A stretch of DNA of 64,000 nucleotides, taken from the NCBI GenBank assembly GCA_943736015.1, contig OX031065.1:43944992-44008991 (forward strand), read 5' to 3'. Made by a program: the position numbers and the translations under genes. Positions within the stretch are counted from its first letter, which is position 1; each line of letters starts with the position of its first letter. Below the pieces are notes generated by a model. It saw nothing but the letters and a program-made list of their open reading frames with translations. It did not search any database and was not told the DNA's origin. Positions 1-64,000 of this stretch are shown piece after piece. Origin of the DNA: Tridacna crocea (Eukaryota > Mollusca > Bivalvia > Cardiida > Cardiidae).

Positions 1-1202
1 GGTGACATTAGTCCTGAAGTCTTTGCCCAAAAGACAAAATTTTGGCCAAAACTAAATGTAGAGGCCAAATAGTGGCCAAAACTTCTAAGCAGGTGTTACA
101 ATGAATTCAAATTTACATCGTGCCATTTTAAAGCATGGAAAATATTATGAAGATAATACCCTGTTAATGTTTGGTTGGTCCAAATGTTAGTCACTGACAG
201 AAATATAAATTTTAAAATCAGGCCGGAAAGTAGACAAAAGCTATTATTATACTGCAAACAAATTTCTCGTGATTTGATTGGTTAACATGCCAGGAACATA
301 TATATCATGTACCCTGGCAAAAACCACGTAAAGCCAGTTTCCCTTTTGAGTGCCCTGTAAAACATCACTACACCTGCAACACAACATCCAAAATGGCAGC
401 CGCTATCAATCACCAGACTGCACGTTTATGCACCAAACTGCATGTTTTAATGACGTTACTTTTCATTGAATTGGGGCACTCAGAAGGGAATTTCTATTTC
501 TTCAGCATACTTGTTTCATGAGATAAAAAAACAGGAAAATTTAGCTTAATGCACTTTTAAAGGGTAAAACTTTGCAGTATAATCAATTTGTTGAACCATC
601 AGGTGGCAGGGGCCTCAGCTCGGGGCGACATGATTCACCAGAGCCGTGAAAAAGTTTCCAAGTCCCCTGCCAACTGATTGGTCACCCGGTAGAAGCCGGC
701 GACCTTATATTTAATATAGTTTAGAAGAGATGTTCATGGAGAGTGTAGGTACTTCCAGTTGAAATCTTTCATCATATTCGCCAGGTTTAATTTGGAAAAA
801 TAGGTGTGAATGTTTGTGAAATTGTTGTGTGGGGTTTTCTTCACCTTTTTTGAGGTTGTTTACTTGTTTTTAAACCGATAAAGAATCGTGAAAGTCTGCT
901 GCGCAACATTTTGTGAAACAATTGATGTTCTTGTGCAGAATGCATCTATTTTTAACGCAAATGAACTCGTCCAGTCACATGATCTTAGGAACCAATGGAA
1001 ATGCAGAAGTACTCCTACTCTTTACCGTTGTCTGCGCGTGTCATATTCTTCGATGATTCGAGTATTTATAGAATGCCATCTAGCAGGAGATAATGACTCT
1101 TTACCGGTGAACTGGCCACCGTTGTATACCGTGTATTACACGTAGTAGTATCAGGGGCGGTAACCAGTCTACTTTACCAGTAGGCCTAAAGAGCGGAATG
1201 GA
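1..1202. other. No recognisable feature
   Basis: Non-repetitive AT-rich DNA apart from scattered short inverted motifs. The 85-codon open frame near 888-1145 lacks splice or family support. I see no gene here. Confidence 0.5.
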
Positions 1203-1500
1203 AATATTTTAGAGCAATGGACGGAATGGAAAAGAAAATACGCATGGAAATATATTATGCCTGTTTATTAAATAGAATAACAATAATGATTTGAAACATG
1301 CTTTTTTTTCTACCCATTAAAGGTAATTTACAAGTAAAAACCAAAAATTATGTTTTTGTACTGCTGAAAAAAAATGTACTTGTAGTGATATTTTTCCTTT
1401 ATGGATGTATTCCTAGATGGCGAAATGAAAAATTTACCAACAGTATATTGTACCTAAAGTGTTACAGGTCTTTAATTTATTTTCTTATGGGTAGTTAATT
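1203..1500. repeat. Low-copy repeat J, copy 1
   Basis: Contains GGAATGGAAAAGAAA, a TTTTTGTACT segment and an ending with GCGAAATGAAAAATTTACCA. The same order of motifs recurs near 3085-3300 and 7380-7600. All three copies are strongly diverged. Function unknown. Confidence 0.45.
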
Positions 1501-1504
1501 GAAG

Positions 1505-2794
1505 ACAAGAGGGCCATGATGGCCCTGTATCGCTCCACTGGCTAATTCTTAAAAACACTACAAGCCAAACATTACATTATTTGGCCAACTGGTTTCTATG
1601 CATACAATTTTTTTAAAGACCAACAAAAAAGTTGTGACCCCTGGGCAAATCCAGTTTTGACCACAAAGCTATAATTACTTGAATCCTGGTGGAGGTCTAC
1701 AAGATAAAGCCCCAGACCAAATAATACAGGTCTAGAATGTGTGGTTATAAACAAGAAGATTTTCAAAGTTTTCTCAATAAAAGGCCCTGTAAAACATAAA
1801 ATCTATGAGACAGTGCTAAATTTAGTGGTCCTAGTCTTTATTATGGTTAGTAACAAGATGACTTAGAAAGTCTTCATCACAAAAGCCCATGTAAAACTTG
1901 TGACCCCTGGTGTGGGGACAAACTCGACCCTAACGCTATAATTTGGGCCCTCCTGGTAGAAGCCCATGAGATAAAGCTACATGCAAAATTTGGTAGCCCT
2001 AGGCCTTATAGCTAGGTACAAGTAGATTTTTAAAAAATTCCCAATAATTATGAGCCCATGTAAAACTTGTGACCCCCAGGACTGGGCCAAATTTGACCCC
2101 AGGGCTACAATTTGGGCACCTTTGGTAGACAACCACTTGATAAAGCTATATGCAAAATTGAGTAGCCCTAGGCCTTATGGCCTGGTACGAAAAGATTTTT
2201 AAAGTTTTCACTATATAAGCCCATATAAAACTTGTGACCCCCGGGGCCGGGCCAAATTTGACCTCTGGGCTATCATTTGGGCACTCTGGGTAGAGGTCTA
2301 CTAGATAAAGCTACATGCCAAATTTGGTAGCCCTAGGCCCTATGGCTAGGTACCAGAAGGATTTTAAAGTTTTCCCTATATAATCCCATATAAAACTTGA
2401 GACCCCCGGGGTGGGGCCACTTTTGACCCCAGGGCTAATATTTGAAGGCATTTGGTAGAGGTCCACTAGATAAAGCTACATGCCAAATTTGGTAGCCCTA
2501 GGTCTTATGGTTTCAGAGAAGAAGATTTTTAAAAATTTTCAATATTTTTCAGTTTTGTTGCCATGGCAACCAGAGTTTTTGAAGGAATAAAATTCTTTCA
2601 AGGAATTCTGAAGAGGACCATGGCAGGATCATTTCTGTGAAGTTTCATCAAAATTGGATGGGTAGTTTCAGAGAAGATGTTTGAAATAAAAGTTAACGCA
2701 CGCACGGACGCACGCACGCACGCACAGACGGACGGACGCACGACGGGCACTGGGCCATGACATAAGCCCGCTGGTCTTCGGCCAGTGGAGCTAA
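1505..2794 (+). mobile_element. Helentron-like minisatellite element M1, GCTCCACTGG family
   Basis: It starts ACAAGAGGGCCATGATGGCC (a 5' hairpin) followed by GCTCCACTGG at 1531-1540. It ends with a stem-loop around CTTCG and CCAGTGGAGC, then TAAAAATG. The interior holds about five diverged repeats of about 145 bp (GACCCC..GGTAGAGGTCCACTAG). A 3' module with GTTGCCATGGCAAC (2557-2570) and a run of GGACG/GCACG motifs follows. Non-coding. Confidence 0.75.
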
Positions 2795-2842
2795 AAATGA
2801 TTAGAATTTCTTTATGCTTATAAGTACAAATGTTAAAACCTT

Positions 2843-3071
2843 TTAACCCTTTCCAAACGACAAACTTTTGGACTAGACCAAAATGAAAGCATTAGCAGAC
2901 GAAATTTCAACTCTTGCTGAAAAGATGATTTCTGTCTTATGATAGGGTAGAAAACATTGTGGGAAAAGCAGAAAATGCTGGTTACCAGCATTTTCTTCTT
3001 TTCCCACAATGTTTTCAAAAGGCTACTATTCTAGATCCGTAAAAACCAGGGATTGTTTGGGAAAGGGTTAA
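2843..3071. mobile_element. TTAA-flanked palindromic MITE, family A
   Basis: Bounded by TTAA (2843-2846, 3068-3071). Ends are CCCTTTCCAAACGA and GTTTGGGAAAGGG. The central inverted repeat is around AATGCTGGTTACCAGCATT with outer arms AACATTGTGGGAAAA / TTTTCCCACAATGTT. Confidence 0.85.
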
Positions 3072-3084
3072 ATTTCCTTTGTGC

Positions 3085-3330
3085 AGGACTGGGGCAATGG
3101 AAAAGAAAGTAAGCAACAGACATTATATATTTGTTACTTTATAAAGTAAATATGTATGATTTCAAACGTGTGTATTTGTACTCATATATCTTTCCTAGGG
3201 TATATCTACAGGAATATTGAAAAATAGTTTTTACGGCTAAAAAAATATATTTGTAGCAGTATTTCCTTCTTTAAGCAGGTAATCTCAGAAGGGGAAATGG
3301 AAAAATTACCAAGTTCGAACAAGTACAATA
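3085..3330. repeat. Low-copy repeat J, copy 2
   Basis: Diverged copy of the block at 1203-1500: GCAATGGAAAAGAAA start, TGTATTTGTACTCAT middle, GGGGAAATGGAAAAATTACC end. Confidence 0.4.
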
Positions 3331-3404
3331 TAATGCACCCAACGCAGGTCTTAAAGTTCAGATTGAATTTTAAAATGGATAATAACTTGATTTAAATATC
3401 AACT

Positions 3405-3840
3405 TACATGCATTAGACTGCGTGAATCTAGGATCAGACTTCAATTTTGGTAAGTCTGATCTTGATCTACACCCTCTTCAGATATTTCACTGATCGGCTT
3501 TGGTTACATCATCTTATATACATTAGATTGCGTGAATCTAGGATCAGATTGTAATTTTGGTAAGTCTGATCTTGATATTCACCATCCTCAGATATTTCAC
3601 TGACCAGCTTTAGTTACATTTATCAGTTTACATGCCAGCTTACATGTTTAGCAATATCCGTAATTATTACTTATTTTGTCAGGTTATGAATTCATATACA
3701 ATTGTACGTAGTTCAGCGTGTTGATCAGTGTATTGGACTGTGTAGATCTAGGATCAGAGAGCATTTCTTGTAAGACTGATCTTAATCTACACTGTCCTCA
3801 GAAACTTCAACTACAGAATTTGGTTGCAATTATCAGTATA
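3405..3840 (+). repeat. Three diverged tandem copies of a ~120 bp unit
   Basis: Units begin at about 3409, 3523 and 3727. Each has TTAGAYTGYGTGAATCTAGGATCAGA, then an inverted AAGTCTGATCTTGAT, then CCTCAGATATTTCACTGA. The inner palindrome (ATCAGACTT / AAGTCTGAT) lies within each unit. An isolated piece (GTCTGATCTTGATTTACACTG) recurs near 47920. Confidence 0.6.
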
Positions 3841-4281
3841 CATGTATATGTTTCATCATTCGCAGTTGATTATTTGTATAAATGTACATTGTACATGAAA
3901 TCTTTTTTTTTTTTAATTTCAGATATTCGAAATGTTATCAGACTTTCCTCGTATTTATGAATGTAATTGAAAATTTTTCAGGAAAGAAAAGCTGAAGATT
4001 GAGTAGTTCGAACCGTTAATTTTCAGACTTTGTGGATTAGCGATCAGAATGCACATTGCGTGCTGTCTGGTCCTGATGCACAACATTTGCAATTCCATAT
4101 TTAGGCGCGCTCAGCAGCAGATAGTTTTGGTGATGTTTGAATTCTTGTATGTCAATGGTTTTTGGTTTTTCAACGTAAACAACGTAATTTGTAAATATCT
4201 TTTCCATTATTCCTTCGGAAAACATGAAGTATTTCATGTAATGCCGACACACACTTATTTTTTCCAAATTATACTGATATA

Positions 4282-4912
4282 CAGTCGAATGTCCTTAGCT
4301 CGAACGTCCCTTAGTCGAACTTATCCCTACGTCGAACTTTTTTTCAGGTCCCGATCTCATTGCTCTTTATTTCAATATAATTCAACCTCCATACGTCGTT
4401 ATCCGTACCTCGAAATTTATCCATATGTCGAATTGTTTGATTTTGGATTGACTGTTTGACTGTGAGATTAAAACTTCAAAGTTTGAGTGATTTGAGTGAA
4501 AGGGTCGGAAAAGGTTTTTTAGTGTTACATTTGTAATTTACATTGACGAGTGAAGAACCCAACGCTAATTCCAAACAGAACTTGTTTGGTGAAGGACCCG
4601 GTCAATGTGCAATTTTTATGTTTATTGTTCATAGTAGTTGTAGAATTTGTATAAAAAACAATGTTTCTTAATGAATAAATAAATAATAATAAAACTTATT
4701 TTATCTTATTTTTGTATTCGATTTTATCTTATTTTATATTGGATTAGTTGAATGATGACAAATCAAATAATGCCTCTGATTACTTCCGGTATTTTGCCAT
4801 CTATCTAATTCGTACCCAGTTTCGAGAACTCCGATGATCTACACGTCGAACTTTCTACAACTCGAAGTTTTTACGAGTGTCCCCCGAACTTCGAGGTATA
4901 GAGATTCGACTG
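4282..4912. mobile_element. Pogo/Tigger-like non-autonomous DNA transposon
   Basis: Terminal inverted repeats CAGTCGAATGTCC.TAGCTCGAA and TTCGAGGTATAGAGATTCGACTG are flanked by TA on both sides (4280-4281, 4913-4914). These are typical of the Tc1/mariner-pogo group. About 630 bp, with TCGAA motifs repeated near each end and no transposase frame. Confidence 0.8.
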
Positions 4913-5289
4913 TACATGCATTTTTGTCTTTTCTCATGTCTTGCATATCTTGTTAAACTGTATTTTGTATTGGCTATACATAGATAATACAAGAAATAAA
5001 TATGAAAAGGACTGGGATGAAAGCATGTGAATCACATGATACGCCAATACTATCATATAATATCAAGAAGAGAAAAGATTATCATAAAAAACAGAAAGTA
5101 ATGAATGTAAAGAACAAAAAGGCTTCATTATCTGAAAAAATAAACAGAAAAAAGGAATGGTGATTGGTGATTGAGTGATTGAGCAGAGTGGCAACAAAAG
5201 ATACAAAATTATACTTGTACATGTATATAATTTATATGTTCTCGACAGTAACGTGTTACATTGTCAAAAAAAGAGGACTTTTAATGTAT

Positions 5290-5910
5290 TGCATTAAAAC
5301 TAAGAGAATCTCTTGCTTTTATCAATGTATTCATGAACTGCATTGAAGATCTGTTTGTTTTCGACAAGGGAGAGTTCATTGTCTCCAAAAAGAACTGTAT
5401 CAATATTAAAAGCAGATTTTACACTAATATGTTGTCCGAGTGTTGTTCGAATGATAAAATCTGCATTCAAAGAAGTAGTGTGTATTAGATTCAACTTCCC
5501 CGCAACGACAAAGTGGAGAAGCCACAATATTTTCCCAGAAGAGATGTTGTTTTAGATCGCTACATTTATATGTATTTCTAAGTCGAGTATGAATAATTTA
5601 CACTTTTCTTTCCCCATAAAAATACAGTTTACAAGGAGTGGGTTTGTCTATGTTTAGCAAACGTTTAAACGACGAGAGAGAGTCAGTTTCTCTTGTAGCT
5701 TGTGGCAAAGAGTTCCATGCGTTTACACCTGATTGCAGAAAGGAATTCATATAAACGCTATAGTTCTACAAACTATGTTTGCCAAGTCATTAGAATTACG
5801 AAGATTATATGTCGTGTTACTTCCAATAGTGGGCTGGACAAGAGAGCATAGGTAGTTTGGAACTAGACCATTGACCATTTTGAAAAAAAGAATGAGTTTA
5901 TGGTTGATAA
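5290..5910 (-). pseudogene. LINE (CR1/jockey-like) reverse transcriptase C-terminal fragment
   Basis: Minus-strand translation pieces read LILFFKMVNGLVPNYLCSLV then YNLRNSNDL, NSFLQSGVNAWNSLPQATRE with SSFKRLL, and HTRLRNTYKCSDLKQHLF with a terminal CRCGEVE..THYFFEC cluster. The order (Rl..fykm.nGl.P.YL, RN, WNsLP, SFK..L, then the CxCG..HyffxC finger) is that of the end of non-LTR retrotransposon ORF2 proteins common in molluscs. The pieces lie in more than one frame, so it is dead. Its upstream side is cut by the pogo-like element starting at 5913; the more N-terminal RT core is absent from the window. Confidence 0.8.
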
Positions 5911-5912
5911 TA

Positions 5913-7268
5913 CAGTGGAACCCCGTTATAACGAAGTGCGCTATAGCGCTGATTCCGTTATAACGCGGGTGTCCTTTGGCTCCCAAAATTTCGGGGGTTG
6001 ACCATTTTCGAGTCTGATCCGAATCCACCATTGCTCTCACAAGAATATTCGATTAAAAAAAAAAAGACCTCTCGGTCAAATAAAAAATCGATACCGTACA
6101 CATAACGTGACAATTTTTCACACCTTTACCTTGTTTATTACATTTATCACCTATGGCTTTGCACAATTACTTTGACAAATACACGCACAGTAGGTAACAA
6201 AAGGACCTCGTCCAATAATTGTCTTTGCAAACAATCTTGCATTATACAAACTTTAAGTCAGTATGTCTGTCTGTATGCAGATCGTAACGGCGATATCAGA
6301 AAATAGCCGAATGACTCTTTCTACCGACTACACAACGTGCACGTGACACGACTGGGGTACTCTTGCAATTATCATTACGATACGCAGAAGGGTTGTATCA
6401 GAAAATATAAAGCAACAGAGATACTGGCTTATTGCGTGATTGCATAGTTTTGAATCGAGGTCAGCCCATAGCCAGGTGTAAATTTTTCAGGCGAAACGGT
6501 TTAAGTGTGTACGACAAACACTTGCACTTACAACCCTCTCGCTTTGCATTATTGGTGTGTTACGTCATACATGTACCACTAATGCAAACTTTACTGCAAA
6601 CATTGTGTAGATAAACGACTGATGTGATTTCTTTACGGATAGTAGGTTAAATTTCCCTGTGACTTTCATCATGTACGGGGGTCTTATCTTGTTTGATTAT
6701 TAAGGAGATTTCTTTCGTCATTGCCGATCAGGGTTCGTTATGCAATTGTCAGCATGATTAAAAAAACATGGCGGCGGCACCGTCTGCAATCGAACACGAT
6801 ACCGTTTAATTTAATTTTGGAATGAATCTAGCGGTAATTTAGCAAAACAGTGGCTGAATAATTCTAAAAGAAACGGTCCTTAAGATAAAATAAGCTCTTT
6901 TACGTAGTTGTAACGTTATTTGATGACCAGATTTGCTGACAGAAACTAACTGGGAATAGTTCAGGCGTTACGTGCAAAAGAATCTAAATTGTTCAATGTC
7001 CTATAAATAATGTAAAAACGTAAATAGGCATGTGTTAGTTTTAGTATTTGGAACATTGCTATTTCATTTTTGTCAGAATAAATTTGCGAAAAACTATAAT
7101 TAATAAGCCATAGTTCTGTAGTCTGGCAATGGTTGGCGGATGGGCTGCGGGTAGTGTGTGGCGCGGGGGGGGGGGGTGGGGGGGGATCAGCGTTATAAAC
7201 GTAACCCCGGATATAACGCTGTTGACGACCGTGGCTCCCACCGACAGCGTTATAACGGAGCTCCACTG
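5913..7268. mobile_element. Pogo/Tigger-like DNA transposon remnant inside the LINE
   Basis: Ends CAGTGGAACCCCGTTATAACG and CGTTATAACGGAGCTCCACTG are inverted repeats with TA on each side (5911-5912, 7269-7270). The CGTTATAACG palindrome recurs inside both ends. The interior (1.36 kb) shows no intact transposase and contains a G-rich run at 7165-7186. It is younger than the LINE tail it interrupts. Confidence 0.8.
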
Positions 7269-7379
7269 TATATATAATACAGATTATATTACTTGATAAG
7301 TTATAAATTAAATAAGCTGAAACATTTTTCCCCATACCTATTGAGTACCCAGATCATTAAACTTCTTCTAAATTACCAT

Positions 7380-7640
7380 TGCACGGGACCGGCGCAATGG
7401 AAAAAGAAACTTCACAAGGGAAATATAACTTGAATGTAAGTTGTAAAATAAACTATTTAGTAACCACATGTATATTTTGTAATCATTGACCAATTATAAG
7501 GTATACATGTATCTCCAATTCTGAACGAAATACAATATTTTTGTACTCATGGCTGAAAAAAAATGTATGGCGAAATTGAATACTGGCATAAAAGTAGAAT
7601 AAAATGTAAATGGGGCATTTGAACGTTTTGCAGTGCGAAA
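7380..7640. repeat. Low-copy repeat J, copy 3
   Basis: GCACGGGACCGGCGCAATGGAAAAAGAAA followed by a TTTTTGTACTCATGGCTGAAAAAAAATG segment, matching the order in copies 1 and 2. Diverged. Confidence 0.4.
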
Positions 7641-7889
7641 GCCCATACTTTATTTTGACAGTTGGTCATATGGCAAATTTATGACATTGTAGGTCACTAT
7701 TGTCATGTCAATTTCATTGGAAAACAATAGATCTAGCTATTTTTATCACAAATGAAAAATAACTGAAAAAATTGGAGTCAGATCAATTCTGTTGTCTACA
7801 TATTTCTCAGTTTAATAATGGAAAAAAATCATTTTCAGGCGACCTTGACGCCCTTGTGTCTTCTTTTTCTCTTGTTATACAACTAATAG

Positions 7890-8657
7890 AACTAGAGCTA
7901 TCACTAAACGTGATCATACCCCCCACCAGCTCCTTGTCACAAAACATCTCTTTGTAACAGAATGCAGCATGGTTTAGTATAAAAGAAACATTAAAAAAGA
8001 AAGACTATTTTGGAAAAAAAGAGAAACAAAGGGAAACCTGTCAATGGAAAATTATTAAACTGTAAACAAGTTATAATATGCACATACATGTATTTATTTT
8101 ATAGGGTAACTTCCTTTGAGGTTTGTTAGAAATCTGCTCAGCAGTTATTGCAAAATGAAGTGGACAAAAAAAATATAAAAGGGCCATAAGTAATTGGAAA
8201 ATCATTCAAGCATAAACAAATTGTAATATGCACATCTTGACCTCAGACTAAAAATCATTCAACCATAACACATTATAATAATACATCTTCATTTCATAAT
8301 GAAATTTCGCATGAAGTTTGACTGGAAGCTGTCCAGTAGATACTGAGAAATAGAGCTGACAATTGAAATCTGTTGAGTAGTTATTGAGAAATAGAGATTT
8401 TTAAAAATTTTCAATATTTTTCAGTTTTGTTGCCATGGCAACCAGAGTTTTTGAAGGAATAAAATTCTTTCAAGGAATTCTGAAGAGGACCATGGCAGGA
8501 TCATTTCTGTGAAGTTTCATCAAAATTGGATAGGTAGTTTCAGAGAAGAAGATGTTTGAAATAAAAGTTAACGCACACACAGACAGACGGACGCACAGAC
8601 ACACGACGGACACCGGGCCATGACATAAGCCCGCTGGCCTTTGGCCAGTGGAGCTAA
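7890..8657 (+). mobile_element. Chimeric minisatellite element M2 (5' of ATACCCCCC family, 3' of CCAGTGGAGC family)
   Basis: The 5' end is CTAGAGCTATCACTAAACGTGAT plus CATACCCCCC, as at 37421. From about 8390 the sequence is that of M1's 3' module, with the GTTGCCATGGCAAC site at 8429-8442 and stem-loop GCTGGCCTTTGGCCAGTGGAGC. The two ends therefore do not match each other. The right junction AAAATGCTGGTTACCAGC is half of a family A MITE. Confidence 0.65.
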
Positions 8658-8716
8658 AAATGCTGGTTACCAGCATTTTCTGCTTTTCCAACAATGATTT
8701 CAGATGGCTTCTTCCT
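8657..8716. mobile_element. MITE family A fragment (right half), insertion target of M2
   Basis: AAAATGCTGGTTACCAGCATTTT and following CTGCTTTTCC.ACAATG. This is the family A centre, entered by M2 exactly at its AAAATG. The left half is missing. Confidence 0.6.
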
Positions 8717-8921
8717 CTTGATGGTGGAAATTTGCATGTAAGTAACTTTTGACAGTGGACCATTTCATTTAAAATTAATTCCTGACATTTGACACAACTT
8801 TCTCCTAAGATTGATAGTATTATTTCATGACCATTTTCTATAAAATCAAGTAATTCCTGCATTTTCAGGTGTCAGTAAAAGTAGTTCTGAGTATAATGAC
8901 AGTAGTTTGGGGTGTTGAGAG

Positions 8922-8940
8922 ATGGGGGGGGGGGGGGGTT
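8922..8940 (+). repeat. Poly-G tract
   Basis: A run of mostly G after GAGAT at 8922-8938. Simple sequence; its length is likely unstable. Confidence 0.6.
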
Positions 8941-9047
8941 CTCATTCTTATTCACCTGCAATGTAGACTTTATAAACTGGGCCTTGTCAAACTTGCAAAA
9001 CAAGGCCAATTCAAAATCTAGGGCTTATTCTATGACATTTTACTCAT

Positions 9048-9275
9048 TTAACTCTTTACCACACAATCCCAACTTTAATGACTCTGAGAGACAGGCCTTT
9101 TGAAAACATTTTGGGAAAAGGAGAAAGTGCTGATAACCAGCATTTTCTCCTTTACCCACAATATCTTCTATCCTGCTGGACACAAATTTCAACTTCTGAG
9201 TTACGTTTGTTTTGTCGTCTGCAATTGCCTTCAATTTGGACTAGTCCAAAATTTTGTCATTTGGTAAAGAATTAA
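9048..9275. mobile_element. TTAA-flanked MITE, family A
   Basis: TTAACTCTTTACC start, TTTGGTAAAGAATTAA end, and central palindrome GTGCTGATAACCAGCA with matching arms. It lies just downstream of TEP exon 5, in the intron. Confidence 0.85.
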
Positions 9276-9388
9276 GTTCATTGGTTTGTGTAATTCGCTT
9301 GCACACTTTCTCAATCCACGTTATTTTCCCATATCAAATGAAACAGACATATTCTACCCATTGAACTGGTAGGAGCTAATTGTCTTAC

Positions 9389-9426
9389 AACAGGAGTGAT
9401 TTCTAGCCACAGGAATGTTACTTCAA
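9389..9426 (-). CDS. Exon 5, MG2 continuation of TEP/A2M-family protein
   Basis: A 38-base minus-strand exon. The acceptor is TTTTATGTTGACAG and the donor is GTAAGA after CCTGTT. With the G carried over from exon 4 it reads V-EVTFLWLEITPV, extending KPGDT to KPGDTVEVTFLWLEITPV. This matches the usual strand after the MG2 signature (KPGqTVkfRvl.l...l.PV). The phase fit (one base plus two) and both splice sites support it, though the exon is very short. Splicing ends in phase 0. I searched the minus strand from 9388 to 1 by eye and found no convincing next exon, so the gene probably continues beyond the left edge. Confidence 0.6.
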
Positions 9427-9675
9427 CTGTCAACATAAAAAACATGAGCCCTCAGTCTGTATTGCACTATCATTCTCAAAAAAAGTCTTTGCCTATAATT
9501 CTCCAGAATCTTGTAGATTTGAAAGTACCGCAACCTCCGATTGGTAAAACCAAATAATTTAGCCAATCATAAGTTGTATTATTTTCAAATTTCGGAAATT
9601 CTTTTGTAAGACTGATGATGAGCAGCTGCTGAATAAAACCTCTGAAAGGTCATGACCTTCTACAAATAAAAACAA

Positions 9676-11365
9676 GAGGACCACGATGGTCCTACATCGC
9701 TCACCTGAGTACCAAGCAGCAAAGGTCTAAAATAAGGATAAATACTAAATATCAAGGTTCATGGTCAAATGACAATGAAACAAGAGCAGCAAATTGTCAC
9801 AATTTGACTTGAGATTTCAAAGTTCAGTTCCGGATAAGCAAGAAATAGTGTAAAAATGAGGATCAAAGTGGAATTACTTGAAATCTGTGCAAGGTAGAGT
9901 TATTGTTCTTGCACACTGTACTCCGTAATATTGCAAAAAACATGCATACCAAGTTTGAAGTTGTTCTGACTTGAGATGACAATGTTATATTCCAGAGAGG
10001 CCTTAAATGCTGTAAAAATGTCATTCAAAGGGAAACAACTCAGTATGAGGCAGAGTTAGTACTCTTGTGCACTGCACTTCCAAATATTGCAACAAATAAG
10101 CATACCAGTCATTCCTACTTGAATTCACAAATTTTGCTCTGGACAAGCAAGAAATGCTATAAAAATGAAGGTCAAAGGGGAATAACTCAAAATTTGTGCT
10201 AGGAAGAGTTATAATTCTTGTGCACTGCACTCCATAATTTTTCAACAATCATACATATCAAATTTGAAGATATTCAGGCTGTTATGACAAAGTTATATTC
10301 CAGACAAGTAACAAATGCTGTAAAAATGACAATGAAAGGGAAATAACTCAAACAGTACGAGTTAAGAGTTACTGTTCTTTCACAGTGTACTCTGTATTAT
10401 TGCAACAAGCACAAATACCAAGTTTTAAGTCAATCAGACTGGAGATGACAAAGTTATGCTCCATACTAAGAACTATTCAAAAGAACATTCAATTCAAGGG
10501 CAAATAACTCCAGTTGTTCTAGTTTGATTGCACCCATAATCGAATTCATCCGAGATCTTACAGTCATATATATTTTGACCAAGTTTGATGCTGTTTGGTT
10601 GATATTTGTAGATGCTAGAGTGTAGACAAATTCAAATATAGCAATTATTATAATTCAAGGGCAAATAACTCCTGTGTTCTTGTCCGATTAGACCCAAAAT
10701 CACACTCATCCAAGATCTTAGGGTTATATACATTTTGGCCAAGATTAGTGCTGATTGATTGATGTTTGTAGATGCTAGAGTGTAAACAAATGCAAATATA
10801 GCAATTTTTCTAATTCAAGGGCAAGTAACTCCAGTCATTCTGGTCCGATCAAACCCTTAATCAACTCATCCAAGATCTTATGGTCATATATATTTTCACC
10901 AAGTTTGGTGCTGATTGGTTCATATTTGCAGATGCAAGAGTGTTAACAAAGTCAAATATAGCAATTTTTCTAATTCAAGGGCAAATAACTCCAGATGCTC
11001 TGGTCCGATTAGACCCACAATCAAACTCATCTGAGATCTTATGGTCATATATACTTTGTTCAAGTTTGGTGCTGATTGGTTGATATTTGTAGATGCTAGA
11101 GTGTAAACAAAGGGAAATATAGCAGTTTTTCTAATTCAAGGGCAAATAACTCCAGATGCTCTGGTCCGATTAGACCCATAATCGAACTCATCCATGATCT
11201 TATGGTCATTTATACTTTGACCAAGTTTGGTGCTGACTGGTTGATGTCTGTATAGATGCTAGAGTGTAAACAAAGAAATGTGAATGGACGGACAGACGCC
11301 GGATGCTGACAGACGGTGAGTGATCACAACAGCTCACTCTGAGAACTTTGTGCTCAGGTGAGCTA
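9676..11365 (+). mobile_element. Helentron-like minisatellite element M3, GCTCACCTGAG family
   Basis: 5' end CAAGAGGACCACGATGGTCC hairpin then CGCTCACCTGAG. 3' end stem-loop GCTCACTCTGAGAACTTTGTGCTCAGGTGAGCT. Two internal repeat types: about four units of about 160 bp with AGTGCAYTGCACTCC (9800-10500), then five units of 159-161 bp with AATTCAAGGGCAAATAACTCC (10490-11280). It sits in the intron between TEP exons 4 and 5, antisense to the gene. Confidence 0.82.
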
Positions 11366-11395
11366 CAAACCAAAAAGACATGAAAAAGACAGTAC

Positions 11396-11546
11396 CTGTA
11401 TCTCCTGGCTTATATTTCCCTCTATCCGTCTGTATTATAAGAGTAGAGCTTGGATCTCTGACTGCGCTAATATAACTTGAAATGCTTGCTTTAGAAGATG
11501 TAACTTTCACACTATATGAAGAGGAGTATGCTATGTTACTTGGAAT
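11396..11546 (-). CDS. Exon 4, MG1/MG2 junction with QTD..KYKPGDT motif
   Basis: A 151-base minus-strand exon between acceptor ACTTTTTAG and donor GTACTG. It encodes IPSNIAYSSSYSVKVTSSKA and continues to STLIIQTDRGKYKPGDT. The last stretch is the signature at the start of macroglobulin domain MG2 in alpha-2-macroglobulin, CD109, insect TEPs and C3/C4/C5, typically QTDKPIYKPGQTV. This is the strongest family evidence in the window. The exon ends with one base (G), and the exon at 9426 starts TT, giving the expected valine after the threonine. Family members are secreted or GPI-linked protease inhibitors or opsonins that use a thioester. The bait and thioester regions are far downstream in the protein and are not in this window, so the subfamily cannot be decided here. 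Confidence 0.85.
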
Positions 11547-11575
11547 CTAAAAAGTTAAAAATACTTATCAAACAA

Positions 11576-12062
11576 AACTAGAAGGTCCTGAAGGGCCTGA
11601 ATATGCTCTACTGGCAGAGATTTTGCTTTTAAATGAAGCATGCATTAGGAATTCATCATGCAAAAAGACAAAAAATTGACATTTTCTTTTCAAAATGGCT
11701 ACTTTTCCATTACTGTTTGTTGAATTTTTTCAAACTCAACAGGGTTAAAAAGCTATTACTGAGATAAACAAGCTGAACAATTCAAAAAATCTGATCACAA
11801 AAAAATACTTTATCGTGTAAACAAGCAGTGAAATTGTCCAACTTGAAATGGCTACTTTTCCCATACTGTTTGTTGGATGTTTTTCAAAATCAATAGGGTT
11901 TAAGCTTGTGATGATACAAAAAAGTTATGCAAGTTTCATGAAAATTTGACCTCAAATGCAGACTTTATCACTTAAACAAGAAAAAGACTAACAGACGGAC
12001 AGACGAATGACAGAAACCACGCCATGACATAAGCTCTGCTGGCTTTCAGCCAGTAGAGCTAA
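11576..12062 (+). mobile_element. Helentron-like element M4, GCTCTACTGGC family
   Basis: Start CTAGAAGGTCCTGAAGGGCCT (hairpin), then GCTCTACTGGC at 11605-11615. End GCTCTGCTGGCTTTCAGCCAGTAGAGC stem-loop with GCCAGTAGAGC at 12049-12059, then TAAAAATG. It contains only about two internal units (GGCTACTTTTCC.TACTGTTTGTTG). Confidence 0.75.
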
Positions 12063-12162
12063 AAATGACCATTACTGTTTTATACTCTACTGAACAATCC
12101 CACTATTTTTACTGTTTGAGGAAGTGTGAAAAAAGGCTCTTGCATGTGAACTATCATACCAT

Positions 12163-12380
12163 TTAACTCTTTACCAAATGTCAAAATTTCACACTTGTCC
12201 AAATTGAAAGCATTTGCAAACGACAAAACAAATTTTTTTAATGAACTTATAAAATCAAAATTTGCTTTTGGAAAGGTAGAAAACATTGCTGGTTACCAGC
12301 ATCTTCTCCTTTTCCCACAATGTTTTCCAAGATTTCTGTCACAAGGTCATTAAAAGTTTGGATTGTGTATTAAGGGGTTA
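12163..12380. mobile_element. MITE family A, diverged
   Basis: Left end TTAACTCTTTACCA, right end TTAAGGGGTTA. The centre ACATTGCTGGTTACCAGCATC keeps one arm only. It abuts the next copy. Confidence 0.7.
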
Positions 12381-12604
12381 CCAATTACCAAACAATCCCT
12401 GGTTTTCAAGACTATAGGATGGAAGGCTTTTGAAACCACTGGGAAAAGGAGAAAATGCAAGTAACCTGCATTTATTACCTTTTTCCAAGATGTTTTGTAA
12501 CCTTCCAAAGGCAAATTTCATATTTTAAGCCACACATTATTTGTCGCCTACAATTGCTTATAATTTGGACAGGGATTAAATTTTGTTGCCTGGAAAAGAG
12601 TTAA
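12380..12604. mobile_element. MITE family A, diverged
   Basis: Begins CCAATTACCAAACAATCCC and ends GGAAAAGAGTTAA. The centre AATGCAAGTAACCTGCATT shows a paired change (GCAAG..CTGC) relative to the consensus CTGG..CCAG. Confidence 0.7.
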
Positions 12605-12616
12605 AGGCAAATCCAT

Positions 12617-12845
12617 TTAACCCATTACCACACAAGAAAAATTTAGACTGGTCCAAATTGAAAGCATTTGCAGACGACAAAATAAATGTGACTAAAACAT
12701 AGAAATTTGTTTTGGAAAGGGTAGAAAACACTGTGGGAAAAGGAGAAAATGCTGGTTACCAGCATTTTCTCCTTTTCCCATAGTGTTTTCAAAAGACTTC
12801 TTTCTTAGGGGCGTCAAAAGTAGGGATTGTGTGGTAATGGGTTAA
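12617..12845. mobile_element. MITE family A
   Basis: TTAA to TTAA, with central perfect palindrome AATGCTGGTTACCAGCATT. Its right TTAA (12842-12845) is also the left TTAA of the next copy. Confidence 0.88.
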
Positions 12846-13070
12846 CCCATTACCACACAATCCCGACTTTCAATAAACCTGAGAAAGAAGCCTTTTGAAA
12901 ACATTGTGGGAAAAGAAGAAAATGCTGGTAACCAGCGTTTTCTCCTTTTTTCACAATGTTTTCTACCCTTCCTGGACCAAATTTCAATTTTTCAGTCACA
13001 CTTATTTTGTCGTCTGCAAATGCCTTCAATTTGGACCAGTCTAAAATTTTGTTGTTTGGTAAAGGGTTAA
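12842..13070. mobile_element. MITE family A, sharing a TTAA with its left neighbour
   Basis: Inverted orientation relative to the previous copy. GAAGAAAATGCTGGTAACCAGCG centre. Very similar to the copy at 13091. Confidence 0.88.
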
Positions 13071-13090
13071 TTGTTAATATGATAAAAATT

Positions 13091-13319
13091 TTAACCCATT
13101 ACCACACAATCCCTACTTTTGATGTCCCAGAAAAAGAAGCCTTTAGAAAACATTGTGGGAAAAGAAGAAAAAGCTGGTAACCAGCGTTTTCTCCTTTTTT
13201 CACAATGTTTTCTACCCTTCCTGGACCAAATTTCAATTTTTCAGTCGCATTTATTTTGTCGTCTGCAAATGCTTTCAATTTGGACCAGTCTAAAATTTTG
13301 TTGTTTGGTAAAGGGTTAA
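13091..13319. mobile_element. MITE family A, near-duplicate of 12842-13070
   Basis: Almost the same sequence as the copy to the left, including CTTTTTTCACAATG and CCTTCCTGGACCAAA. This suggests duplication of the block rather than an independent insertion. Confidence 0.88.
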
Positions 13320-13322
13320 TTC

Positions 13323-13552
13323 TTAACTCTTTACCACATGTGAAAAATTTAGACTGGTCCAAATTGAAAGCATTTGCAGACGACAAAATAAAGGTGCCTG
13401 AAAAATTGAAATTTGTTCTGGGAAGGGTAGAAAACACTGTGGGAAAAGGCGAAAATGCTGGTTACCAGCATTTTCTCCTTTTCCAACAGTGTTTTCAAAA
13501 GGCTTCTTTCTCAGGGGCGTCAAAAGTAGGGATTGTGTGGTAATGGGGTTAA
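13323..13552. mobile_element. MITE family A
   Basis: TTAACTCTTTACCACATG start and GTGTGGTAATGGGGTTAA end. The flank TTAATATGATAAAAATT repeats the spacer found at 13075-13092, again pointing to block duplication. Confidence 0.85.
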
Positions 13553-14088
13553 TATGATAAAAATTCTAATACTTCTGAACTGTCAAGCGTGAATTAATTT
13601 TCTCATGAAAAATTGAAAGTGGCTCAAGCTACGGTATGTCCTAGATATAGTAGAAACTTGACAACTTGGCAAGCTTCTCATTTGAACCTGTACGCTTGAG
13701 AGAGGGGTATCTGCAATTGCTTGAAATATGTCTAATTTTTTTTTATGGTTTGAAAATTAAAATTTAAGGACCAAAATAAGTCTTATCAAATAAAGCAAAG
13801 AATATAATGGTATTGTATTTTCTTTGATAATTTTTTTAGAAGTAAAAAGCACATCTTTAATTTCTTTTTATCATGTGGACAAATTGTCGCAGTATCTAAA
13901 GCGAAAAGGCATTCTCAATTAAATGGAGAAACCAATTGTACAACCAAGAGGTAGTTGCTTTGCTCTTCCAATTACAAATCAATAATCGATTGTGATTTTA
14001 AACCAATTGGCCAACACTACTAAACTCTCAGCACAAGGTATGGAAGCCATTAGTATCTAGCTATTGAAATACAAGTAATTTTTCTTAC
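13553..14088. other. TEP intron, no recognisable feature
   Basis: AT-rich intronic DNA. No repeat shared within the window and no convincing ORF was seen. Confidence 0.5.
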
Positions 14089-14123
14089 CATAAATTCTGC
14101 TCTTTCTAAAACTTCACCTCCAT
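14089..14123 (-). CDS. Exon 3, short MG1 exon of TEP/A2M-family protein
   Basis: A 35-base micro-exon on the minus strand. The acceptor is a T-rich tract ending TTTACAG and the donor is GTAAGA directly after ATG. Its first two bases complete the split codon of the previous exon, and it then encodes GGEVLERAEFM in frame. It ends in phase 0, and the next exon starts cleanly with IPSNIAYSSSYSVKV. In A2M-family proteins this position is the end of MG1 just before the 'vP....gnY.L.V.' strand, which the joined sequence mimics. The adjacent intron side is occupied by a small minisatellite-type element beginning near 14134, only about 10 bases from the acceptor, so the polypyrimidine tract overlaps the left flank of the insertion. 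Confidence 0.62.
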
Positions 14124-14133
14124 CTGTAAAAAA

Positions 14134-14315
14134 AACTAGAGCTGTCACTAATGTGGCAATAATACCCCCTCCAGTGCTCTGACAGAAACAGGCAATCACT
14201 GGTATTTTGTACGCAGACGGGCAAACGAATACACCGACACACGGACACACACACAGACAAGCAGGCTGATTCCAGAACACCCGCCCCCCCAAACATTCAT
14301 TTTGTGAGGGTATAA
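14134..14315 (+). mobile_element. Small minisatellite-type element M5, ATACCCCC family, minimal
   Basis: Start CTAGAGCTGTCACTAATGTGGC (hairpin GTCAC/GTGGC) then AATACCCCCT. The end is a C-run ... TTTTGTGAGGGTATAA. About 180 bp, with only an (ACGGACAC)-like region and no full internal repeat. Directly followed by M6. Confidence 0.6.
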
Positions 14316-15569
14316 CAAGAGGACCATAATGGCCCTATAGTTTCTCACCTAAATCTTTTGACCAAACAAGACCCATTTTCAATCTCTTTTGAGATCAAAT
14401 GGCAAAACTTCTACCAAGATTTTCATAAGTATTTGAAAATGTGGTCTCTGAAGTGTACACAAGGTTTTACGAAGATTTGTCTCAGTGACCTAGTTATTGA
14501 CCCGACATGACCCATTTGCAAAATGGCCCAAGAAATCATCAGTGCAAACATTGTAAGTTTCATGAGCATTGCACTAAAATGTAGCCTCTAGAAAGTACAC
14601 AATCATGTTTTTTTCTTTTAAGGATTTGACCTAGTTTTCGATCCAACATTAATCATTTTTTAACTCGTCCAAGACATGATCAAAACAAATATTCTACCAA
14701 ACCTTGAAGACTTTCGAACTAGAAATGTGGCCTCCAGAGCTTACATAAGATTTTTCTAAGACATGTCCCGGTGACCTAGTTTTTGATCACATAAAGCCCA
14801 TTTTTGAACTCCACTGAGATATCTCACTGCAAACAGTCTGACTAACTTTCAAGAGTTTTGGAAAGAAAATGTGGCTTCAAGAGCATACTCAGTCTTTCTA
14901 AGATATGACCTAGTAACCTAGTTTTTAACCCAACATGACCCATTTTTACCTAGTGTAAGGTATCATCACGACAAATATTCTGACCATTTTTCAAGATTTT
15001 CAGACTGAAAATGTAGCCTCTAGAGCTTGCATAATGTTTTTCTCATAAATGACCTAGTTACCTATTTTTCTAACCAAACATGACCCATTTTCAAACTCAT
15101 CCAAGGTATCATCAAGTCTTAGTACAGGTCCACTAGGAGATGCTACTTACCAAATATCGAAGGTCCACACCTTCCAGTCTCACAAAAAAAGAATTTTAAA
15201 GTTTTCTTTCTCTGTTCCTATGTTCAAACTTGTGACCATCAGGGCGGGGCAGGTTTTGACCAAAGGAGCATAGTATGAACAAACTTGGTAGAGGTCCACT
15301 AGGAAATGGTACACATCAGATATCAAAGCTCCATGCCTTCTAGTTTCATCAGGGAAGATATTCAAAGATTTTACCCTTTTTTTTCCTTTTTGTTGCAATG
15401 GCAACCAGAGTAATGGGTGGAATTCAATTCTTTGAACAACTTTGGTTGATCCAGTGGTTTAAAAGATGTTTAAAGAAATTGCTGACAGACGATGGACGAC
15501 AGACAACAGACCCGGACAAAAGGCTGTCACAATAGCTCACCTTGAGCACGCTGTGCTCAGGTGAGCTAA
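14314..15569 (+). mobile_element. Helentron-like minisatellite element M6, TCACCT..AGGTGAGC family
   Basis: 5' CAAGAGGACCATAATGGCCC then TCTCACCTAAAT. 3' CTCACCTTGAGCACGCTGTGCTCAGGTGAGCTAA. The interior begins with about five 145-bp units (GACCCATTTT..GACCTAGTTTTTGACC) and switches at about 15120 to 165-bp units (GGTAGAGGTCCACTAGGAGATG). It is a mosaic of two repeat types. The RFX-like site is degenerate (15392-15405). Confidence 0.78.
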
Positions 15570-15685
15570 AAATGCATCTAATTACACTGACAAAGCAAGG
15601 AACTGTTTCTGCTCTTGTTGTTTTGCCACTTTTACCACATTAACAACCTGACTGGCTGGTGACACATGAATACAAGGGAAAATTC

Positions 15686-15914
15686 TTAACCCATTACCAC
15701 ACAATCCCTACTTTTGAAGCCCCTGAGAAAGAAGCCTTTTGAAAACACTGTAGGAAAAGGAGAAAATGCTGGTAACCAGCATTTTCTCCTTTTCCCACAG
15801 TGTTTTCTACCCTTCTCAGAACAACTTTCAATTTTTCAGTCACCTTTATTTTGTCGTCTGCAAATGCTTTCAATTTGGACCAGTCTAAAATTTTGTTGTG
15901 TGGTAAAGAGTTAA
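15686..15914. mobile_element. MITE family A
   Basis: TTAACCCATTACCACACAATCC to GTGTGGTAAAGAGTTAA with a full central palindrome. It lies 47 bases from TEP exon 2. Confidence 0.9.
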
Positions 15915-15960
15915 AAAGGAATAATACAAGTACAGTAACAGATGGATACACAATACTTAC

Positions 15961-16118
15961 TCAGGTCGAGCTCTATGAAGGCCCCATCAAACATTAAGAC
16001 TTTACCAGAATTCAAGGACACATTGTAGATAGTTGGTTGCTCATTTTGAGGCTCAAAAGCCAGGTCAACAGCAAATTTTCTCCCCTTTATCAGTGTTAAT
16101 GGATGCGTGATGAACATT
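15961..16118 (-). CDS. Exon 2, MG1 domain of TEP/A2M-family protein
   Basis: A 158-base minus-strand exon between acceptor TTTGTTAG (16119-16120) and donor GTAAGT (15955-15960). Joined in phase after the signal-peptide exon, it reads from MFITHPLTLIKGRKFAVDLA to a segment ending GAFIELDL. The opening resembles the first macroglobulin domain (MG1) of A2M/C3/TEP proteins, where a beta strand of the type 'y.vt.P..l..G' begins the mature chain. It ends with one base of a codon, completed by the exon at 14123. The open frame is not shared with any repeat in the window. Neighbouring introns hold palindromic MITEs (15686-15914) and minisatellite DNA (16305-17127). The exon is well supported; assignment to MG1 is by resemblance plus the stronger downstream motif. 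Confidence 0.75.
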
Positions 16119-16149
16119 CTAACAAATAGAACAGAGGTTACATTTATTT

Positions 16150-16291
16150 CTTTCTAAACTATTTACCACAAACAATATTGTAGACTTGTCAAAATTGAAA
16201 GTATTTGAAGACAACAAACTTATATGCCAAACATGATAGAAACTGTTTACATAGGAATGTAAATATTGTGAGATAAGGAGAAAATGCTGGT
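16150..16291. mobile_element. MITE family A, left half only
   Basis: TTTACCACAAACAATATTGTAGACTTGTC to GGAGAAAATGCTGG; truncated at its centre of symmetry. Confidence 0.55.
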
Positions 16292-16304
16292 AGACATCCC
16301 TTTT

Positions 16305-17127
16305 AATCAGAGAGCTAGAAATGAGACATCTGCATGAATCAGACTTTTAAACTTGCAACATCTCAAACCAATTAGACAGCCTTACATTGAGATATCTCTA
16401 CCAATTAGACAGCCAAAAGTGAGAAATCTGAACCAATCAGACAGCTTAACTTATCTATAAGATAACTTGACACATCTCTACCAGTATGATAGCTAATGAA
16501 TAAGACAGCTAAACTCGAGATATCTCTAAAGTCAGACAGCTTAACTTGAGATTTTTCTACAGTCAGACAGTGTAACTGGAGATATATATAGAGTCAGACC
16601 GCTTAACTTGAGATATCTCTAAATTCAGACAACTTAACTTGAGATATCTCTAAAGCCAGACAGCTTGAGATATCTCTAAAGCCAGACAGCTTGAGATATC
16701 TCTAAAGTCAGACAGTTTAAATTGAGACATCTCTATCACATAGCTTGACACATAACTACCAGTTTGTTAGCTAATGAAAAAGACAGCTTATGTAAACTCT
16801 TTAATCATACAAGAAAATTTTAGACCAGTCCAAATTGCAAGTATTTGCAGATGACAAAATAAATGTGACTGATAAATCTAAATTTGGTTTTGGAAAGGCA
16901 GAAAACATAGTGGGAAAAGGAGAAAATGCTGACATTTTCTCCTTTTCCTACAATGTTTTCAGAAGGCTTCTTTCTCAGGGTCCCTAGAACTCAGGATTGT
17001 TTGGTAAAGAGTTAACACATCTCTATCAATCAGCCACCTAAACTCTATACATCTTCGCTATAGAGACAACTTGAAACATCTAACTACTAGTTGGCTATAT
17101 TTCAGATATAACTACCAATCTGGAGGC
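16305..17127 (+). repeat. ~30 bp minisatellite with GAGATATCTC core
   Basis: Units of about 24-32 bp of the form AAGTCAGACAGCTTAACTTGAGATATCTCT, most regular at 16500-16725, more diverged either side. A MITE (16792-17015) interrupts it. Each unit contains the palindrome GAGATATCTC. Intronic, between TEP exons 1 and 2. Confidence 0.75.
16792..17015. mobile_element. MITE family A inside the minisatellite
   Basis: Start AAACTCTTTAATCATACAAG (left TTAA degenerate) and end TTTGGTAAAGAGTTAA. The centre is shortened to AATGCTGACATTTTC, losing the loop side of one arm. Confidence 0.75.
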
Positions 17128-17345
17128 TTAACACTTTATCAAAAAGACAAAATTCTAGACTGGTCCAAATTGAAAGCACAAAATAACATAATTCAAAAAA
17201 TTGAATTTGTTTCCAGCAGGATAGAAAACATTGTGGGAAAAGGAGAAAATGCTGATTACCAGCATTTTCTCCTTTTCCCGCAATGTTTTCAAAAGGCCAA
17301 TATCTCAGGGTCGTAAAAACCAGGGATTGTTTGGTAAAGGCTTAA
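17128..17345. mobile_element. MITE family A
   Basis: TTAACACTTTATC to TTTGGTAAAGGCTTAA, centre AATGCTGATTACCAGCATT. Its right TTAA lies 16 bases below the TEP exon 1 boundary (17361), next to the donor site. Confidence 0.85.
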
Positions 17346-17360
17346 CTTGCCAATACTCAC

Positions 17361-17456
17361 TGTTGTTCTGCATTTGCGTCAGTTATCTGCCACAAGGACA
17401 AGATCAGCGCCACTCCCACAATCTTCAGCATTCTGTGGAAATGTTTATCCTTCCTT
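17361..17456 (-). CDS. Exon with start codon and signal peptide, TEP/A2M-family gene
   Basis: Minus-strand exon. The acceptor is a pyrimidine-rich tract ending TTTCAG at 17457-17458. About 25 bases of 5' UTR precede the ATG at 17431-17429. The reading frame begins MLKIVGVALILSLWQITDAN: a basic residue, a hydrophobic core and small residues before the likely cleavage, which is a textbook secretory signal peptide. The exon stops after CAACA with donor GTGAGT, leaving two bases of a codon (phase 2). The next exon at 16118 supplies the missing base in frame. The good acceptor upstream of the ATG implies at least one untranslated exon at higher coordinates, which I could not find. Secretion fits the alpha-2-macroglobulin/TEP assignment made from the downstream exons. 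No EST or protein match was available, so the gene model rests on splice signals, phase and family resemblance. Confidence 0.68.
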
Positions 17457-17531
17457 CTGAAATTAAAGGGAAAAAAACACTAAGTAGAGTACATGGGCTA
17501 CAACATAATTATCCGGCAGGGTTCCCTTTGC

Positions 17532-17690
17532 ACAACCGGAGGGTCATGATGGCCCTAAAGTTGCTCACCTGAGCCTTTTGATCTAACATGACCTATTTCC
17601 AATCTCTTCTCAGATATTATGACAAATGTTCTAAAAGGTTTGAAAAAATACTGGACCAAAAATGGAATGTACACAGTTTTTGCTATTTTA
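17532..17690 (+). mobile_element. Minisatellite element M7, 5' fragment
   Basis: CAACCGGAGGGTCATGATGGCCC then GCTCACCTGAGCC, followed by one 145-bp type unit (TGACCTATTTCCAATCTC). Cut on the right by the mariner at 17691. No 3' stem-loop found. Confidence 0.6.
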
Positions 17691-18947
17691 TGAGGGTCAT
17701 CCAGACATAAATGAGAGTTGCTTAATTTACAGAAAAGCTACAACTGTTCCTAACAAAATCTCTTCATAGTCCCTCGATATTATCTCCCATGGATGCTATG
17801 GCTGACTACCATCTTTTAGGAAGATCTCAAACTCCCATTGCTAGGCAACCTTTGTTGATGTACCTAACGACGGCATTCACTCACATTTCATTCAAATCTT
17901 CATATCAGATTTCTCATAGTGATTCTTTGAGTTCTGAAAACAGATTGTAGTCTGGGGACTGAAGTCTAGCGAATATGGCGGTTGTTTAAGAACTTCCCAG
18001 TGGTACTGCTTGAATATGTCCCTAACAACACCAGACTTGTTTGGCGTCATAGAAGTTCCGGTCATTTGCGGCGTATGGCTTGTCAAAATGTTTTAGTCAA
18101 ATACCACTCATAGTACTCTTTATTGACAGTACTTCCATGTGGAACTCTGTGTGTTGTCAAAATGCCGTTAATATCGTAAGCATAGATCATTAACATCTTT
18201 GGACAATTCATACTGTGGCAATATTTCACAGATCTTCGTGAGTTTTGAGAATGCCATTCAAAGCTTTGGTGTTTAATTCGGGATCCATGTTTCATCGATA
18301 GCAACCACTCTATTCAGCATCATTTTACTCTCCTCTGAATATCTATCAGCAATTCAATGCATATTTAAATATGTTAACTTTGTCCTTTTCAGTTTTTGAG
18401 AGTGTGTGTAGCAATCTTTCTCATGCCAAAATTCTGCATCAAAATAACATAAATGTAACTCTTGAATTGTCCCAGTTTCATATGCAATTTCCTCGCATGT
18501 AAATCGTCTATCAGGGTTGAGAAGTTGAGCAACAATTTCAGTGTGATTGGTGTCTGTAACTGTTTCAGGCCTATCGCAGGAGGGTTTCATGTAAGACTCT
18601 TGCCATCCGTTGTTAAAATCCTTCAGCGATCTACAAATAGTGCTAATTCCAACTGCACATGTGGGGTCAACCTCCTGAAGCCAATAAAATATTTCAGTTG
18701 CTTTCTTTCAGCGCCTAATCTCTATCTTGATATATGCATAAATTTCTTCTCACGTCAGGGCCAATGCATCATCTGCAATTATGTTGCTTGAGATGACCTC
18801 ATTAAAAATGATGTGACCTCACTATGCTAGTTAACACATGCCTGTACGTGCAAGGTGTTAATTTAGTTATGTGCCAAGTTCTGTGGCTTTATGTTTTTTC
18901 AATAAAAAAATACAAACTAACTCTCACTCGTTTCTAGATGACTCTTG
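17691..18947 (-). mobile_element. Mariner transposon, inactive
   Basis: About 1.26 kb with inverted ends TGAGGGTCATCCAGACATAA and a right end complementary to AAGAGTCATCTAGAAACG, flanked by TA (17689-17690, 18948-18949). The full-length family is about 1.3 kb, so the element is close to complete in length, but the coding region is decayed. Confidence 0.85.
17880..18760 (-). pseudogene. Mariner transposase pseudogene
   Basis: Minus-strand translation in broken frames shows the family landmarks in order. First, an N-terminal helix-turn-helix region with a DRPETVTDTNHTEIVAQLLN segment (mariner 'DDPRSGRPvt' region) and RRFTCEEIAYETG. Next, MKHGSRIKHQSFEWHS (position of the first catalytic Asp, expected in DExW) and KMLMIYAYDINGILTTHRVP with GSTVNKEYYEWYL. 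Last, HWEVLKQPPYSLDFSPQTTI (mariner HPPYSPDLAPsDy). The changes in catalytic positions (for example SPQTT where SPxD is expected) and several frame changes show it is inactive. DD34D-type mariner by resemblance. Confidence 0.82.
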
Positions 18948-19064
18948 TAGATAATATTAAAATTATGAAAACTCACTTAGTAAACAATAATGTGAGGTGA
19001 AAATAACATACACGTGCAACAACATAAGGCAAACATGATAAATGAGGAATGGACGAAACACAAA

Positions 19065-19420
19065 ATGATGCCCCTTTTGTCGGCTTTTACGACATGCATG
19101 CTTTCACTTTTGTTCCGCCAGATGAAATGGCGGATGTGATGATCAGGGGACTGTAGTGGTTTATTCTTATACCCCCCGATTAAACCACACGGGGTCCCAC
19201 AGGCTAATTGATTCCCATTCCAAACCCTATTTACATCGAGAAAAAAATATAGGATTTGGAATAAGAACTACCCAGCCTGCTGCAATCCTACGAATTACGA
19301 GGAAAGCAGTCGTTTGTCTCTAATTTTATTCTCCTTCTACGACATGCCATAGAGAAAGGCCGAGGTCCTATTCTATACAGTTAAAAAAAAAAACAGGACC
19401 CAACGGGGACTGAACAAATT
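19065..19420. repeat. Unclassified repeat with duplicated TACGACATGC motif
   Basis: CTTTTGTCGGCTTTTACGACATGC at 19074 and TCTCCTTCTACGACATGCC at 19331, each followed further on by a GGGGTCCCAC or GGACCCAACGGGG segment. It looks like two diverged halves of one repeat. Such motifs resemble SINE/LINE-tail sequences of molluscs, but I cannot classify it. Confidence 0.4.
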
Positions 19421-19608
19421 GTAACGCTATGTATTGCAACATTGAAAAGTTATGTATCGGATTACTTGACGCATATTAGCAAGTGTTCACTTCTTGCACT
19501 GATCTGTATCAAAAGCAGGTTATGTATGAAGGTCACCACAGCAAGATTAAGCATTGAATCACTAAGTGAAAACTTTTACAAGTTTGAGTTGCATCAGTTT
19601 CCTCTCAG

Positions 19609-19670
19609 ATGATAGGTTTCTGAAATTTGGAGTCTCTCTGATGGGCAGGCTGAAGCAACCAACTGATAAG
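19609..19670 (+). CDS. Possible short exon (unassigned), plus strand
   Basis: A pyrimidine-rich acceptor (GTTTCCTCTCAG) is followed by 62 bases open in one frame reading DRFLKFGVSLMGRLKQPTDK, and then by donor AAG|GTATGA. The splice signals are good and the residues look protein-like, but the strand is opposite to the TEP gene and no family is recognised. The next candidate exon in the same phase (about 20130-20234) lies in a repeat also found at 27120-27240, which weakens the case. It may be chance. Confidence 0.22.
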
Positions 19671-19741
19671 GTATGAAATCAATATTATTATGAATTTTTA
19701 ACTTCTTACACAACAGCAGCTATCTTGGGTGAGAAATAATT

Positions 19742-19970
19742 TTACCCTGTGCCTCACAATCCCAACTTTTAACAATCCTGAGAAAGGAGGCCTTCTAAAA
19801 TCATTGTAGGAAAAGGAGAAAATGGTGGTAACCAGCATTTTTGCTCCTTTCCCCACAATATTTTCAGCCATTTGAAGAGCAAATACATCATTTGTAAAGC
19901 ATTCGAATTGTCAGTGGCAAATCTTCTAGAATGGACAATTCTAAAATAATGCTGTGAGGTAAAGGGTTAA
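19742..19970. mobile_element. MITE family A
   Basis: TTTACCCTGTGCCTCACAATCC to GTGAGGTAAAGGGTTAA. Centre AATGGTGGTAACCAGCATT. Diverged. Confidence 0.75.
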
Positions 19971-20019
19971 TCCATGGCTAATCAAGCCAATTCATGTGTT
20001 AAGGTAAAGTGTGCTGCAC

Positions 20020-20383
20020 CGTTTGTGAAATATGACCAACCATGATGTTTACTTGATGAAATAAATTTTGGTCTTTCAACGAAAAAAACAAATATTCTAT
20101 CTATTTCATGCTTTTAATTTTTTCTAGGGGGAACTTAATCAATATCCAGTACAGCTCTTTTCAGTCATTCCCCATGGCTTGCCCCCTCTGCATAGCAACA
20201 TGTTACAACATTACTTCAAGCACAAGAAATGCAAGGTAAACTTCATTATATTTCAATCTGGTTGTGAGGCATGGGCTTTTTACCTAGGTATCAAGTGTGC
20301 TGGAAAACTGTTTCCCCTTTCAGTGAAGAATTAGAATACAAAAATTGGTATTTTCAGTGGTCGTTACCATGAAAAATGAAACA
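20020..20383. repeat. Repeat D copy 1, left part (split by M8)
   Basis: Shares with 26950-27400 the segments CTATTTCATGCTTTTA, CCCCATGGC/CCCCGTGGC, CATAGCAACR, AAATGCAAGGTAAA and a terminal CATGRAA..AAAAAATAT. Its right part resumes at 22844 (AAATATTTCAGTGATATT) after the minisatellite insertion. Confidence 0.6.
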
Positions 20384-21511
20384 AGAGGACCATGATGGTC
20401 CTATATCGCTCACCTGAGTACCAAGCAGCACAGGTCTAAATAAAGATAAATACCAAATAACAAGGTTCAAGGCCAAATGATAATGAAACAAGAGTAGCAA
20501 ATTGTTTCAATTTAACTTGAGACTTTTGAAGTTCCATTCCATATAAGCAAGAAATACTGTAAAAAGTTTGAAGTCGTTCTGACTGAAGATGACAGTTATA
20601 TTCAGGGCAGGCACTAAATGCTGTAAAAATGACATTCAAAGGGAAACAACTCAAAGACAGCACAAGGTAGAGTTACAATTCTTAGGCACTGCACTTCCAA
20701 ATATTGCAACAAATAAGAATACCAACTTTCAAGTCATTCCTCCTTAAGATGACAAAGTTTTGCTCCTGACAAGCAAGGAATCCTATAAAAATGAAGATCA
20801 AAGGGAGAATAACTCAAAATTTGTGTGAAGAAGTTATGCAATGCACTCCATAATTTTTCAACAATCATGCATATCAAATTTGAAGATGTTCAGGTCGTAG
20901 ATGACAGTTATATTCCAGACAAGCATTAAATGCTGTAAAAATTTAAATCAAAGGGAAATAACTCATAGACAGTACGAGGTAGAGTTATGGTTCTTTCACA
21001 ATGCACTCTGTTTTATTGCAACAAACACAAATGACAAGTTTCAAGTCAATCGGACTGGAGATGACAAAGTTATGCTCCAGACCAAGATCTATTATAAAGA
21101 ACTTTTAATTCACGGGCAAATAACTCCAACTATTGTGGTCTGATTACACCCATAATTGAACTCATCCGAGATCTTACAGTCATATATCTTTTGACCAAGT
21201 TTGGAACTAATTGTTTGATATTTGTAGATGCTATAGTGTAAACAAAGTGAAATACAGCAATTTTTCAAATTCAAGGGCAAATAACTCCAGTTGTTCTGGT
21301 CCAATTATATCCATAATCATACTCATCTGAGATCTTATGGTCATGTATATTTTGTCCAAGCTTGGTGCCAACTGGTTAATAATTGTAGATGCTAGAGTGA
21401 AAAAGTCAAATGTTACAATTTTTCTAATTCAAGGGCAAATAACTCTGGTTGTTCTGGTCTGATAAGACCCATAATCGAACACATCCGAGATCTTACAGTC
21501 ATATATCTTTT

Positions 21512-21716
21512 CTTACGAACAAAGTCCGTAACAAAGAAACAAATGAATAAATGCATGGCAGAAATAAGGATCGGAGCGGGATTCGAACTCCGAACTCCCG
21601 GACGCAAAGCCAATACCCTAACCACTGAGCCAAAGAGATATCTCCCTGACGCAGTAGCCAGGTATTGTATTTAAATCGGGAGAATGCCATGCAGGAAGGA
21701 GTGGTCTCCCGTAACA
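21512..21716 (-). repeat. TRIM LTR (3' LTR on minus strand), with tRNA-like module
   Basis: Contains on the minus strand TGGCTCAGTGGTTAGGG (A-box-like) and GAGTTCGAATCCC (B-box-like) spaced as in a tRNA, at about 21569-21640. Confidence 0.8.
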
Positions 21717-21718
21717 CA

Positions 21719-21727
21719 CCCCCTCTT
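21719..21727 (-). promoter_or_regulatory. Polypurine tract of the TRIM
   Basis: The minus strand reads AAGAGGGGG, two bases from the TGTTACGGG start of the second LTR. Position and composition fit plus-strand priming. Confidence 0.7.
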
Positions 21728-21814
21728 AAAGTCATCATTTATTGATGACTCAAAGCCTTATTAGGCAGGAAGTCCGATTTTGGACAACAAATGGGATTAA
21801 TGGCTCAATGGCCA

Positions 21815-21832
21815 ATCCCGGACGAGCCCCCA
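21815..21832 (-). promoter_or_regulatory. Primer-binding site, tRNA-Pro type
   Basis: The minus strand reads TGGGGGCTCGTCCGGGAT, the 18-base sequence complementary to the 3' end of tRNA-Pro used by many gypsy-like and gammaretroviral elements, one base from the LTR. Confidence 0.85.
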
Positions 21833-21833
21833 T

Positions 21834-22038
21834 CTTACGAACAAAGTCCGTAACAAAGAAACAAATGAATAAATGCATGGCAGAAATAAGGATCGGAGCG
21901 GGATTCGAACTCCGAACTCCCGGACGCAAAGCCAATACCCTAACCACTGAGCCAAAGAGATATCTCCCTGACGCAGTAGCCAGGTATTGTATTTAAATCG
22001 GGAGAATGCCATGCAGGAAGGAGTGGTCTCCCGTAACA
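21834..22038 (-). repeat. TRIM LTR (5' LTR on minus strand), with tRNA-like module
   Basis: Same 205 bp as the other LTR with no difference seen, including the tRNA-like A and B boxes. Confidence 0.8.
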
Positions 22039-22989
22039 CTTTTGACCATGTTTGGAACTAATTGGTTGATATTTGTAGATGCTAGAGAGTAAACAAAGTG
22101 AAATACAGCAATTTTTCGAATTCAAGGGCAAATAACTCCAATTGTTCTGGTCTGATTACAACCATAATCATACTCATCCAAGATCTTATAGTCACATATA
22201 ATTTGTCCAAGTTTTGTGCCAATTGGTTAATAATTGTAGATGCTAGAGTGAAAACAAAGTCAAAATGTAGCAATTTTTCTAATTCAAGGGCGAATAACTA
22301 TGGTCATTCTGGTCCGATTAGACCCATAATTGAACTCATCCGAGTTCTTATGGTCATATATATTTTGACCAAGTTTGGTGCTGATTGGTAAATATTTGTA
22401 GATGCTAGAGTGAAAACAAAGTCAAAATGTAGCAATTTTTTTAATTCAAGGGCAAGTAACTCCAGATGTTCTTGTCCGATTAGACCCATAATCAAACTCA
22501 TCTAAGTTCTTATGGTCATATATATTTTGACCAAGTTTGGTGCTGATTGGTTGATATTTGTAGATGCTAGAGTGTAAACAAAGTGAAATGTAGCAATTTT
22601 TTTAATTTACAGGCAAGTAACTCCAGATGTTCTGGTCCGATTAAACCAATAATCGAACTCATCCGAGATATTATAGTCATATACACGTTGACCAAGTTTG
22701 GTGCTGATTGGTTGATATTTGTAGATGCTAGAGTGTGAACATGGAAATGTGACCGGACGACGGACGGCCGGTCCACGGACGGACGCCGACGGAGGTAAGT
22801 GATCACAATAGGTCACTCTGAGCACTTCGTGCTCAGGTGAGCTAAAAATATTTCAGTGATATTTCTCATTTTATCCTTTCACCATTTCTATTCAACTTTT
22901 TACGAGACAAAAAACATTTTAGTCTACCATAATTATCAACATCATTTTGTAGATAAAAAATGAACAATCCTGGTTTTTTCAGCTCAGAT

Positions 22990-23193
22990 GAAGGAAAACT
23001 TGTAAATATATTGTGTGAAAAAAGTGAAAAATCACTCTAGATGTTGTTTTTACTTTTTACCTGGTTATCAGCATTTTCTCCTTTTCCAACAATATTTTCA
23101 TAAGGCTTCTTTCTCAGGGTTGTCAAAAGATTGAAAATTGTTTTGGGATGGATAGAAACATTGTGTGAAAAGGAGAAAATGCTGGTAACCAGC
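22990..23193. mobile_element. Rearranged MITE family A halves
   Basis: Two half-copies: GGTTATCAGCATTTTCTCC..TTTCTCAGGGTTGTC, and GGATAGAAACATTGTGTGAAAAGGAGAAAATGCTGGTAACCAGC, without TTAA ends. Confidence 0.5.
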
Positions 23194-23346
23194 CATCTTC
23201 GCAAGCCAAGGCTGACAATTCACTACACTACTCTACCCTTGGCGGATCAAGCTTGATTTTTACATTCCCCCATACGCTTTTTCATTGGACGCAGCCAGCT
23301 CTAACTGCAACGAATGAAATCGCTTGTAGCATTTCATCTTTGATAA
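23194..23346. mobile_element. Repeat G copy 1, left part
   Basis: CATCTTCGCAAGCCAAGGCTGAC start, CTACTCTACCCTTGGCGGAT, GCCAGCTCTAACTGCAAC. Same as 59267 onward. Split by M9 and resumes at 24267 with TTGAATAAGGTCGATACCTTTCG. Confidence 0.7.
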
Positions 23347-24266
23347 CAAGAGCGGCAAATTGTCACAAGATACGCCCGTCTTACCCCAAATTGTAAAGCT
23401 GGGGCATGCACCGGACAAAATTCAAGTATGAAAAACAACAAAGGGCAATAACTCAAAAATTAAGCAAGCAAGAGTTGTGATTCCTGTGCACTGCACTCCC
23501 CCTCAATGAGATCTATCCACCCATGAAATTTCATAACCCTAGCTAGTATAGTTTTGGAAATATGCTCCGGACAAAAATCATGTATGAAAAGGACAAAGGG
23601 CAATAACTCAAAAAGTAAGCAAGCAAGAGTTATGATTCCTGTGCATTGCACTCCCCCTCGGTGAGATCTATCCAACCATGAAATTTCATAACCCTAGCTA
23701 GTGTAGTTCTGGAGATATTCAGCGGACAAAATTCAAGTATAAAAACGGCAAAGGGCAATAACTCAAAAATTAAGCAAGCAAGAGTTATGAATCCTGTGCA
23801 CTGCACTCTCCCTCGATGAGATCTATCCACCCATAAAATTTCATAACCCTAGCTAGTATAGTTTTGGAGATATGCTCCGGACAAAATTCAAGTATGAAAA
23901 ACAACAAAGGGCAATAACTCAAAAATTAAGCAAGCAAGGGTTATGATTCCTGTGCACTGCACTCCTCCTCAATGAGATCTATCCACCCATGAAATTTCAT
24001 AACCCTAGCTAGTATAGTTTTGGAGATATGCTCCGGACAAAATTCAAGTATGAAAAACAACAAAGGGCAATAACTCAAAAGTTAAGCGAGCAAGAGTTAT
24101 GATTCCTGTGCACTGCACTCCCCCTCGATGAGATCTATCCACCCATGAAATTTCATAACCCTAGCTTGCATAGTTTTGGAGATATGACCGGACAAAGAAC
24201 TGGACGCCGCCCGCCCATCCGGCACGGGTGATCCCATAATACGTCCCGTCTTTGACGGGCGTATAA
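23347..24266 (+). mobile_element. Helentron-like minisatellite element M9, ATACGCCCGTC family
   Basis: 5' CAAGAGCGGCAAATTGTCAC (hairpin) then AAGATACGCCCGTC. 3' ATACGTCCCGTCTTTGACGGGCGTATAA. About five 156-bp units (CAATAACTCAAAAATTAAGC..GATCTATCCACCCATG). Confidence 0.88.
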
Positions 24267-24360
24267 AAATTGAATAAGGTCGATACCTTTCGAATAGAAG
24301 GTAAACATCGAAACCCATGTGGATGTGTACTTATCACTTCATGTGTATTTGTAAGTGGTT
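24267..24360. mobile_element. Repeat G copy 1, right part
   Basis: AATAAGGTCGATACCTTTCGAATAGAAGGTAAA..CATGTGGATGTGTACTTATC, matching 59427-59520. The far end of the repeat is not recognisable here. Confidence 0.6.
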
Positions 24361-24639
24361 TGCTTGAACTGACCATATTATAACCGATTGTCAAATTCAC
24401 AATAATTTCCATAATTTCAAATATTGTGATATAAATAAATGAGCCATGCTCTGCCAAAAGGGGTATAAATCAAAATTAAACCCAGCAAACGATCACCATA
24501 GGCGTAGCCAGGGTTAAAATATATACACACACACTGATGTTTTTTTGCTCGACAACATGACGTCATATGAGGCGGCACCATGTTTTATTAAGCATAAAAA
24601 AAATTTCCTAGTTAGCAGTGCATCAATTTAACCAACCTA

Positions 24640-24868
24640 TTAACCCTTTACCGCATAAGGCATTTCTATGGTACCTCTAATTAACCCTACATAACAGCAA
24701 GGATGAAGCTGTTCCTTATGTGTAAATGACACCTTTTGATAGCATAGAAAACATTGTGACAAAAGGTGAAATTGCTCGTCACGAGCAATTTCTACTTTTG
24801 CCACAATAATTTCCAAAGGCTCCTACAAGCAATGCGTAGAAATTAGTATCTATGGAATAAAGAGTTAA
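24640..24868. mobile_element. TTAA-flanked MITE, family B
   Basis: TTAACCCTTTACCGCATAAGG to TATGGAATAAAGAGTTAA. Centre AAATTGCTCGTCACGAGCAATTT. Inverted relative to the copy at 25654. Confidence 0.85.
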
Positions 24869-25199
24869 GTTTTGAAAGTCCTGCCAAAAAACAAATTTGT
24901 TTGTTTGAATGGTGTTTTACGCCGCTTTCAACAGTATTTCAGTCATAGCCAAAAAAAAAAAAATCATGTATATGATATTGTTATCTACAACTTTGGTTGC
25001 AGATTTTTCTTTTACGCATGTGCATATCATACGTAATGGGCGCTACACCCTTGATCACTTCCACGTGTATCCATAATAGCCACATTTTTTAACAAACAAA
25101 TTAATCATGAAATAGACTGGGCCTTGGACATAATAGAAAATTGACCGTTAGCTTAAAGTTTCAGCCCAGGTCAGCCTGCATGGACTTTTTGCAGATACT

Positions 25200-25432
25200 T
25201 TAACCCATTACCGCACAATCCCTACTTTTGATGACCCTGAGAAAGAAGCCTTTAGAAAACATTGTGGGAAAAGGAGAAAATGCTGGTAACCAGCATTTTC
25301 TCCTTTTCCCACAATGTTTTCTACTCTTCTTACAACAAAATTTTAAATTTTCAGTCACTTTTATTTTGTTTCTCTGCAAATGCTTTCCAGCTGGACAAAC
25401 CTATAATTTAATGTCCTTTGGTAATGAGTTAA
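25200..25432. mobile_element. MITE family A, first of a three-element chain
   Basis: TTAACCCATTACCGCACAATCC to TTTGGTAATGAGTTAA with a complete central palindrome. The right TTAA is shared with the next element. Confidence 0.88.
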
Positions 25433-25657
25433 CCCTTTCCCAAACTATAAATTTTAGACCCACCCAAACTGAAAGAGTTTGCAGACATCAATATTTAACT
25501 TCATGAAAATGGTAGAAAAATCTCCAAATTGGTTGAAAACACTGTGGGAAAAGGAGAAATTGCTCTTTACGAGCAATTTCTCCTTTTCCCCACAGTGTTT
25601 TCAATAGATTTGTACTGCAGACACGTAAAAATAAGGGCTTGTTTGGGAAAGGGTTAA
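25429..25657. mobile_element. MITE A/B intermediate, second of the chain
   Basis: Outer ends resemble family A (CCCTTTCCCAAAC..GTTTGGGAAAGGG), but the centre AAATTGCTCTTTACGAGCAATTT is B-like. Both TTAA ends are shared with neighbours. Confidence 0.8.
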
Positions 25658-25864
25658 TCCTTTACTCCATAGATACTCATTTCTAGGCATTGCTTGTAGG
25701 AGCCTTTGGAAAACATTGTAGCAAAAGGTGAAATTGCTCGTGACGAGCAATTTCACCTTTTGCTACAATGTTTTCTATGCTATTAAAAGAAACGGCTTCA
25801 TCCTTGCTGTTATTTAGGATCAATTAGAGGTACCATAGAAATGCCTTATGGAGTAAAGGGTTAA
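25654..25864. mobile_element. MITE family B, third of the chain
   Basis: TTAATCCTTTACTCCATAG to CTTATGGAGTAAAGGGTTAA. Perfect centre AAATTGCTCGTGACGAGCAATTT with outer arms AACATTGTAGCAAAAGGTG / CACCTTTTGCTACAATGTT. Confidence 0.88.
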
Positions 25865-26011
25865 GCCCCCTTTTCACAGAGCATGGCTCATGTAATTTGA
25901 CACCCACATAGTTTATTTCTGGCCACCACTGTACCTTGAAGAGAGTTATTCATTCTCATAATTATTCATACAGAGCAAAATAAGTTTTTTGATTTTCATC
26001 AGTGTTTAACA

Positions 26012-26784
26012 TTAAAGGTTGGTATTTTGATTTTCCACATCGCATCAATATAAAAATATTATATCACTGAAATCTATATGAAAAAACGAAAAAACAATAC
26101 AAATCATCAATAATTAAGATCTCATAAATTCCCCCCCCCCCCAATTTTTTTTGGATGGTATTCCCTTAACCCTTTACTCCACAGATACTCATTTCGACCC
26201 ACTGCTTGTAGGAGCCTTTGAACATTGTGAGAAAAAGGTGAAATTGCTCGTGACGAGCAATTTCACCTTTTGTCACAATGTTTTCTATGCTATCAAAAGG
26301 TGTAATATACACATAGGAAACGGCTTCATCCTTGCTGTTATTTAGGGTCAATTAGAGATACCATAGGAATGCCGTATGGGGTAAAGGGTTAAAAGGCTAC
26401 ATAGCGTAGCCTCTTAAGCTATTTTTACATTTCGTACCAAAAATCAGAAAGCATTTTGGGAATGCTAAGTGACTGGCACATGACTAATGACGTTTTCTCC
26501 ATAACATATAATCATTTTCCATAATTTCTTCTTCGGACGCAATGTTTGAAGCTTTGTCTGTGTATTTCCGGTATGTAGATGAGTGAGTTGCTTATGTAAA
26601 AATAGACCATGTTTCCCGTCAATGTCGACCTAGGCTGTAGTACATCTCTAATTTCTCTTGTTGACAGATGGTTTTCGAATACTGTGGTTTTATAAATGAA
26701 AATTATAAGGCTTTGGGAGTATAAAGATGATTTTATTGTATTTTTGAAATGTTTTTGTCCCAAAATCTGAAGGGCCACCTTTAA
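26012..26784. mobile_element. TTAA-flanked MITE, family C (~550 bp), split by a family B copy
   Basis: TTAAAGGTTGGTATTTTGA start and GGGCCACCTTTAA end, giving AGGTGG-type inverted ends beside TTAA. The inserted MITE (26166-26392) lies at its internal CCCTTAAAAGG. A poly-C tract is at 26132-26143. Confidence 0.8.
26166..26392. mobile_element. MITE family B inserted in MITE family C
   Basis: TTAACCCTTTACTCCACAG to GGGGTAAAGGGTTAA. The unoccupied site CCCTTAAAAGGCTACGTAGCC is present in the family C copy at 52080, so TTAA was duplicated on insertion. Confidence 0.92.
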
Positions 26785-26944
26785 GGTTTAATTTATTGCA
26801 AAAAAATGAATGCAGGATACATGATGGTGAAAATATTGCGTAAAAATGTAAAAAAAAAAATGTTTTATTGAAACAATGTACATTGCAGACAATTTCTCCT
26901 TTTGCCATAATGGTTTTCAGCAGGTCTTTTATGAACAACATAGA

Positions 26945-27400
26945 GGATATTTGGATTTTTTTGGTGAAAGATCAAAATTTATTTCATTGAGTGAATATCA
27001 ATGGTAATATTTTCACAAGAGGCACAGCCACGAGTGAAAATATTACCAGTGTGTTCACGAGATGAAAAAAATTTTGATTTTTCACCGAACAAAACATCTA
27101 TCTATTCATTTCATGCTTTTAGCCCTTTCTGGGAGGAGCTTTACCAAAATACAGTAGGGTTCTTTCAAATTTTCCCCGTGGCATACCCCCTCCCACATAG
27201 CAACGCATTACAGTATTACATACCCAGAAAATGCAAGGTAAATGACGTCATATTTCCATCTCGGTTGTGAGTCACGTGTATTTTACCTCTGTAACTAGAG
27301 TATGAAATTTAGTATTTTCACTGGTTGTACTCATGGAATATCAAAAAATATTGTCACTGATATTCTCGATATCCTACTGGAAAGCATGAAATAAAAAGAT
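26945..27400. repeat. Repeat D copy 2
   Basis: Starts near GGTGAAAGATCAAAATTTATTTC. Contains the inverted pair TGGTAATATTTTCAC / GTGAAAATATTACCA and ends near CTGATATTCTCGATATCC. Unoccupied by the minisatellite insertion seen in copy 1. Confidence 0.6.
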
Positions 27401-27543
27401 TTTATTTGCAAATGGCAATATGTACAGCAAGGCCATGTAAATACAGATAAAAAATAAATAACATGGATGAAAGGACTCAGCTGTCTTCACACCAAAACCA
27501 GTAATAAATAAACAAAACATACAGTAAAATAAAGATTAAGCTT

Positions 27544-27752
27544 TTAACGCAACAAAATTTTAGCTTGTTAAAAGCATTTGCAGGCAAATATTTCAATCCT
27601 GGTCAAATGGTGTCATTATTCTTTGATAAGGTAGAAAACATTATGGGAAAAGGAGAAAATGCTGGTCACCAGCATTTCCTCCTTTCCCACAATTTCAAAA
27701 GGCTTCTTTCTCGGGGGTGTTAAAATTCATAACTGTGTGGTAAAGGGTGAAC
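27544..27752. mobile_element. MITE family A, diverged
   Basis: TTAACGCAACAAAATTTTAGC to GTGTGGTAAAGGGTGAA; centre AATGCTGGTCACCAGCATT. Confidence 0.75.
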
Positions 27753-27760
27753 TATCTGCT

Positions 27761-27988
27761 TAATCCTTTACTCCATGGATACTCATTTCTACGCATTGCT
27801 TGTAGGAGCGTTTGGAAAACATTGTGGCAAAAGGTGAAATTGCTGGTGACAAGCAATTTCACCTTTTGCCCCAATGTTTTCTACACTATCAAAAGGTGTC
27901 ATATACACATAAGAAACGGTTTCATCCTTGCTGTTATTTAAGGTCAAGTAGAGATACCATAGAAATGCCTTATGGGGTAAAGGGTTAA
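27761..27988. mobile_element. MITE family B
   Basis: TTAATCCTTTACTCCATGG to TATGGGGTAAAGGGTTAA; centre AAATTGCTGGTGACAAGCAATTT. Confidence 0.88.
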
Positions 27989-28255
27989 GAGGCCTCCTGT
28001 TCATATTTCATAGCATCACAATTTCTCTGCTGAAAATAAATGCCATTTAGTTTAAACCATTGAAAAAAAAATGAAAGAATTAAATCACATTGTGGTGTCT
28101 TATTTAATTTGATTTCACTGTATTTAGAATTATTTTCATAATTATGTTCTCCCTGAGATTTTAGAAGTGGTTTTATAAGCTAGAGTGAAATATCACTTGC
28201 AATACAATGAGGGGTATACTGTAAAATGCTGGCACAGCTTGGCTGTCTGTATATA

Positions 28256-28330
28256 ACAAGAGGGCCAAAACGGCAATTTTAGAAAGGTCACCTGTATAAG
28301 TAATTTCAAAATCTGTCACCATCCACACAA
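28256..28330 (+). mobile_element. Minisatellite element 5' fragment
   Basis: CAAGAGGGCCAAAACGGC then AAAGGTCACCTGTATAAGTAATTTC, as at the 5' end of M12. No further units; truncated. Confidence 0.5.
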
Positions 28331-28974
28331 TCATCACCCAGGGTTTTACGGGACGCAGATTTCCGCGTCCATATATGCATAAATATTGAGCCGTACGCAC
28401 GTTTATCAGCAGTTTGTGTTCCAGGGATGCATAAAAATTAATTAAAAAAGATTCGTGGATACAAATGAACATCTCTTGATCATTGGCATTTCTTTGAAAA
28501 AAGGGAAACTTCTGCAGTCGAAACAATAAAATCACAGTTTTTTTAACACTGGCACAGGGCACACTTGATTTAAATTTGGGATATCCAGCAACTTATGTCA
28601 GGCTTTCTTGAATTGAGTATACTGACATAATCATGATCATTAGCTGCTTACACGGTCAAAACAATTCATGATTGTATAAATAATTAGAATTTTTTACATT
28701 TTTGAACCGTAGATTCCCTGAATAAACTGACTGAGCAGCATTTACGGTAAAAATACTTATAAATGCCTGTTCGAAAAAAGAGATTATTAGAATTACTAAT
28801 CAAGTATGACCTGCATAAATCATTTAGCGTTTTCAGATTTCTTCCCTGTAGACTGAAACTTGCCTGTAGACGACATGTCAAAACAGTTAAGTCTTTTAAA
28901 TTTTTTTGGGGAAAGAAAGGAACCGCTCAGTGATGAAGACGAAGATTAAAGGCTATTTAGGCAATCCTCCTCTT
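28331..28974. other. No recognisable feature
   Basis: AT-rich sequence with no repeat shared in the window and no supported gene. Confidence 0.45.
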
Positions 28975-29655
28975 CAGGGGCATCATATGAACATTCTTGG
29001 TAGAGGTCCACAAGGAGATAGTACATTTCAAATATCAAAGCTCTGCACCTTCTAGTTTCAGAGAAGAAGATTTTTAAAGTTTTCCTTCTTTCTTCCTATG
29101 TTTCAAACTTGTGACCCCCGGGGAGGGGCCAGTTTTGACCCCAAGGGCATCATATGTCCAATCTTGGTAGAGGTCCACTAGGAGATGCTACATAATAAAT
29201 ATCAAAGCTCTGCACCTTCTAGTTTCAGAGAAAAATAATTTCAAAGTTTTCCTTCTTTGTTCCTATGTTTCAAAATTGTGAACCCCGGTCCTGGACCAGT
29301 TTGGACCCCCGGGGCATCATATGAACAATCTTGGTAGAGGTTCACTTGGAGATACTACATACCAAATATCAAAGCTCTGCACCTTCTGGTAAGAGAAGAA
29401 GACTTTTAAAGTTTTCCTTCTTTGTTCCTATGTTTCAAAATTGTGACCCCCGGGGAGATGCCAGTTTTGACCTAGGGGCAACATATGAACAATATTGGTA
29501 GAGGTCTACTAAGAGATGCTACATACCAAATATCAAAGCTCTGCCCCTTCTAGTTTCAGAGAAAAAGAATTTCAAAGTTTTCTTTCTTTCTTCCTTTGTT
29601 TCAAACTTGTGACCCCCGGTGAGGGGCCAGTTTTGACCCCAGGGGCATCATATGT

Positions 29656-32600
29656 TAGAGCTGGGTATCGCCAAGAAAAATGTATCGCGATACTATCACG
29701 ATACCAGGCAGGCGATACGATACGATACGATATCACGATACTTAATTGATCCAGATATACTTAATGACAGCCTATTAAAAGAGAGACTGTTTTCATGCCA
29801 TATGCGCAAACAAGATTTTATAGATAGATCTACATGTTCACACTTACATGTATATTAAGCTCTTCAAAAACTTTAGGAACCTTTCCTTAAACTGTGCAAA
29901 CATTTTTGGCAAAATCAATCCAAATGTTTGCTAAAACAATTAAGCAGCTAAGACAATTAATGTCTACATGATATTAAGTTTATGAGGATGTTGTGTTTTA
30001 TACTTCAAAAATCAACGGCAATGCAATACCATTTAGAGCTTTTGCTTTATTTAATATCATTCAATTTGGTCCTCTAATTTTAATTTCCAAGCCAGTTTAA
30101 AAAAAAAATAGACCTATTTCAAGCTTTCGCCGACCACCCCCTCCCCGGTAGATTTATATTTTCATTTCCTAAAACAACAATTTTTTTTACTCATGCACAG
30201 AATTTTAGCCCCCAACTTATTGTTTTATTCATAGTTTTTTGTAAATTCACTGTTTAACTTCATTATTAACAAGAGCGGCAAATTGTCGCAAGATACGCCT
30301 GTCTTACCCCAAGTTGTAAAGGTGGGGCATGCACCGGACAAAATTCAAGTATGAAAAACAACAAAGGGCAATAACTCAAAAATAAAGCAAGCAAGAGTTG
30401 TGATTCCTGTGCACTGCACTCCCCATGGATGAGATCTATCCACCCATGAAATTTCATAACCCTAGCTACTATAATTTTGGAGATATGCTCCGTACAAAAA
30501 TCAAGTATGAAAAACGACAAAGGGCAATAACTCAAAAATTAAGCAAGCAAGAGTTATGATTCTTATGCACTGCACACACCCTCGGTAAGATCTATCCAGC
30601 CATGAAATTTCATAACCCTAGCTAGTATAGTTTTGGAGATATGCTCTTGACATAATTCAAGTATGAAAAACAACAATGGGCAATAACTCAAAAATAAGCG
30701 AGCAAGAGTTATGATTCCTGTGCACTGCACTCCCCGTCAATGAGATCTATCCACCCATAAAATTTCATAACCCTGGCTAGTATAGTTTTGGAGATATGCT
30801 CCGGACAAAATTCAAGTATGAAAAACAACAAAGGGCAATAACTCAAAAATTAAGCAAGCAAGAGTTATGATTCCTGTGCACTGCACTCCCCCTCGGTGAG
30901 ATCTATCCACCCATGAAATTTCATAACCCTAGCTAGTATAGTTTTGAAGATATGCTCCGGACAAAATTCAAGTATGAAAAACGACAAAGGGCAATAACTC
31001 AAAAATTAAGCAAGCAAGAGTTATGATTCTTATGCACTGCACTCCCCGTCAATGAGATCTATCCACCCATGAAATTTCATAACCCTAGCTAGTATAGTTT
31101 TGGAGATATGCTCCGGACAAAATTCAAGTATGAAAAACAACAAAGGGCAATAACTCAAAAATTAAGCGAGCAAGAGTTATGATTCTTGTGCACTGCACTC
31201 CCTGTCAATGAGATCTATCCACCCATGAAATTTCATAACCCTAGCTAGTATAGTTTTGGAGATATGCTCCGGACAAAATTCAAGTATGAAAAACAACAAA
31301 GGGCAATAACTCAAAAATTAAGCAAGCAAGAGTTATGATTCTTGTGCACTGCACTCCCCGTCAATGAGATCTATCCACCCATGAAATTTCATAACCCTAG
31401 CTAGTATAGTTTTGGAGATATGCTCCGGACAAAATTCAAGTATGAAAAACAACAAAGGGCAATAACTCAAAAATTAAGCAAGCAAGAGTTATGATTCTTG
31501 TGCACTGCACTCCCCCTCGATGAGATGTATCCACCCATGAAATTTCATAACCCTAGCTAGTATAGTTTTGGAGATATGCTCCGGACAAAGAACTGGACGC
31601 CCGCCCGCCCACCACGGGTGATCCCATAATACGTCCCGTCTTCGACGGGCGTATAAAAATGAGAAGATAGTTTGAAGTCCCTCTGATCGGCCGATGCCAC
31701 GCTGATCATTGTAGTGTCATGGGTTTTCACGGCTTTTTGGCGATCTATTTTTTCGTGACAATTAATTTTTTGAGAAGTATTACTACATTATTTGACATCA
31801 GTTTGCAATTTTGAATAGCAGGTAACTTTAAAATCTGTCACTTTACACTAGATAAGAGTATTAACACCTTTATTACGTTGTCATAAATGACTTGCCAGCT
31901 TCCTGATCATGCACGTGTCCTTTGCATTTTATACTGATCGTGTTTAGCCCATATTTCTGCTGGATGCATGAAAGCTAGGTTATATGAAGCTCTAGATCAT
32001 AACTTAATGCGTCAGATTGACAATTAGGCAGATACTTTCAGCGCCAAAGACGTCATTTCAAATTTCTCAGCATCAAAACTCGCACTATTGTCAACTTCGG
32101 AAGACGGTTGCCAATCCACAGCTCATTCATTTGTTACTTAGAAAGAACAAAGACATTTCAAACTGAGCTATCTTTCGCTAGCAAATAATCAAATTGCAGC
32201 TTATATTCGTCCGGTAAATCAAATGACCTTGTTAATGAATGCTTTATTTTATCTTACAGTCCTTGTGACAAAAATGTTAAGGAGGCAAACTGATCAAAAC
32301 AGCTGCAACTTTTTGGGCACGAACAAAATATGATAACCTTAAAGTGTTCCGAATTAGCATCTATATTTAAAACCGGGAAAACCCTTGGCAAGAGCCAGTG
32401 ACTAAACATCTCGCTGCAAATTATTCCCCGAATTGCAAAGTTTTATGAATTTCATTGTTTCTAGGGCGAGTTGTTTGTATGTTCTTGTATGTATAGCTGA
32501 GACAAATTGTGCGTATTTTTTCTATTTCATACACGAATTATGTACACTTAAACATGATCACACACACTGTGCACACGACGTAAATGTATCGCCAAGTATC

Positions 32601-32686
32601 GATACAATGAGTAAGTATCGCGATATACTATTGCCAGCAAAAATATCACGATGCACCGATGCATCGATGATATTGCCCCAGCTCTC
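29656..32686. mobile_element. hAT-like non-autonomous element, copy 1 (carries M11)
   Basis: Ends TAGAGCTGGGTATCGCC and GATATTGCCCCAGCTCTC are inverted repeats flanked by the 8 bp duplication TCATATGT (29648-29655, 32687-32694), the hAT hallmark. The sub-terminal regions hold clusters of TATCGCGATA / CGATACGATA. About 1.64 kb once M11 is excluded. No transposase frame seen. Confidence 0.88.
30270..31656 (+). mobile_element. Helentron-like minisatellite element M11, ATACGCCCGTC family
   Basis: 5' CAAGAGCGGCAAATTGTCGC then AAGATACGCCTGTC; 3' ATACGTCCCGTCTTCGACGGGCGTATAA. About eight units with an exact 156 bp spacing where measured (30991, 31147, 31303, 31459). The later units are nearly identical. 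Inserted in the hAT element. Confidence 0.92.
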
Positions 32687-33672
32687 TCATATGTACAATC
32701 TTGGTAGAGGTCCACTAGGAGATACTACATACCAAATATCAAAGCTCTGCACCTTCTAGTTTCAGAGAAGAAGATTTTTAAAGTTTTCTTTCTTTGTTCC
32801 TATGTTCCAAACTTGTGACCCATGGGGCGGGGCCAGTTTTGACCCCAGGGGCATCATATGAACAATCTTAGTAGAGATTCACTAGGAGATACTACATTTC
32901 AAATATCAAAGCTCTGCACCTTCTAGTTTCAGAGAAGAAGATTTTTAAAGTTTTCCTTCTTTCTTTATGTTTCAAACTTGTGACCCCCGAGGAGGGGCCA
33001 GTTTTGAACACTATTGGTAGAGGTCTACTAGGAGATGCTACAAGCCAAATATCAAAGCTCTGCCCCTTCTAGTTTCATAGAAAAAGAATTTTAAAGTTTT
33101 CCTTCTTTGTTCCTATGTTTCAAACTTGTGACCCCTGGGGAGGGGCCAGTTTTGACCCCAGGGGCATCATATGAATAGTTTTGGTAGAGGTCCACTAGGA
33201 GATGCTACATACCAAATACCAAAGCTCTGCACCTTCTGGTTTCAGAGACGAAGACTCTTAAGGTTTTCCGTCTTTGTTCCTATGTTTCAAACTTGTGACC
33301 CCCGGGGTGGGGCCAGTTTTGACCCTATGGGCATCATATGAAGAATCTTGGTAGAGGTCCACTAGGAGATGCTACACACCAAGTATCAAAGCTCTACTAG
33401 TTTCAGAGAAGAATATTTTCCAAGATTTTGCTATTTTTTTCCTTTTGGTTGCCATGGCAACCAGAGTTATGGCTGGAATTCAATCTCTTGAACAACTTTG
33501 GTAGAGTTTCACCCAAGAAATATCCCTGCCAAGTTTCATCAAGATTGGCCCCGTGGTCTGGGAGGAGAAGATGTTCAAAGAAATTGTGGATGACAGACGA
33601 CACATGACGGACGACAGACATTGGGCGATCACAAAAGCTCACCATAAGCACTTCATGCTCAGGTGAGCTAAT

Positions 33673-33766
33673 GATGACTTTTGTATTTGATAGGATAGAA
33701 AACATTGTGTGAAAAGGAGAAAATGCTGGTTACCAGCATTTTCTCCTCTTCCATCCATGTTTTAAA
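33673..33766. mobile_element. MITE family A, left part, between two minisatellite elements
   Basis: GATAGGATAGAAAACATTGTG through AATGCTGGTTACCAGCATT to CCATGTTTT; it continues after M12 at 35171. Confidence 0.75.
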
Positions 33767-35171
33767 CAAGAGGGCCAAGATGGCCCTGGATCACTCACCT
33801 GAATTTTTGAGATGACCATAGTCTATTTTTTTTTTTTGAGGTATTGAAACATTGGAACCAAATTTATAATTTTGCCAAGCAATTTTCAAAAGGTCACCTG
33901 TAAAAGTCATTTCGAAATCTGACCATCAGTTTCAAAAAGAAGAATTTTTAAGAATTCTTCATTTCTGTATAAGAGCAAGTAGCCCCCATCCACGAGAGCC
34001 ATGTTTCTTGATGGATCAAAATTTACGAAAAAGTTTTGAAAAGGGTCACCCAAGGAACATCTCTCTGAAATTATTTCAAAATCTGACCAGGGGTTTCAGA
34101 GAAAGAGAATTTTAAAGAATTTCATCATGTCCATATAGTGCAAGTAGCTCCCATTCACAAGAGCCATGTTTCTTGACGGATCAAAATTATATGTACAGCT
34201 TTTGGAAAGGGTCACCCAAGGAACATCTCTGTCAGATTATTTTAAAATCTGACCACAGGTTTCAGAGAAGAAGAACATTCAAAAATTTCTTCATTTCCAT
34301 AAAGTGCAAGTAGCCCCCATTCACCAGAGCCATGTTTCTTGGCCAATCAAAATTTTGCGAACAGTTTTAGAAAAGGGTCACCCTAGGAACATCTCTGTGA
34401 AATTATTTCAAAATCTGTCCAGCCATTTCAGAGAAGAAGAATTTTCAAGAATTTCTTGATTTCTGTATAGTGCAAGTAGCCCCCATTCACTAGAGCCATG
34501 TTTCTTGGCCAATCAAAATTTTGCGAACAATTTTTGAAAAGGGTCACCCAAGGAACATATCTGTGAAATAATTTCAAAATCTGACCAGCGGTTTCAGAGA
34601 AGAATTTTTAAGAATTCCTTCATTTTTGTATAGTGCAAGAAGCCCCCATTCACCAGAGCAACATTTTTTGACAAATCAAAATTTCACGAACAATTTTTGA
34701 AAAGGGTCACCCAAGGAACATATCTGTGAAATTATTTCAAAATCCGACCAGCGGTTTCAGAGGAGAAGATTTTTAAAGAATTCTTTCATTTCTGTATAGT
34801 GCAAGAAGCCCCCATTCACCAGAGCCACATTTTTTGACAAATCAAAATTTCACGAACAATTTTTGAAAAGGGTTACCCAAGGAACATATCTGTGAAATTA
34901 TTTCAAAATCCCATCAGCGGTTTCAGAGAAGATTTTTAAAGAATTTGCTAAAAAATTCCATTTCGTTGCCATGGCAACCAGAGTTTTTGATGGAATCAAA
35001 TTCTGTAAACAATTTTTAAAGAGGACCTCCCAAGGAACATTCCTGCCAAGTTTGGTCCAAATCCACCCAGCGGTTTAGGAGGAGTTGATGTTTAAAGAAT
35101 TGTTGACGACGCACGACGGACGACGGGTGATCCTAAAAGCTCCCCTTGAGCACGTGCTCAGGTGAGCTAAA
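33767..35171 (+). mobile_element. Helentron-like minisatellite element M12, GCTCACCTGAA family
   Basis: 5' CAAGAGGGCCAAGATGGCCC then ACTCACCTGAATTT; 3' CTCCCCTTGAGCACGTGCTCAGGTGAGCTAA. About six units of about 163 bp (GTGCAAGTAGCCCCCATTCACC). Carries GTTGCCATGGCAAC at 34965-34978. Confidence 0.85.
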
Positions 35172-35223
35172 AAACTTCTTCCTCGGGGTCATTACAGCTT
35201 GGAACTGTGTAGTAAAAGCTTAA
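35171..35223. mobile_element. MITE family A, right end (continuation of 33673)
   Basis: AAAACTTCTTCCTCGGGGTCATT..GTGTAGTAAAAGCTTAA, the expected right end after the M12 insertion in the AAAA of GTTTTCAAAAGG. Confidence 0.7.
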
Positions 35224-35436
35224 CTCTTTACTGAATGACCAATTTTTGTACTCCGCCAAACTGAAAGCCATTTCAGATAACAAGCTAAATGTAAGCTCAG
35301 ATTAATGATTTCTGTCTTTGATAAGGTAAAAAAAATGAGAAAATGCTGGTTGCCAGCATTTCCTCTTCTCCCATTATGTTTTCATGCCCCCTTTTTCAGG
35401 GTCATTAAAACCTGAGATTGCGCGGTAAAGAGCTAA
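35220..35436. mobile_element. MITE family A, diverged
   Basis: TTAACTCTTTACTGAATGACC to GCGGTAAAGAGCTAA, sharing its TTAA with the previous copy; centre AATGCTGGTTGCCAGCATT. Confidence 0.75.
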
Positions 35437-35462
35437 AATTTTAATGCCCTCCCATAAGTTGG

Positions 35463-35582
35463 TTTGCTGAGCAGCATTTTGTCTTTTCTCCGCAATGCTT
35501 TCTATCCAATCACACTCAAATCCTATCAATATAGACATATTTCATTTCTTGTCAGAAATACATTCAAACTGGACAAGTCTTA
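35463..35582. mobile_element. MITE family A, right-half fragment
   Basis: CAGCATTTTGTCTTTTCTCCGCAATGCTTTCTA to CTGGACAAGTC; stops at the TTAA of the next copy. Confidence 0.5.
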
Positions 35583-35807
35583 ACTCTTTACCAAATGACG
35601 TAATTTTGGTCTGCTGAAATTGAAAGAGCTTGCAGACAACAAATTTAGAGTGGCTATAAAGGTTTTATTGTTATCTGTGAGGGAAGAAAACACTGGAAAA
35701 CGGAGAAAATGCACATTATGAGCATTTTCTCCTTTTTTCCACAGTTTTTCAGACGCCTTCAAATTATCAGAGCCTTAAAAACAAGGGCTTATCTGGGAAA
35801 GGGCTAA
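35580..35807. mobile_element. MITE family A, diverged
   Basis: TTAACTCTTTACCAAATGACG to CTGGGAAAGGGCTAA; centre AATGCACATTATGAGCATT with mismatched inner arms. Confidence 0.75.
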
Positions 35808-35931
35808 AAGTTCAACCATTGCCTTCACTGCAGCATTTTGGGGTTTTGAATAAAACATACATTCAGTTATGAGAAAAAAAAAGATAATTTTTCTCAGAGT
35901 ATAACCAGTGCAAAAAATAAATTTTAGAAAG

Positions 35932-37195
35932 CAAGAGTACCATGATGGTCCTATATCGCTCACCTGTCAGTACTAAGCTGTAAAATTGAAATTGTGACCC
36001 CTGGGGCTGGGCCAGTTTTGACCCCAGGGGCATCCTAAGAAACAACTTGGTAGAAGTCCACTAGGAGATGCTACTTACAAAATATCAAAGCTCTATACCT
36101 TCTAGTTTCAGAGAAATAGAATTTCAAAGTTTCCTTTTTTCTTCCCATGTTTCAAACTTGTGACCCCTGGGGCAGGACAAGTTTTGATCCCAGGGGCATT
36201 GTAAAACTTTGTAGAACTCCACTAAGAGATGCTACATACCAAATATCAAAGCTCTACGCCTTCTAAGTTCAGAGAAGAAAAATTTTAAACTTTTCCTTCT
36301 TTGTTCCTATGTTTTAAACTTGTGACCCCCGGGGCTGAGCCAGTTTTGACCCCAGGGGCATCATATGAACAATCTTGGTAGAGGTCCACTAGGAGATGCT
36401 ACATACCAAATATCAAAGCTATGCACCATCTAGTTTCAGAGAAGAAGAATTTTAAAATTTTCCTTCTTTGTTCCTTTGTTTCAAACTTGTGACCCCAAGG
36501 ACGGGGCCAGTTTTGACCCCAGGGGCATCAAATGAACAATCTTGGTAGAGGTTTACAAGGAGATGCTACTTACCAAATATCAAAGCTCTGCCCCTTCTAG
36601 TTTCAGAGAAGAAGAATTTTAAAGTTTTCCTTCTGTGTTCCTATGTTTCAAACTTGTGACCCCCGGGACAGAGCCAGTTTTGATCCCAGGGACACCATAT
36701 GAACAATCTTGGTAGAGGTCCACTAAGAGATGCTACATACCAAATATCAAAGCTCTGCACCTTCTAGTTTCAGAGAAGAATTTTAAAGTTTTCCTTCTTT
36801 ATTCCTATGTTTCAAACTAGTGATCCCTGGGTGGGGCCAGTTTTGACCCCAGGGGCACCATATGAAAAATCTTAATAGAGGTCCACTAGGAGATGCTACG
36901 TATAAAATTTCAAAGCTCTATGCCTCCTAGTTTCAGAGAAGAAGTTTTTTAAAGATTTTGCTATTTTTTTCTTTTTGGTTGCCATGGCAACCAGGGTTAC
37001 GGCTGGAATTCAATCTCTTGAACAAATTTAGTAGAGCTTCACCCAAGGAACATCCCTGACAAGTATCATCAAGATTGGCCCAGTGGTTTAGGAGGAGAAG
37101 ATGTTTAAAGAAATTGTGGACGACGCACGACGGACGACTGACATTGGGGGATCACAAAAGCTCACCATGAGCACTTCGTGCTCAGGTGAGCTAAA
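35932..37195 (+). mobile_element. Helentron-like minisatellite element M13, GCTCACCTG family
   Basis: 5' CAAGAGTACCATGATGGTCC and CGCTCACCTGTC; 3' CTCACCATGAGCACTTCGTGCTCAGGTGAGCTAA. About six units of about 167 bp of the M10 type. Carries GTTGCCATGGCAAC at 36978-36991. Confidence 0.87.
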
Positions 37196-37419
37196 AATAG
37201 GAGTTTGGAATAGTTATTGAACTTCATGTAGTTTAAACTCAAGAAAAGACATGATTCAATCACTTGCTCCAATAATAAGCATTATGTTAAATTGTACTGC
37301 CTTGATGTGATGAGATACATGGTTTTATAATGCTTACTTACCCCGACTTGAAGTTCCTAAACATACGACACTTAACAGTTTAATCAGACAAATATTAGAC
37401 TCCTTTCCAAATAAACTCA

Positions 37420-38530
37420 CCTAGAGCTATCACTAAACGTGATCATACCCCCCAACAGCTCCTTGTCACAAAACAGATTAATGTCACAGGAATGCAAAAT
37501 AAGTGACTGGAGAGTCAATTATACCAGAGCTATCACTGAGGGTGATGAATATCCTGCAATGGCTTCTTGCCAAAGAATTACTCTTTGTTAAAGACTGAAG
37601 ACTTGGAGAGAATAAAACTTACTCATCAAAGGGCCATAACTCCATGAAACCTAAATAAACCATAACCAAAATAGGATATGCACATCTCTGCTTGATACTG
37701 AGTCTATTTGTGTAGTTTGAATCAAATCTGCCCAATAGTTGATGAGAAAAAGAGCGGACAAGAAATTTCATGAAAGGGCCATAACTCAGTGAAAAATCAA
37801 TGAACTATAACCAACATTTCATATGCTTATCTCTGCTTGATACTGAGTCTACCTGTGAAGTTTGAATAAAATTCGTCCAATAGTTTTTGAGAAATAGAGA
37901 GGACAAAAAGCTACAGACCGACCGACCGACCGACAGACAGACGGACGGACGGACGGACAGCTGTGTTAAAAGTATTCTATCAAAAGTATAATTTATTTTC
38001 AATTCAGCAAGGGCACCATCATAAAGAGAACGACAAAAAAGGGCTTAGCTCTTGGAAATTTTACTTAATTAACTAAGAACAATTTATGATATGCACATCT
38101 TTGCTGAGTGCAAAGTCTATCCATGAAGTTTGAAAGAAATTTGTCCAGAATCATCAAAGGGCCATAACTCCATGAAACCTACATAAACCATAACCAAAAT
38201 AGGATATGCACATCTCTGCTTGATACTGAGTCTATTTGTGTAGTTTGAACCAAATGTGTCCAATAGTTGATGAGAAAAAGAGCGGACAAGAAATTTCATG
38301 AAAGGGCCATAACTCAGTGAAAAAATCAAAATGAACCATAACCAACATTTCATATGCACATCTCTGCTTGATACTGAGTTTACCTGTGAACTACGAATAA
38401 AATTCGCCCCGTAGTTTATGAGAAATAGAGCGGACAAAAAGCTACAGACCGATGGACGGACGGATGGACCGACGGACCGACCGACAAGCTGACTCCTATA
38501 CCCCCCAAACAGAGTTTTGGGGGGTATAAA
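37420..38530 (+). mobile_element. Helentron-like minisatellite element M14, ATACCCCCC family
   Basis: 5' CTAGAGCTATCACTAAACGTGAT hairpin then CATACCCCCC; 3' CTATACCCCCCAAACAGAGT and TTTGGGGGGTATAA stem-loop. A second 5'-like start (CCAGAGCTATCACTGAGGGTGAT) is at 37524, and an inner (GACC)n/(GACG)n stretch at 37916-37962 marks a partial 3' end, so two elements are probably merged. Units of about 140 bp (AAAGGGCCATAACTCAGTG). Confidence 0.78.
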
Positions 38531-38682
38531 AATGTTGGGGCAGAAAACATCATGGGTACAAGAGAACATGTTTGTCACCACCCTTGTCAAAATAAAATAT
38601 TTCAGTGAATAATTACCCAATGTATTTATAAATATTAAGATAACTTCCACCTAGAAACAATCAAATACATAGTATGACACAT

Positions 38683-38725
38683 TGAACCCTTTAACAAACA
38701 TATCTCATGTTTTACAACTTTGAAA
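38683..38725. mobile_element. MITE family A, left end (split by M15)
   Basis: GAACCCTTTAACAAACATAT..TTTACAACTTTGAAA; it continues at 40444 with AAAAGGCTTTTGAAACTATTC. Confidence 0.55.
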
Positions 38726-40443
38726 CAAGAGGGCCAAGATGGCCCTGGATCGCTCACCTGAATTTTTGAGATGACTATAGCCTATTTCTTTTTTGAGGTA
38801 TTAAACATTGGAACCATATTTATATAGTTCCAATTTGTTTTGCTCAGCAATTTTCAAAAGGTCATCTGTAAAATTCATTTCGAAATCTGACCATCAGTTT
38901 CAAAAAGAAGAATTTTTAAGAATTCTTCATTTCTGTATAAGAGCAAGTATCCCCCATCCACTAGAATCATGTTTCTTGACGGATCATAATTTACGAACAA
39001 GTTTTCAAAAGGGTCACCCAAGGAACATTTCGGAATTTTTTTTTTAAAACCTGACCAGGGGTTTCAGAGAAAGAGAATTTTCAAGAATTTCATCATGTCC
39101 ATATAGTGCAAGTAGCTCCCATTCACAAGAGCAAGGATCACCCAAGGAACATCCCTGTCAAATTATTTTAAAATCCGACTAGGGGTTTCAGAGAAGAAGA
39201 ATTTTCAAGAATTTCTTCATTTCCTTATAGTGCAAGTAGCCCCCATTCACCAGAGCTATGTTTCTTGACGGATCAAAATTTTGTGAACAATTTTTGAAAA
39301 GGGTCACCCAAGGATCATCTCTGTGAAATCATTTCAAAATCTGTCCAGCCGTTTCAGAGAAGAAGAATTTTTAAAAATTTCTTCATTTCCCTATAGTGCA
39401 AGTAGCCTCCATTCACCAGAGCCATGTTTCTTGACCAATCAAACTTTCGCAAAAACTGTTTGAAAAGGTTCACCCAAGGAACATCCCTGAAAAATTAATT
39501 CAAAATCTGACCATCGGTTTCAGAGAAGAAAAATTTTTAAGTATTTCCTCATTTCCCTTTAGTGCAAGTAGCCCCCATTCACCAGAGCCACAATTTTTGA
39601 TGGATCAAAATTTCATGAACACTTTTTGAAAAGGGTCACCCAAGGAACATATCTGTGAAATAATTTCAAAATCCGACCAGCGGTTTCAGAGGAGAAGATT
39701 TTTAAAGAATTCCTTGATTTCTGTATAGTGCAAGTAGCCCCCATTCACCAGAGCCACAATTTTTGACAGATCAAAATTTCACGAACAATTTTGAAAAGGG
39801 TCACCCAAGGAACATATCTGTGAAATAATTTCAAAATCCGACCAGCGGTTTCAGAGGAGAAGATTTTTAAAGAATTCCTTCATTTCTGTATAGCGCAAGA
39901 AGCCCCCATTCACCAGAGCCATAATTTTTGACGGATCAAAATTTTACAAACAATTTTTGAAAAGGGTCACCCAAGGAACATATCTGTGAAATAATTTCAA
40001 AATCCGACCAGCGGTTTCAGAGGAGAAGATTTTTAAAGAATTCCTTCATTTCTGTATGGCGCAAGAAGCCCCCATTCACCAGAGCCATAATTTTTGACGG
40101 ATCAAAATTTTACAAACAATCTTTGAAAAGGGTCACCCAAGGAACATATCTGTGAAATAATTTCAAAATCCGACCATCGGTTTCAGAGGAGAAGATTTTT
40201 AAAGAATTTGCTAAAAAATTCTATTTGGTTGCCATGGCAACCAGAGTTTTTGACGGAATCAAATTCTGCGAACAGTTTTTAAAGAGGACCTCCCAAGGAT
40301 CATTCCTGCCAAGTTTGGTCCGAATTGGCCCAGCGGTTTAGGAGGAGTTGATGTTTAAAGAATTGTTGACGACGCACGACGCACGACGGACAGCCAGTGA
40401 CCCTAAAAGCTCCCCTTGAGCACGTTGTGCTCAGGTGAGCTAA
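38726..40443 (+). mobile_element. Helentron-like minisatellite element M15, GCTCACCTGAA family
   Basis: Same family as M12: 5' CAAGAGGGCCAAGATGGCCC and CGCTCACCTGAA; 3' CTCCCCTTGAGCACGTTGTGCTCAGGTGAGCTAA. About nine units of about 160 bp; the last few are nearly identical. Carries GTTGCCATGGCAAC at 40228-40241. Confidence 0.87.
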
Positions 40444-40577
40444 AAAAGGCTTTTGAAACTATTCATGGGGTAAAAAAATGCTTGTAATCAGTGATTTCTT
40501 CTTTCTACAATGTTTCCTAACGTTTCAAATAATCTCATCATTTGAACCATACTTTAGATGTCCACTGCAACTTGCTT
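40444..40577. mobile_element. MITE family A, decayed remainder
   Basis: AGGCTTTTGAAACTATTCATGGGG..AATGCTTGTAATCAGTGATTTCTTC..TACAATGTTTCCTAACG; right side of the copy split by M15. Confidence 0.5.
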
Positions 40578-40806
40578 TTAACTCTTTACCAAACGACAAA
40601 ATTGTAAACCACTCCAAAATGAAAGCATTTGCAGACGACAACATAAGTATGGCTCAAAAATTGAAATTTGTCTTGGAAAGGGTAGAAAACATAGTGGGAA
40701 AAGGAGAAAATGCTGGTTACCAGCATTTTCTCCTTTTCCTACTATGTTTTCAATAGGCTTCTTTCTCAGGGTCGTTAAAAGACCGGATTGTGTGGTAAAA
40801 AGTTAA
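40578..40806. mobile_element. MITE family A
   Basis: TTAACTCTTTACCAAACGAC to GTGTGGTAAAAAGTTAA; perfect centre AATGCTGGTTACCAGCATT, and outer arms AACATAGTGGG / CCTACTATGTT still pair. Confidence 0.88.
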
Positions 40807-40990
40807 TACAGGAAAGTCTAAACTTTTGTTATGACATAATTAACTGTTTGCTTAAAACAATTTCTGAGCATGTCACAACATATTCAGTTTTCACGGCTGC
40901 AGAGTCATCAAAGTGCAGTACTGCATTTCTGAGGAGGAATGTAGGTTTCTCTAACATTTGAAAAGTACTGGAAAGTTTGGAAAAGGAAAA

Positions 40991-41866
40991 CAAGAGCGGC
41001 AAATTGTCGCAAGATACGCCCATCTTACCCCAAGTTGTAAAGCTGGGGCATGCACCGGACAAAATTCAAGTATGAAAAATGACAAAGGCACTAACTAAAA
41101 AATTAAACGAGCAAAAGTTATGATTCCTGTGCACCGCACTCCCCCTTGATGAGATCTATCCACCCGTGAAATTTCATAACCCTAGCTCGTATAGTTTTGG
41201 AGATATGCTTCGGACAAAATTCAAGTATGAAAAACGACAAAGGGCAATAACTCAAAAATTAAGCAAGCAAGAGTTATGATTCCTGTGCAATGCACTCCCC
41301 CTTGATGAGATCTATCCACCCATGAAATTTCATAATCCTAGCTAGTATAATTTTGGAGATATCCTCCGGACAAAATTCAAATATTAAAAAAAACAAAGGG
41401 CAATAACTCAAAAATTTAAGTGAGCAGGAGTTATGATTCCTGTGCATTGCACTCCCTCTTGGTGAGATCTATCCACCCATGAAATTTCATAACCCTGGCT
41501 AGTATACTTTTGGAGATATGCTCCGGACAAAATTCAAGTATGAAAAACAACAAAGGGCAATAACTCAAAAATTAAGCTGGCAAGAGTTATGATTCCTGCG
41601 CACTGCACTCCCCCTCGATGAGATCTATCCACCCATGAAATTTCATAACCCTAGCTAGTATAGTTTTGGAGATATGCTCCGGACAAAATTCAAGTATGAA
41701 AAACAACAAAGGGCAATAACTCAAAAATTAAGCTGGCAAGAGTTCTGATTCCTGCGCACTGCACTCCCCCTCGATGAGATCTATCCACCCATGAAATTTC
41801 ATAACCCTAGCTAAAATAGTTTTGGAGATATGCTGCGGACAAAGAACTGGACGCCGCCCGCCCGTC
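40991..41866 (+). mobile_element. Helentron-like minisatellite element M16, ATACGCCC family, 3' end missing
   Basis: 5' CAAGAGCGGCAAATTGTCGC and AAGATACGCCCATC; about five 156-bp units. It stops at GACGCCGCCCGCCCGTC and joins family A MITE sequence without the terminal stem-loop. Confidence 0.8.
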
Positions 41867-42033
41867 AAAATAAAAGTGACTGAAAATTTGAAATTTGTTT
41901 TGTGAAGAGTAGAAAACATTGTGGGAAAAGGAAAAAATGCTGGTGGTCAGTATTTTCTCTTTTTCCCACAATGTTTTCCAAAGGCTTCTTTCTTGGGGTC
42001 GTCCATATTGGAGATCGTGTGGTAATGGGTTAA
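41867..42033. mobile_element. MITE family A, right part
   Basis: AAAATAAAAGTGACTGAAAATTTG to GTGTGGTAATGGGTTAA; centre AATGCTGGTGGTCAGTATT. The left part was lost at the M16 junction. Confidence 0.75.
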
Positions 42034-42154
42034 GCACAGGAAATCCTCTGTTTGAATTTACTAGTGATTAATACACCTGTATTTGGCAACTGTCCCTATA
42101 TACTCATTGCTGCAGGTCATCAGGATATAACCCAAGTTCCCTATCCCAAAACCC

Positions 42155-42345
42155 TTCACCAGCTGCCAAAAATTTAGACTTCTTCAGATTTGATAAAATA
42201 CCAAATAACAAATTCAGTGATCCTAAATATAATCATGTATGCCTTTATAAGGGTTGAAAACACTGTGGAAAGAGAAGTAAATGCTGGTTAGCAGCATGTT
42301 TTCCTTCACCTACAATATTTTCAACAACTTTCATCACCATGACCA
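42155..42345. mobile_element. MITE family A, decayed
   Basis: ACCCTTCACCAGCTGCCAAAAATTTAGAC to ATTTTCAACAACTTTCATCACC; centre AATGCTGGTTAGCAGCATG. Confidence 0.55.
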
Positions 42346-42570
42346 TTAACCCTTTACTCCATAGATACTCATTTCTACGCATTGCCTGTATGAGCCTTTG
42401 GAAAACATTGTGGCAAAAGGTGAAATTGCTCGTGACGAGCAATTTCACCTTTTGTCATAATGTTTTCTATGCTATCAAAAGGTGTCATGTTCAAATAAAA
42501 AGTTTCATCCTTGCTGTTATTAAGGATCAATTAGAGATACCATAGAAATGCCTTATGGGTAAAGGGTTAA
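42346..42570. mobile_element. MITE family B
   Basis: TTAACCCTTTACTCCATAG to TTATGGGTAAAGGGTTAA; centre AAATTGCTCGTGACGAGCAATTT. Confidence 0.88.
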
Positions 42571-43160
42571 AACACGATTTGCGCAGTGATGGGATAAACT
42601 TTCTAACTGCAAGTTAGCAATACCAAATGGCCTCTTTCCAAACTCCAAGGAAGACTTTATAATAATACATATGCAAGGAGAATTTAATGTTATTAACTAG
42701 CATGTTCTCCTTTTCCATATCTTTCAGACTCTCAAAGACAAAATCTTTCATCTGGGCACCTTTTTAAATTGTTTTCAAAGTTAAATGATATCAATATCCA
42801 TCATTCTAAAGTATTTCGTCACACAAAATTAGACTGTATAGAGCTCATCATCTGATCTGGCTTATTGATGTTCTGCACCACATTCAACTTCGTTTCAGTT
42901 ATGTCAATACTTTACCCAACTAGAAAATGGCCATTCCAATTCAAATTGACAAACTTGGGGAAATCACTGCTTCAGAAATTCATGTTTTGAGTGCAATTCA
43001 TAGAGAAAATTGAATAACACTTTGTCTATTATCCAGTCATAGCAGAGCAATATCTCACTTATTCATGCATGTTTCTTGGGTTTCCCTAGCTCTAGGCTAA
43101 CCAGTCTAGCTCTAGGCTACCGCCATGAATTCTTAGTCAATGACACTTTCACAACACTGA
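42571..43160. other. No clear feature (possible decayed MITE at about 42640-42740)
   Basis: GGAGAATTTAATGTTATTAACTAGCATGTTCTCC suggests an old family A centre. Nothing else recognised. Confidence 0.35.
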
Positions 43161-43161
43161 G

Positions 43162-43364
43162 GGCCGATATTCACCAGCCATTCTTGAGAATGTTCTTTTT
43201 CGTGTTCTCCTAAATTGTCTAAAATTATCAGTAACACAACTTATAACTGGCTAAACCCTTCCTTTCAGCCAATCAGAAGTTGTGTTACTTACAAATTCAT
43301 AAAATCTTATAGAATATGACTTAAAATTTTCTTAAGAATAGTAAGTCAATATGGACCCTTGTTT
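43162..43364. mobile_element. MITE family I, copy 1
   Basis: Inverted ends GGGCCGATATTCACCAGCC.TTCTTGAGAA and TTCTTAAGAATAGTAAGTCAATATGGACCC. The inner inverted pair is CACAACTTATAACTGGCT / AGCCAATCAGAAGTTGTG. Confidence 0.65.
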
Positions 43365-43451
43365 TGGATTAAAACTGCCTGACACTTTGTAAGCACATCT
43401 TTGAGACACAGAAAGTGCATAACAAAAAATAGCATAAGATTTTAAACACCA

Positions 43452-43577
43452 GGGCCCATATTCACCAACCATTCTTAAGAACATTCTTGGTCTTATTCTC
43501 ATTGTCGGTAAAGGAGAAAATACTTTCAGTAGACTTCTCAGGATTGTTAAAAGTCAGGATTGTGTGGTAAAGAGTTC
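43452..43577. mobile_element. MITE family I end fused to MITE family A right half
   Basis: GGGCCCATATTCACCAACCATTCTTAAGAA up to about 43500, then GGTAAAGGAGAAAATACTTTCAG..GTGTGGTAAAGAGTT of family A. Confidence 0.5.
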
Positions 43578-43690
43578 AGTTATGTACCGTTACATTGAGG
43601 GAACTTTATTGTAGGTCCATCAATAAATGATAAATTCACCATACTTTTTATAGCTATTCTACCTTGAAAACAAATTTATATCAAACACAA

Positions 43691-45805
43691 CAAGAGGGCC
43701 AAAATCGCTCACCTGAGTCTATTGACCAAACATGAACCATCTAGTTTCCCAGTGACCTAGTTTTTTATCAGACATTACCCGTCATCAAACACTTTTGAGA
43801 TATCAATAAGACAAACATTCTGACCAAGTTTCATGAGTATTGGACTGAAAATGTGGCCTCTACAGCATACAAAAGGTGTTTCTAAGATTTCACCAAGTGA
43901 CCTAGTTTTGGAGCCGACAATTACCCAACTCTTTTGAGACATCACCAAAACAAACATTCTGACCAAGTCTGAAGAGTATCAGGCAGAAAATGTAGGCACT
44001 AGAGCGTACAAAAGGTTTTTCTAATATTTGACCCATTGACCTAGTTTTTGACTCCACATGACCCATTTAAGGTATCACCAGGACAAATATTATGAACAAG
44101 TTTTAGGAGTATCAGATTGAAAATGTGTCCTCCAGAGCATACAAAAGTTGTTTATAACATTTGACCTATTGACCCAGTTTTTGACCCAACATGACCCATT
44201 TTCAAACTCATCCAAGATTATTATATACGCAAACATTCCGACCAATTTTCAAGAGTGTTGGACTGAAAAGGACGCATCCAGAGCATATGCAAGGTTTTTC
44301 TAAGATTTGACCTTGTGACCAAGTCTTTAACCCCCAATGACACACTTTCAAATTTGTCTAATATATCATCAAGGCAAACATTCTGACCAACTTACAAGAG
44401 TTTTGGACTGAAAATGTGGCCTCTAGAGCCTACCAAAGGTTTTTCTAACATTTGACCTGGTGACCTAGTTTTTGACTCCACATGACCCATTTTCAAACTC
44501 GTCCAAGATATCATAAAGGCAAATATTCTGACCAACTTTCAAGAGTTTTGGACTGAAAATGTGGCCTCTAGAGCGTACACAAGGTTTTTCTAAGATTTGA
44601 CCTAGTGACCTAGTTTTTGACCCCACATGACCCATTTTCAAACTTGTCTGAGATATCATCAAGACAAACATTCGGACCAACTTTCAAGAGTTTTGGACAG
44701 AAAATGTGGCCTCTAGAGCATACACAAAGTTTTCTACAATTTGATATAGTGACCTAGGTTTTGAGATTTCATCAAGGCACACATCCTGACCAACTTTCAT
44801 GAGTATCCGACTGAAAATGTGGCCTCTAGAGCGTACACAAGGTTTTTCTAAGATTTGCCCTAGTGACCTAGTTTTTGACCTGACATGAACCATTTTCCGA
44901 CTTGTCCGAGATATCATCAAGACAAACATTCTGACCAACTTTCAAGGGTTTTGGACTGAAAATGTGGCCTCTAGAGCATACACAAGGTTTTTCTAAGATT
45001 TGACCTAGTGACCAAGTTTTTGACGCGACATGACCCATTTTCAAACTTATCCAAGATATCATCCAGGCAAACATCCTGACCAATTTTCATGAGTATTGGA
45101 CTGAAAATGTGGCGTCAAGAGCGTACACAAGGTTTTTCTAAAATTTGACCTAGTGACCTAGTTTTTGACCCAACATGACCCATTTTCAAACTCTTCCAAG
45201 ATATTATCATGACAAACATTCTAAAGAAGTTCAAAGAGTTTTGGACTGAAAATGTGGCCTCTAGAGTGTACACGAGGTTTTTCTAAGATTTGACCTAGTG
45301 ACCTAGTTTTTGACCTGACATGACCTATGTTCAAACTCGTATAAGATACAATCCAGGCAAATATCCTGACCAACTTTCATGAGTATCCGACTGAAAATGT
45401 GGCCTCTAGAACATACACAAGGTTTTTCTAAAATTTGACCTAGTGACCTAGTTTTTGATCCCACATGACCCATTTTCAAACTCGTCCGACACATCATCCA
45501 GACAAACATCCTGACCAACTTTCATGAGTTTCTGACGGAAAATGTGGTCTCTAGAGCATACACAAGTTTTTTTTCTAAGATTTGATCTAGTGTCCTAGTT
45601 TTTGACCCGACATGAGCCATTTTCGAACTTGTCTGAGATTTCATCGAGGCAAACATCCTGACCACTTTTCATGGGTATCGGACCGAAAATTTGGACTCTA
45701 GAATGACACAAGGTAAAAAGTTGACAACACACGGCAGACGACGGACGACAGACACAGCATGATCACAATAGCTCACCATGAGCACTTCGTGCTCAGGTGA
45801 GCTAA
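43691..45805 (+). mobile_element. Helentron-like minisatellite element M18, GCTCACCTGAG family, long 145-bp array
   Basis: 5' CAAGAGGGCCAAAATCGCTCACCTGAG (hairpin shortened); 3' CTCACCATGAGCACTTCGTGCTCAGGTGAGCTAA. About 14 units (GACCTAGTTTTTGACCC.ACATGACCCATTTTCAAAC), with exact 145 bp spacing for 45014, 45159, 45304 and 45449. Confidence 0.88.
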
Positions 45806-46080
45806 AAATGAGAAAGTGGCCATACTACCCAGGTTAGCGAGGTAGGTTTGAAAAAATCCTGGGATCGAACCCGTTGATGCAAGTTGTTGTGACTTTTTTC
45901 AGTTACAAGTTTGATTCAGATTTTATATCTAATCATTACATGAAAATTTTTATTCCTTGACCGAAAATGTGAATTTTGTGAGTGGAGAAGGGAGAACACA
46001 GTATATATAGATGCAAACTTGTAAGAAATGGATTGTAATCAGAGGACTGACAGCAGCAACTGATTCCAACAGATGATGGG

Positions 46081-46233
46081 TTAACCCTTTACCCCATAAG
46101 GCATTTCTGTGGTATCTCTAATTGACCCTAAATAACAGCAAGGATCAGAGCAATTTCACCTTTTGCCACAATGTTTTACAAAGGCTCCTACAAGCAATGC
46201 GTAGAAATGAGTAGAAATGGTGTAAAGGGTTAA
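46081..46233. mobile_element. MITE family B, internally deleted
   Basis: TTAACCCTTTACCCCATAAGG to GGTGTAAAGGGTTAA. Only the second arm (GAGCAATTTCACCTTTTGCCAC) of the central palindrome remains; 153 bp against about 228. Confidence 0.8.
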
Positions 46234-46252
46234 AACTTTCAGCCGACATCCA

Positions 46253-46482
46253 CCACTAGTTAGGGGTCCTGTGTAGCTCATGTAGCTCACAACCTGGAGG
46301 CCCTGGGTTCAAGCTTCACAGGATCCAATAGGTTTTTATGGAAATGTCCTTGGACAAGACATTTTAGAGTCCTTGCCTAGGACTTGTGAAATGCAGGAAA
46401 TTTGTGAATATGTGAGCTGTCTTCATGGAATGACTAAAATAATGTTGAAAGTTACTCCATAAAGCCCATTCAGTCAAACCCA
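46253..46482 (+). mobile_element. tRNA-derived SINE
   Basis: tRNA-like head GTGTAGCTCATGTAGCTCAC..CCCTGGGTTCAAGCTTC (A- and B-box-like), then TGTCCTTGGACAAGACATTTTAG, resembling the conserved central domain of several animal SINE families (CCTTGGGCAAGGCACTT). No clear tail or target duplication. Confidence 0.65.
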
Positions 46483-46486
46483 TCAC

Positions 46487-46714
46487 TTAACTCATTACCA
46501 AACTTCAATATTTTAGACTGGTCCAAATTGAAAGTATTTGCAGATGACAAAAAAGTGACTGAAAATTTGAAATTTGGTTTGTGAAGGGTAGAAAACATTG
46601 TGGGAAAAGGAGAAGATGTTGGATACCAGCATTTTCTCCTTTTCCCACAATGTTTTCTTAAAAGGCTTCTGTCTCAGGGGCATCAAAAGTAGGGATTGTG
46701 TGGTAATGGGTTAA
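46487..46714. mobile_element. MITE family A
   Basis: TTAACTCATTACCAAACTTC to GTGTGGTAATGGGTTAA; centre GATGTTGGATACCAGCATT, one arm changed. Confidence 0.85.
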
Positions 46715-46868
46715 GTTTGCCATGTGTGACTGTAAAACACAAAGCGCACTTATAGATCATGCACTTGATGTCAAATATTTAGAGACTTTTAAGCCATTAT
46801 GTTCAGGCGTAAAAATGTTGAAATCATTAACCCGTAACTTTGTTACTTTCTAAAATGACACCCTAGGC

Positions 46869-47056
46869 TTACCCCTGAATCCAATCTGAGTTTTAACGAT
46901 CTTGAGAAAATAAGCTTTTGAAATAACAGGACATTTTTTCCCTTTTTCAAACAATGTTGTCTTCCATTTCAAAGACAAGTCTATTATTTAAGCCATGCTA
47001 ATTTCTCCATTTCAATTCGGACCAAACTGAATTTTTGTCATTTGGTAAAGAGTTAA
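46869..47056. mobile_element. MITE family A, decayed
   Basis: CTTACCCCTGAATCCAATC to CATTTGGTAAAGAGTTAA; the central palindrome is largely deleted. Confidence 0.55.
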
Positions 47057-47110
47057 AACATTGTGGAAAAAAGGATAAAATGCTTGTAACCATCATTTCC
47101 TCCTTTCCCC
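47057..47110. mobile_element. MITE family A, central fragment
   Basis: ACATTGTGGAAAAAAGGATAAAATGCTTGTAACCATCATTTCCTCC directly after the previous TTAA. Confidence 0.5.
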
Positions 47111-47985
47111 ACCTCTTATTAGAGAGGTCATCAGACGTATCCAACAGTGGTGAGTTTAAAAGGCAGACTGCCACAGAATTTGCTGTCTAAATCCATTTTT
47201 CTTGCGAAATTGTACGGATACACAGTCTGTTTCGTCATGATTTTGTAAATAAAGCGAAACAAAAAAAAAGAAATAGGAAACAGGCGTGGTTAATTTTTAT
47301 ATGACAAATATCAGAAAAAGTTTTGTTAAATCAACTTGCCCCGTCTGCAAATGATCCCTCAAATAACTGTAATTTTTCATTAAGAAAATAACTCTAAGCC
47401 GCAGAAAAAAAGAAGAATTTCGTTAAAAACGAGACAGAAAACTGCTGAACAAGATCATGCGACTTGAAAAACCGACAAGAAGGCCAAATGGCCATCGTGT
47501 AAAGCATAACTATGGGTTTCTACGTGGCGGTTTTTTCACTTGTTTGTTTACATGTACCAAAATATATTGAAATTAAAAGCCAATAAACTATTTGAAAGCA
47601 TTGATGCTGACCTCTCCTGGCTTCTCTTTTAAAGAAGCCAACTTGTATCAATTCAAAGACAAACTTCATTACTTGAGCACCATTTAATTTGTTGTCTGCT
47701 GCCAGAATAAACCTTAAACAATGTTGAAAACAGCATTAATCACCATGAAAAAATACTATGAAATAAAAACAGTTGTCAGCAGAAGGTATTCAACTACAGA
47801 GTGTTTCAACATTTGCCACAATATTTTGTAGACAGGTATTCAGATGCAAAGTTGATCAAATCTTCTGATTTATGACCCCACCCGTTTAGAAACTAGTACA
47901 CCAAGAACAGTTTCTGTGCAGTCTGATCTTGATTTACACTGTAAACAAACAGAATTTATAAATTCTGCTAATCCTGAAACATGCA
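47111..47985. other. Mostly unassigned; possible minisatellite-element 5' end at 47476
   Basis: ACAAGAAGGCCAAATGGCCATCG at 47476 has the start and hairpin form of the minisatellite elements but no downstream units. Otherwise AT-rich, no gene seen. Confidence 0.35.
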
Positions 47986-47989
47986 ATAA

Positions 47990-48182
47990 TTCCAAGATTT
48001 TAAATGACCTTAAAGTAAGACCTTTCAAAAACAATGCAGAAAAAACGAAAAATGTTGATACCCTGTATAATTTCTCCTTTTCCTATTTTTTTCCACCTTT
48101 CCAAAGGCAAATTTCATTAATTGTCAACTAAAGCTTTGAGTTTGGACAAGTCTAAAAAATTTTGCATGTGGTAAAGAATTAA
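47990..48182. mobile_element. MITE family A, decayed
   Basis: CCAAGATTTTAAATGACC..AAAGTAAGACCTTTCAAAAAC to TGTGGTAAAGAATTAA; centre AAATGTTGATACCCTGTATAATTTC barely pairs. Confidence 0.55.
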
Positions 48183-48201
48183 ATGGATGTTAAAATATCT
48201 T

Positions 48202-48447
48202 TTAACCCATTACCACACAATCCCTACTTTTGATGCCCCTGAGAAAGAAGCCTTTAGAAAACATTGCGGGAAAAGGAGAAAATGCTGGTAACCAGCATTT
48301 GCTGGTAACCAGCATTTTCTCCTTTTCCCACAAAGTTTTCTACCCTTCACAAAACAAATTTTAAATTTTCAGTCACGTTTATTTTGTCGTCTGCAAATGC
48401 CTTCAATTTGGACAGGCCTAAATTATTGTCGTTTGGTAATGGGTTAA
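48202..48447. mobile_element. MITE family A with duplicated centre
   Basis: TTAACCCATTACCACACAATCC to TTTGGTAATGGGTTAA. The centre reads GCTGGTAACCAGCATTTGCTGGTAACCAGCATT, a second copy of the loop region that makes this copy about 17 bp longer. Confidence 0.85.
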
Positions 48448-48462
48448 CCCTTTACTAAACAA

Positions 48463-48683
48463 TAAACCCTTTACCACATGCCAAAATTTAGACCTACTCC
48501 AAACATTTGCAAAAGACAATTCCATAGTAGTTCAAATAAAACATTTTCCTTTGATAGGATAGAATACTTGAGGGAAAAGGAGAAAATGTCAGTTACCAGC
48601 ATTTTCTCCTTTTCCCACAAAATTTTCAAAAGGCACCTTCCTCAGGCTTGTTGAAAATCGGGATTGTATGGTAAATTGTTCAA
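48463..48683. mobile_element. MITE family A, diverged
   Basis: TAAACCCTTTACCACATGCC to GTATGGTAAATTGTTCAA; centre AATGTCAGTTACCAGCATT. Confidence 0.7.
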
Positions 48684-48789
48684 CAGCTTTCAACAACTCG
48701 GAAAAAGAAAGCACTGAAACCACTGCAAAAAATGAACAAAATGTGTGTATTAACATTTTCTTCTTTTCTCCCAATGTTTTCTACCTTTC
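48684..48789. mobile_element. MITE family A left part, split by the next copy
   Basis: AACAACTCGGAAAAAGAAAGC..AACATTTTCTTCTTTTCTCCCAATGTTTTCTACC; resumes at 49024 with ACATTTCACTTTTTTAATCAC..TTTTGGTAAAGAG. Confidence 0.65.
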
Positions 48790-49023
48790 TTAACTCATTA
48801 CCAAACAACAAAATTCTAGGATTGTCCAAATCGAAAGCATAAAATTTTGTTGACGACAAAATAAAAGTGACTGAAAAATTGTAATTTGTCTTGTGAAGGA
48901 TAAAAAACATTGTGGGAAAAGGAGAAAATGCTAGTTACCAGCATTTCTACTTTTCCTAGAATGTTTTCAAAAGGCTTCTTTCTCAGGGGCGTCAAAAGTA
49001 GGGATTGTGTGGTAATGGGTTAA
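48790..49023. mobile_element. MITE family A inserted in another family A copy
   Basis: TTAACTCATTACCAAACAAC to GTGTGGTAATGGGTTAA, with TTAA on both sides inside the older copy. Confidence 0.85.
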
Positions 49024-49094
49024 GTACATTTCACTTTTTTAATCACATTTTATTTTGTACTTGTCTGCAAAATTCTGTCTTTTGGTAAAGAGCT
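49024..49094. mobile_element. MITE family A right part (of 48684)
   Basis: GTACATTTCACTTTTTTAATCACATTTTATTTTGT through CTGTCTTTTGGTAAAGAG; the terminal TTAA is lost. Confidence 0.6.
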
Positions 49095-49177
49095 TCCTGA
49101 AGAAGGTAAACATTTGTAAAGACTTGTCATAATTATATAAATATTATAATGTTATTAATCAAATGATTTAGTACTGC

Positions 49178-49230
49178 CCCAGTTACAGGTCCGAGGTCAG
49201 CCGTATTGGCCAACCTCGGACCTGTAACTG
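49178..49230. repeat. Inverted repeat
   Basis: CCCAGTTACAGGTCCGAGGT..GGCCAACCTCGGACCTGTAACTGGG, a near-perfect palindrome of about 23 bp arms with a short loop (GCCGTATT). Confidence 0.8.
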
Positions 49231-49270
49231 GGCCAATACGAAATCACTTGATTAATGACAATTTTATTAA

Positions 49271-49446
49271 TTAACCCTTTACCAAACAATCTCTGGTTTT
49301 TACCACCCTGAAAAAGAAGCCTTCTGAAAACATTGTGAGAAAAGGAGAAAATGCTGGTAACCAGAATTTTCTCCTTTTTCCCACAATGTTTTCTACCCTG
49401 CTGGAAACAAATATCAATTTTTGGGTTTCGTTTACTTTGCCGCCTC
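49271..49446. mobile_element. MITE family A, truncated right end
   Basis: TTAACCCTTTACCAAACAATCTC through GCTGGTAACCAGAATTTT to TTTACTTTGCCGCCT; the right end is missing. Nearby, CCAACCTCGGACCTGTAACTGG (49207) is the inverted counterpart of CCAGTTACAGGTCCGAGGTCAGC (49178). Confidence 0.7.
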
Positions 49447-49619
49447 TTTGAACGTGATTGGCTAAAAGTAAGCGCAAACACTCACACCACAGAACTTTTT
49501 TGACCAATCACGTTCAAGGATTTTTGTATTGGTCGCTGGTCATTAATATTGATACGAGGTCAACTGTATTGATCGGAGGTCAAGTTGTATTAAGCCGGGG
49601 TCACGACCTGTGTACTATA

Positions 49620-51573
49620 TAGAGCTGGGTATCGCCAAGGAAAATGTATCGCGATACTATCGCGATACCAGACAGGCGATACGATACAATATCACGATAC
49701 TTAATTGGTCAAGATTAACTTAATGACAGTCTTTTAAAAGAGAGACTGTTTTTATTGTGATATACGCAAACAAGATTTTATAAATAGATCTACATGCTCT
49801 TCAAAGACTTTAGGAACCTTTTCTCAAACTGTGCAACCATTTTTGGCAAAATCAATCCAAATGTTTGCTAAAACAGGCCCGTAGGAACAGGGGGGGCTGG
49901 GGGGGCTCAGCCCGCCTTCCAATAATTTTGAAAATCATAGTAACTAAAATATGAGTTTTTAGCGCAATGCAATTACCACCCAAAAAACCTCAGTATTTCG
50001 AAGTTAGCCCCCCAATCTTGAAATGCTTCCTATGTGGCTGTAAAACAAGTAGGTATGTGAGATACCATCGAACTGGTCAAATTCCTGTACAAAATCTATC
50101 AGATCGGTAGTGCTGGGCAATCAGGTTGAAATCACAAATGATTATTGTTTTGTAATCTGAAGAGCACACCAACTAGTTATCTGTTGTACAATCGGTGTCT
50201 CCATTTAACTGAGAATGCCTTTTGGCTTTGAATACCATGACAGTTTATCTACATGATATTAAGTTTATAAGGATGTATTGTTTTGTACTTCAAAAATCAA
50301 TGGTTTTGCAGTACCATTTAGAGTTTTTGCTTTATTCAATATCATTCATTTTGGTCCTCTATTTTTAATTTTCAAAAGTTAAAAAAAAAAATTAGACATA
50401 TTTCAAGCATTTACAGACTCGCCCCACCACGTAGATCTGTATTTTCATTTCCTAAAACAACAATTTCTTCACTCATGAATAGCATGTTAGCTTCAAATTA
50501 CTGTTTTATTCACAGATTTGTGTAAATCCATTGTTTAATTTCACTATTAAAAATGAGAAGATAGTTTTAAGTCCCTCTGATCGGACAATGCCATGCTGAT
50601 TGATCATTGTAGTGTCATGGGTTTTCACAGTTTTTTGGCGATCTATTTTTTCGTGACAAATAATTTTTGGAGAAGTATTACTACATGATTTGACATCAGT
50701 GTGTCATTTTGAATAGCAGGAAACTTTAAAATCGGTCCTTTTACACTAGATCAGAGGATTAACACCTTTATTACGTTGTCATAAGTAACTCGCCAGCTTC
50801 ATGATCATGCGCGTGTCTTTTGTATTTATACTAATCGTGTTTAGCCCATATTTCTGCCGGATGCATTAAAACTAGGTTATATGAAGCTCTAGACCATAAC
50901 TTAATGCGTCAGATTGACAATTAGGCAGATATTTTTCAGCCTCAAAGACAATTCAATTTCCCTGCATCAAAACCCGCACTTAGTCAACTTCGGAAGACAG
51001 TTGCCGATCCGCATCTCATTCATTTGTTATTTAAAAAGAACAAAGACAATTCAAACTGTGCTATCTTTCGCTAGCAAATAATCAAATTGCAGCTTATATT
51101 CGTCCGCTAAATCAAATGAACTTGTTAATTAATGCTTTATTTTAGAGTCCTTGTGGCAAAACTGGTAAGGAGGCAAAGCGATCAAAACGCAGCGGCAACT
51201 TTTTGGACATGAAGAAAATATGATAACCTTAGATCGTTCCGAATTAGCATCTATATTTAAAACCTGGAAAACCCTAAGCATGAGCGAGTGACTGTAAATA
51301 TTTCGCTTCAAATTATTCCCCAAATTACAAAGTTTTATAAATTTCATTGTTTCTAGCGTGAGTTTTTTAACGTTCTTGTATATATAGCAGAGACAAACTG
51401 CGTATTTTTTCCTATTTTATACATGAATCATTTACATTGATACGTGATCTCACACACTCTGCACACGACACGACGTAAATGTATCGCCAAGTATCGATAC
51501 AACGAGTTAGTATCGCGATATACTATCGCCAGCAAAAATATCACGATGCATCGATGATATCGCCCCAGCTCTA
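49620..51573. mobile_element. hAT-like non-autonomous element, copy 2
   Basis: TAGAGCTGGGTATCGCC start and ATCGCCCCAGCTCTA end, flanked by the 8 bp duplication GTACTATA (49612-49619, 51574-51581). Sub-terminal TATCGCGATA palindromes at both ends. Collinear with copy 1 except for an extra block at about 49877-50245 and no minisatellite insertion. No transposase frame. Confidence 0.92.
49877..50245. repeat. Insertion block H in hAT copy 2
   Basis: Begins GGCCCGTAGGAACAGGGGGGGC and includes CAGTATTTCGAAGTTAGCCCCCC..TTGAAATGCTTCCTATGTGGCTG, absent from hAT copy 1. A matching piece (CAGTATTTCAAAGTCAATCCCCCC..TTGAAATGCTTCCTAGGTGGC) is at 57805-57852. Unclassified repeat. Confidence 0.6.
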
Positions 51574-51940
51574 GTACTATACGAAATCAGAAATGTGACT
51601 GGTATCGCGTGGACCGGTTTCCATGTATAACTTCTATATATCTGATAGTTAATTAATAATACACGATATTAAATGATAGTCAATGAAGAAAGCTAGAAAC
51701 TGAGGTACATCCTAGCATACATACAACAGAATAATTCAATTTACACAGAACATAAATGCATCAAAATAATGTCATACCTCCACCAACACCAAAATCAATA
51801 CCAAATATCAAAGAAATGGTAGTAGCTTTGTTCACTGTAAACTGTTATTTACATAATAACTCCCGCATCTCAGGTATAGAACTTAAAACTGACCTACTAT
51901 ACAGCACTCCAACAATATTATGGCTTTACAACCTGTTTAA

Positions 51941-52490
51941 TTAAAGGTGGGTATTTAGAATTTTTACATCTCACTAAATTAAGAAATATATATATCACTG
52001 AAATTCGTATGAAAAAGTTATACAAATCATCAATAATTAAGATTCATAAAATTACAAAAAAAAATTTTTTTTGATGGTATTCCCTTAAAAGGCTACGTAG
52101 CCTCTTAAAGTATTTTTAGATTTCGCGCCAAAAATCAATAAAGCATTTCGGGAATGCCTAGTGACTAGCACGTGACTCATAACACTTAAATTCCATTACA
52201 TAACAAACATGTAATAATTATTTTCCATAATGTCTTCTTCGGACGCTATGTTTAAAACTTTGTCTATGTATTTCTGTATGTAAATAAGCGAATTGATCAT
52301 CTAAAAATAGAATGTGTCTCCCGTCGGTGTCGACCTGGGCTGTAGTAAATGTCTAATTTCTCGTGTTGTTGGACGGTGTTCGACTACTGAGGTTTTATGA
52401 ATGAAAATTAAAAGGCTTTTGGAATATAAGGATGGTTTTTTTTACATTTTTGTACAATTTTCGTCCCAAAATCTGAAGGGCCACCTTTAA
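51941..52490. mobile_element. TTAA-flanked MITE, family C, uninterrupted
   Basis: TTAAAGGTGGGTATTTAGAA to GGGCCACCTTTAA. Contains CCCTTAAAAGGCTACGTAGCC, the empty site for the family B insertion seen at 26166. Confidence 0.88.
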
Positions 52491-52569
52491 CACTGAACAG
52501 AAGAATTTTATACTTCTCCAATTCTGCAGTATTTTACCAAAAAAAAAGATTGTTTGGCACATAATACGT

Positions 52570-52686
52570 TGATGTCTTTGAAACAGTAGAAAACATTGTG
52601 AGAAAAGTAGAAAGTACTAGCAACCATTTTCACCTTTTCGACAGTGTATGTAAATGGCTTCATCCAAAAGGTTAGTTTACAAGGAT
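52570..52686. mobile_element. MITE family A, decayed
   Basis: GAAACAGTAGAAAACATTGTGAGAAAAGTAGAAAGTACTAGCAACC..CACCTTTTCGACAG; only the centre is recognisable. Confidence 0.45.
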
Positions 52687-52786
52687 TTTTAGTCAAGGTT
52701 TAACTCTGTGTCACACAATCCTGAATTTAAACAACCCAGTATCAGAGGAGACTTTTAAAAACATCATTGGAAAGGGAGAAAAGGAG

Positions 52787-52940
52787 CTCCAGACACGAGC
52801 CATTATTTTTCTTCAAAACCCTATATTGTGAGTACTCATTAAAATCATCTCGATTAGACTATTGTAATGAATACCCATAACAAAGGGTTTCGTGTAGAAT
52901 TATTGCTCTTTTCAATGAGTCCCTCTATCTGGAACTCTGC
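52787..52940 (+). pseudogene. LINE reverse transcriptase fragment (SRLDYCN motif)
   Basis: One plus-strand frame reads ...YSLKSSRLDYCNEYP. SRLDYCN is a conserved block late in the RT domain of CR1/L2/jockey-like LINEs. About 150 bp only, lodged in a family A MITE in place of its left central arm; how it got there is unclear. Confidence 0.6.
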
Positions 52941-53016
52941 AGATTACCAGCATTTTCTTCTATTTCCACAATGTTTTTCTACACTTTCAGAGACAATCCC
53001 ATCATCTTGGTCACAT

Positions 53017-53226
53017 TTAACCCTTTCCCAAACTCTGGAATGGTAGCCTTTTGAAAACATTGTGGGAAAAGGAGAAAATGCTGGTGACCAGCATTTTCTC
53101 CTTTTTCCACTATGTTTTCTACCCTATCATAGACAGTCATCATCTTTTCAGCAAGAGTTGAATTGTCATCTGCAAATGCTTTCAATTTGGTCTAGTCAAA
53201 AAATTTGTCATTTGGGAAGGAGTTAA
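53017..53226. mobile_element. MITE family A, nested
   Basis: TTAACCCTTTCCCAAACTC to ATTTGGGAAGGAGTTAA; centre AATGCTGGTGACCAGCATT. TTAA on both sides within the older copy. Confidence 0.85.
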
Positions 53227-53306
53227 TTTGTTATTTACAAATTTCTTGAATTTTGACATGTCTAAATTCTATTGATTGGTAAAGGGTTAACAAAAATAAT
53301 CTAGCC

Positions 53307-53539
53307 TTAACTCATTATCAAGCGACAAAATTCTAGACTTGTCTAAACTAAGAGCAATTGCAGGCAACAAAATGAATAAAGCTTAAAAATTTAAGTTCTT
53401 TTCCAGCTTGGTAGAAAAATTTGGGAAAGGGAGAAAATGGTTTATAAATTACTAGCATATTATCTTTTTCCTACAGTGTTTTGAAAAGGATTTTTTTCTC
53501 CGAGTCTTGAAAAGTCGGCATTTTGTGTTGAAAGGTTAA
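53307..53539. mobile_element. MITE family A, decayed
   Basis: TTAACTCATTATCAAGCGAC to TTTGTGTTGAAAGGTTAA; central arms heavily changed. Confidence 0.6.
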
Positions 53540-53640
53540 CAAAGCCATCTCAAGTTTCAACGACACAGTGGCAAAATTAATGAATACTGTAAGAATAGAG
53601 ATGGTTCATTTCAATAACTATATTGAATTTGAAGTATTAA

Positions 53641-54088
53641 TCAACTTTTTACCACACAATCACAAATTTTACCAACCCTGAGAAAAGGAGCCTTTTGAAA
53701 ATATTGTGAGAAAAGGAGAAAATGTTGATAACCAGCATTTTCTCCTTTTCCCATATTGTTTTCTATCCTTCCCAAACCAAATAATTTTTCATTCACATTT
53801 TTTTCATCATCGGCAAATGCTTTCAATTAACCCTTTACTCCATAGATACTCATTTCAACGCATTGCTTGTAGGAACCTTTGGAAAACATTGTGGCAAAAA
53901 GTGAAATTGCTCGTGACGAGCAATTTCACCTTTTGCCACAATGTTTTCTATGCTATCAAAAGGTATCATATACACATAAGAAGCAGCGTCATCCTTGCTG
54001 TTATTTAGGGTCAATTAGAGAAAGCATAGAAATGCTTTATGGGGTAAAGAGTTAATAGACCAGTCTAAACTTCTACCATTATATAGGC
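53641..54088. mobile_element. MITE family A split by a family B copy
   Basis: Left part TTTTTACCACACAATC to GCAAATGCTTTCAATTAA; right part TTAATAGACCAGTCTAAAC. The family B insertion lies at the AATTTGGACC position. Confidence 0.75.
53827..54055. mobile_element. MITE family B inserted in MITE family A
   Basis: TTAACCCTTTACTCCATAG to TATGGGGTAAAGAGTTAA; centre AAATTGCTCGTGACGAGCAATTT. Confidence 0.88.
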
Positions 54089-54307
54089 AACTCTTTTCCA
54101 CATAATCCCAACTTTTAACAGCACTGATAAAGATCTCTTTTAAAAATATTGTGGGGAAAAGGAGAAAACAATGTTAACGAGCATTTTCTCCTTTCCCCAA
54201 GATGTTTTCTACCCTTCCCAAATCAAATTGCAATTGCTGATTCACTTTTTATGTTTTCATCTGCAAATGCTTTGAATTTGGACTAGTTCACATTTGGTAG
54301 AGTTTAA
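54089..54307. mobile_element. MITE family A, diverged
   Basis: AACTCTTTTCCACATAATCCC to CATTTGGTAGAGTTTAA; centre AACAATGTTAACGAGCATT. Shares its right TTAA with the next copy. Confidence 0.7.
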
Positions 54308-54531
54308 CCGATTCCACACAATCCCTACTTTTGACACACCTGAGAAAGAAGCCTTTAGAAAAAATTGTGGGAAAAGGAGAAAATGCTGGTAACCAGCATT
54401 TTCTCTTTTTCCCACAATGTTTTCTACCCTTCACAAAGCAACTTTCAAATTTTCCGTCACTTTTATTCTGTCGTCTGCAATTGCTTTCAATTTGGACCAG
54501 TCTAAAGTATTGTCGTTTGGTAATAGGTTAA
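54304..54531. mobile_element. MITE family A
   Basis: TTAACCGATTCCACACAATCC to TTTGGTAATAGGTTAA; centre AATGCTGGTAACCAGCATT. Confidence 0.85.
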
Positions 54532-55174
54532 GTATTGTGATACAAGAAGGAAGTTTTCATTTTGAAAAAATAAACTGATATATCAAATTCATAAAGTTCT
54601 CTAAAGCAGTTCTATGACAGTGATTTTTACTCATTTATTGTCAGATATTCCTTAAACACTACTTATGTTACAGTTACAAACAATGGAGCAAACCAAGAAA
54701 GGAGTGTGCATTTTTTAAGATATGAAAAACATTGCAGCAAAGTCAGCAGTGTCTTGTGAAAAACATTCACTCTATTTCAAATATTTGATTTGTTGGTATT
54801 GGCAAGTGACACATATACCAAATGCCACATTATAGTTGCCATACTGTAGCTTCACGGTCTATTTACAGTCTATTTATGTGATCTAAAATAAGACATAATA
54901 GACAAAAACATTGCTTTCCCACCCATATCATGATCTATTTCTCTACTTACTTGGTCAATATGTTTAACCTTTATAGAAAAGAAAATGGGAGATCAGTTTC
55001 ATAAAAGGTGCTTTTTCCGACAGGATGTTCTACAGAATCAAACCTATCTCAGTACATATCAGATAGACATAATCAATCTTTGGAAATGTTGAATCTGGGA
55101 CTTTTTACTGACAATAAATACAGATAAACACATTCCATTTACATAGCATTCTAAAGGGTCTAAATTGTTAGTAG
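54532..55174. other. No recognisable feature
   Basis: AT-rich, no repeat shared in the window, no supported exon. Confidence 0.5.
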
Positions 55175-55406
55175 TTTACTCTTTCCCAAAAGACAAACTT
55201 TTGGACTAGACCAAATTCAAAGCATTTGCAGACGACAATTCAATTCTTGCTGAAAAGATGATTTCTGTCTCTGACAGGGTAGAAAGCATTGTGGGAAAAG
55301 GAGAAAATGCTGGTTACCAGCATTTTCTCCTTTTCCCATAATGTTGTCAAAAGGCTACTATTCCAGACCCATAATAAAAACCAGGGATTGTTTGGGAAAG
55401 GGTTAA
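55175..55406. mobile_element. MITE family A
   Basis: TTTACTCTTTCCCAAAAGAC to GTTTGGGAAAGGGTTAA, the same subfamily as 2843-3071. Its right TTAA is shared with MITE C. Confidence 0.82.
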
Positions 55407-55955
55407 AGGTGGCCCTTCAGATTTTGGGACGAAAATTTTACAAAAATACAAAAAAATCATCCTTATACTCTCAAAGCCTTATAATTTTCATTCATTAAAA
55501 CCCAGTAGTCGAAAACAATCTGACAACAAGAGAAAGTAGAGATTCACTACAGCCCAGGTCAATACTGAAGGGAATCATGTTCTATTTTTACATGAGCAAC
55601 TCGCTCATTTACATACTGGAAATATACAGACGAAGCTTCAATCATAGCATCGGAAGTTCCAGACATTACGGAAAATAATTATCTGTTTATTATGTTATTG
55701 AATTTAATAGTCATTAATGACGTGCAGGTCACTTAACATCCCCACAATGCTTCTTCGATTTTGGTGGGAAATATAAAAATAGCTTAAGAGGCTACGTAGC
55801 CTTTTAAGGGAATAGCACCCAAAAAATTTTTTTTTGTAATTTTATGATCATTAATTACTGATGATTTATATTGTTTTTTCATATAAATTTCAGTGAAATA
55901 TATATATTTTTTTTTAATTTGGTGTGATGTGAAAATTCTGAATACCCACCTTTAA
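55403..55955. mobile_element. TTAA-flanked MITE, family C, inverted
   Basis: TTAAAGGTGGCCCTTCAG to GAATACCCACCTTTAA, reverse of the copy at 51941. Confidence 0.88.
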
Positions 55956-56128
55956 GGGTAATCGCCAAATTTTATTGTATTTTCAAACAGTGTAGGTGAA
56001 ACGTAGACTGAATACAGGCTGTCCTTTAATTTTTTTACAAAACCATGGTCAAAAGGGTCAAGGGCATGGATACATGAAATTTATGTTTCTTAATTTACAA
56101 AACTCTACCAACAGGACCAGGCTCTGAC

Positions 56129-56354
56129 TTCACTCTTTACCACACAATCCCGACTTTAATGACCCTGGAAGAAAACCCTTTGGAAAACATAGTGGGAAAA
56201 GGAGAAAATGCTGGTAACCAGCATTTTCTCCTTTTCTCACAATGTTTTCTACCCTACCAATGCAATTTTCCTTTTTTCAATCTCATTCATTTTGTCGCCT
56301 GTAAGTACTTTCAATTTGGATCAGTCTTTAATTTTGTCATTTGGGAAAGGGTTC
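56129..56354. mobile_element. MITE family A
   Basis: TTCACTCTTTACCACACAATCC to ATTTGGGAAAGGGTTCA; both TTAA ends changed; centre AATGCTGGTAACCAGCATT. Confidence 0.8.
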
Positions 56355-56647
56355 AGTTTGTCAACTTGTCAGCACATGTTGAAGTTGCATCAAACTCATT
56401 CTGGTTAATGGGAATCCCACTCATTATTGATATACCTTGACCAAAGTTTACACTTTGCCCTATCAGTTGTAATTTAACATTTTACAGTGTACAAACCCTT
56501 TACAAAGTAATTATATCAGATGTACAGATCAGATTTCAATAAAAAGGTTTTTACTGAATGTGTTAATCTTCTTCCAACAATAACCTTTTCATTGGTGTGG
56601 AATAGCAAAGAAAAAAAAAGCATCCTATACATTTGGTGACCAATAAA
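56355..56647. other. No recognisable feature
   Basis: AT-rich spacer between a MITE and a minisatellite element. Confidence 0.45.
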
Positions 56648-57785
56648 GAAGAGGCCCATGATGGCCCTAAAATCGCTCACCTGAGTCTATTGACCATACA
56701 TGAACCATCTAGTTTCCCAGTGACCTAGTGTTTTATCAGACATTATCCATCATCAAACACTTTTGAGATATCAATAAGACAAACATTCTGACCAAGTTTT
56801 CTTGAGTATTGGACTGAAAATGTGGCCTCTACAGCATACAAAAGGTTTTTCTAAGATTTCACCAAGTGACTTATTTTTGGACCCAACAATTACCCATTAT
56901 CAAACTCTTTTGAGACATCACCAAAACAAACATTCTGACCGAGTCTGAAGAGTATCAGGCAAAAAATGTGGCCTCTAGAGTGTACACAAGGTTTTTCTAA
57001 TATTTGACCCATTGACCTAGTTTTTGACTCCACATGACCCATTTTCAAACTCATTCAAGGTATCACCAGGACAAATATTATGAACAAGTTTTAGGAGTAT
57101 CAGATTGAAAATGTGTCCTCCAGAACATACAAAAGGTGTTTAAAACATTTGACCCAGTTTTTGACCCAACATGACCCATTTTCAAACTCATCCAAGATAT
57201 TATAAAGGCAAACATTCTGACTAATTTTCAAGAGTGTTGGACTGAAAATGTGGCATCCAGAGCATATACAAGGTTTTTCTAAGATTTGACCTGGTGACCC
57301 AGTTTTTAACACCCAATGACCCATTTTCAAACTTGTCTACTATATCATCAAGGCAAACATTCTGACCAACTTACAAGAGTTTTGGACTGAAAATGTGGCC
57401 TCTAGAGCCTACAAAAGGTTTTTCTAGCATTTGACCTGGTGACCTAGTTTTTGACTCCACATGACCCATTTTCAATCTCATCCAAGATATCATAAAGGCA
57501 AATATTCTGACCAACTTTCAAGAGTTTCGGACTGAAAATGTGGCCTCTAGAGCGTACACAAGGTTTTTCTAAGATTTGACCAAGTGACCTAGTTTTTGAC
57601 CCCACATGACCCATTTTCAATCTTGTCTGAGATATCATCCAGGCAAACATCCTGACCAATTTTCATGAGTATCCAACTAAAAATGTGGCCTTTAGAGAGT
57701 ACACAAGGTTTTTTTAAGATTTGACCTAGTTTTAGACCTAGCATGACCCATTTTCAAACTTGTCCTAGATTTCATCAAGGCAACA
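56648..57785 (+). mobile_element. Helentron-like minisatellite element M19, 3' end missing
   Basis: 5' GAGGCCCATGATGGCCC then CGCTCACCTGAG; about eight 145-bp units collinear with M18 and M17. It breaks off at CATCAAGGCAAC into block-H-like sequence. Confidence 0.8.
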
Positions 57786-57855
57786 GGCTCGCCAAAAATC
57801 TCAGTATTTCAAAGTCAATCCCCCCCATCTTGAAATGCTTCCTAGGTGGCTGCAG
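57786..57855. repeat. Block H fragment
   Basis: AGGCTCGCC.AAAAATCTCAGTATTTCAAAG..CCCCCC..TTGAAATGCTTCCTAGGTGGCTG, similar to 49970-50040. Confidence 0.5.
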
Positions 57856-58168
57856 ACTGACACATGGAAGGAAGAAAGGAAGGTGCAAAATGGTGAACCC
57901 ATACCCAAACAAATGTCATTCTGATTTTTTATTTTTTTTGTTGCAAGAGAGAAGTTCATAGACTGTTTTCAAACAAGACAATCATCTATAAAGAGCCCAT
58001 AAAGCTTGAGAACATTTCCTATCATAGAAAAGCTGAACAAATGATCTGAAGTGAGTCTCACCAGGCAATGTCTAAAAGTACATTTTTTCTGTATCCTGAG
58101 TTTCATGATTTTTGCATGGAGCATTTTTTCATACATGTGTGTTAAAATTATGGATAAGTATATTTGAA

Positions 58169-59005
58169 CACAGGAATTTGACATTCTATAACCAAAATAA
58201 ATGATAAAATATGAAAACAAGAGGGCCAAGATGGCCCTGGATGGCTCACCTGAATTTCTGAGAGAACCATAGCCATTTCTTTCAAAATGTAATCAGCCCG
58301 TTCAGAGAAGAAGAATTTTTCAGAATTTCTTCATGTCTGTATAGTGTAAATAGTGCACAGTCATCAGAGCCATGTTTCTTGATGGATCAAAATTTCTAAA
58401 GCAATTTTTGAAAAGGGTTAGCTAAGAAACATTAATTTTCTGAGAAATTATTTCAAAATCTGATCAGCTGTTTCAGAGAAAAAGAATTTCTTCATGGCCA
58501 AATAGTGCAAGTAGCCCCAGTTTACCAGAGCCATGTTTCTTGGCCTATCAAAAAAATTCCATTTGGTTGCCATGGCAACCAGAGTTTTTGATGGAATCAA
58601 ATTCTGTGAAAAGTTTTTAAAGAGGACCTCCCAAGGAACATCCCAGCCAAGTTTGGTCCAAATCCGCACAGCGGTTTCGGAGGAGTTAATGTTTAAATTA
58701 TTGTTGGCGACTCAGGACGCACAACACACGACGGACACCGGGTGATCCTAAAAGCTCCCCTTGAGCACGCTGTGCTCAGGTGAGCTAAAAAAACCTCCCC
58801 TATATAATATAAACACAAGGAATGCAACGCCTCGATTGACAGTGCCAGCACAAGATGGCCTTTCGCACCCAAAATTTGGTTTTGAAAGGTTGTCGGGTGC
58901 TAGCGCCAGCAATAGAGATGTTACATTCCTTGTGTTTATACTATATAGGGAAGTTTTTTTTCATATTTGATCATTTATTTTGGTAATAGAATGTCAAATT
59001 CGTGT
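58169..59005. mobile_element. Long-armed palindromic element, split by M20
   Basis: Left arm CACAGGAATTTGACATTC..AAAATAAATGATAAAATATG is the near-perfect reverse complement of the right arm ending GAATGTCAAATTCGTGTG. Inner arms CTATATAATATAAACACAAG / CTTGTGTTTATACTATATAG continue the pairing. Without M20 it is about 270 bp, foldback type. Confidence 0.8.
58218..58788 (+). mobile_element. Helentron-like minisatellite element M20, short
   Basis: 5' CAAGAGGGCCAAGATGGCCC then GCTCACCTGAA; 3' CTCCCCTTGAGCACGCTGTGCTCAGGTGAGCTAA. Fewer than two internal units of the M12/M15 type; GTTGCCATGGCAAC at 58566-58579. Confidence 0.87.
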
Positions 59006-59184
59006 GATTGGAGTAATTTGACACAAAATTTATCAATAAGGCTAGCAGGTAACTTCAAATCCTATCATTTTACACAAGTTAATGATGAATAGGATAATGA
59101 TTTCTCATACATAACAAAAATTTGTTACATGAATTTAAATTCTATAATGTGATTCAGTCACACAATAATTTGCATGAGTCGGAA

Positions 59185-59266
59185 CACTGCTTTACCCGAC
59201 AAAAACATTTTCCATAACATTTTCAAAAGCCTTCTCCCTATGAATAGTCAAAGGTAAGATTGTGTG
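59185..59266. mobile_element. MITE family A remnant, left of repeat G
   Basis: TTTTCCATAACATTTTCAAAAGCCTTCTCCC..GATTGTGTG; its end GATTGTGCAGTACAGAATTAA follows repeat G. Confidence 0.6.
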
Positions 59267-59667
59267 CATCTTCGCAAGCCAAGGCTGACGATTCAATAAG
59301 CTACTCTACCCTTGGCGGATTGATCTTGATTTTTACATTCTCCCGATATGCTTTTTCATTGGATGCTGCCAGCTCTAACTGCAACTATTGAAATCGCTCA
59401 TAGCATTTCATGTTTAATAAAAATAGAATAAGGTCGCTACCTTTCGAATAAAAGGTAAAAGTGGAAACCATGTGGATGTCTGCTTATCGCTTGATGTGTA
59501 TTCGTAAGCGGTTTGTAAAACGATACTTCCTTGGCTTTAAGAAATAGGATGTAAAGGGGGGTAATAACCGGCATACAATAGAGGGTGCATCTCAGGAATC
59601 TCGAAATGGGGCTCAATCAGCCAAGGTAAGATCTACGTAGTGATTGTAACCTTGGCTCACGAAGATG
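59267..59667. mobile_element. Repeat G copy 2, terminal inverted repeats
   Basis: Ends CATCTTCGCAAGCCAAGGCT and an inverted counterpart ACCTTGGCTCACGAAGATG; flanked by GATTGTGTG / GATTGTGCA, an 8-9 bp duplication within a MITE. Confidence 0.75.
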
Positions 59668-59702
59668 GATTGTGCAGTACAGAATTAAATACATGAGTGA
59701 CC

Positions 59703-59769
59703 AAGGTCAGTATTCCCTAACCATTCTTTGGAAGCATGTTCTTACTCTTATAGTCTAAAATGGTCTTAA
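59703..59769. mobile_element. MITE family I copy 3, left part
   Basis: AAGGTCAGTATTCCCTAACCATTCTTTGGAA; the right part is at about 62350-62425 (AGAATATTGAGAAAGGTTGGTAAATATGGACCCTT) after two later insertions. Confidence 0.6.
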
Positions 59770-59994
59770 CCCTTTACTCCATAGATACTCATTTCTATGC
59801 ATTGCTTGTGGGAGCCTTTGGAAAACATTGTGGCAAAAGGTGAAATTGCTCATCACGAGCAATTTCACCTTTAGCAACAATCTTTTCTACACTATCAAAA
59901 GGTGTCATCTACACATAAGAAATGTCTTCATCCTAGCTGCTATTTAGGGTCAGTTAGAGATACCACAGTAATGCCTTAAAGGTTAAAGGGTTAA
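59766..59994. mobile_element. MITE family B
   Basis: TTAACCCTTTACTCCATAG to CTTAAAGGTTAAAGGGTTAA; centre AAATTGCTCATCACGAGCAATTT. Confidence 0.85.
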
Positions 59995-60001
59995 TTAAAA
60001 A

Positions 60002-62293
60002 AGAGGGCCATGATGGCCCTAAAATTGCTCACCTGAGTCTACTGACCAAACATGAACCATCTAGTTTCCCAGTGACCTAGTGTTTTATCAGACATTACCC
60101 ATCATCAAACACTTTTGAGATATCAATAAGACAAACATTCTGACCAAGTTTTCATGAGTATTGGACTGAAAATGTGGCTTCTACAGCATACAAAAGGTTT
60201 TTCTAAGATTTCACCAAGTGACTTATTTTTGGACCCCATTAATACCCATTATCAAATTCTTTTGAGACATCACCAAAACAAACATTCTGACCAAGTCTGA
60301 AGAGTATCAGGCAAAAAATGTGGCCTCTAGAGTATACACAAGGTTTTTCTAATATTTGACCCATTGACCTAGTTTTTGACTCCACATGACCCATTTTCAA
60401 ACTCATTCAAGGTATAACCAGGACAAATATTATGAACAAGTTTTAGAAATATCAGACTGAAAATGTGTCCTCCAGAGCATACAAAAGGAGTTTATACCAT
60501 TTGACCTATTGACCCAGTTTTTGACCCAACATGACCCATTTTCAAACTCATCCAAGATATTTTAAAGGCAAATATTCTGACTAATTTTCAAGAGTGTTGG
60601 ACTGAAAATTAGGCATCCAGAGCATATACAAGGTTTTTCTAAGATTTGACCTTGTGACCTACTTTTTAACCCCCAATGACCCATTTTCAACTCGTCTACT
60701 ATATCATCAAGGCAAACATTCTGACCAACTTACAAGAGTTTTGGACTGAAAATGTTGCCTCTAGAGCCTACAAAAGGTTTTTCTAACATTTGACCTTGTG
60801 ACCTAGTTTTTGACTCCACATCACCCATTTTCAAAATCTCCAAGATATCATACAGGCAAATATTCTGACCAATGACCAACTTTCAAGAGCTTCGGACTGA
60901 AAATGTGGCCTCTTGAGCGTACACAAGGTTTTTCTAAGATTTGACCTGGTGATCTAGTTTTTGACCCCACATGACCCATTTTTGAACTTGTCTGAGATAT
61001 CATCAAGACAATCATTCTGACCAACTTTCATGAGTTTCAGACTGAAAATGTGGCCTCTAGAGCGTACACAAGGTTTTTCTAAAGTTTGACCTAGTGACCT
61101 AGTTTTGGACCCTACATGATCCATTTTCGATCTTGTCTGAGATATCATCCAGGCAACCATCCTGACCAATTTTCATGAGTATCTGACTGAAAATGTGGCC
61201 TTTACAGCTTACGTAAGGTTTTTCTAAGATTTGACCTAGTGACCTACTTTTTGACCTGGCACAACTCATTTTCAATCTCGTCCAAGATTTCATCAAGGCA
61301 CACATCCTGACCAACTTTCATACTGAAAATTTGGCCTCTAGAGCTTACACAAGCTTTTTCTAAGATTTGATCTAATGACGTAGCTTTTGACCTGACATGA
61401 ACCATTTTCGGAGATATCATCCAGACAAACATTCTGACCAACTTTCAAGAGTATCAGACCGAAAAAGTGGCCTCTAGAGCATACATAAGGTTTTTCTAAG
61501 ATTTGACCTAGTGACCTAGTTTTTGGCCCGACATGACCCATTTTCAAACTCATCCAAGATATCATCCAGGAAGATATCCTGACCAACTTTCATGAGTATC
61601 GGACTGAAAATGTGGCCTCTAGAACGTTCACAAGGTTTTTCTAAAATTTGACCTAGTGACCTAGTTTTTGACCCGTCATGACCCATTTTCAAACTTGTCT
61701 GAGATATCATCAAGACAAACATTTTGAAGAACTTCTAAGAGTTTTGGACTGAAAATGTGCCTTTAAAGCGTACACAAGTTTTTTCTAAGATTTGACCTAA
61801 TGACCAAGTTTTTGACCCGACGTGACCCATTTTCAAACTCGTCCAAGATATCATCCAAGCAAACATCCTGACCAACTTTCATGAGTATCCGACTGAAAAT
61901 GTGGCCTCTAGGGAGTACACAAAGTTTTTCTAAAATTTTGCCTAGTGACCTAGTTTTTGACCCCACATGATTATTTTTGACTTCATCTGAGATTTCATCC
62001 AGACAAACATCCTGACCAATTTTCATGAGTATCCGACTGACAATGTGGCCTCTAGAGCGTACACAAAGTTTTTCTAATATTTGACCTAGTGACCTAGTTT
62101 TTGACCTGACATGACCCATTTTCGAATTCGTCTGAGATTTCATTGAGGCAAACATCCTGACCAACTTTCATGACTATCGGACCAAAAATGTGGCCTCTAG
62201 AGCGTACACAAGGTAAAAAGTTGACGAAGACGCACGACAGACACAGCACGATCACAATAGCTCACCATGAGCACATCGTGCTCAGGTGAGCAA
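60002..62293 (+). mobile_element. Helentron-like minisatellite element M17, 145-bp array
   Basis: 5' AGAGGGCCATGATGGCCC then GCTCACCTGAG; 3' CTCACCATGAGCACATCGTGCTCAGGTGAGC. About 15 units of the M18 type. It begins eight bases after the family B MITE. Confidence 0.87.
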
Positions 62294-62425
62294 AAAAGAA
62301 CTCGGCTTCCAATTAGCTGAATGATTTGGTTTAGCCAAACAGACATTCTTTTCCTCTAAAATTTTGAAATTCTTGGAGGACAAAACTAAGAATATTGAGA
62401 AAGGTTGGTAAATATGGACCCTTAA

Positions 62426-63744
62426 GTGATACATAAGGTATGATTAGAAATTAAATGACATTGTCACATTTAGATTCCATTTATTGCACAAGTCACAAAA
62501 GCTATTAAACTATCAACTGTCTGACAGAAACTGACGGTACCAAGTTATTAATCCTTATCTAATATGATACAGAGAAAAGGAACAAATTACCGGTATTTCA
62601 TTTCCTAAACATCAGTTACCATGGAAATTTGTAACAAAATACTTCATCTGTTAGCCGCTACACTCCTTTACATGAAAGGAAATTGGCAAACGAAGTCATG
62701 AAAGTAAATAGATACGAATTCATGAAAGTACATAGATACGGAATCTTGAAATTTCATAGATTTGATAGAGAATTCTTTGGTATTCCTTTTTTCTAAAGGA
62801 AAAGTATGAGTCATTTTAAAATAGTGTTTAAAATTAGCGTGAATTAAAAAAAAAAAAACTTATCCCCAGATAAAACTACAATGTATCAACGTATTCAGAT
62901 GACCTCGATCAAGACCTTTTATTCGGGTATACTAAATACCGGAGTGTAACAAAATAAAAATATGTTATTAACAGAATGTAACAAAAGATTTTTAAGTTCC
63001 ATGTATGTAATTCTATAGTAGAACACTGAAAGCAAAAGGAAAAAAAATACATGTATCACTGAAGTAGTTCCTCATCCGTGTAACTGAAACATAAAAGTGG
63101 GGTTTATAAAAGCTTTAAAATGAAAGCTACGGAATAAGGACAATGTCCCTTGGAAATGCTTACAAAAGGATGATATAAAGGGATTGTAACTCAGAAAACG
63201 ATGTGTCATCCAGAGTTTCTAGTCGAAGGATTTGATACTTTGAAAATTAAGGTCGAAATTAGTGGTTTTTTCCCTAAATGAAAAGAGAGCTATTGTTCTT
63301 CTAGGCTGAATTTCTCATTCCTATCAATGTATGAAAAGTGACGGTTTCATTTCATGAAAAAAAGGCATAATTTATGCTGAAGCCAAAATCTCAAATGTGA
63401 ATTTAATAACAGGCATACGGTTATCCTTTTTAAAAGGTCTCTTACGGTATAAAGAATAACAAATGATCACTTAGGCGATATCAATGTAAATTAAAAATGA
63501 GCTAAAGCTACAAGGCAGTGCACAAAGCAGTTTTGTATTGCATTTTTCACTACTGGTTCTTAGTGTTTGAAAAGTCAAGCCAAAGCTCAGAGATGTGTCA
63601 TTGGTTGATTTGGGCTTTATATGGTCTTCCAACTGATTCTGATCCGTTCAACAGAAAGTTTGCTCTGAAAGTGTTGCATGTGTTCATCAGCACTGGGCTT
63701 GGGCTCTAAAAATGCGTCGCCAACAGACATACAAACATAACCAG
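62426..63744. other. No recognisable feature
   Basis: AT-rich sequence; no exon with splice and family support was seen on either strand. Confidence 0.45.
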
Positions 63745-63830
63745 TGTCCTTTGGGGGATTCTAACCAACACCATCCACAAAAGGTTACTAAAAATCCACA
63801 TTACCTACTGCGCCACGGAGGACCCCTGAT
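63745..63830 (-). mobile_element. tRNA-derived SINE head (fragment)
   Basis: On the minus strand, GTCCTCCGTGGCGCAGTAGG (A-box-like) and GTTGGTTAGAATCCCC (B-box-like) in tRNA spacing. Confidence 0.5.
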
Positions 63831-63881
63831 CAATAAATGATGATAAAGGAGGTACGGTTCTATGTTTCGCTTTTAACATAA

Positions 63882-64000
63882 TGCGTCTTTGAAATTTATA
63901 CTATGGATGGCCTCTATATTTTTGGCGTCAGACCAAGACAAAAACCTGCGTCTTTGAAGTTTATACTATGGATGGCCTCTATATTTTTAGCGTCAGACCA
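63882..64000 (+). repeat. Tandem repeat of 65 bp at the window edge
   Basis: TGCGTCTTTGAARTTTATAC..GGATGGCCTCTATATTTTTRGCGTCAGACCA begins at 63882 and again at 63947. Two units seen; the array continues past the edge. Confidence 0.8.

Follow-up and report, generated by a model that had tools for sequence, protein, structure and literature searches.

HINE or DINE-1 elements are non-autonomous Helentrons (Thomas et al. 2014, PMC4067079). In the parts of that paper drawn on here they are described with subTIRs that sit close to the terminus on the 5' side and further inward on the 3' side, a 3' palindrome, a T-rich target that stays unmodified, Rep-helicase-endonuclease parents, families defined by identical subTIRs, and tandem repeats in some cases. 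For Helitron2, Bao and Jurka (2013, PMC3627910) described asymmetric terminal inverted repeats (ATIRs) with a 5' ATIR hairpin, a 3' ATIR directly upstream of the 3' hairpin and insertion after T-runs, and proposed that the ATIRs pair. In the Pacific oyster, Cg_HINE elements (Vojvoda Zeljko et al. 2020, PMC7492417) have an 11-12 bp subTIR accompanied by a complementary repeat of its own, a GTC-type microsatellite, a central satellite-like array, a 3' subTIR with palindrome and a T-rich target; subTIR and array vary together from element to element. HINEs disperse satellite-like DNA across bivalve genomes, and the oyster paper left the source of the enzyme unsettled.

These features recur in the elements from Tridacna crocea reported here, with an endonuclease-like region where an endonuclease is described. 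The element plan, the coupled differences and the pairing hypothesis are already published, as far as these sources (PMC3627910, PMC7492417) were drawn on. New is the link of Rep-encoding parents to satellite-bearing HINE subfamilies; no prior report linking satellite-bearing bivalve HINEs to autonomous partners was found in the part of the open-licence literature covered. Autonomous partners are unlinked in the account of the oyster (PMC7492417), whereas here they were found for some subfamilies. The Tridacna parents differ from Helitron2 as described (PMC3627910) in an added endonuclease-like region and in satellite arrays.

The window, the whole stretch of 64,000 nt that was analysed (GCA_943736015.1, OX031065.1), holds about 20 short elements, every one on the minus strand. 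They are listed below by family (A to E) and subfamily; h2, h8 and h9 are autonomous elements elsewhere in the genome.

1505-2792, minus strand: B element, both ends, 165-bp array.
7892-8655, minus strand: mixed element, whose B 5' end gives way at about 8396 to E interior with an E 3' end.
9673-11364, minus strand: A161 element, both ends, largely collinear with h2.
11578-12060, minus strand: C element, both ends, array absent from the tandem-repeat table.
14136-14314, minus strand: E-like, with a 3' end at 14170 and, judged by eye, a decayed 5' end at about 14313; excluded from the end pairs.
14317-15567, minus strand: A element, motif-defined 5' end; the 3' end is decayed and was recognised by similarity (41 bp, 85%) and reading.
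17535-17573, minus strand: orphan decayed A 3' end, terminus approximate.
20382-22843, minus strand: A161 element, both ends, matching the h2 5' and 3' ends.
23347-24264, minus strand: D element, 156-bp array, paralogous empty site 59267-59515.
30270-31654, minus strand: D element, paralogous empty site 50355-50751.
32701-33669, minus strand: A element, 5' end with an array of the 167-bp type, no 3' end found.
33767-35168, minus strand: A166 element, both ends, paralogous empty sites.
35932-37192, minus strand: A167 element, combining a 3' end of the 161 type with another 5' subtype.
37421-38527, minus strand: E element with both ends; its 3' module and its array match the decayed Rep copy at C2:7.21 Mb.
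38726-40441, minus strand: A166 element, both ends, matching autonomous h8 and h9.
40991-41843, minus strand: D array with its 3' end, no 5' end found.
43691-45803, minus strand: A145 element, both ends.
56650-57783, minus strand: A145 array with its 3' end (terminus approximate), no 5' end found.
58218-58786, minus strand: short A166 element, both ends, array not in the table, paralogous empty sites.
60001-62292, minus strand: A145 element, both ends.

Read on the minus strand, the elements consist of a T-run, a 5' ATIR that is mostly hairpinned, a GTC microsatellite, usually a tandem array, a 3' ATIR and a 3' hairpin, and end mostly in CTTG (A, B and D) or CTAG (C and E). The 3' terminus of the C element is CCTTCTAG, and the element at 60001-62292 is an exception with CTCTTT. 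As in Helentrons and HINEs, the ATIR is an inverted repeat that lies near the terminus at the 5' end and is inset at the 3' end. Array monomers measure about 142-167 bp; satellite-like arrays of this size, with monomers also present in the parent, set these elements apart from HINE/DINE-1 as described (PMC4067079). The tandem-repeat table holds no array for the C element or for the short element 58218-58786. An earlier note on this DNA had claimed a shared layout for about 20 elements, which motif scan and tandem-repeat table bear out, and five motif pairs, each of which was found in the window exactly as given. With up to one mismatch, GCTCACCTGAG occurs 18 times in the window, where shuffles predict 0.48; exact matches number 12,687 + 12,773 genome-wide (reversed control 25 + 17). 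Up to one mismatch being allowed, the genome-wide count for family A is 14,305 at the 5' end and 11,632 at the 3' end, the reversed-pattern controls giving 0.

The canonical Helitron (Helitron1: 5' TC, 3' CTRR, A/T insertion, no 5' inverted repeat) does not describe these elements: their 5' ends are a T-run followed by A or ATAC, insertion is into T-runs, and ATIRs are present. CTAG fits the CTRR of Helitron1, and CTTG is the usual end of A, B and D. Paralogous empty sites were sought for 13 window elements and for h8, h9 and h2, and junction-spanning paralogs were obtained for five window elements. The best matches (85-89%) belong to D_23380, D_30303, A166_33803 and A166_58254, whose junctions differ from the empty sites in T-run length, with an ambiguous A in A166_33803; those of A166_38762 are weak (73-79%). 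Insertion was into T-runs, with target duplication absent at the readable sites, which is the T-rich, unduplicated target of Helentrons and HINEs. Cut-and-paste MITEs (DDE), or tyrosine-recombinase elements whose hairpins arose by coincidence, would also be short, numerous and furnished with inverted motifs at both ends; this origin is scarcely credible, since the motifs are inset at just one end, the readable empty sites lack target duplication, T-run length aside, and the ends are common to Rep-helicase elements. Neither the symmetric terminal inverted repeats nor the fixed-length target duplication of a DDE MITE was found.

The A166 and A161 subfamilies each match an autonomous element of 14-17 kb, the agreement covering the 5' region, the array monomer and the 3' end. 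These elements encode Rep and, where read, also a PIF1 helicase and an endonuclease-like end. For A166 there are two separate autonomous copies, h8 (C11) and h9 (C1), with 93% identity across 6.5 kb around the ORF. Their 5' side reads TTTTTAGCTCACCTGAGCAC...GTGCTC, array sequence of the 166-bp type lies close to the 5' end, and their 3' side reads TTCAGGTGAGCG(A/T)TCC-hairpin-CTCTTG; a paralog alignment to the h8 3' region ends at the CTCTTG terminus. The 5' ends match window A166 elements over 331 bp at 88% (h8) and over 348 bp at 94% (h9, bases 93-440 of 440 supplied), the 3' ends over 40 bp in h8 (97.5%) and over 70 bp in h9 (94%). The A161 partner is h2, whose Rep lies at C1:73.58 Mb and which combines ends of the A161 type with a 161-bp array. 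The initial 1.3 kb of h2 aligns with window 22850-22316 (85%) and 10593-9894 (80%), the final 125 bp with 20502-20379 (85%). Of the h2 protein the Rep was read, helicase and C-terminus lying outside the sequence covered, and the ends of h2, like those of L011, come from one copy each.

For E, a decayed Rep copy at C2:7.21 Mb carries the E 3' module (203 bp, 98%) on one side and the E array (508 bp, 92.5%) on the other; the 5' terminus of this parent was not found within the 4 kb fetched. The earlier note had proposed to look for an autonomous Rep-helicase element for each end pair. Rep-encoding partners were found for A166 and A161 and in part for E; none was found for B, C and D at the 12 Rep loci whose wider flanks were read, roughly 17 further Rep loci being present in the genome. 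At four of these 12 no end could be assigned to the Rep element (L001 on both sides; L003, L006 and L007 on the 3' side). Near L007 one A 5' end and a CCTTCTAG hairpin occur that were not assigned to the Rep element. The L012, L017 and L020 Rep-helicase groups (HWHGLCW Rep motif), the first candidate parents, were rejected, having coupled ends of their own (AGCGAGCAGCGC, CGGGCGAAAGA and AATACGGGCGGAAAGGC) and 3' hairpins of ATAGGC-CGT-GCCTAT or TAGGC-TTT-GCCTA. L019 and L029 were also discarded, as A166 HINEs lie within or beside decayed Rep copies there.

In h8 and h9, Rep (PF14214) and PIF1 helicase lie in a single ORF, and the helicase is followed by an endonuclease-like region. Its matches to the endonuclease family PF03372 (h9: 3.1e-5, 24.3 bits against a curated cut-off of 24.5; h8: 0.0038) are both below the Pfam cut-offs, and matches to LINE-1 endonuclease reach E 0.18-0.25 at best. 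GDFN and SDH occur in this region, which we take to be endonuclease-type motifs.

Because Rep-encoding elements share ends and array monomers with the window elements, and the readable sites show unduplicated T-runs as targets, the Helentron assignment, which the earlier note had offered as inference, is now well supported, the endonuclease-like region of h8 and h9 being in keeping with it. The window elements are very probably HINEs, internal-deletion derivatives of autonomous Helentrons of the same genome that would be mobilised in trans by the parent protein. What the traced subfamilies keep of the parent is a 5' portion, ranging from a few hundred bases to some 1,300, with 5' ATIR hairpin, GTC microsatellite and the parent's satellite array, together with the final 40 to 200 bases, which hold 3' ATIR, 3' hairpin and CTTG or CTAG. 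Architecture, common ends and arrays, coding content and target are direct observations; from them we infer that the parent protein would move HINEs by a single-strand, rolling-circle type of transfer into T-runs without target duplication, 3' hairpin and ATIRs marking the end of the copied strand. Ends and monomer common to Rep-encoding parents, for two subfamilies and partly for a third family, name a likely driver and suggest how the arrays are dispersed.

The palindrome that Helentrons and HINEs have between 3' ATIR and 3' terminus is supported by covariation: in eight hand-entered hairpins of the groups A166, A161, B, D and E (C, with another loop length, being omitted), 95% of cells pair and four of the five pairs have changes on both sides. 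Nine ends were folded as single-stranded DNA, the C ends and the B 3' end being left out. The 3' ends of A161, A166 and E (z -2.0 to -2.9) and the 5' ends of A161, A166, D and E (z -3.7 to -5.4) fold better than shuffles; no such advantage is seen for D at its 3' end (z +0.57) or for B at its 5' end (z -0.17).

Coupling of the two ends was scored by joining each 3' end to the next 5' end on the same strand, with family labels assigned by hand and the orphan ends at 17573 (A), 33668 (A), 41024 (D), 56685 (A) and 55820 (E, weak) excluded. Families match in 14 of 15 pairs (shuffled mean 6.0; at least 14 in 0 of 100,000 shuffles). These include the element at about 14317-15567, whose decayed 3' end was missed by the motif scan and found by BLAST; without it 13 of 14 match (0/100,000). 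By motif scan alone, which joins the E 3' end at 14170 to the A 5' end at 15566, 13 of 15 match (1/100,000). Independent variation of the two ends, which would have spoken against the earlier note, is seen in one element of the window, the B 5'/E 3' combination of 7892-8655, with no repeat among 39 other genome candidates scored. The finer coupling is loose, since GGACC-type 3' ends accompany five different 5' loops.

It had further been claimed that coupled change means that the pairing itself is used. This does not follow: both ATIRs are one sequence, inverted, so a single protein site common to both ends, or plain descent of each family from its own parent, predicts the same coupling. We propose that the two ends change together because each family has one parent and needs recognition by one enzyme. 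As a supplement to the Helentron/HINE explanation and not its replacement, the ATIRs may pair physically at the end of strand transfer, as put forward for Helitron2 (PMC3627910), the 3' ATIR opening the 5' hairpin and setting the end point, with selection on pairing. The 5' ATIR hairpins by itself in four of five folded 5' ends, and the agreement of ATIRs in 14 of 15 window elements and the unrepeated mixed element speak in the same direction. We give physical pairing slightly less than an even chance, as a double-stranded protein site or descent alone also yields identical inverted sites and the B 5' hairpin folds like shuffles. In addition the outer base of A166 is mismatched (5' GCTCACCTGAG, 3' TTCAGGTGAG) in three both-ended window copies and in both parents, h8 and h9, and perfect ATIR pairing is therefore unnecessary. 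Mere descent, both ends being inherited from one ancestor per family with selection on neither pairing nor a common site, draws on the two subfamilies with supported whole-element descent from separate parents and on the loose finer coupling. It is nevertheless improbable, because the inverted-match rule is kept by families of different letters and by three Rep-helicase families with other ends, and independent decay of the match at each end would be expected.

Neighbouring copies share their orientation, which was unexpected. Copies less than about 100 kb apart tend to the same orientation, between families too, and chance level is reached by 150-250 kb; on one chromosome 26 of 29 adjacent pairs agree. 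As the agreement spans different families, local duplication was rejected as its cause. Asymmetry of T-runs looks too small, as measured in this window alone: outside elements there are 167 against 152 runs of at least 5 and 36 against 21 of at least 7. As to gene strand in the window, 10 of the 26 listed ORFs of at least 95 codons were scanned and gave no Pfam family. The favoured reading is a putative one, that Helentron orientation is set by local chromosomal direction, most simply that of the replication fork; even so we regard it as somewhat doubtful. A T-run exposed single-stranded on one template strand would direct insertion, and thousands of independent copies would then record fork direction in domains of about 100 kb. 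Orientation following chromosomal direction is reported in relation to replication for the single-strand transposons IS200/IS605 (review PMC5371812, as far as drawn on), which differ in being bacterial and in using another enzyme, the link to replication being putative in Tridacna. Cg_HINE insertions occur in both orientations, local agreement going unmentioned in the parts of PMC7492417 considered, and no report of local orientation agreement of Helitrons was found in the open-licence literature covered. The agreement makes target choice and entry by eukaryotic rolling-circle elements testable from genome data.

Both autonomous copies, h8 and h9, combine a pair of 5' ends with a single 3' end. 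They resemble in this FoHeli, for which two 5' termini by self-insertion are described (PMC5148889, in the part drawn on), and differ in that the second 5' end lies in or beside their own satellite array.

The window contains about 20 short elements which, read on the minus strand, show the order T-run, 5' asymmetric terminal inverted repeat (ATIR), GTC-type microsatellite, usually a tandem array with units of about 142-167 bp, 3' ATIR, short spacer and 3' hairpin, with CTTG or CTAG as the terminus in most of them. The 5' ATIR, mostly folded into a hairpin of its own, defines five families.

5' ATIRs of the element families (minus-strand reading)
Family A, minus strand, 5' ATIR GCTCACCTGAG
Family B, minus strand, 5' ATIR GCTCCACTGG
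Family C, minus strand, 5' ATIR GCTCTACTGG
Family D, minus strand, 5' ATIR ATACGCCCGTC
Family E, minus strand, 5' ATIR ATACCCCCC

Published work (PMC4067079, PMC7492417 and PMC3627910) already describes the layout of these elements, the coupled way in which families differ, and the idea of pairing. As far as literature searches reach, the autonomous partners of satellite-bearing non-autonomous Helentrons (HINEs) and the local orientation agreement of neighbouring elements are new.

A two-strand motif scan of the window, which overlooks a few decayed ends (33668, 17573, 14350), placed 15 separate 5' ends and 18 separate 3' ends, among them a weak, unassigned E 3' end at 55820, on the minus strand; the single 5' end and two 3' ends on the plus strand make up no element. 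Next to some element ends, e.g. at 48283-48317 and 8670-8690, lies a dispersed repeat that contains the palindrome AATGCTGGTAACCAGCATT.

Joining each 3' end to the next 5' end yields 15 pairs in the window, 14 of which agree in family (shuffled mean 6.0; none of 100,000 shuffles that high), which bears out the earlier note's claim that 5' motif and 3' arm change together. Agreement is 13/14 when the decayed A 3' end near 14350, missed by the motif scan, is left out, and 13/15 with motif-scan ends alone. At 14120-14380 this A end is directly followed by an apparent decayed E 5' end (judged by eye, uncounted), which looks like the partner of the E 3' end at 14170. Within the initial 11.87 Mb of contig C1, 76 A 3' ends were listed, and for at least 36 of these an A 5' end is also listed on the same strand no more than 3.5 kb upstream (spacing 1.1 to 2.9 kb), a lower bound because the lists comprise exact pattern matches only. 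An opposite-strand A 5' end occurs in the same upstream range for none of the 76, and for six an A 5' end lies downstream. There is also a partial, finer coupling between 3' type and 5' loop: among the listed C1 A pairs the main GGGCC-type 3' end is joined with an AAC loop in 21/22, the GGACC type with five loops in 13 pairs (AAC 5, GAA 4, ATA 2, AAA 1, AAG 1), and one further pair combines a GGGCC variant with AAC.

The 3' hairpin covaries: it was found paired in 95% of cells, with four of five pairs changed on both sides, against 19-45% in sliding controls. Among 100 listed A 3' ends, retrieved with a pattern accepting A or G at one position and C or T at the opposite one and belonging mostly to two lineages, 97 carry pairing bases and three do not (counted by eye).

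Independent variation of the two ends, named in the earlier note as evidence against its reading, is seen once in the window, at 7892-8655, where a B 5' part is joined to an E interior and E 3' end. The junction apparently lies at a short shared stretch. A genome search with the sequence of this mixed element (821-base query; 40 of 8,100 first-look candidates scored) gave no repeat of the combination among the scored candidates: the 39 besides the window align from exactly base 305/821 onward in the manner of usual E elements, and the junction is crossed by none of them.

Searching the 1.05-Gb genome for the Rep domain (PF14214) gave 32 matches at about 29 distinct loci, and wider flanks were inspected for 12 of these loci, plus 1 kb beside L029. 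Both ends were identified at six: A ends at h8 (contig C11), h9 (C1) and h2 (C1:73.58 Mb), and ends of other types at L012, L017 and L020. L011, read on the 3' side only, has a 3' end of subfamily A161 (A subfamilies are named by array unit in bp). No Rep-assignable end was detected at L001, nor on the 3' side, the only one read, of L003, L006 and L007. At L025 (C2:7.21 Mb) a decayed Rep is preceded by E array sequence (508 bp at 92.5%, 560 bp at 89%) and followed by an E 3' module (203 bp, 98%). The autonomous Rep-helicase elements with matching ends that the earlier note suggested looking for were found for A161 (h2) and A166 (h8, h9), and in part for E (L025, whose 5' terminus was not found in the upstream sequence read).

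Element h8 (14.3 kb) has an open frame of 2,728 aa with the domain order Herpes_teg_N-like, DUF6570, Rep, PIF1; h9 (14.7 kb) has one of 2,575 aa, and both products end in a region with weak similarity to endonucleases. The length of h2 is about 16.7 kb from coordinates. The Herpes_teg_N-like Pfam domain (2.2e-9, residues 313-457 of the h8 frame, L038 minus strand) is located in the N-terminal part of the Helentron protein. Support for the h8 3' end as a genuine terminus comes from a paralog whose alignment ends at the same position. Window A161 elements align with the initial 1.3 kb of h2 in two segments (85% and 80%) and with its terminal 125 bp at 80-85%. A166 elements match the first 331 bp of h8, bases 93-440 of the 440 given for h9, and the final 40-70 bp of both. 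The 3' terminal 40 bases separate the two types of parent: 161-type ends (9709, 20418 and the A167 element 35968) share 36-40/40 with h2 and 29-33/40 with h8/h9, three A166 ends 37-39/40 with h8/h9 and 33-34/40 with h2, and a B end, for comparison, 34/40 with h2 and 32-33/40 with h8/h9. Such end matches are what internal deletion would predict for A161 and A166.

Elements h8 (X1130 and X1807, L045) and h9 (Y2568, L048; Y3507, L046, with one mismatch) each combine two 5' ends with a single 3' end, the second 5' end sitting inside or beside the satellite array. The same arrangement, by self-insertion, is reported for Fusarium elements (PMC5148889).

The base right after the terminus is T in 11 of the 13 elements with flanks inspected, C and G in the other two. 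Flank-joined queries of 13 window elements and h8, h9 and h2, searched against the window and the retrieved genome loci, delivered junction-spanning paralogs for five window elements and no spanning hit for the remaining 11 of 16 queries. D_23380, D_30303, A166_33803 (one ambiguous A in the empty-site comparison) and A166_58254 show T-run insertion with no duplication beyond T count; A166_38762 has weak spanning hits only.

In the window, which was not a random choice, the 15 paired elements all have one orientation. On C1, orientation was compared among the 3' ends listed first along this one chromosome (100 A within 17 Mb, 100 D within 58 Mb and 21 E within 64 Mb, all exact matches), pairs within one cluster being non-independent. 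They share orientation in 23/25 pairs less than 10 kb apart, 30/37 at 10-30 kb, 39/48 at 30-60 kb, 42/59 at 60-100 kb, 37/61 at 100-150 kb and 58/129 at 150-250 kb, with about half at greater distance. Of neighbouring pairs no more than 100 kb apart, 78/97 agree. Local duplication is ruled out as the cause, because adjacent pairs of different families agree as well (26/29, binomial p 8e-6). Adjacent listed A 5' ends on C1, partly from the same elements, agree in 19/20 pairs below 10 kb, 13/19 at 10-30 kb, 20/28 at 30-100 kb and 14/31 beyond; the effect is weaker between subtypes with and without a GAA loop (19/25). Strand-biased targets could also align neighbours, but the bias within the window looks too weak. 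Gene strand is a possible explanation; a hypothetical role of replication-fork direction is favoured, because the effect is large and common to several families.

Further Rep-helicase families with the Rep motif HWHGLCW have coupled ends of their own (L031:4255 to L032:6256, L033/L034, L035/L036) and 3' hairpins ATAGGC-CGT-GCCTAT or TAGGC-TTT-GCCTA. The L012 member contains an OTU protease domain, and its scanned reading frames yielded no match to an endonuclease. A166 HINEs lie in or beside decayed Rep genes at L019 (about 73-1615) and L029; the L029 copy runs from 1891 into the opening ~90 bases of L037 and is broken off within the 5' hairpin. Exact B and C 10-base motifs occur in the L017 Rep-helicase flanks (L033, L034), away from its assigned ends.
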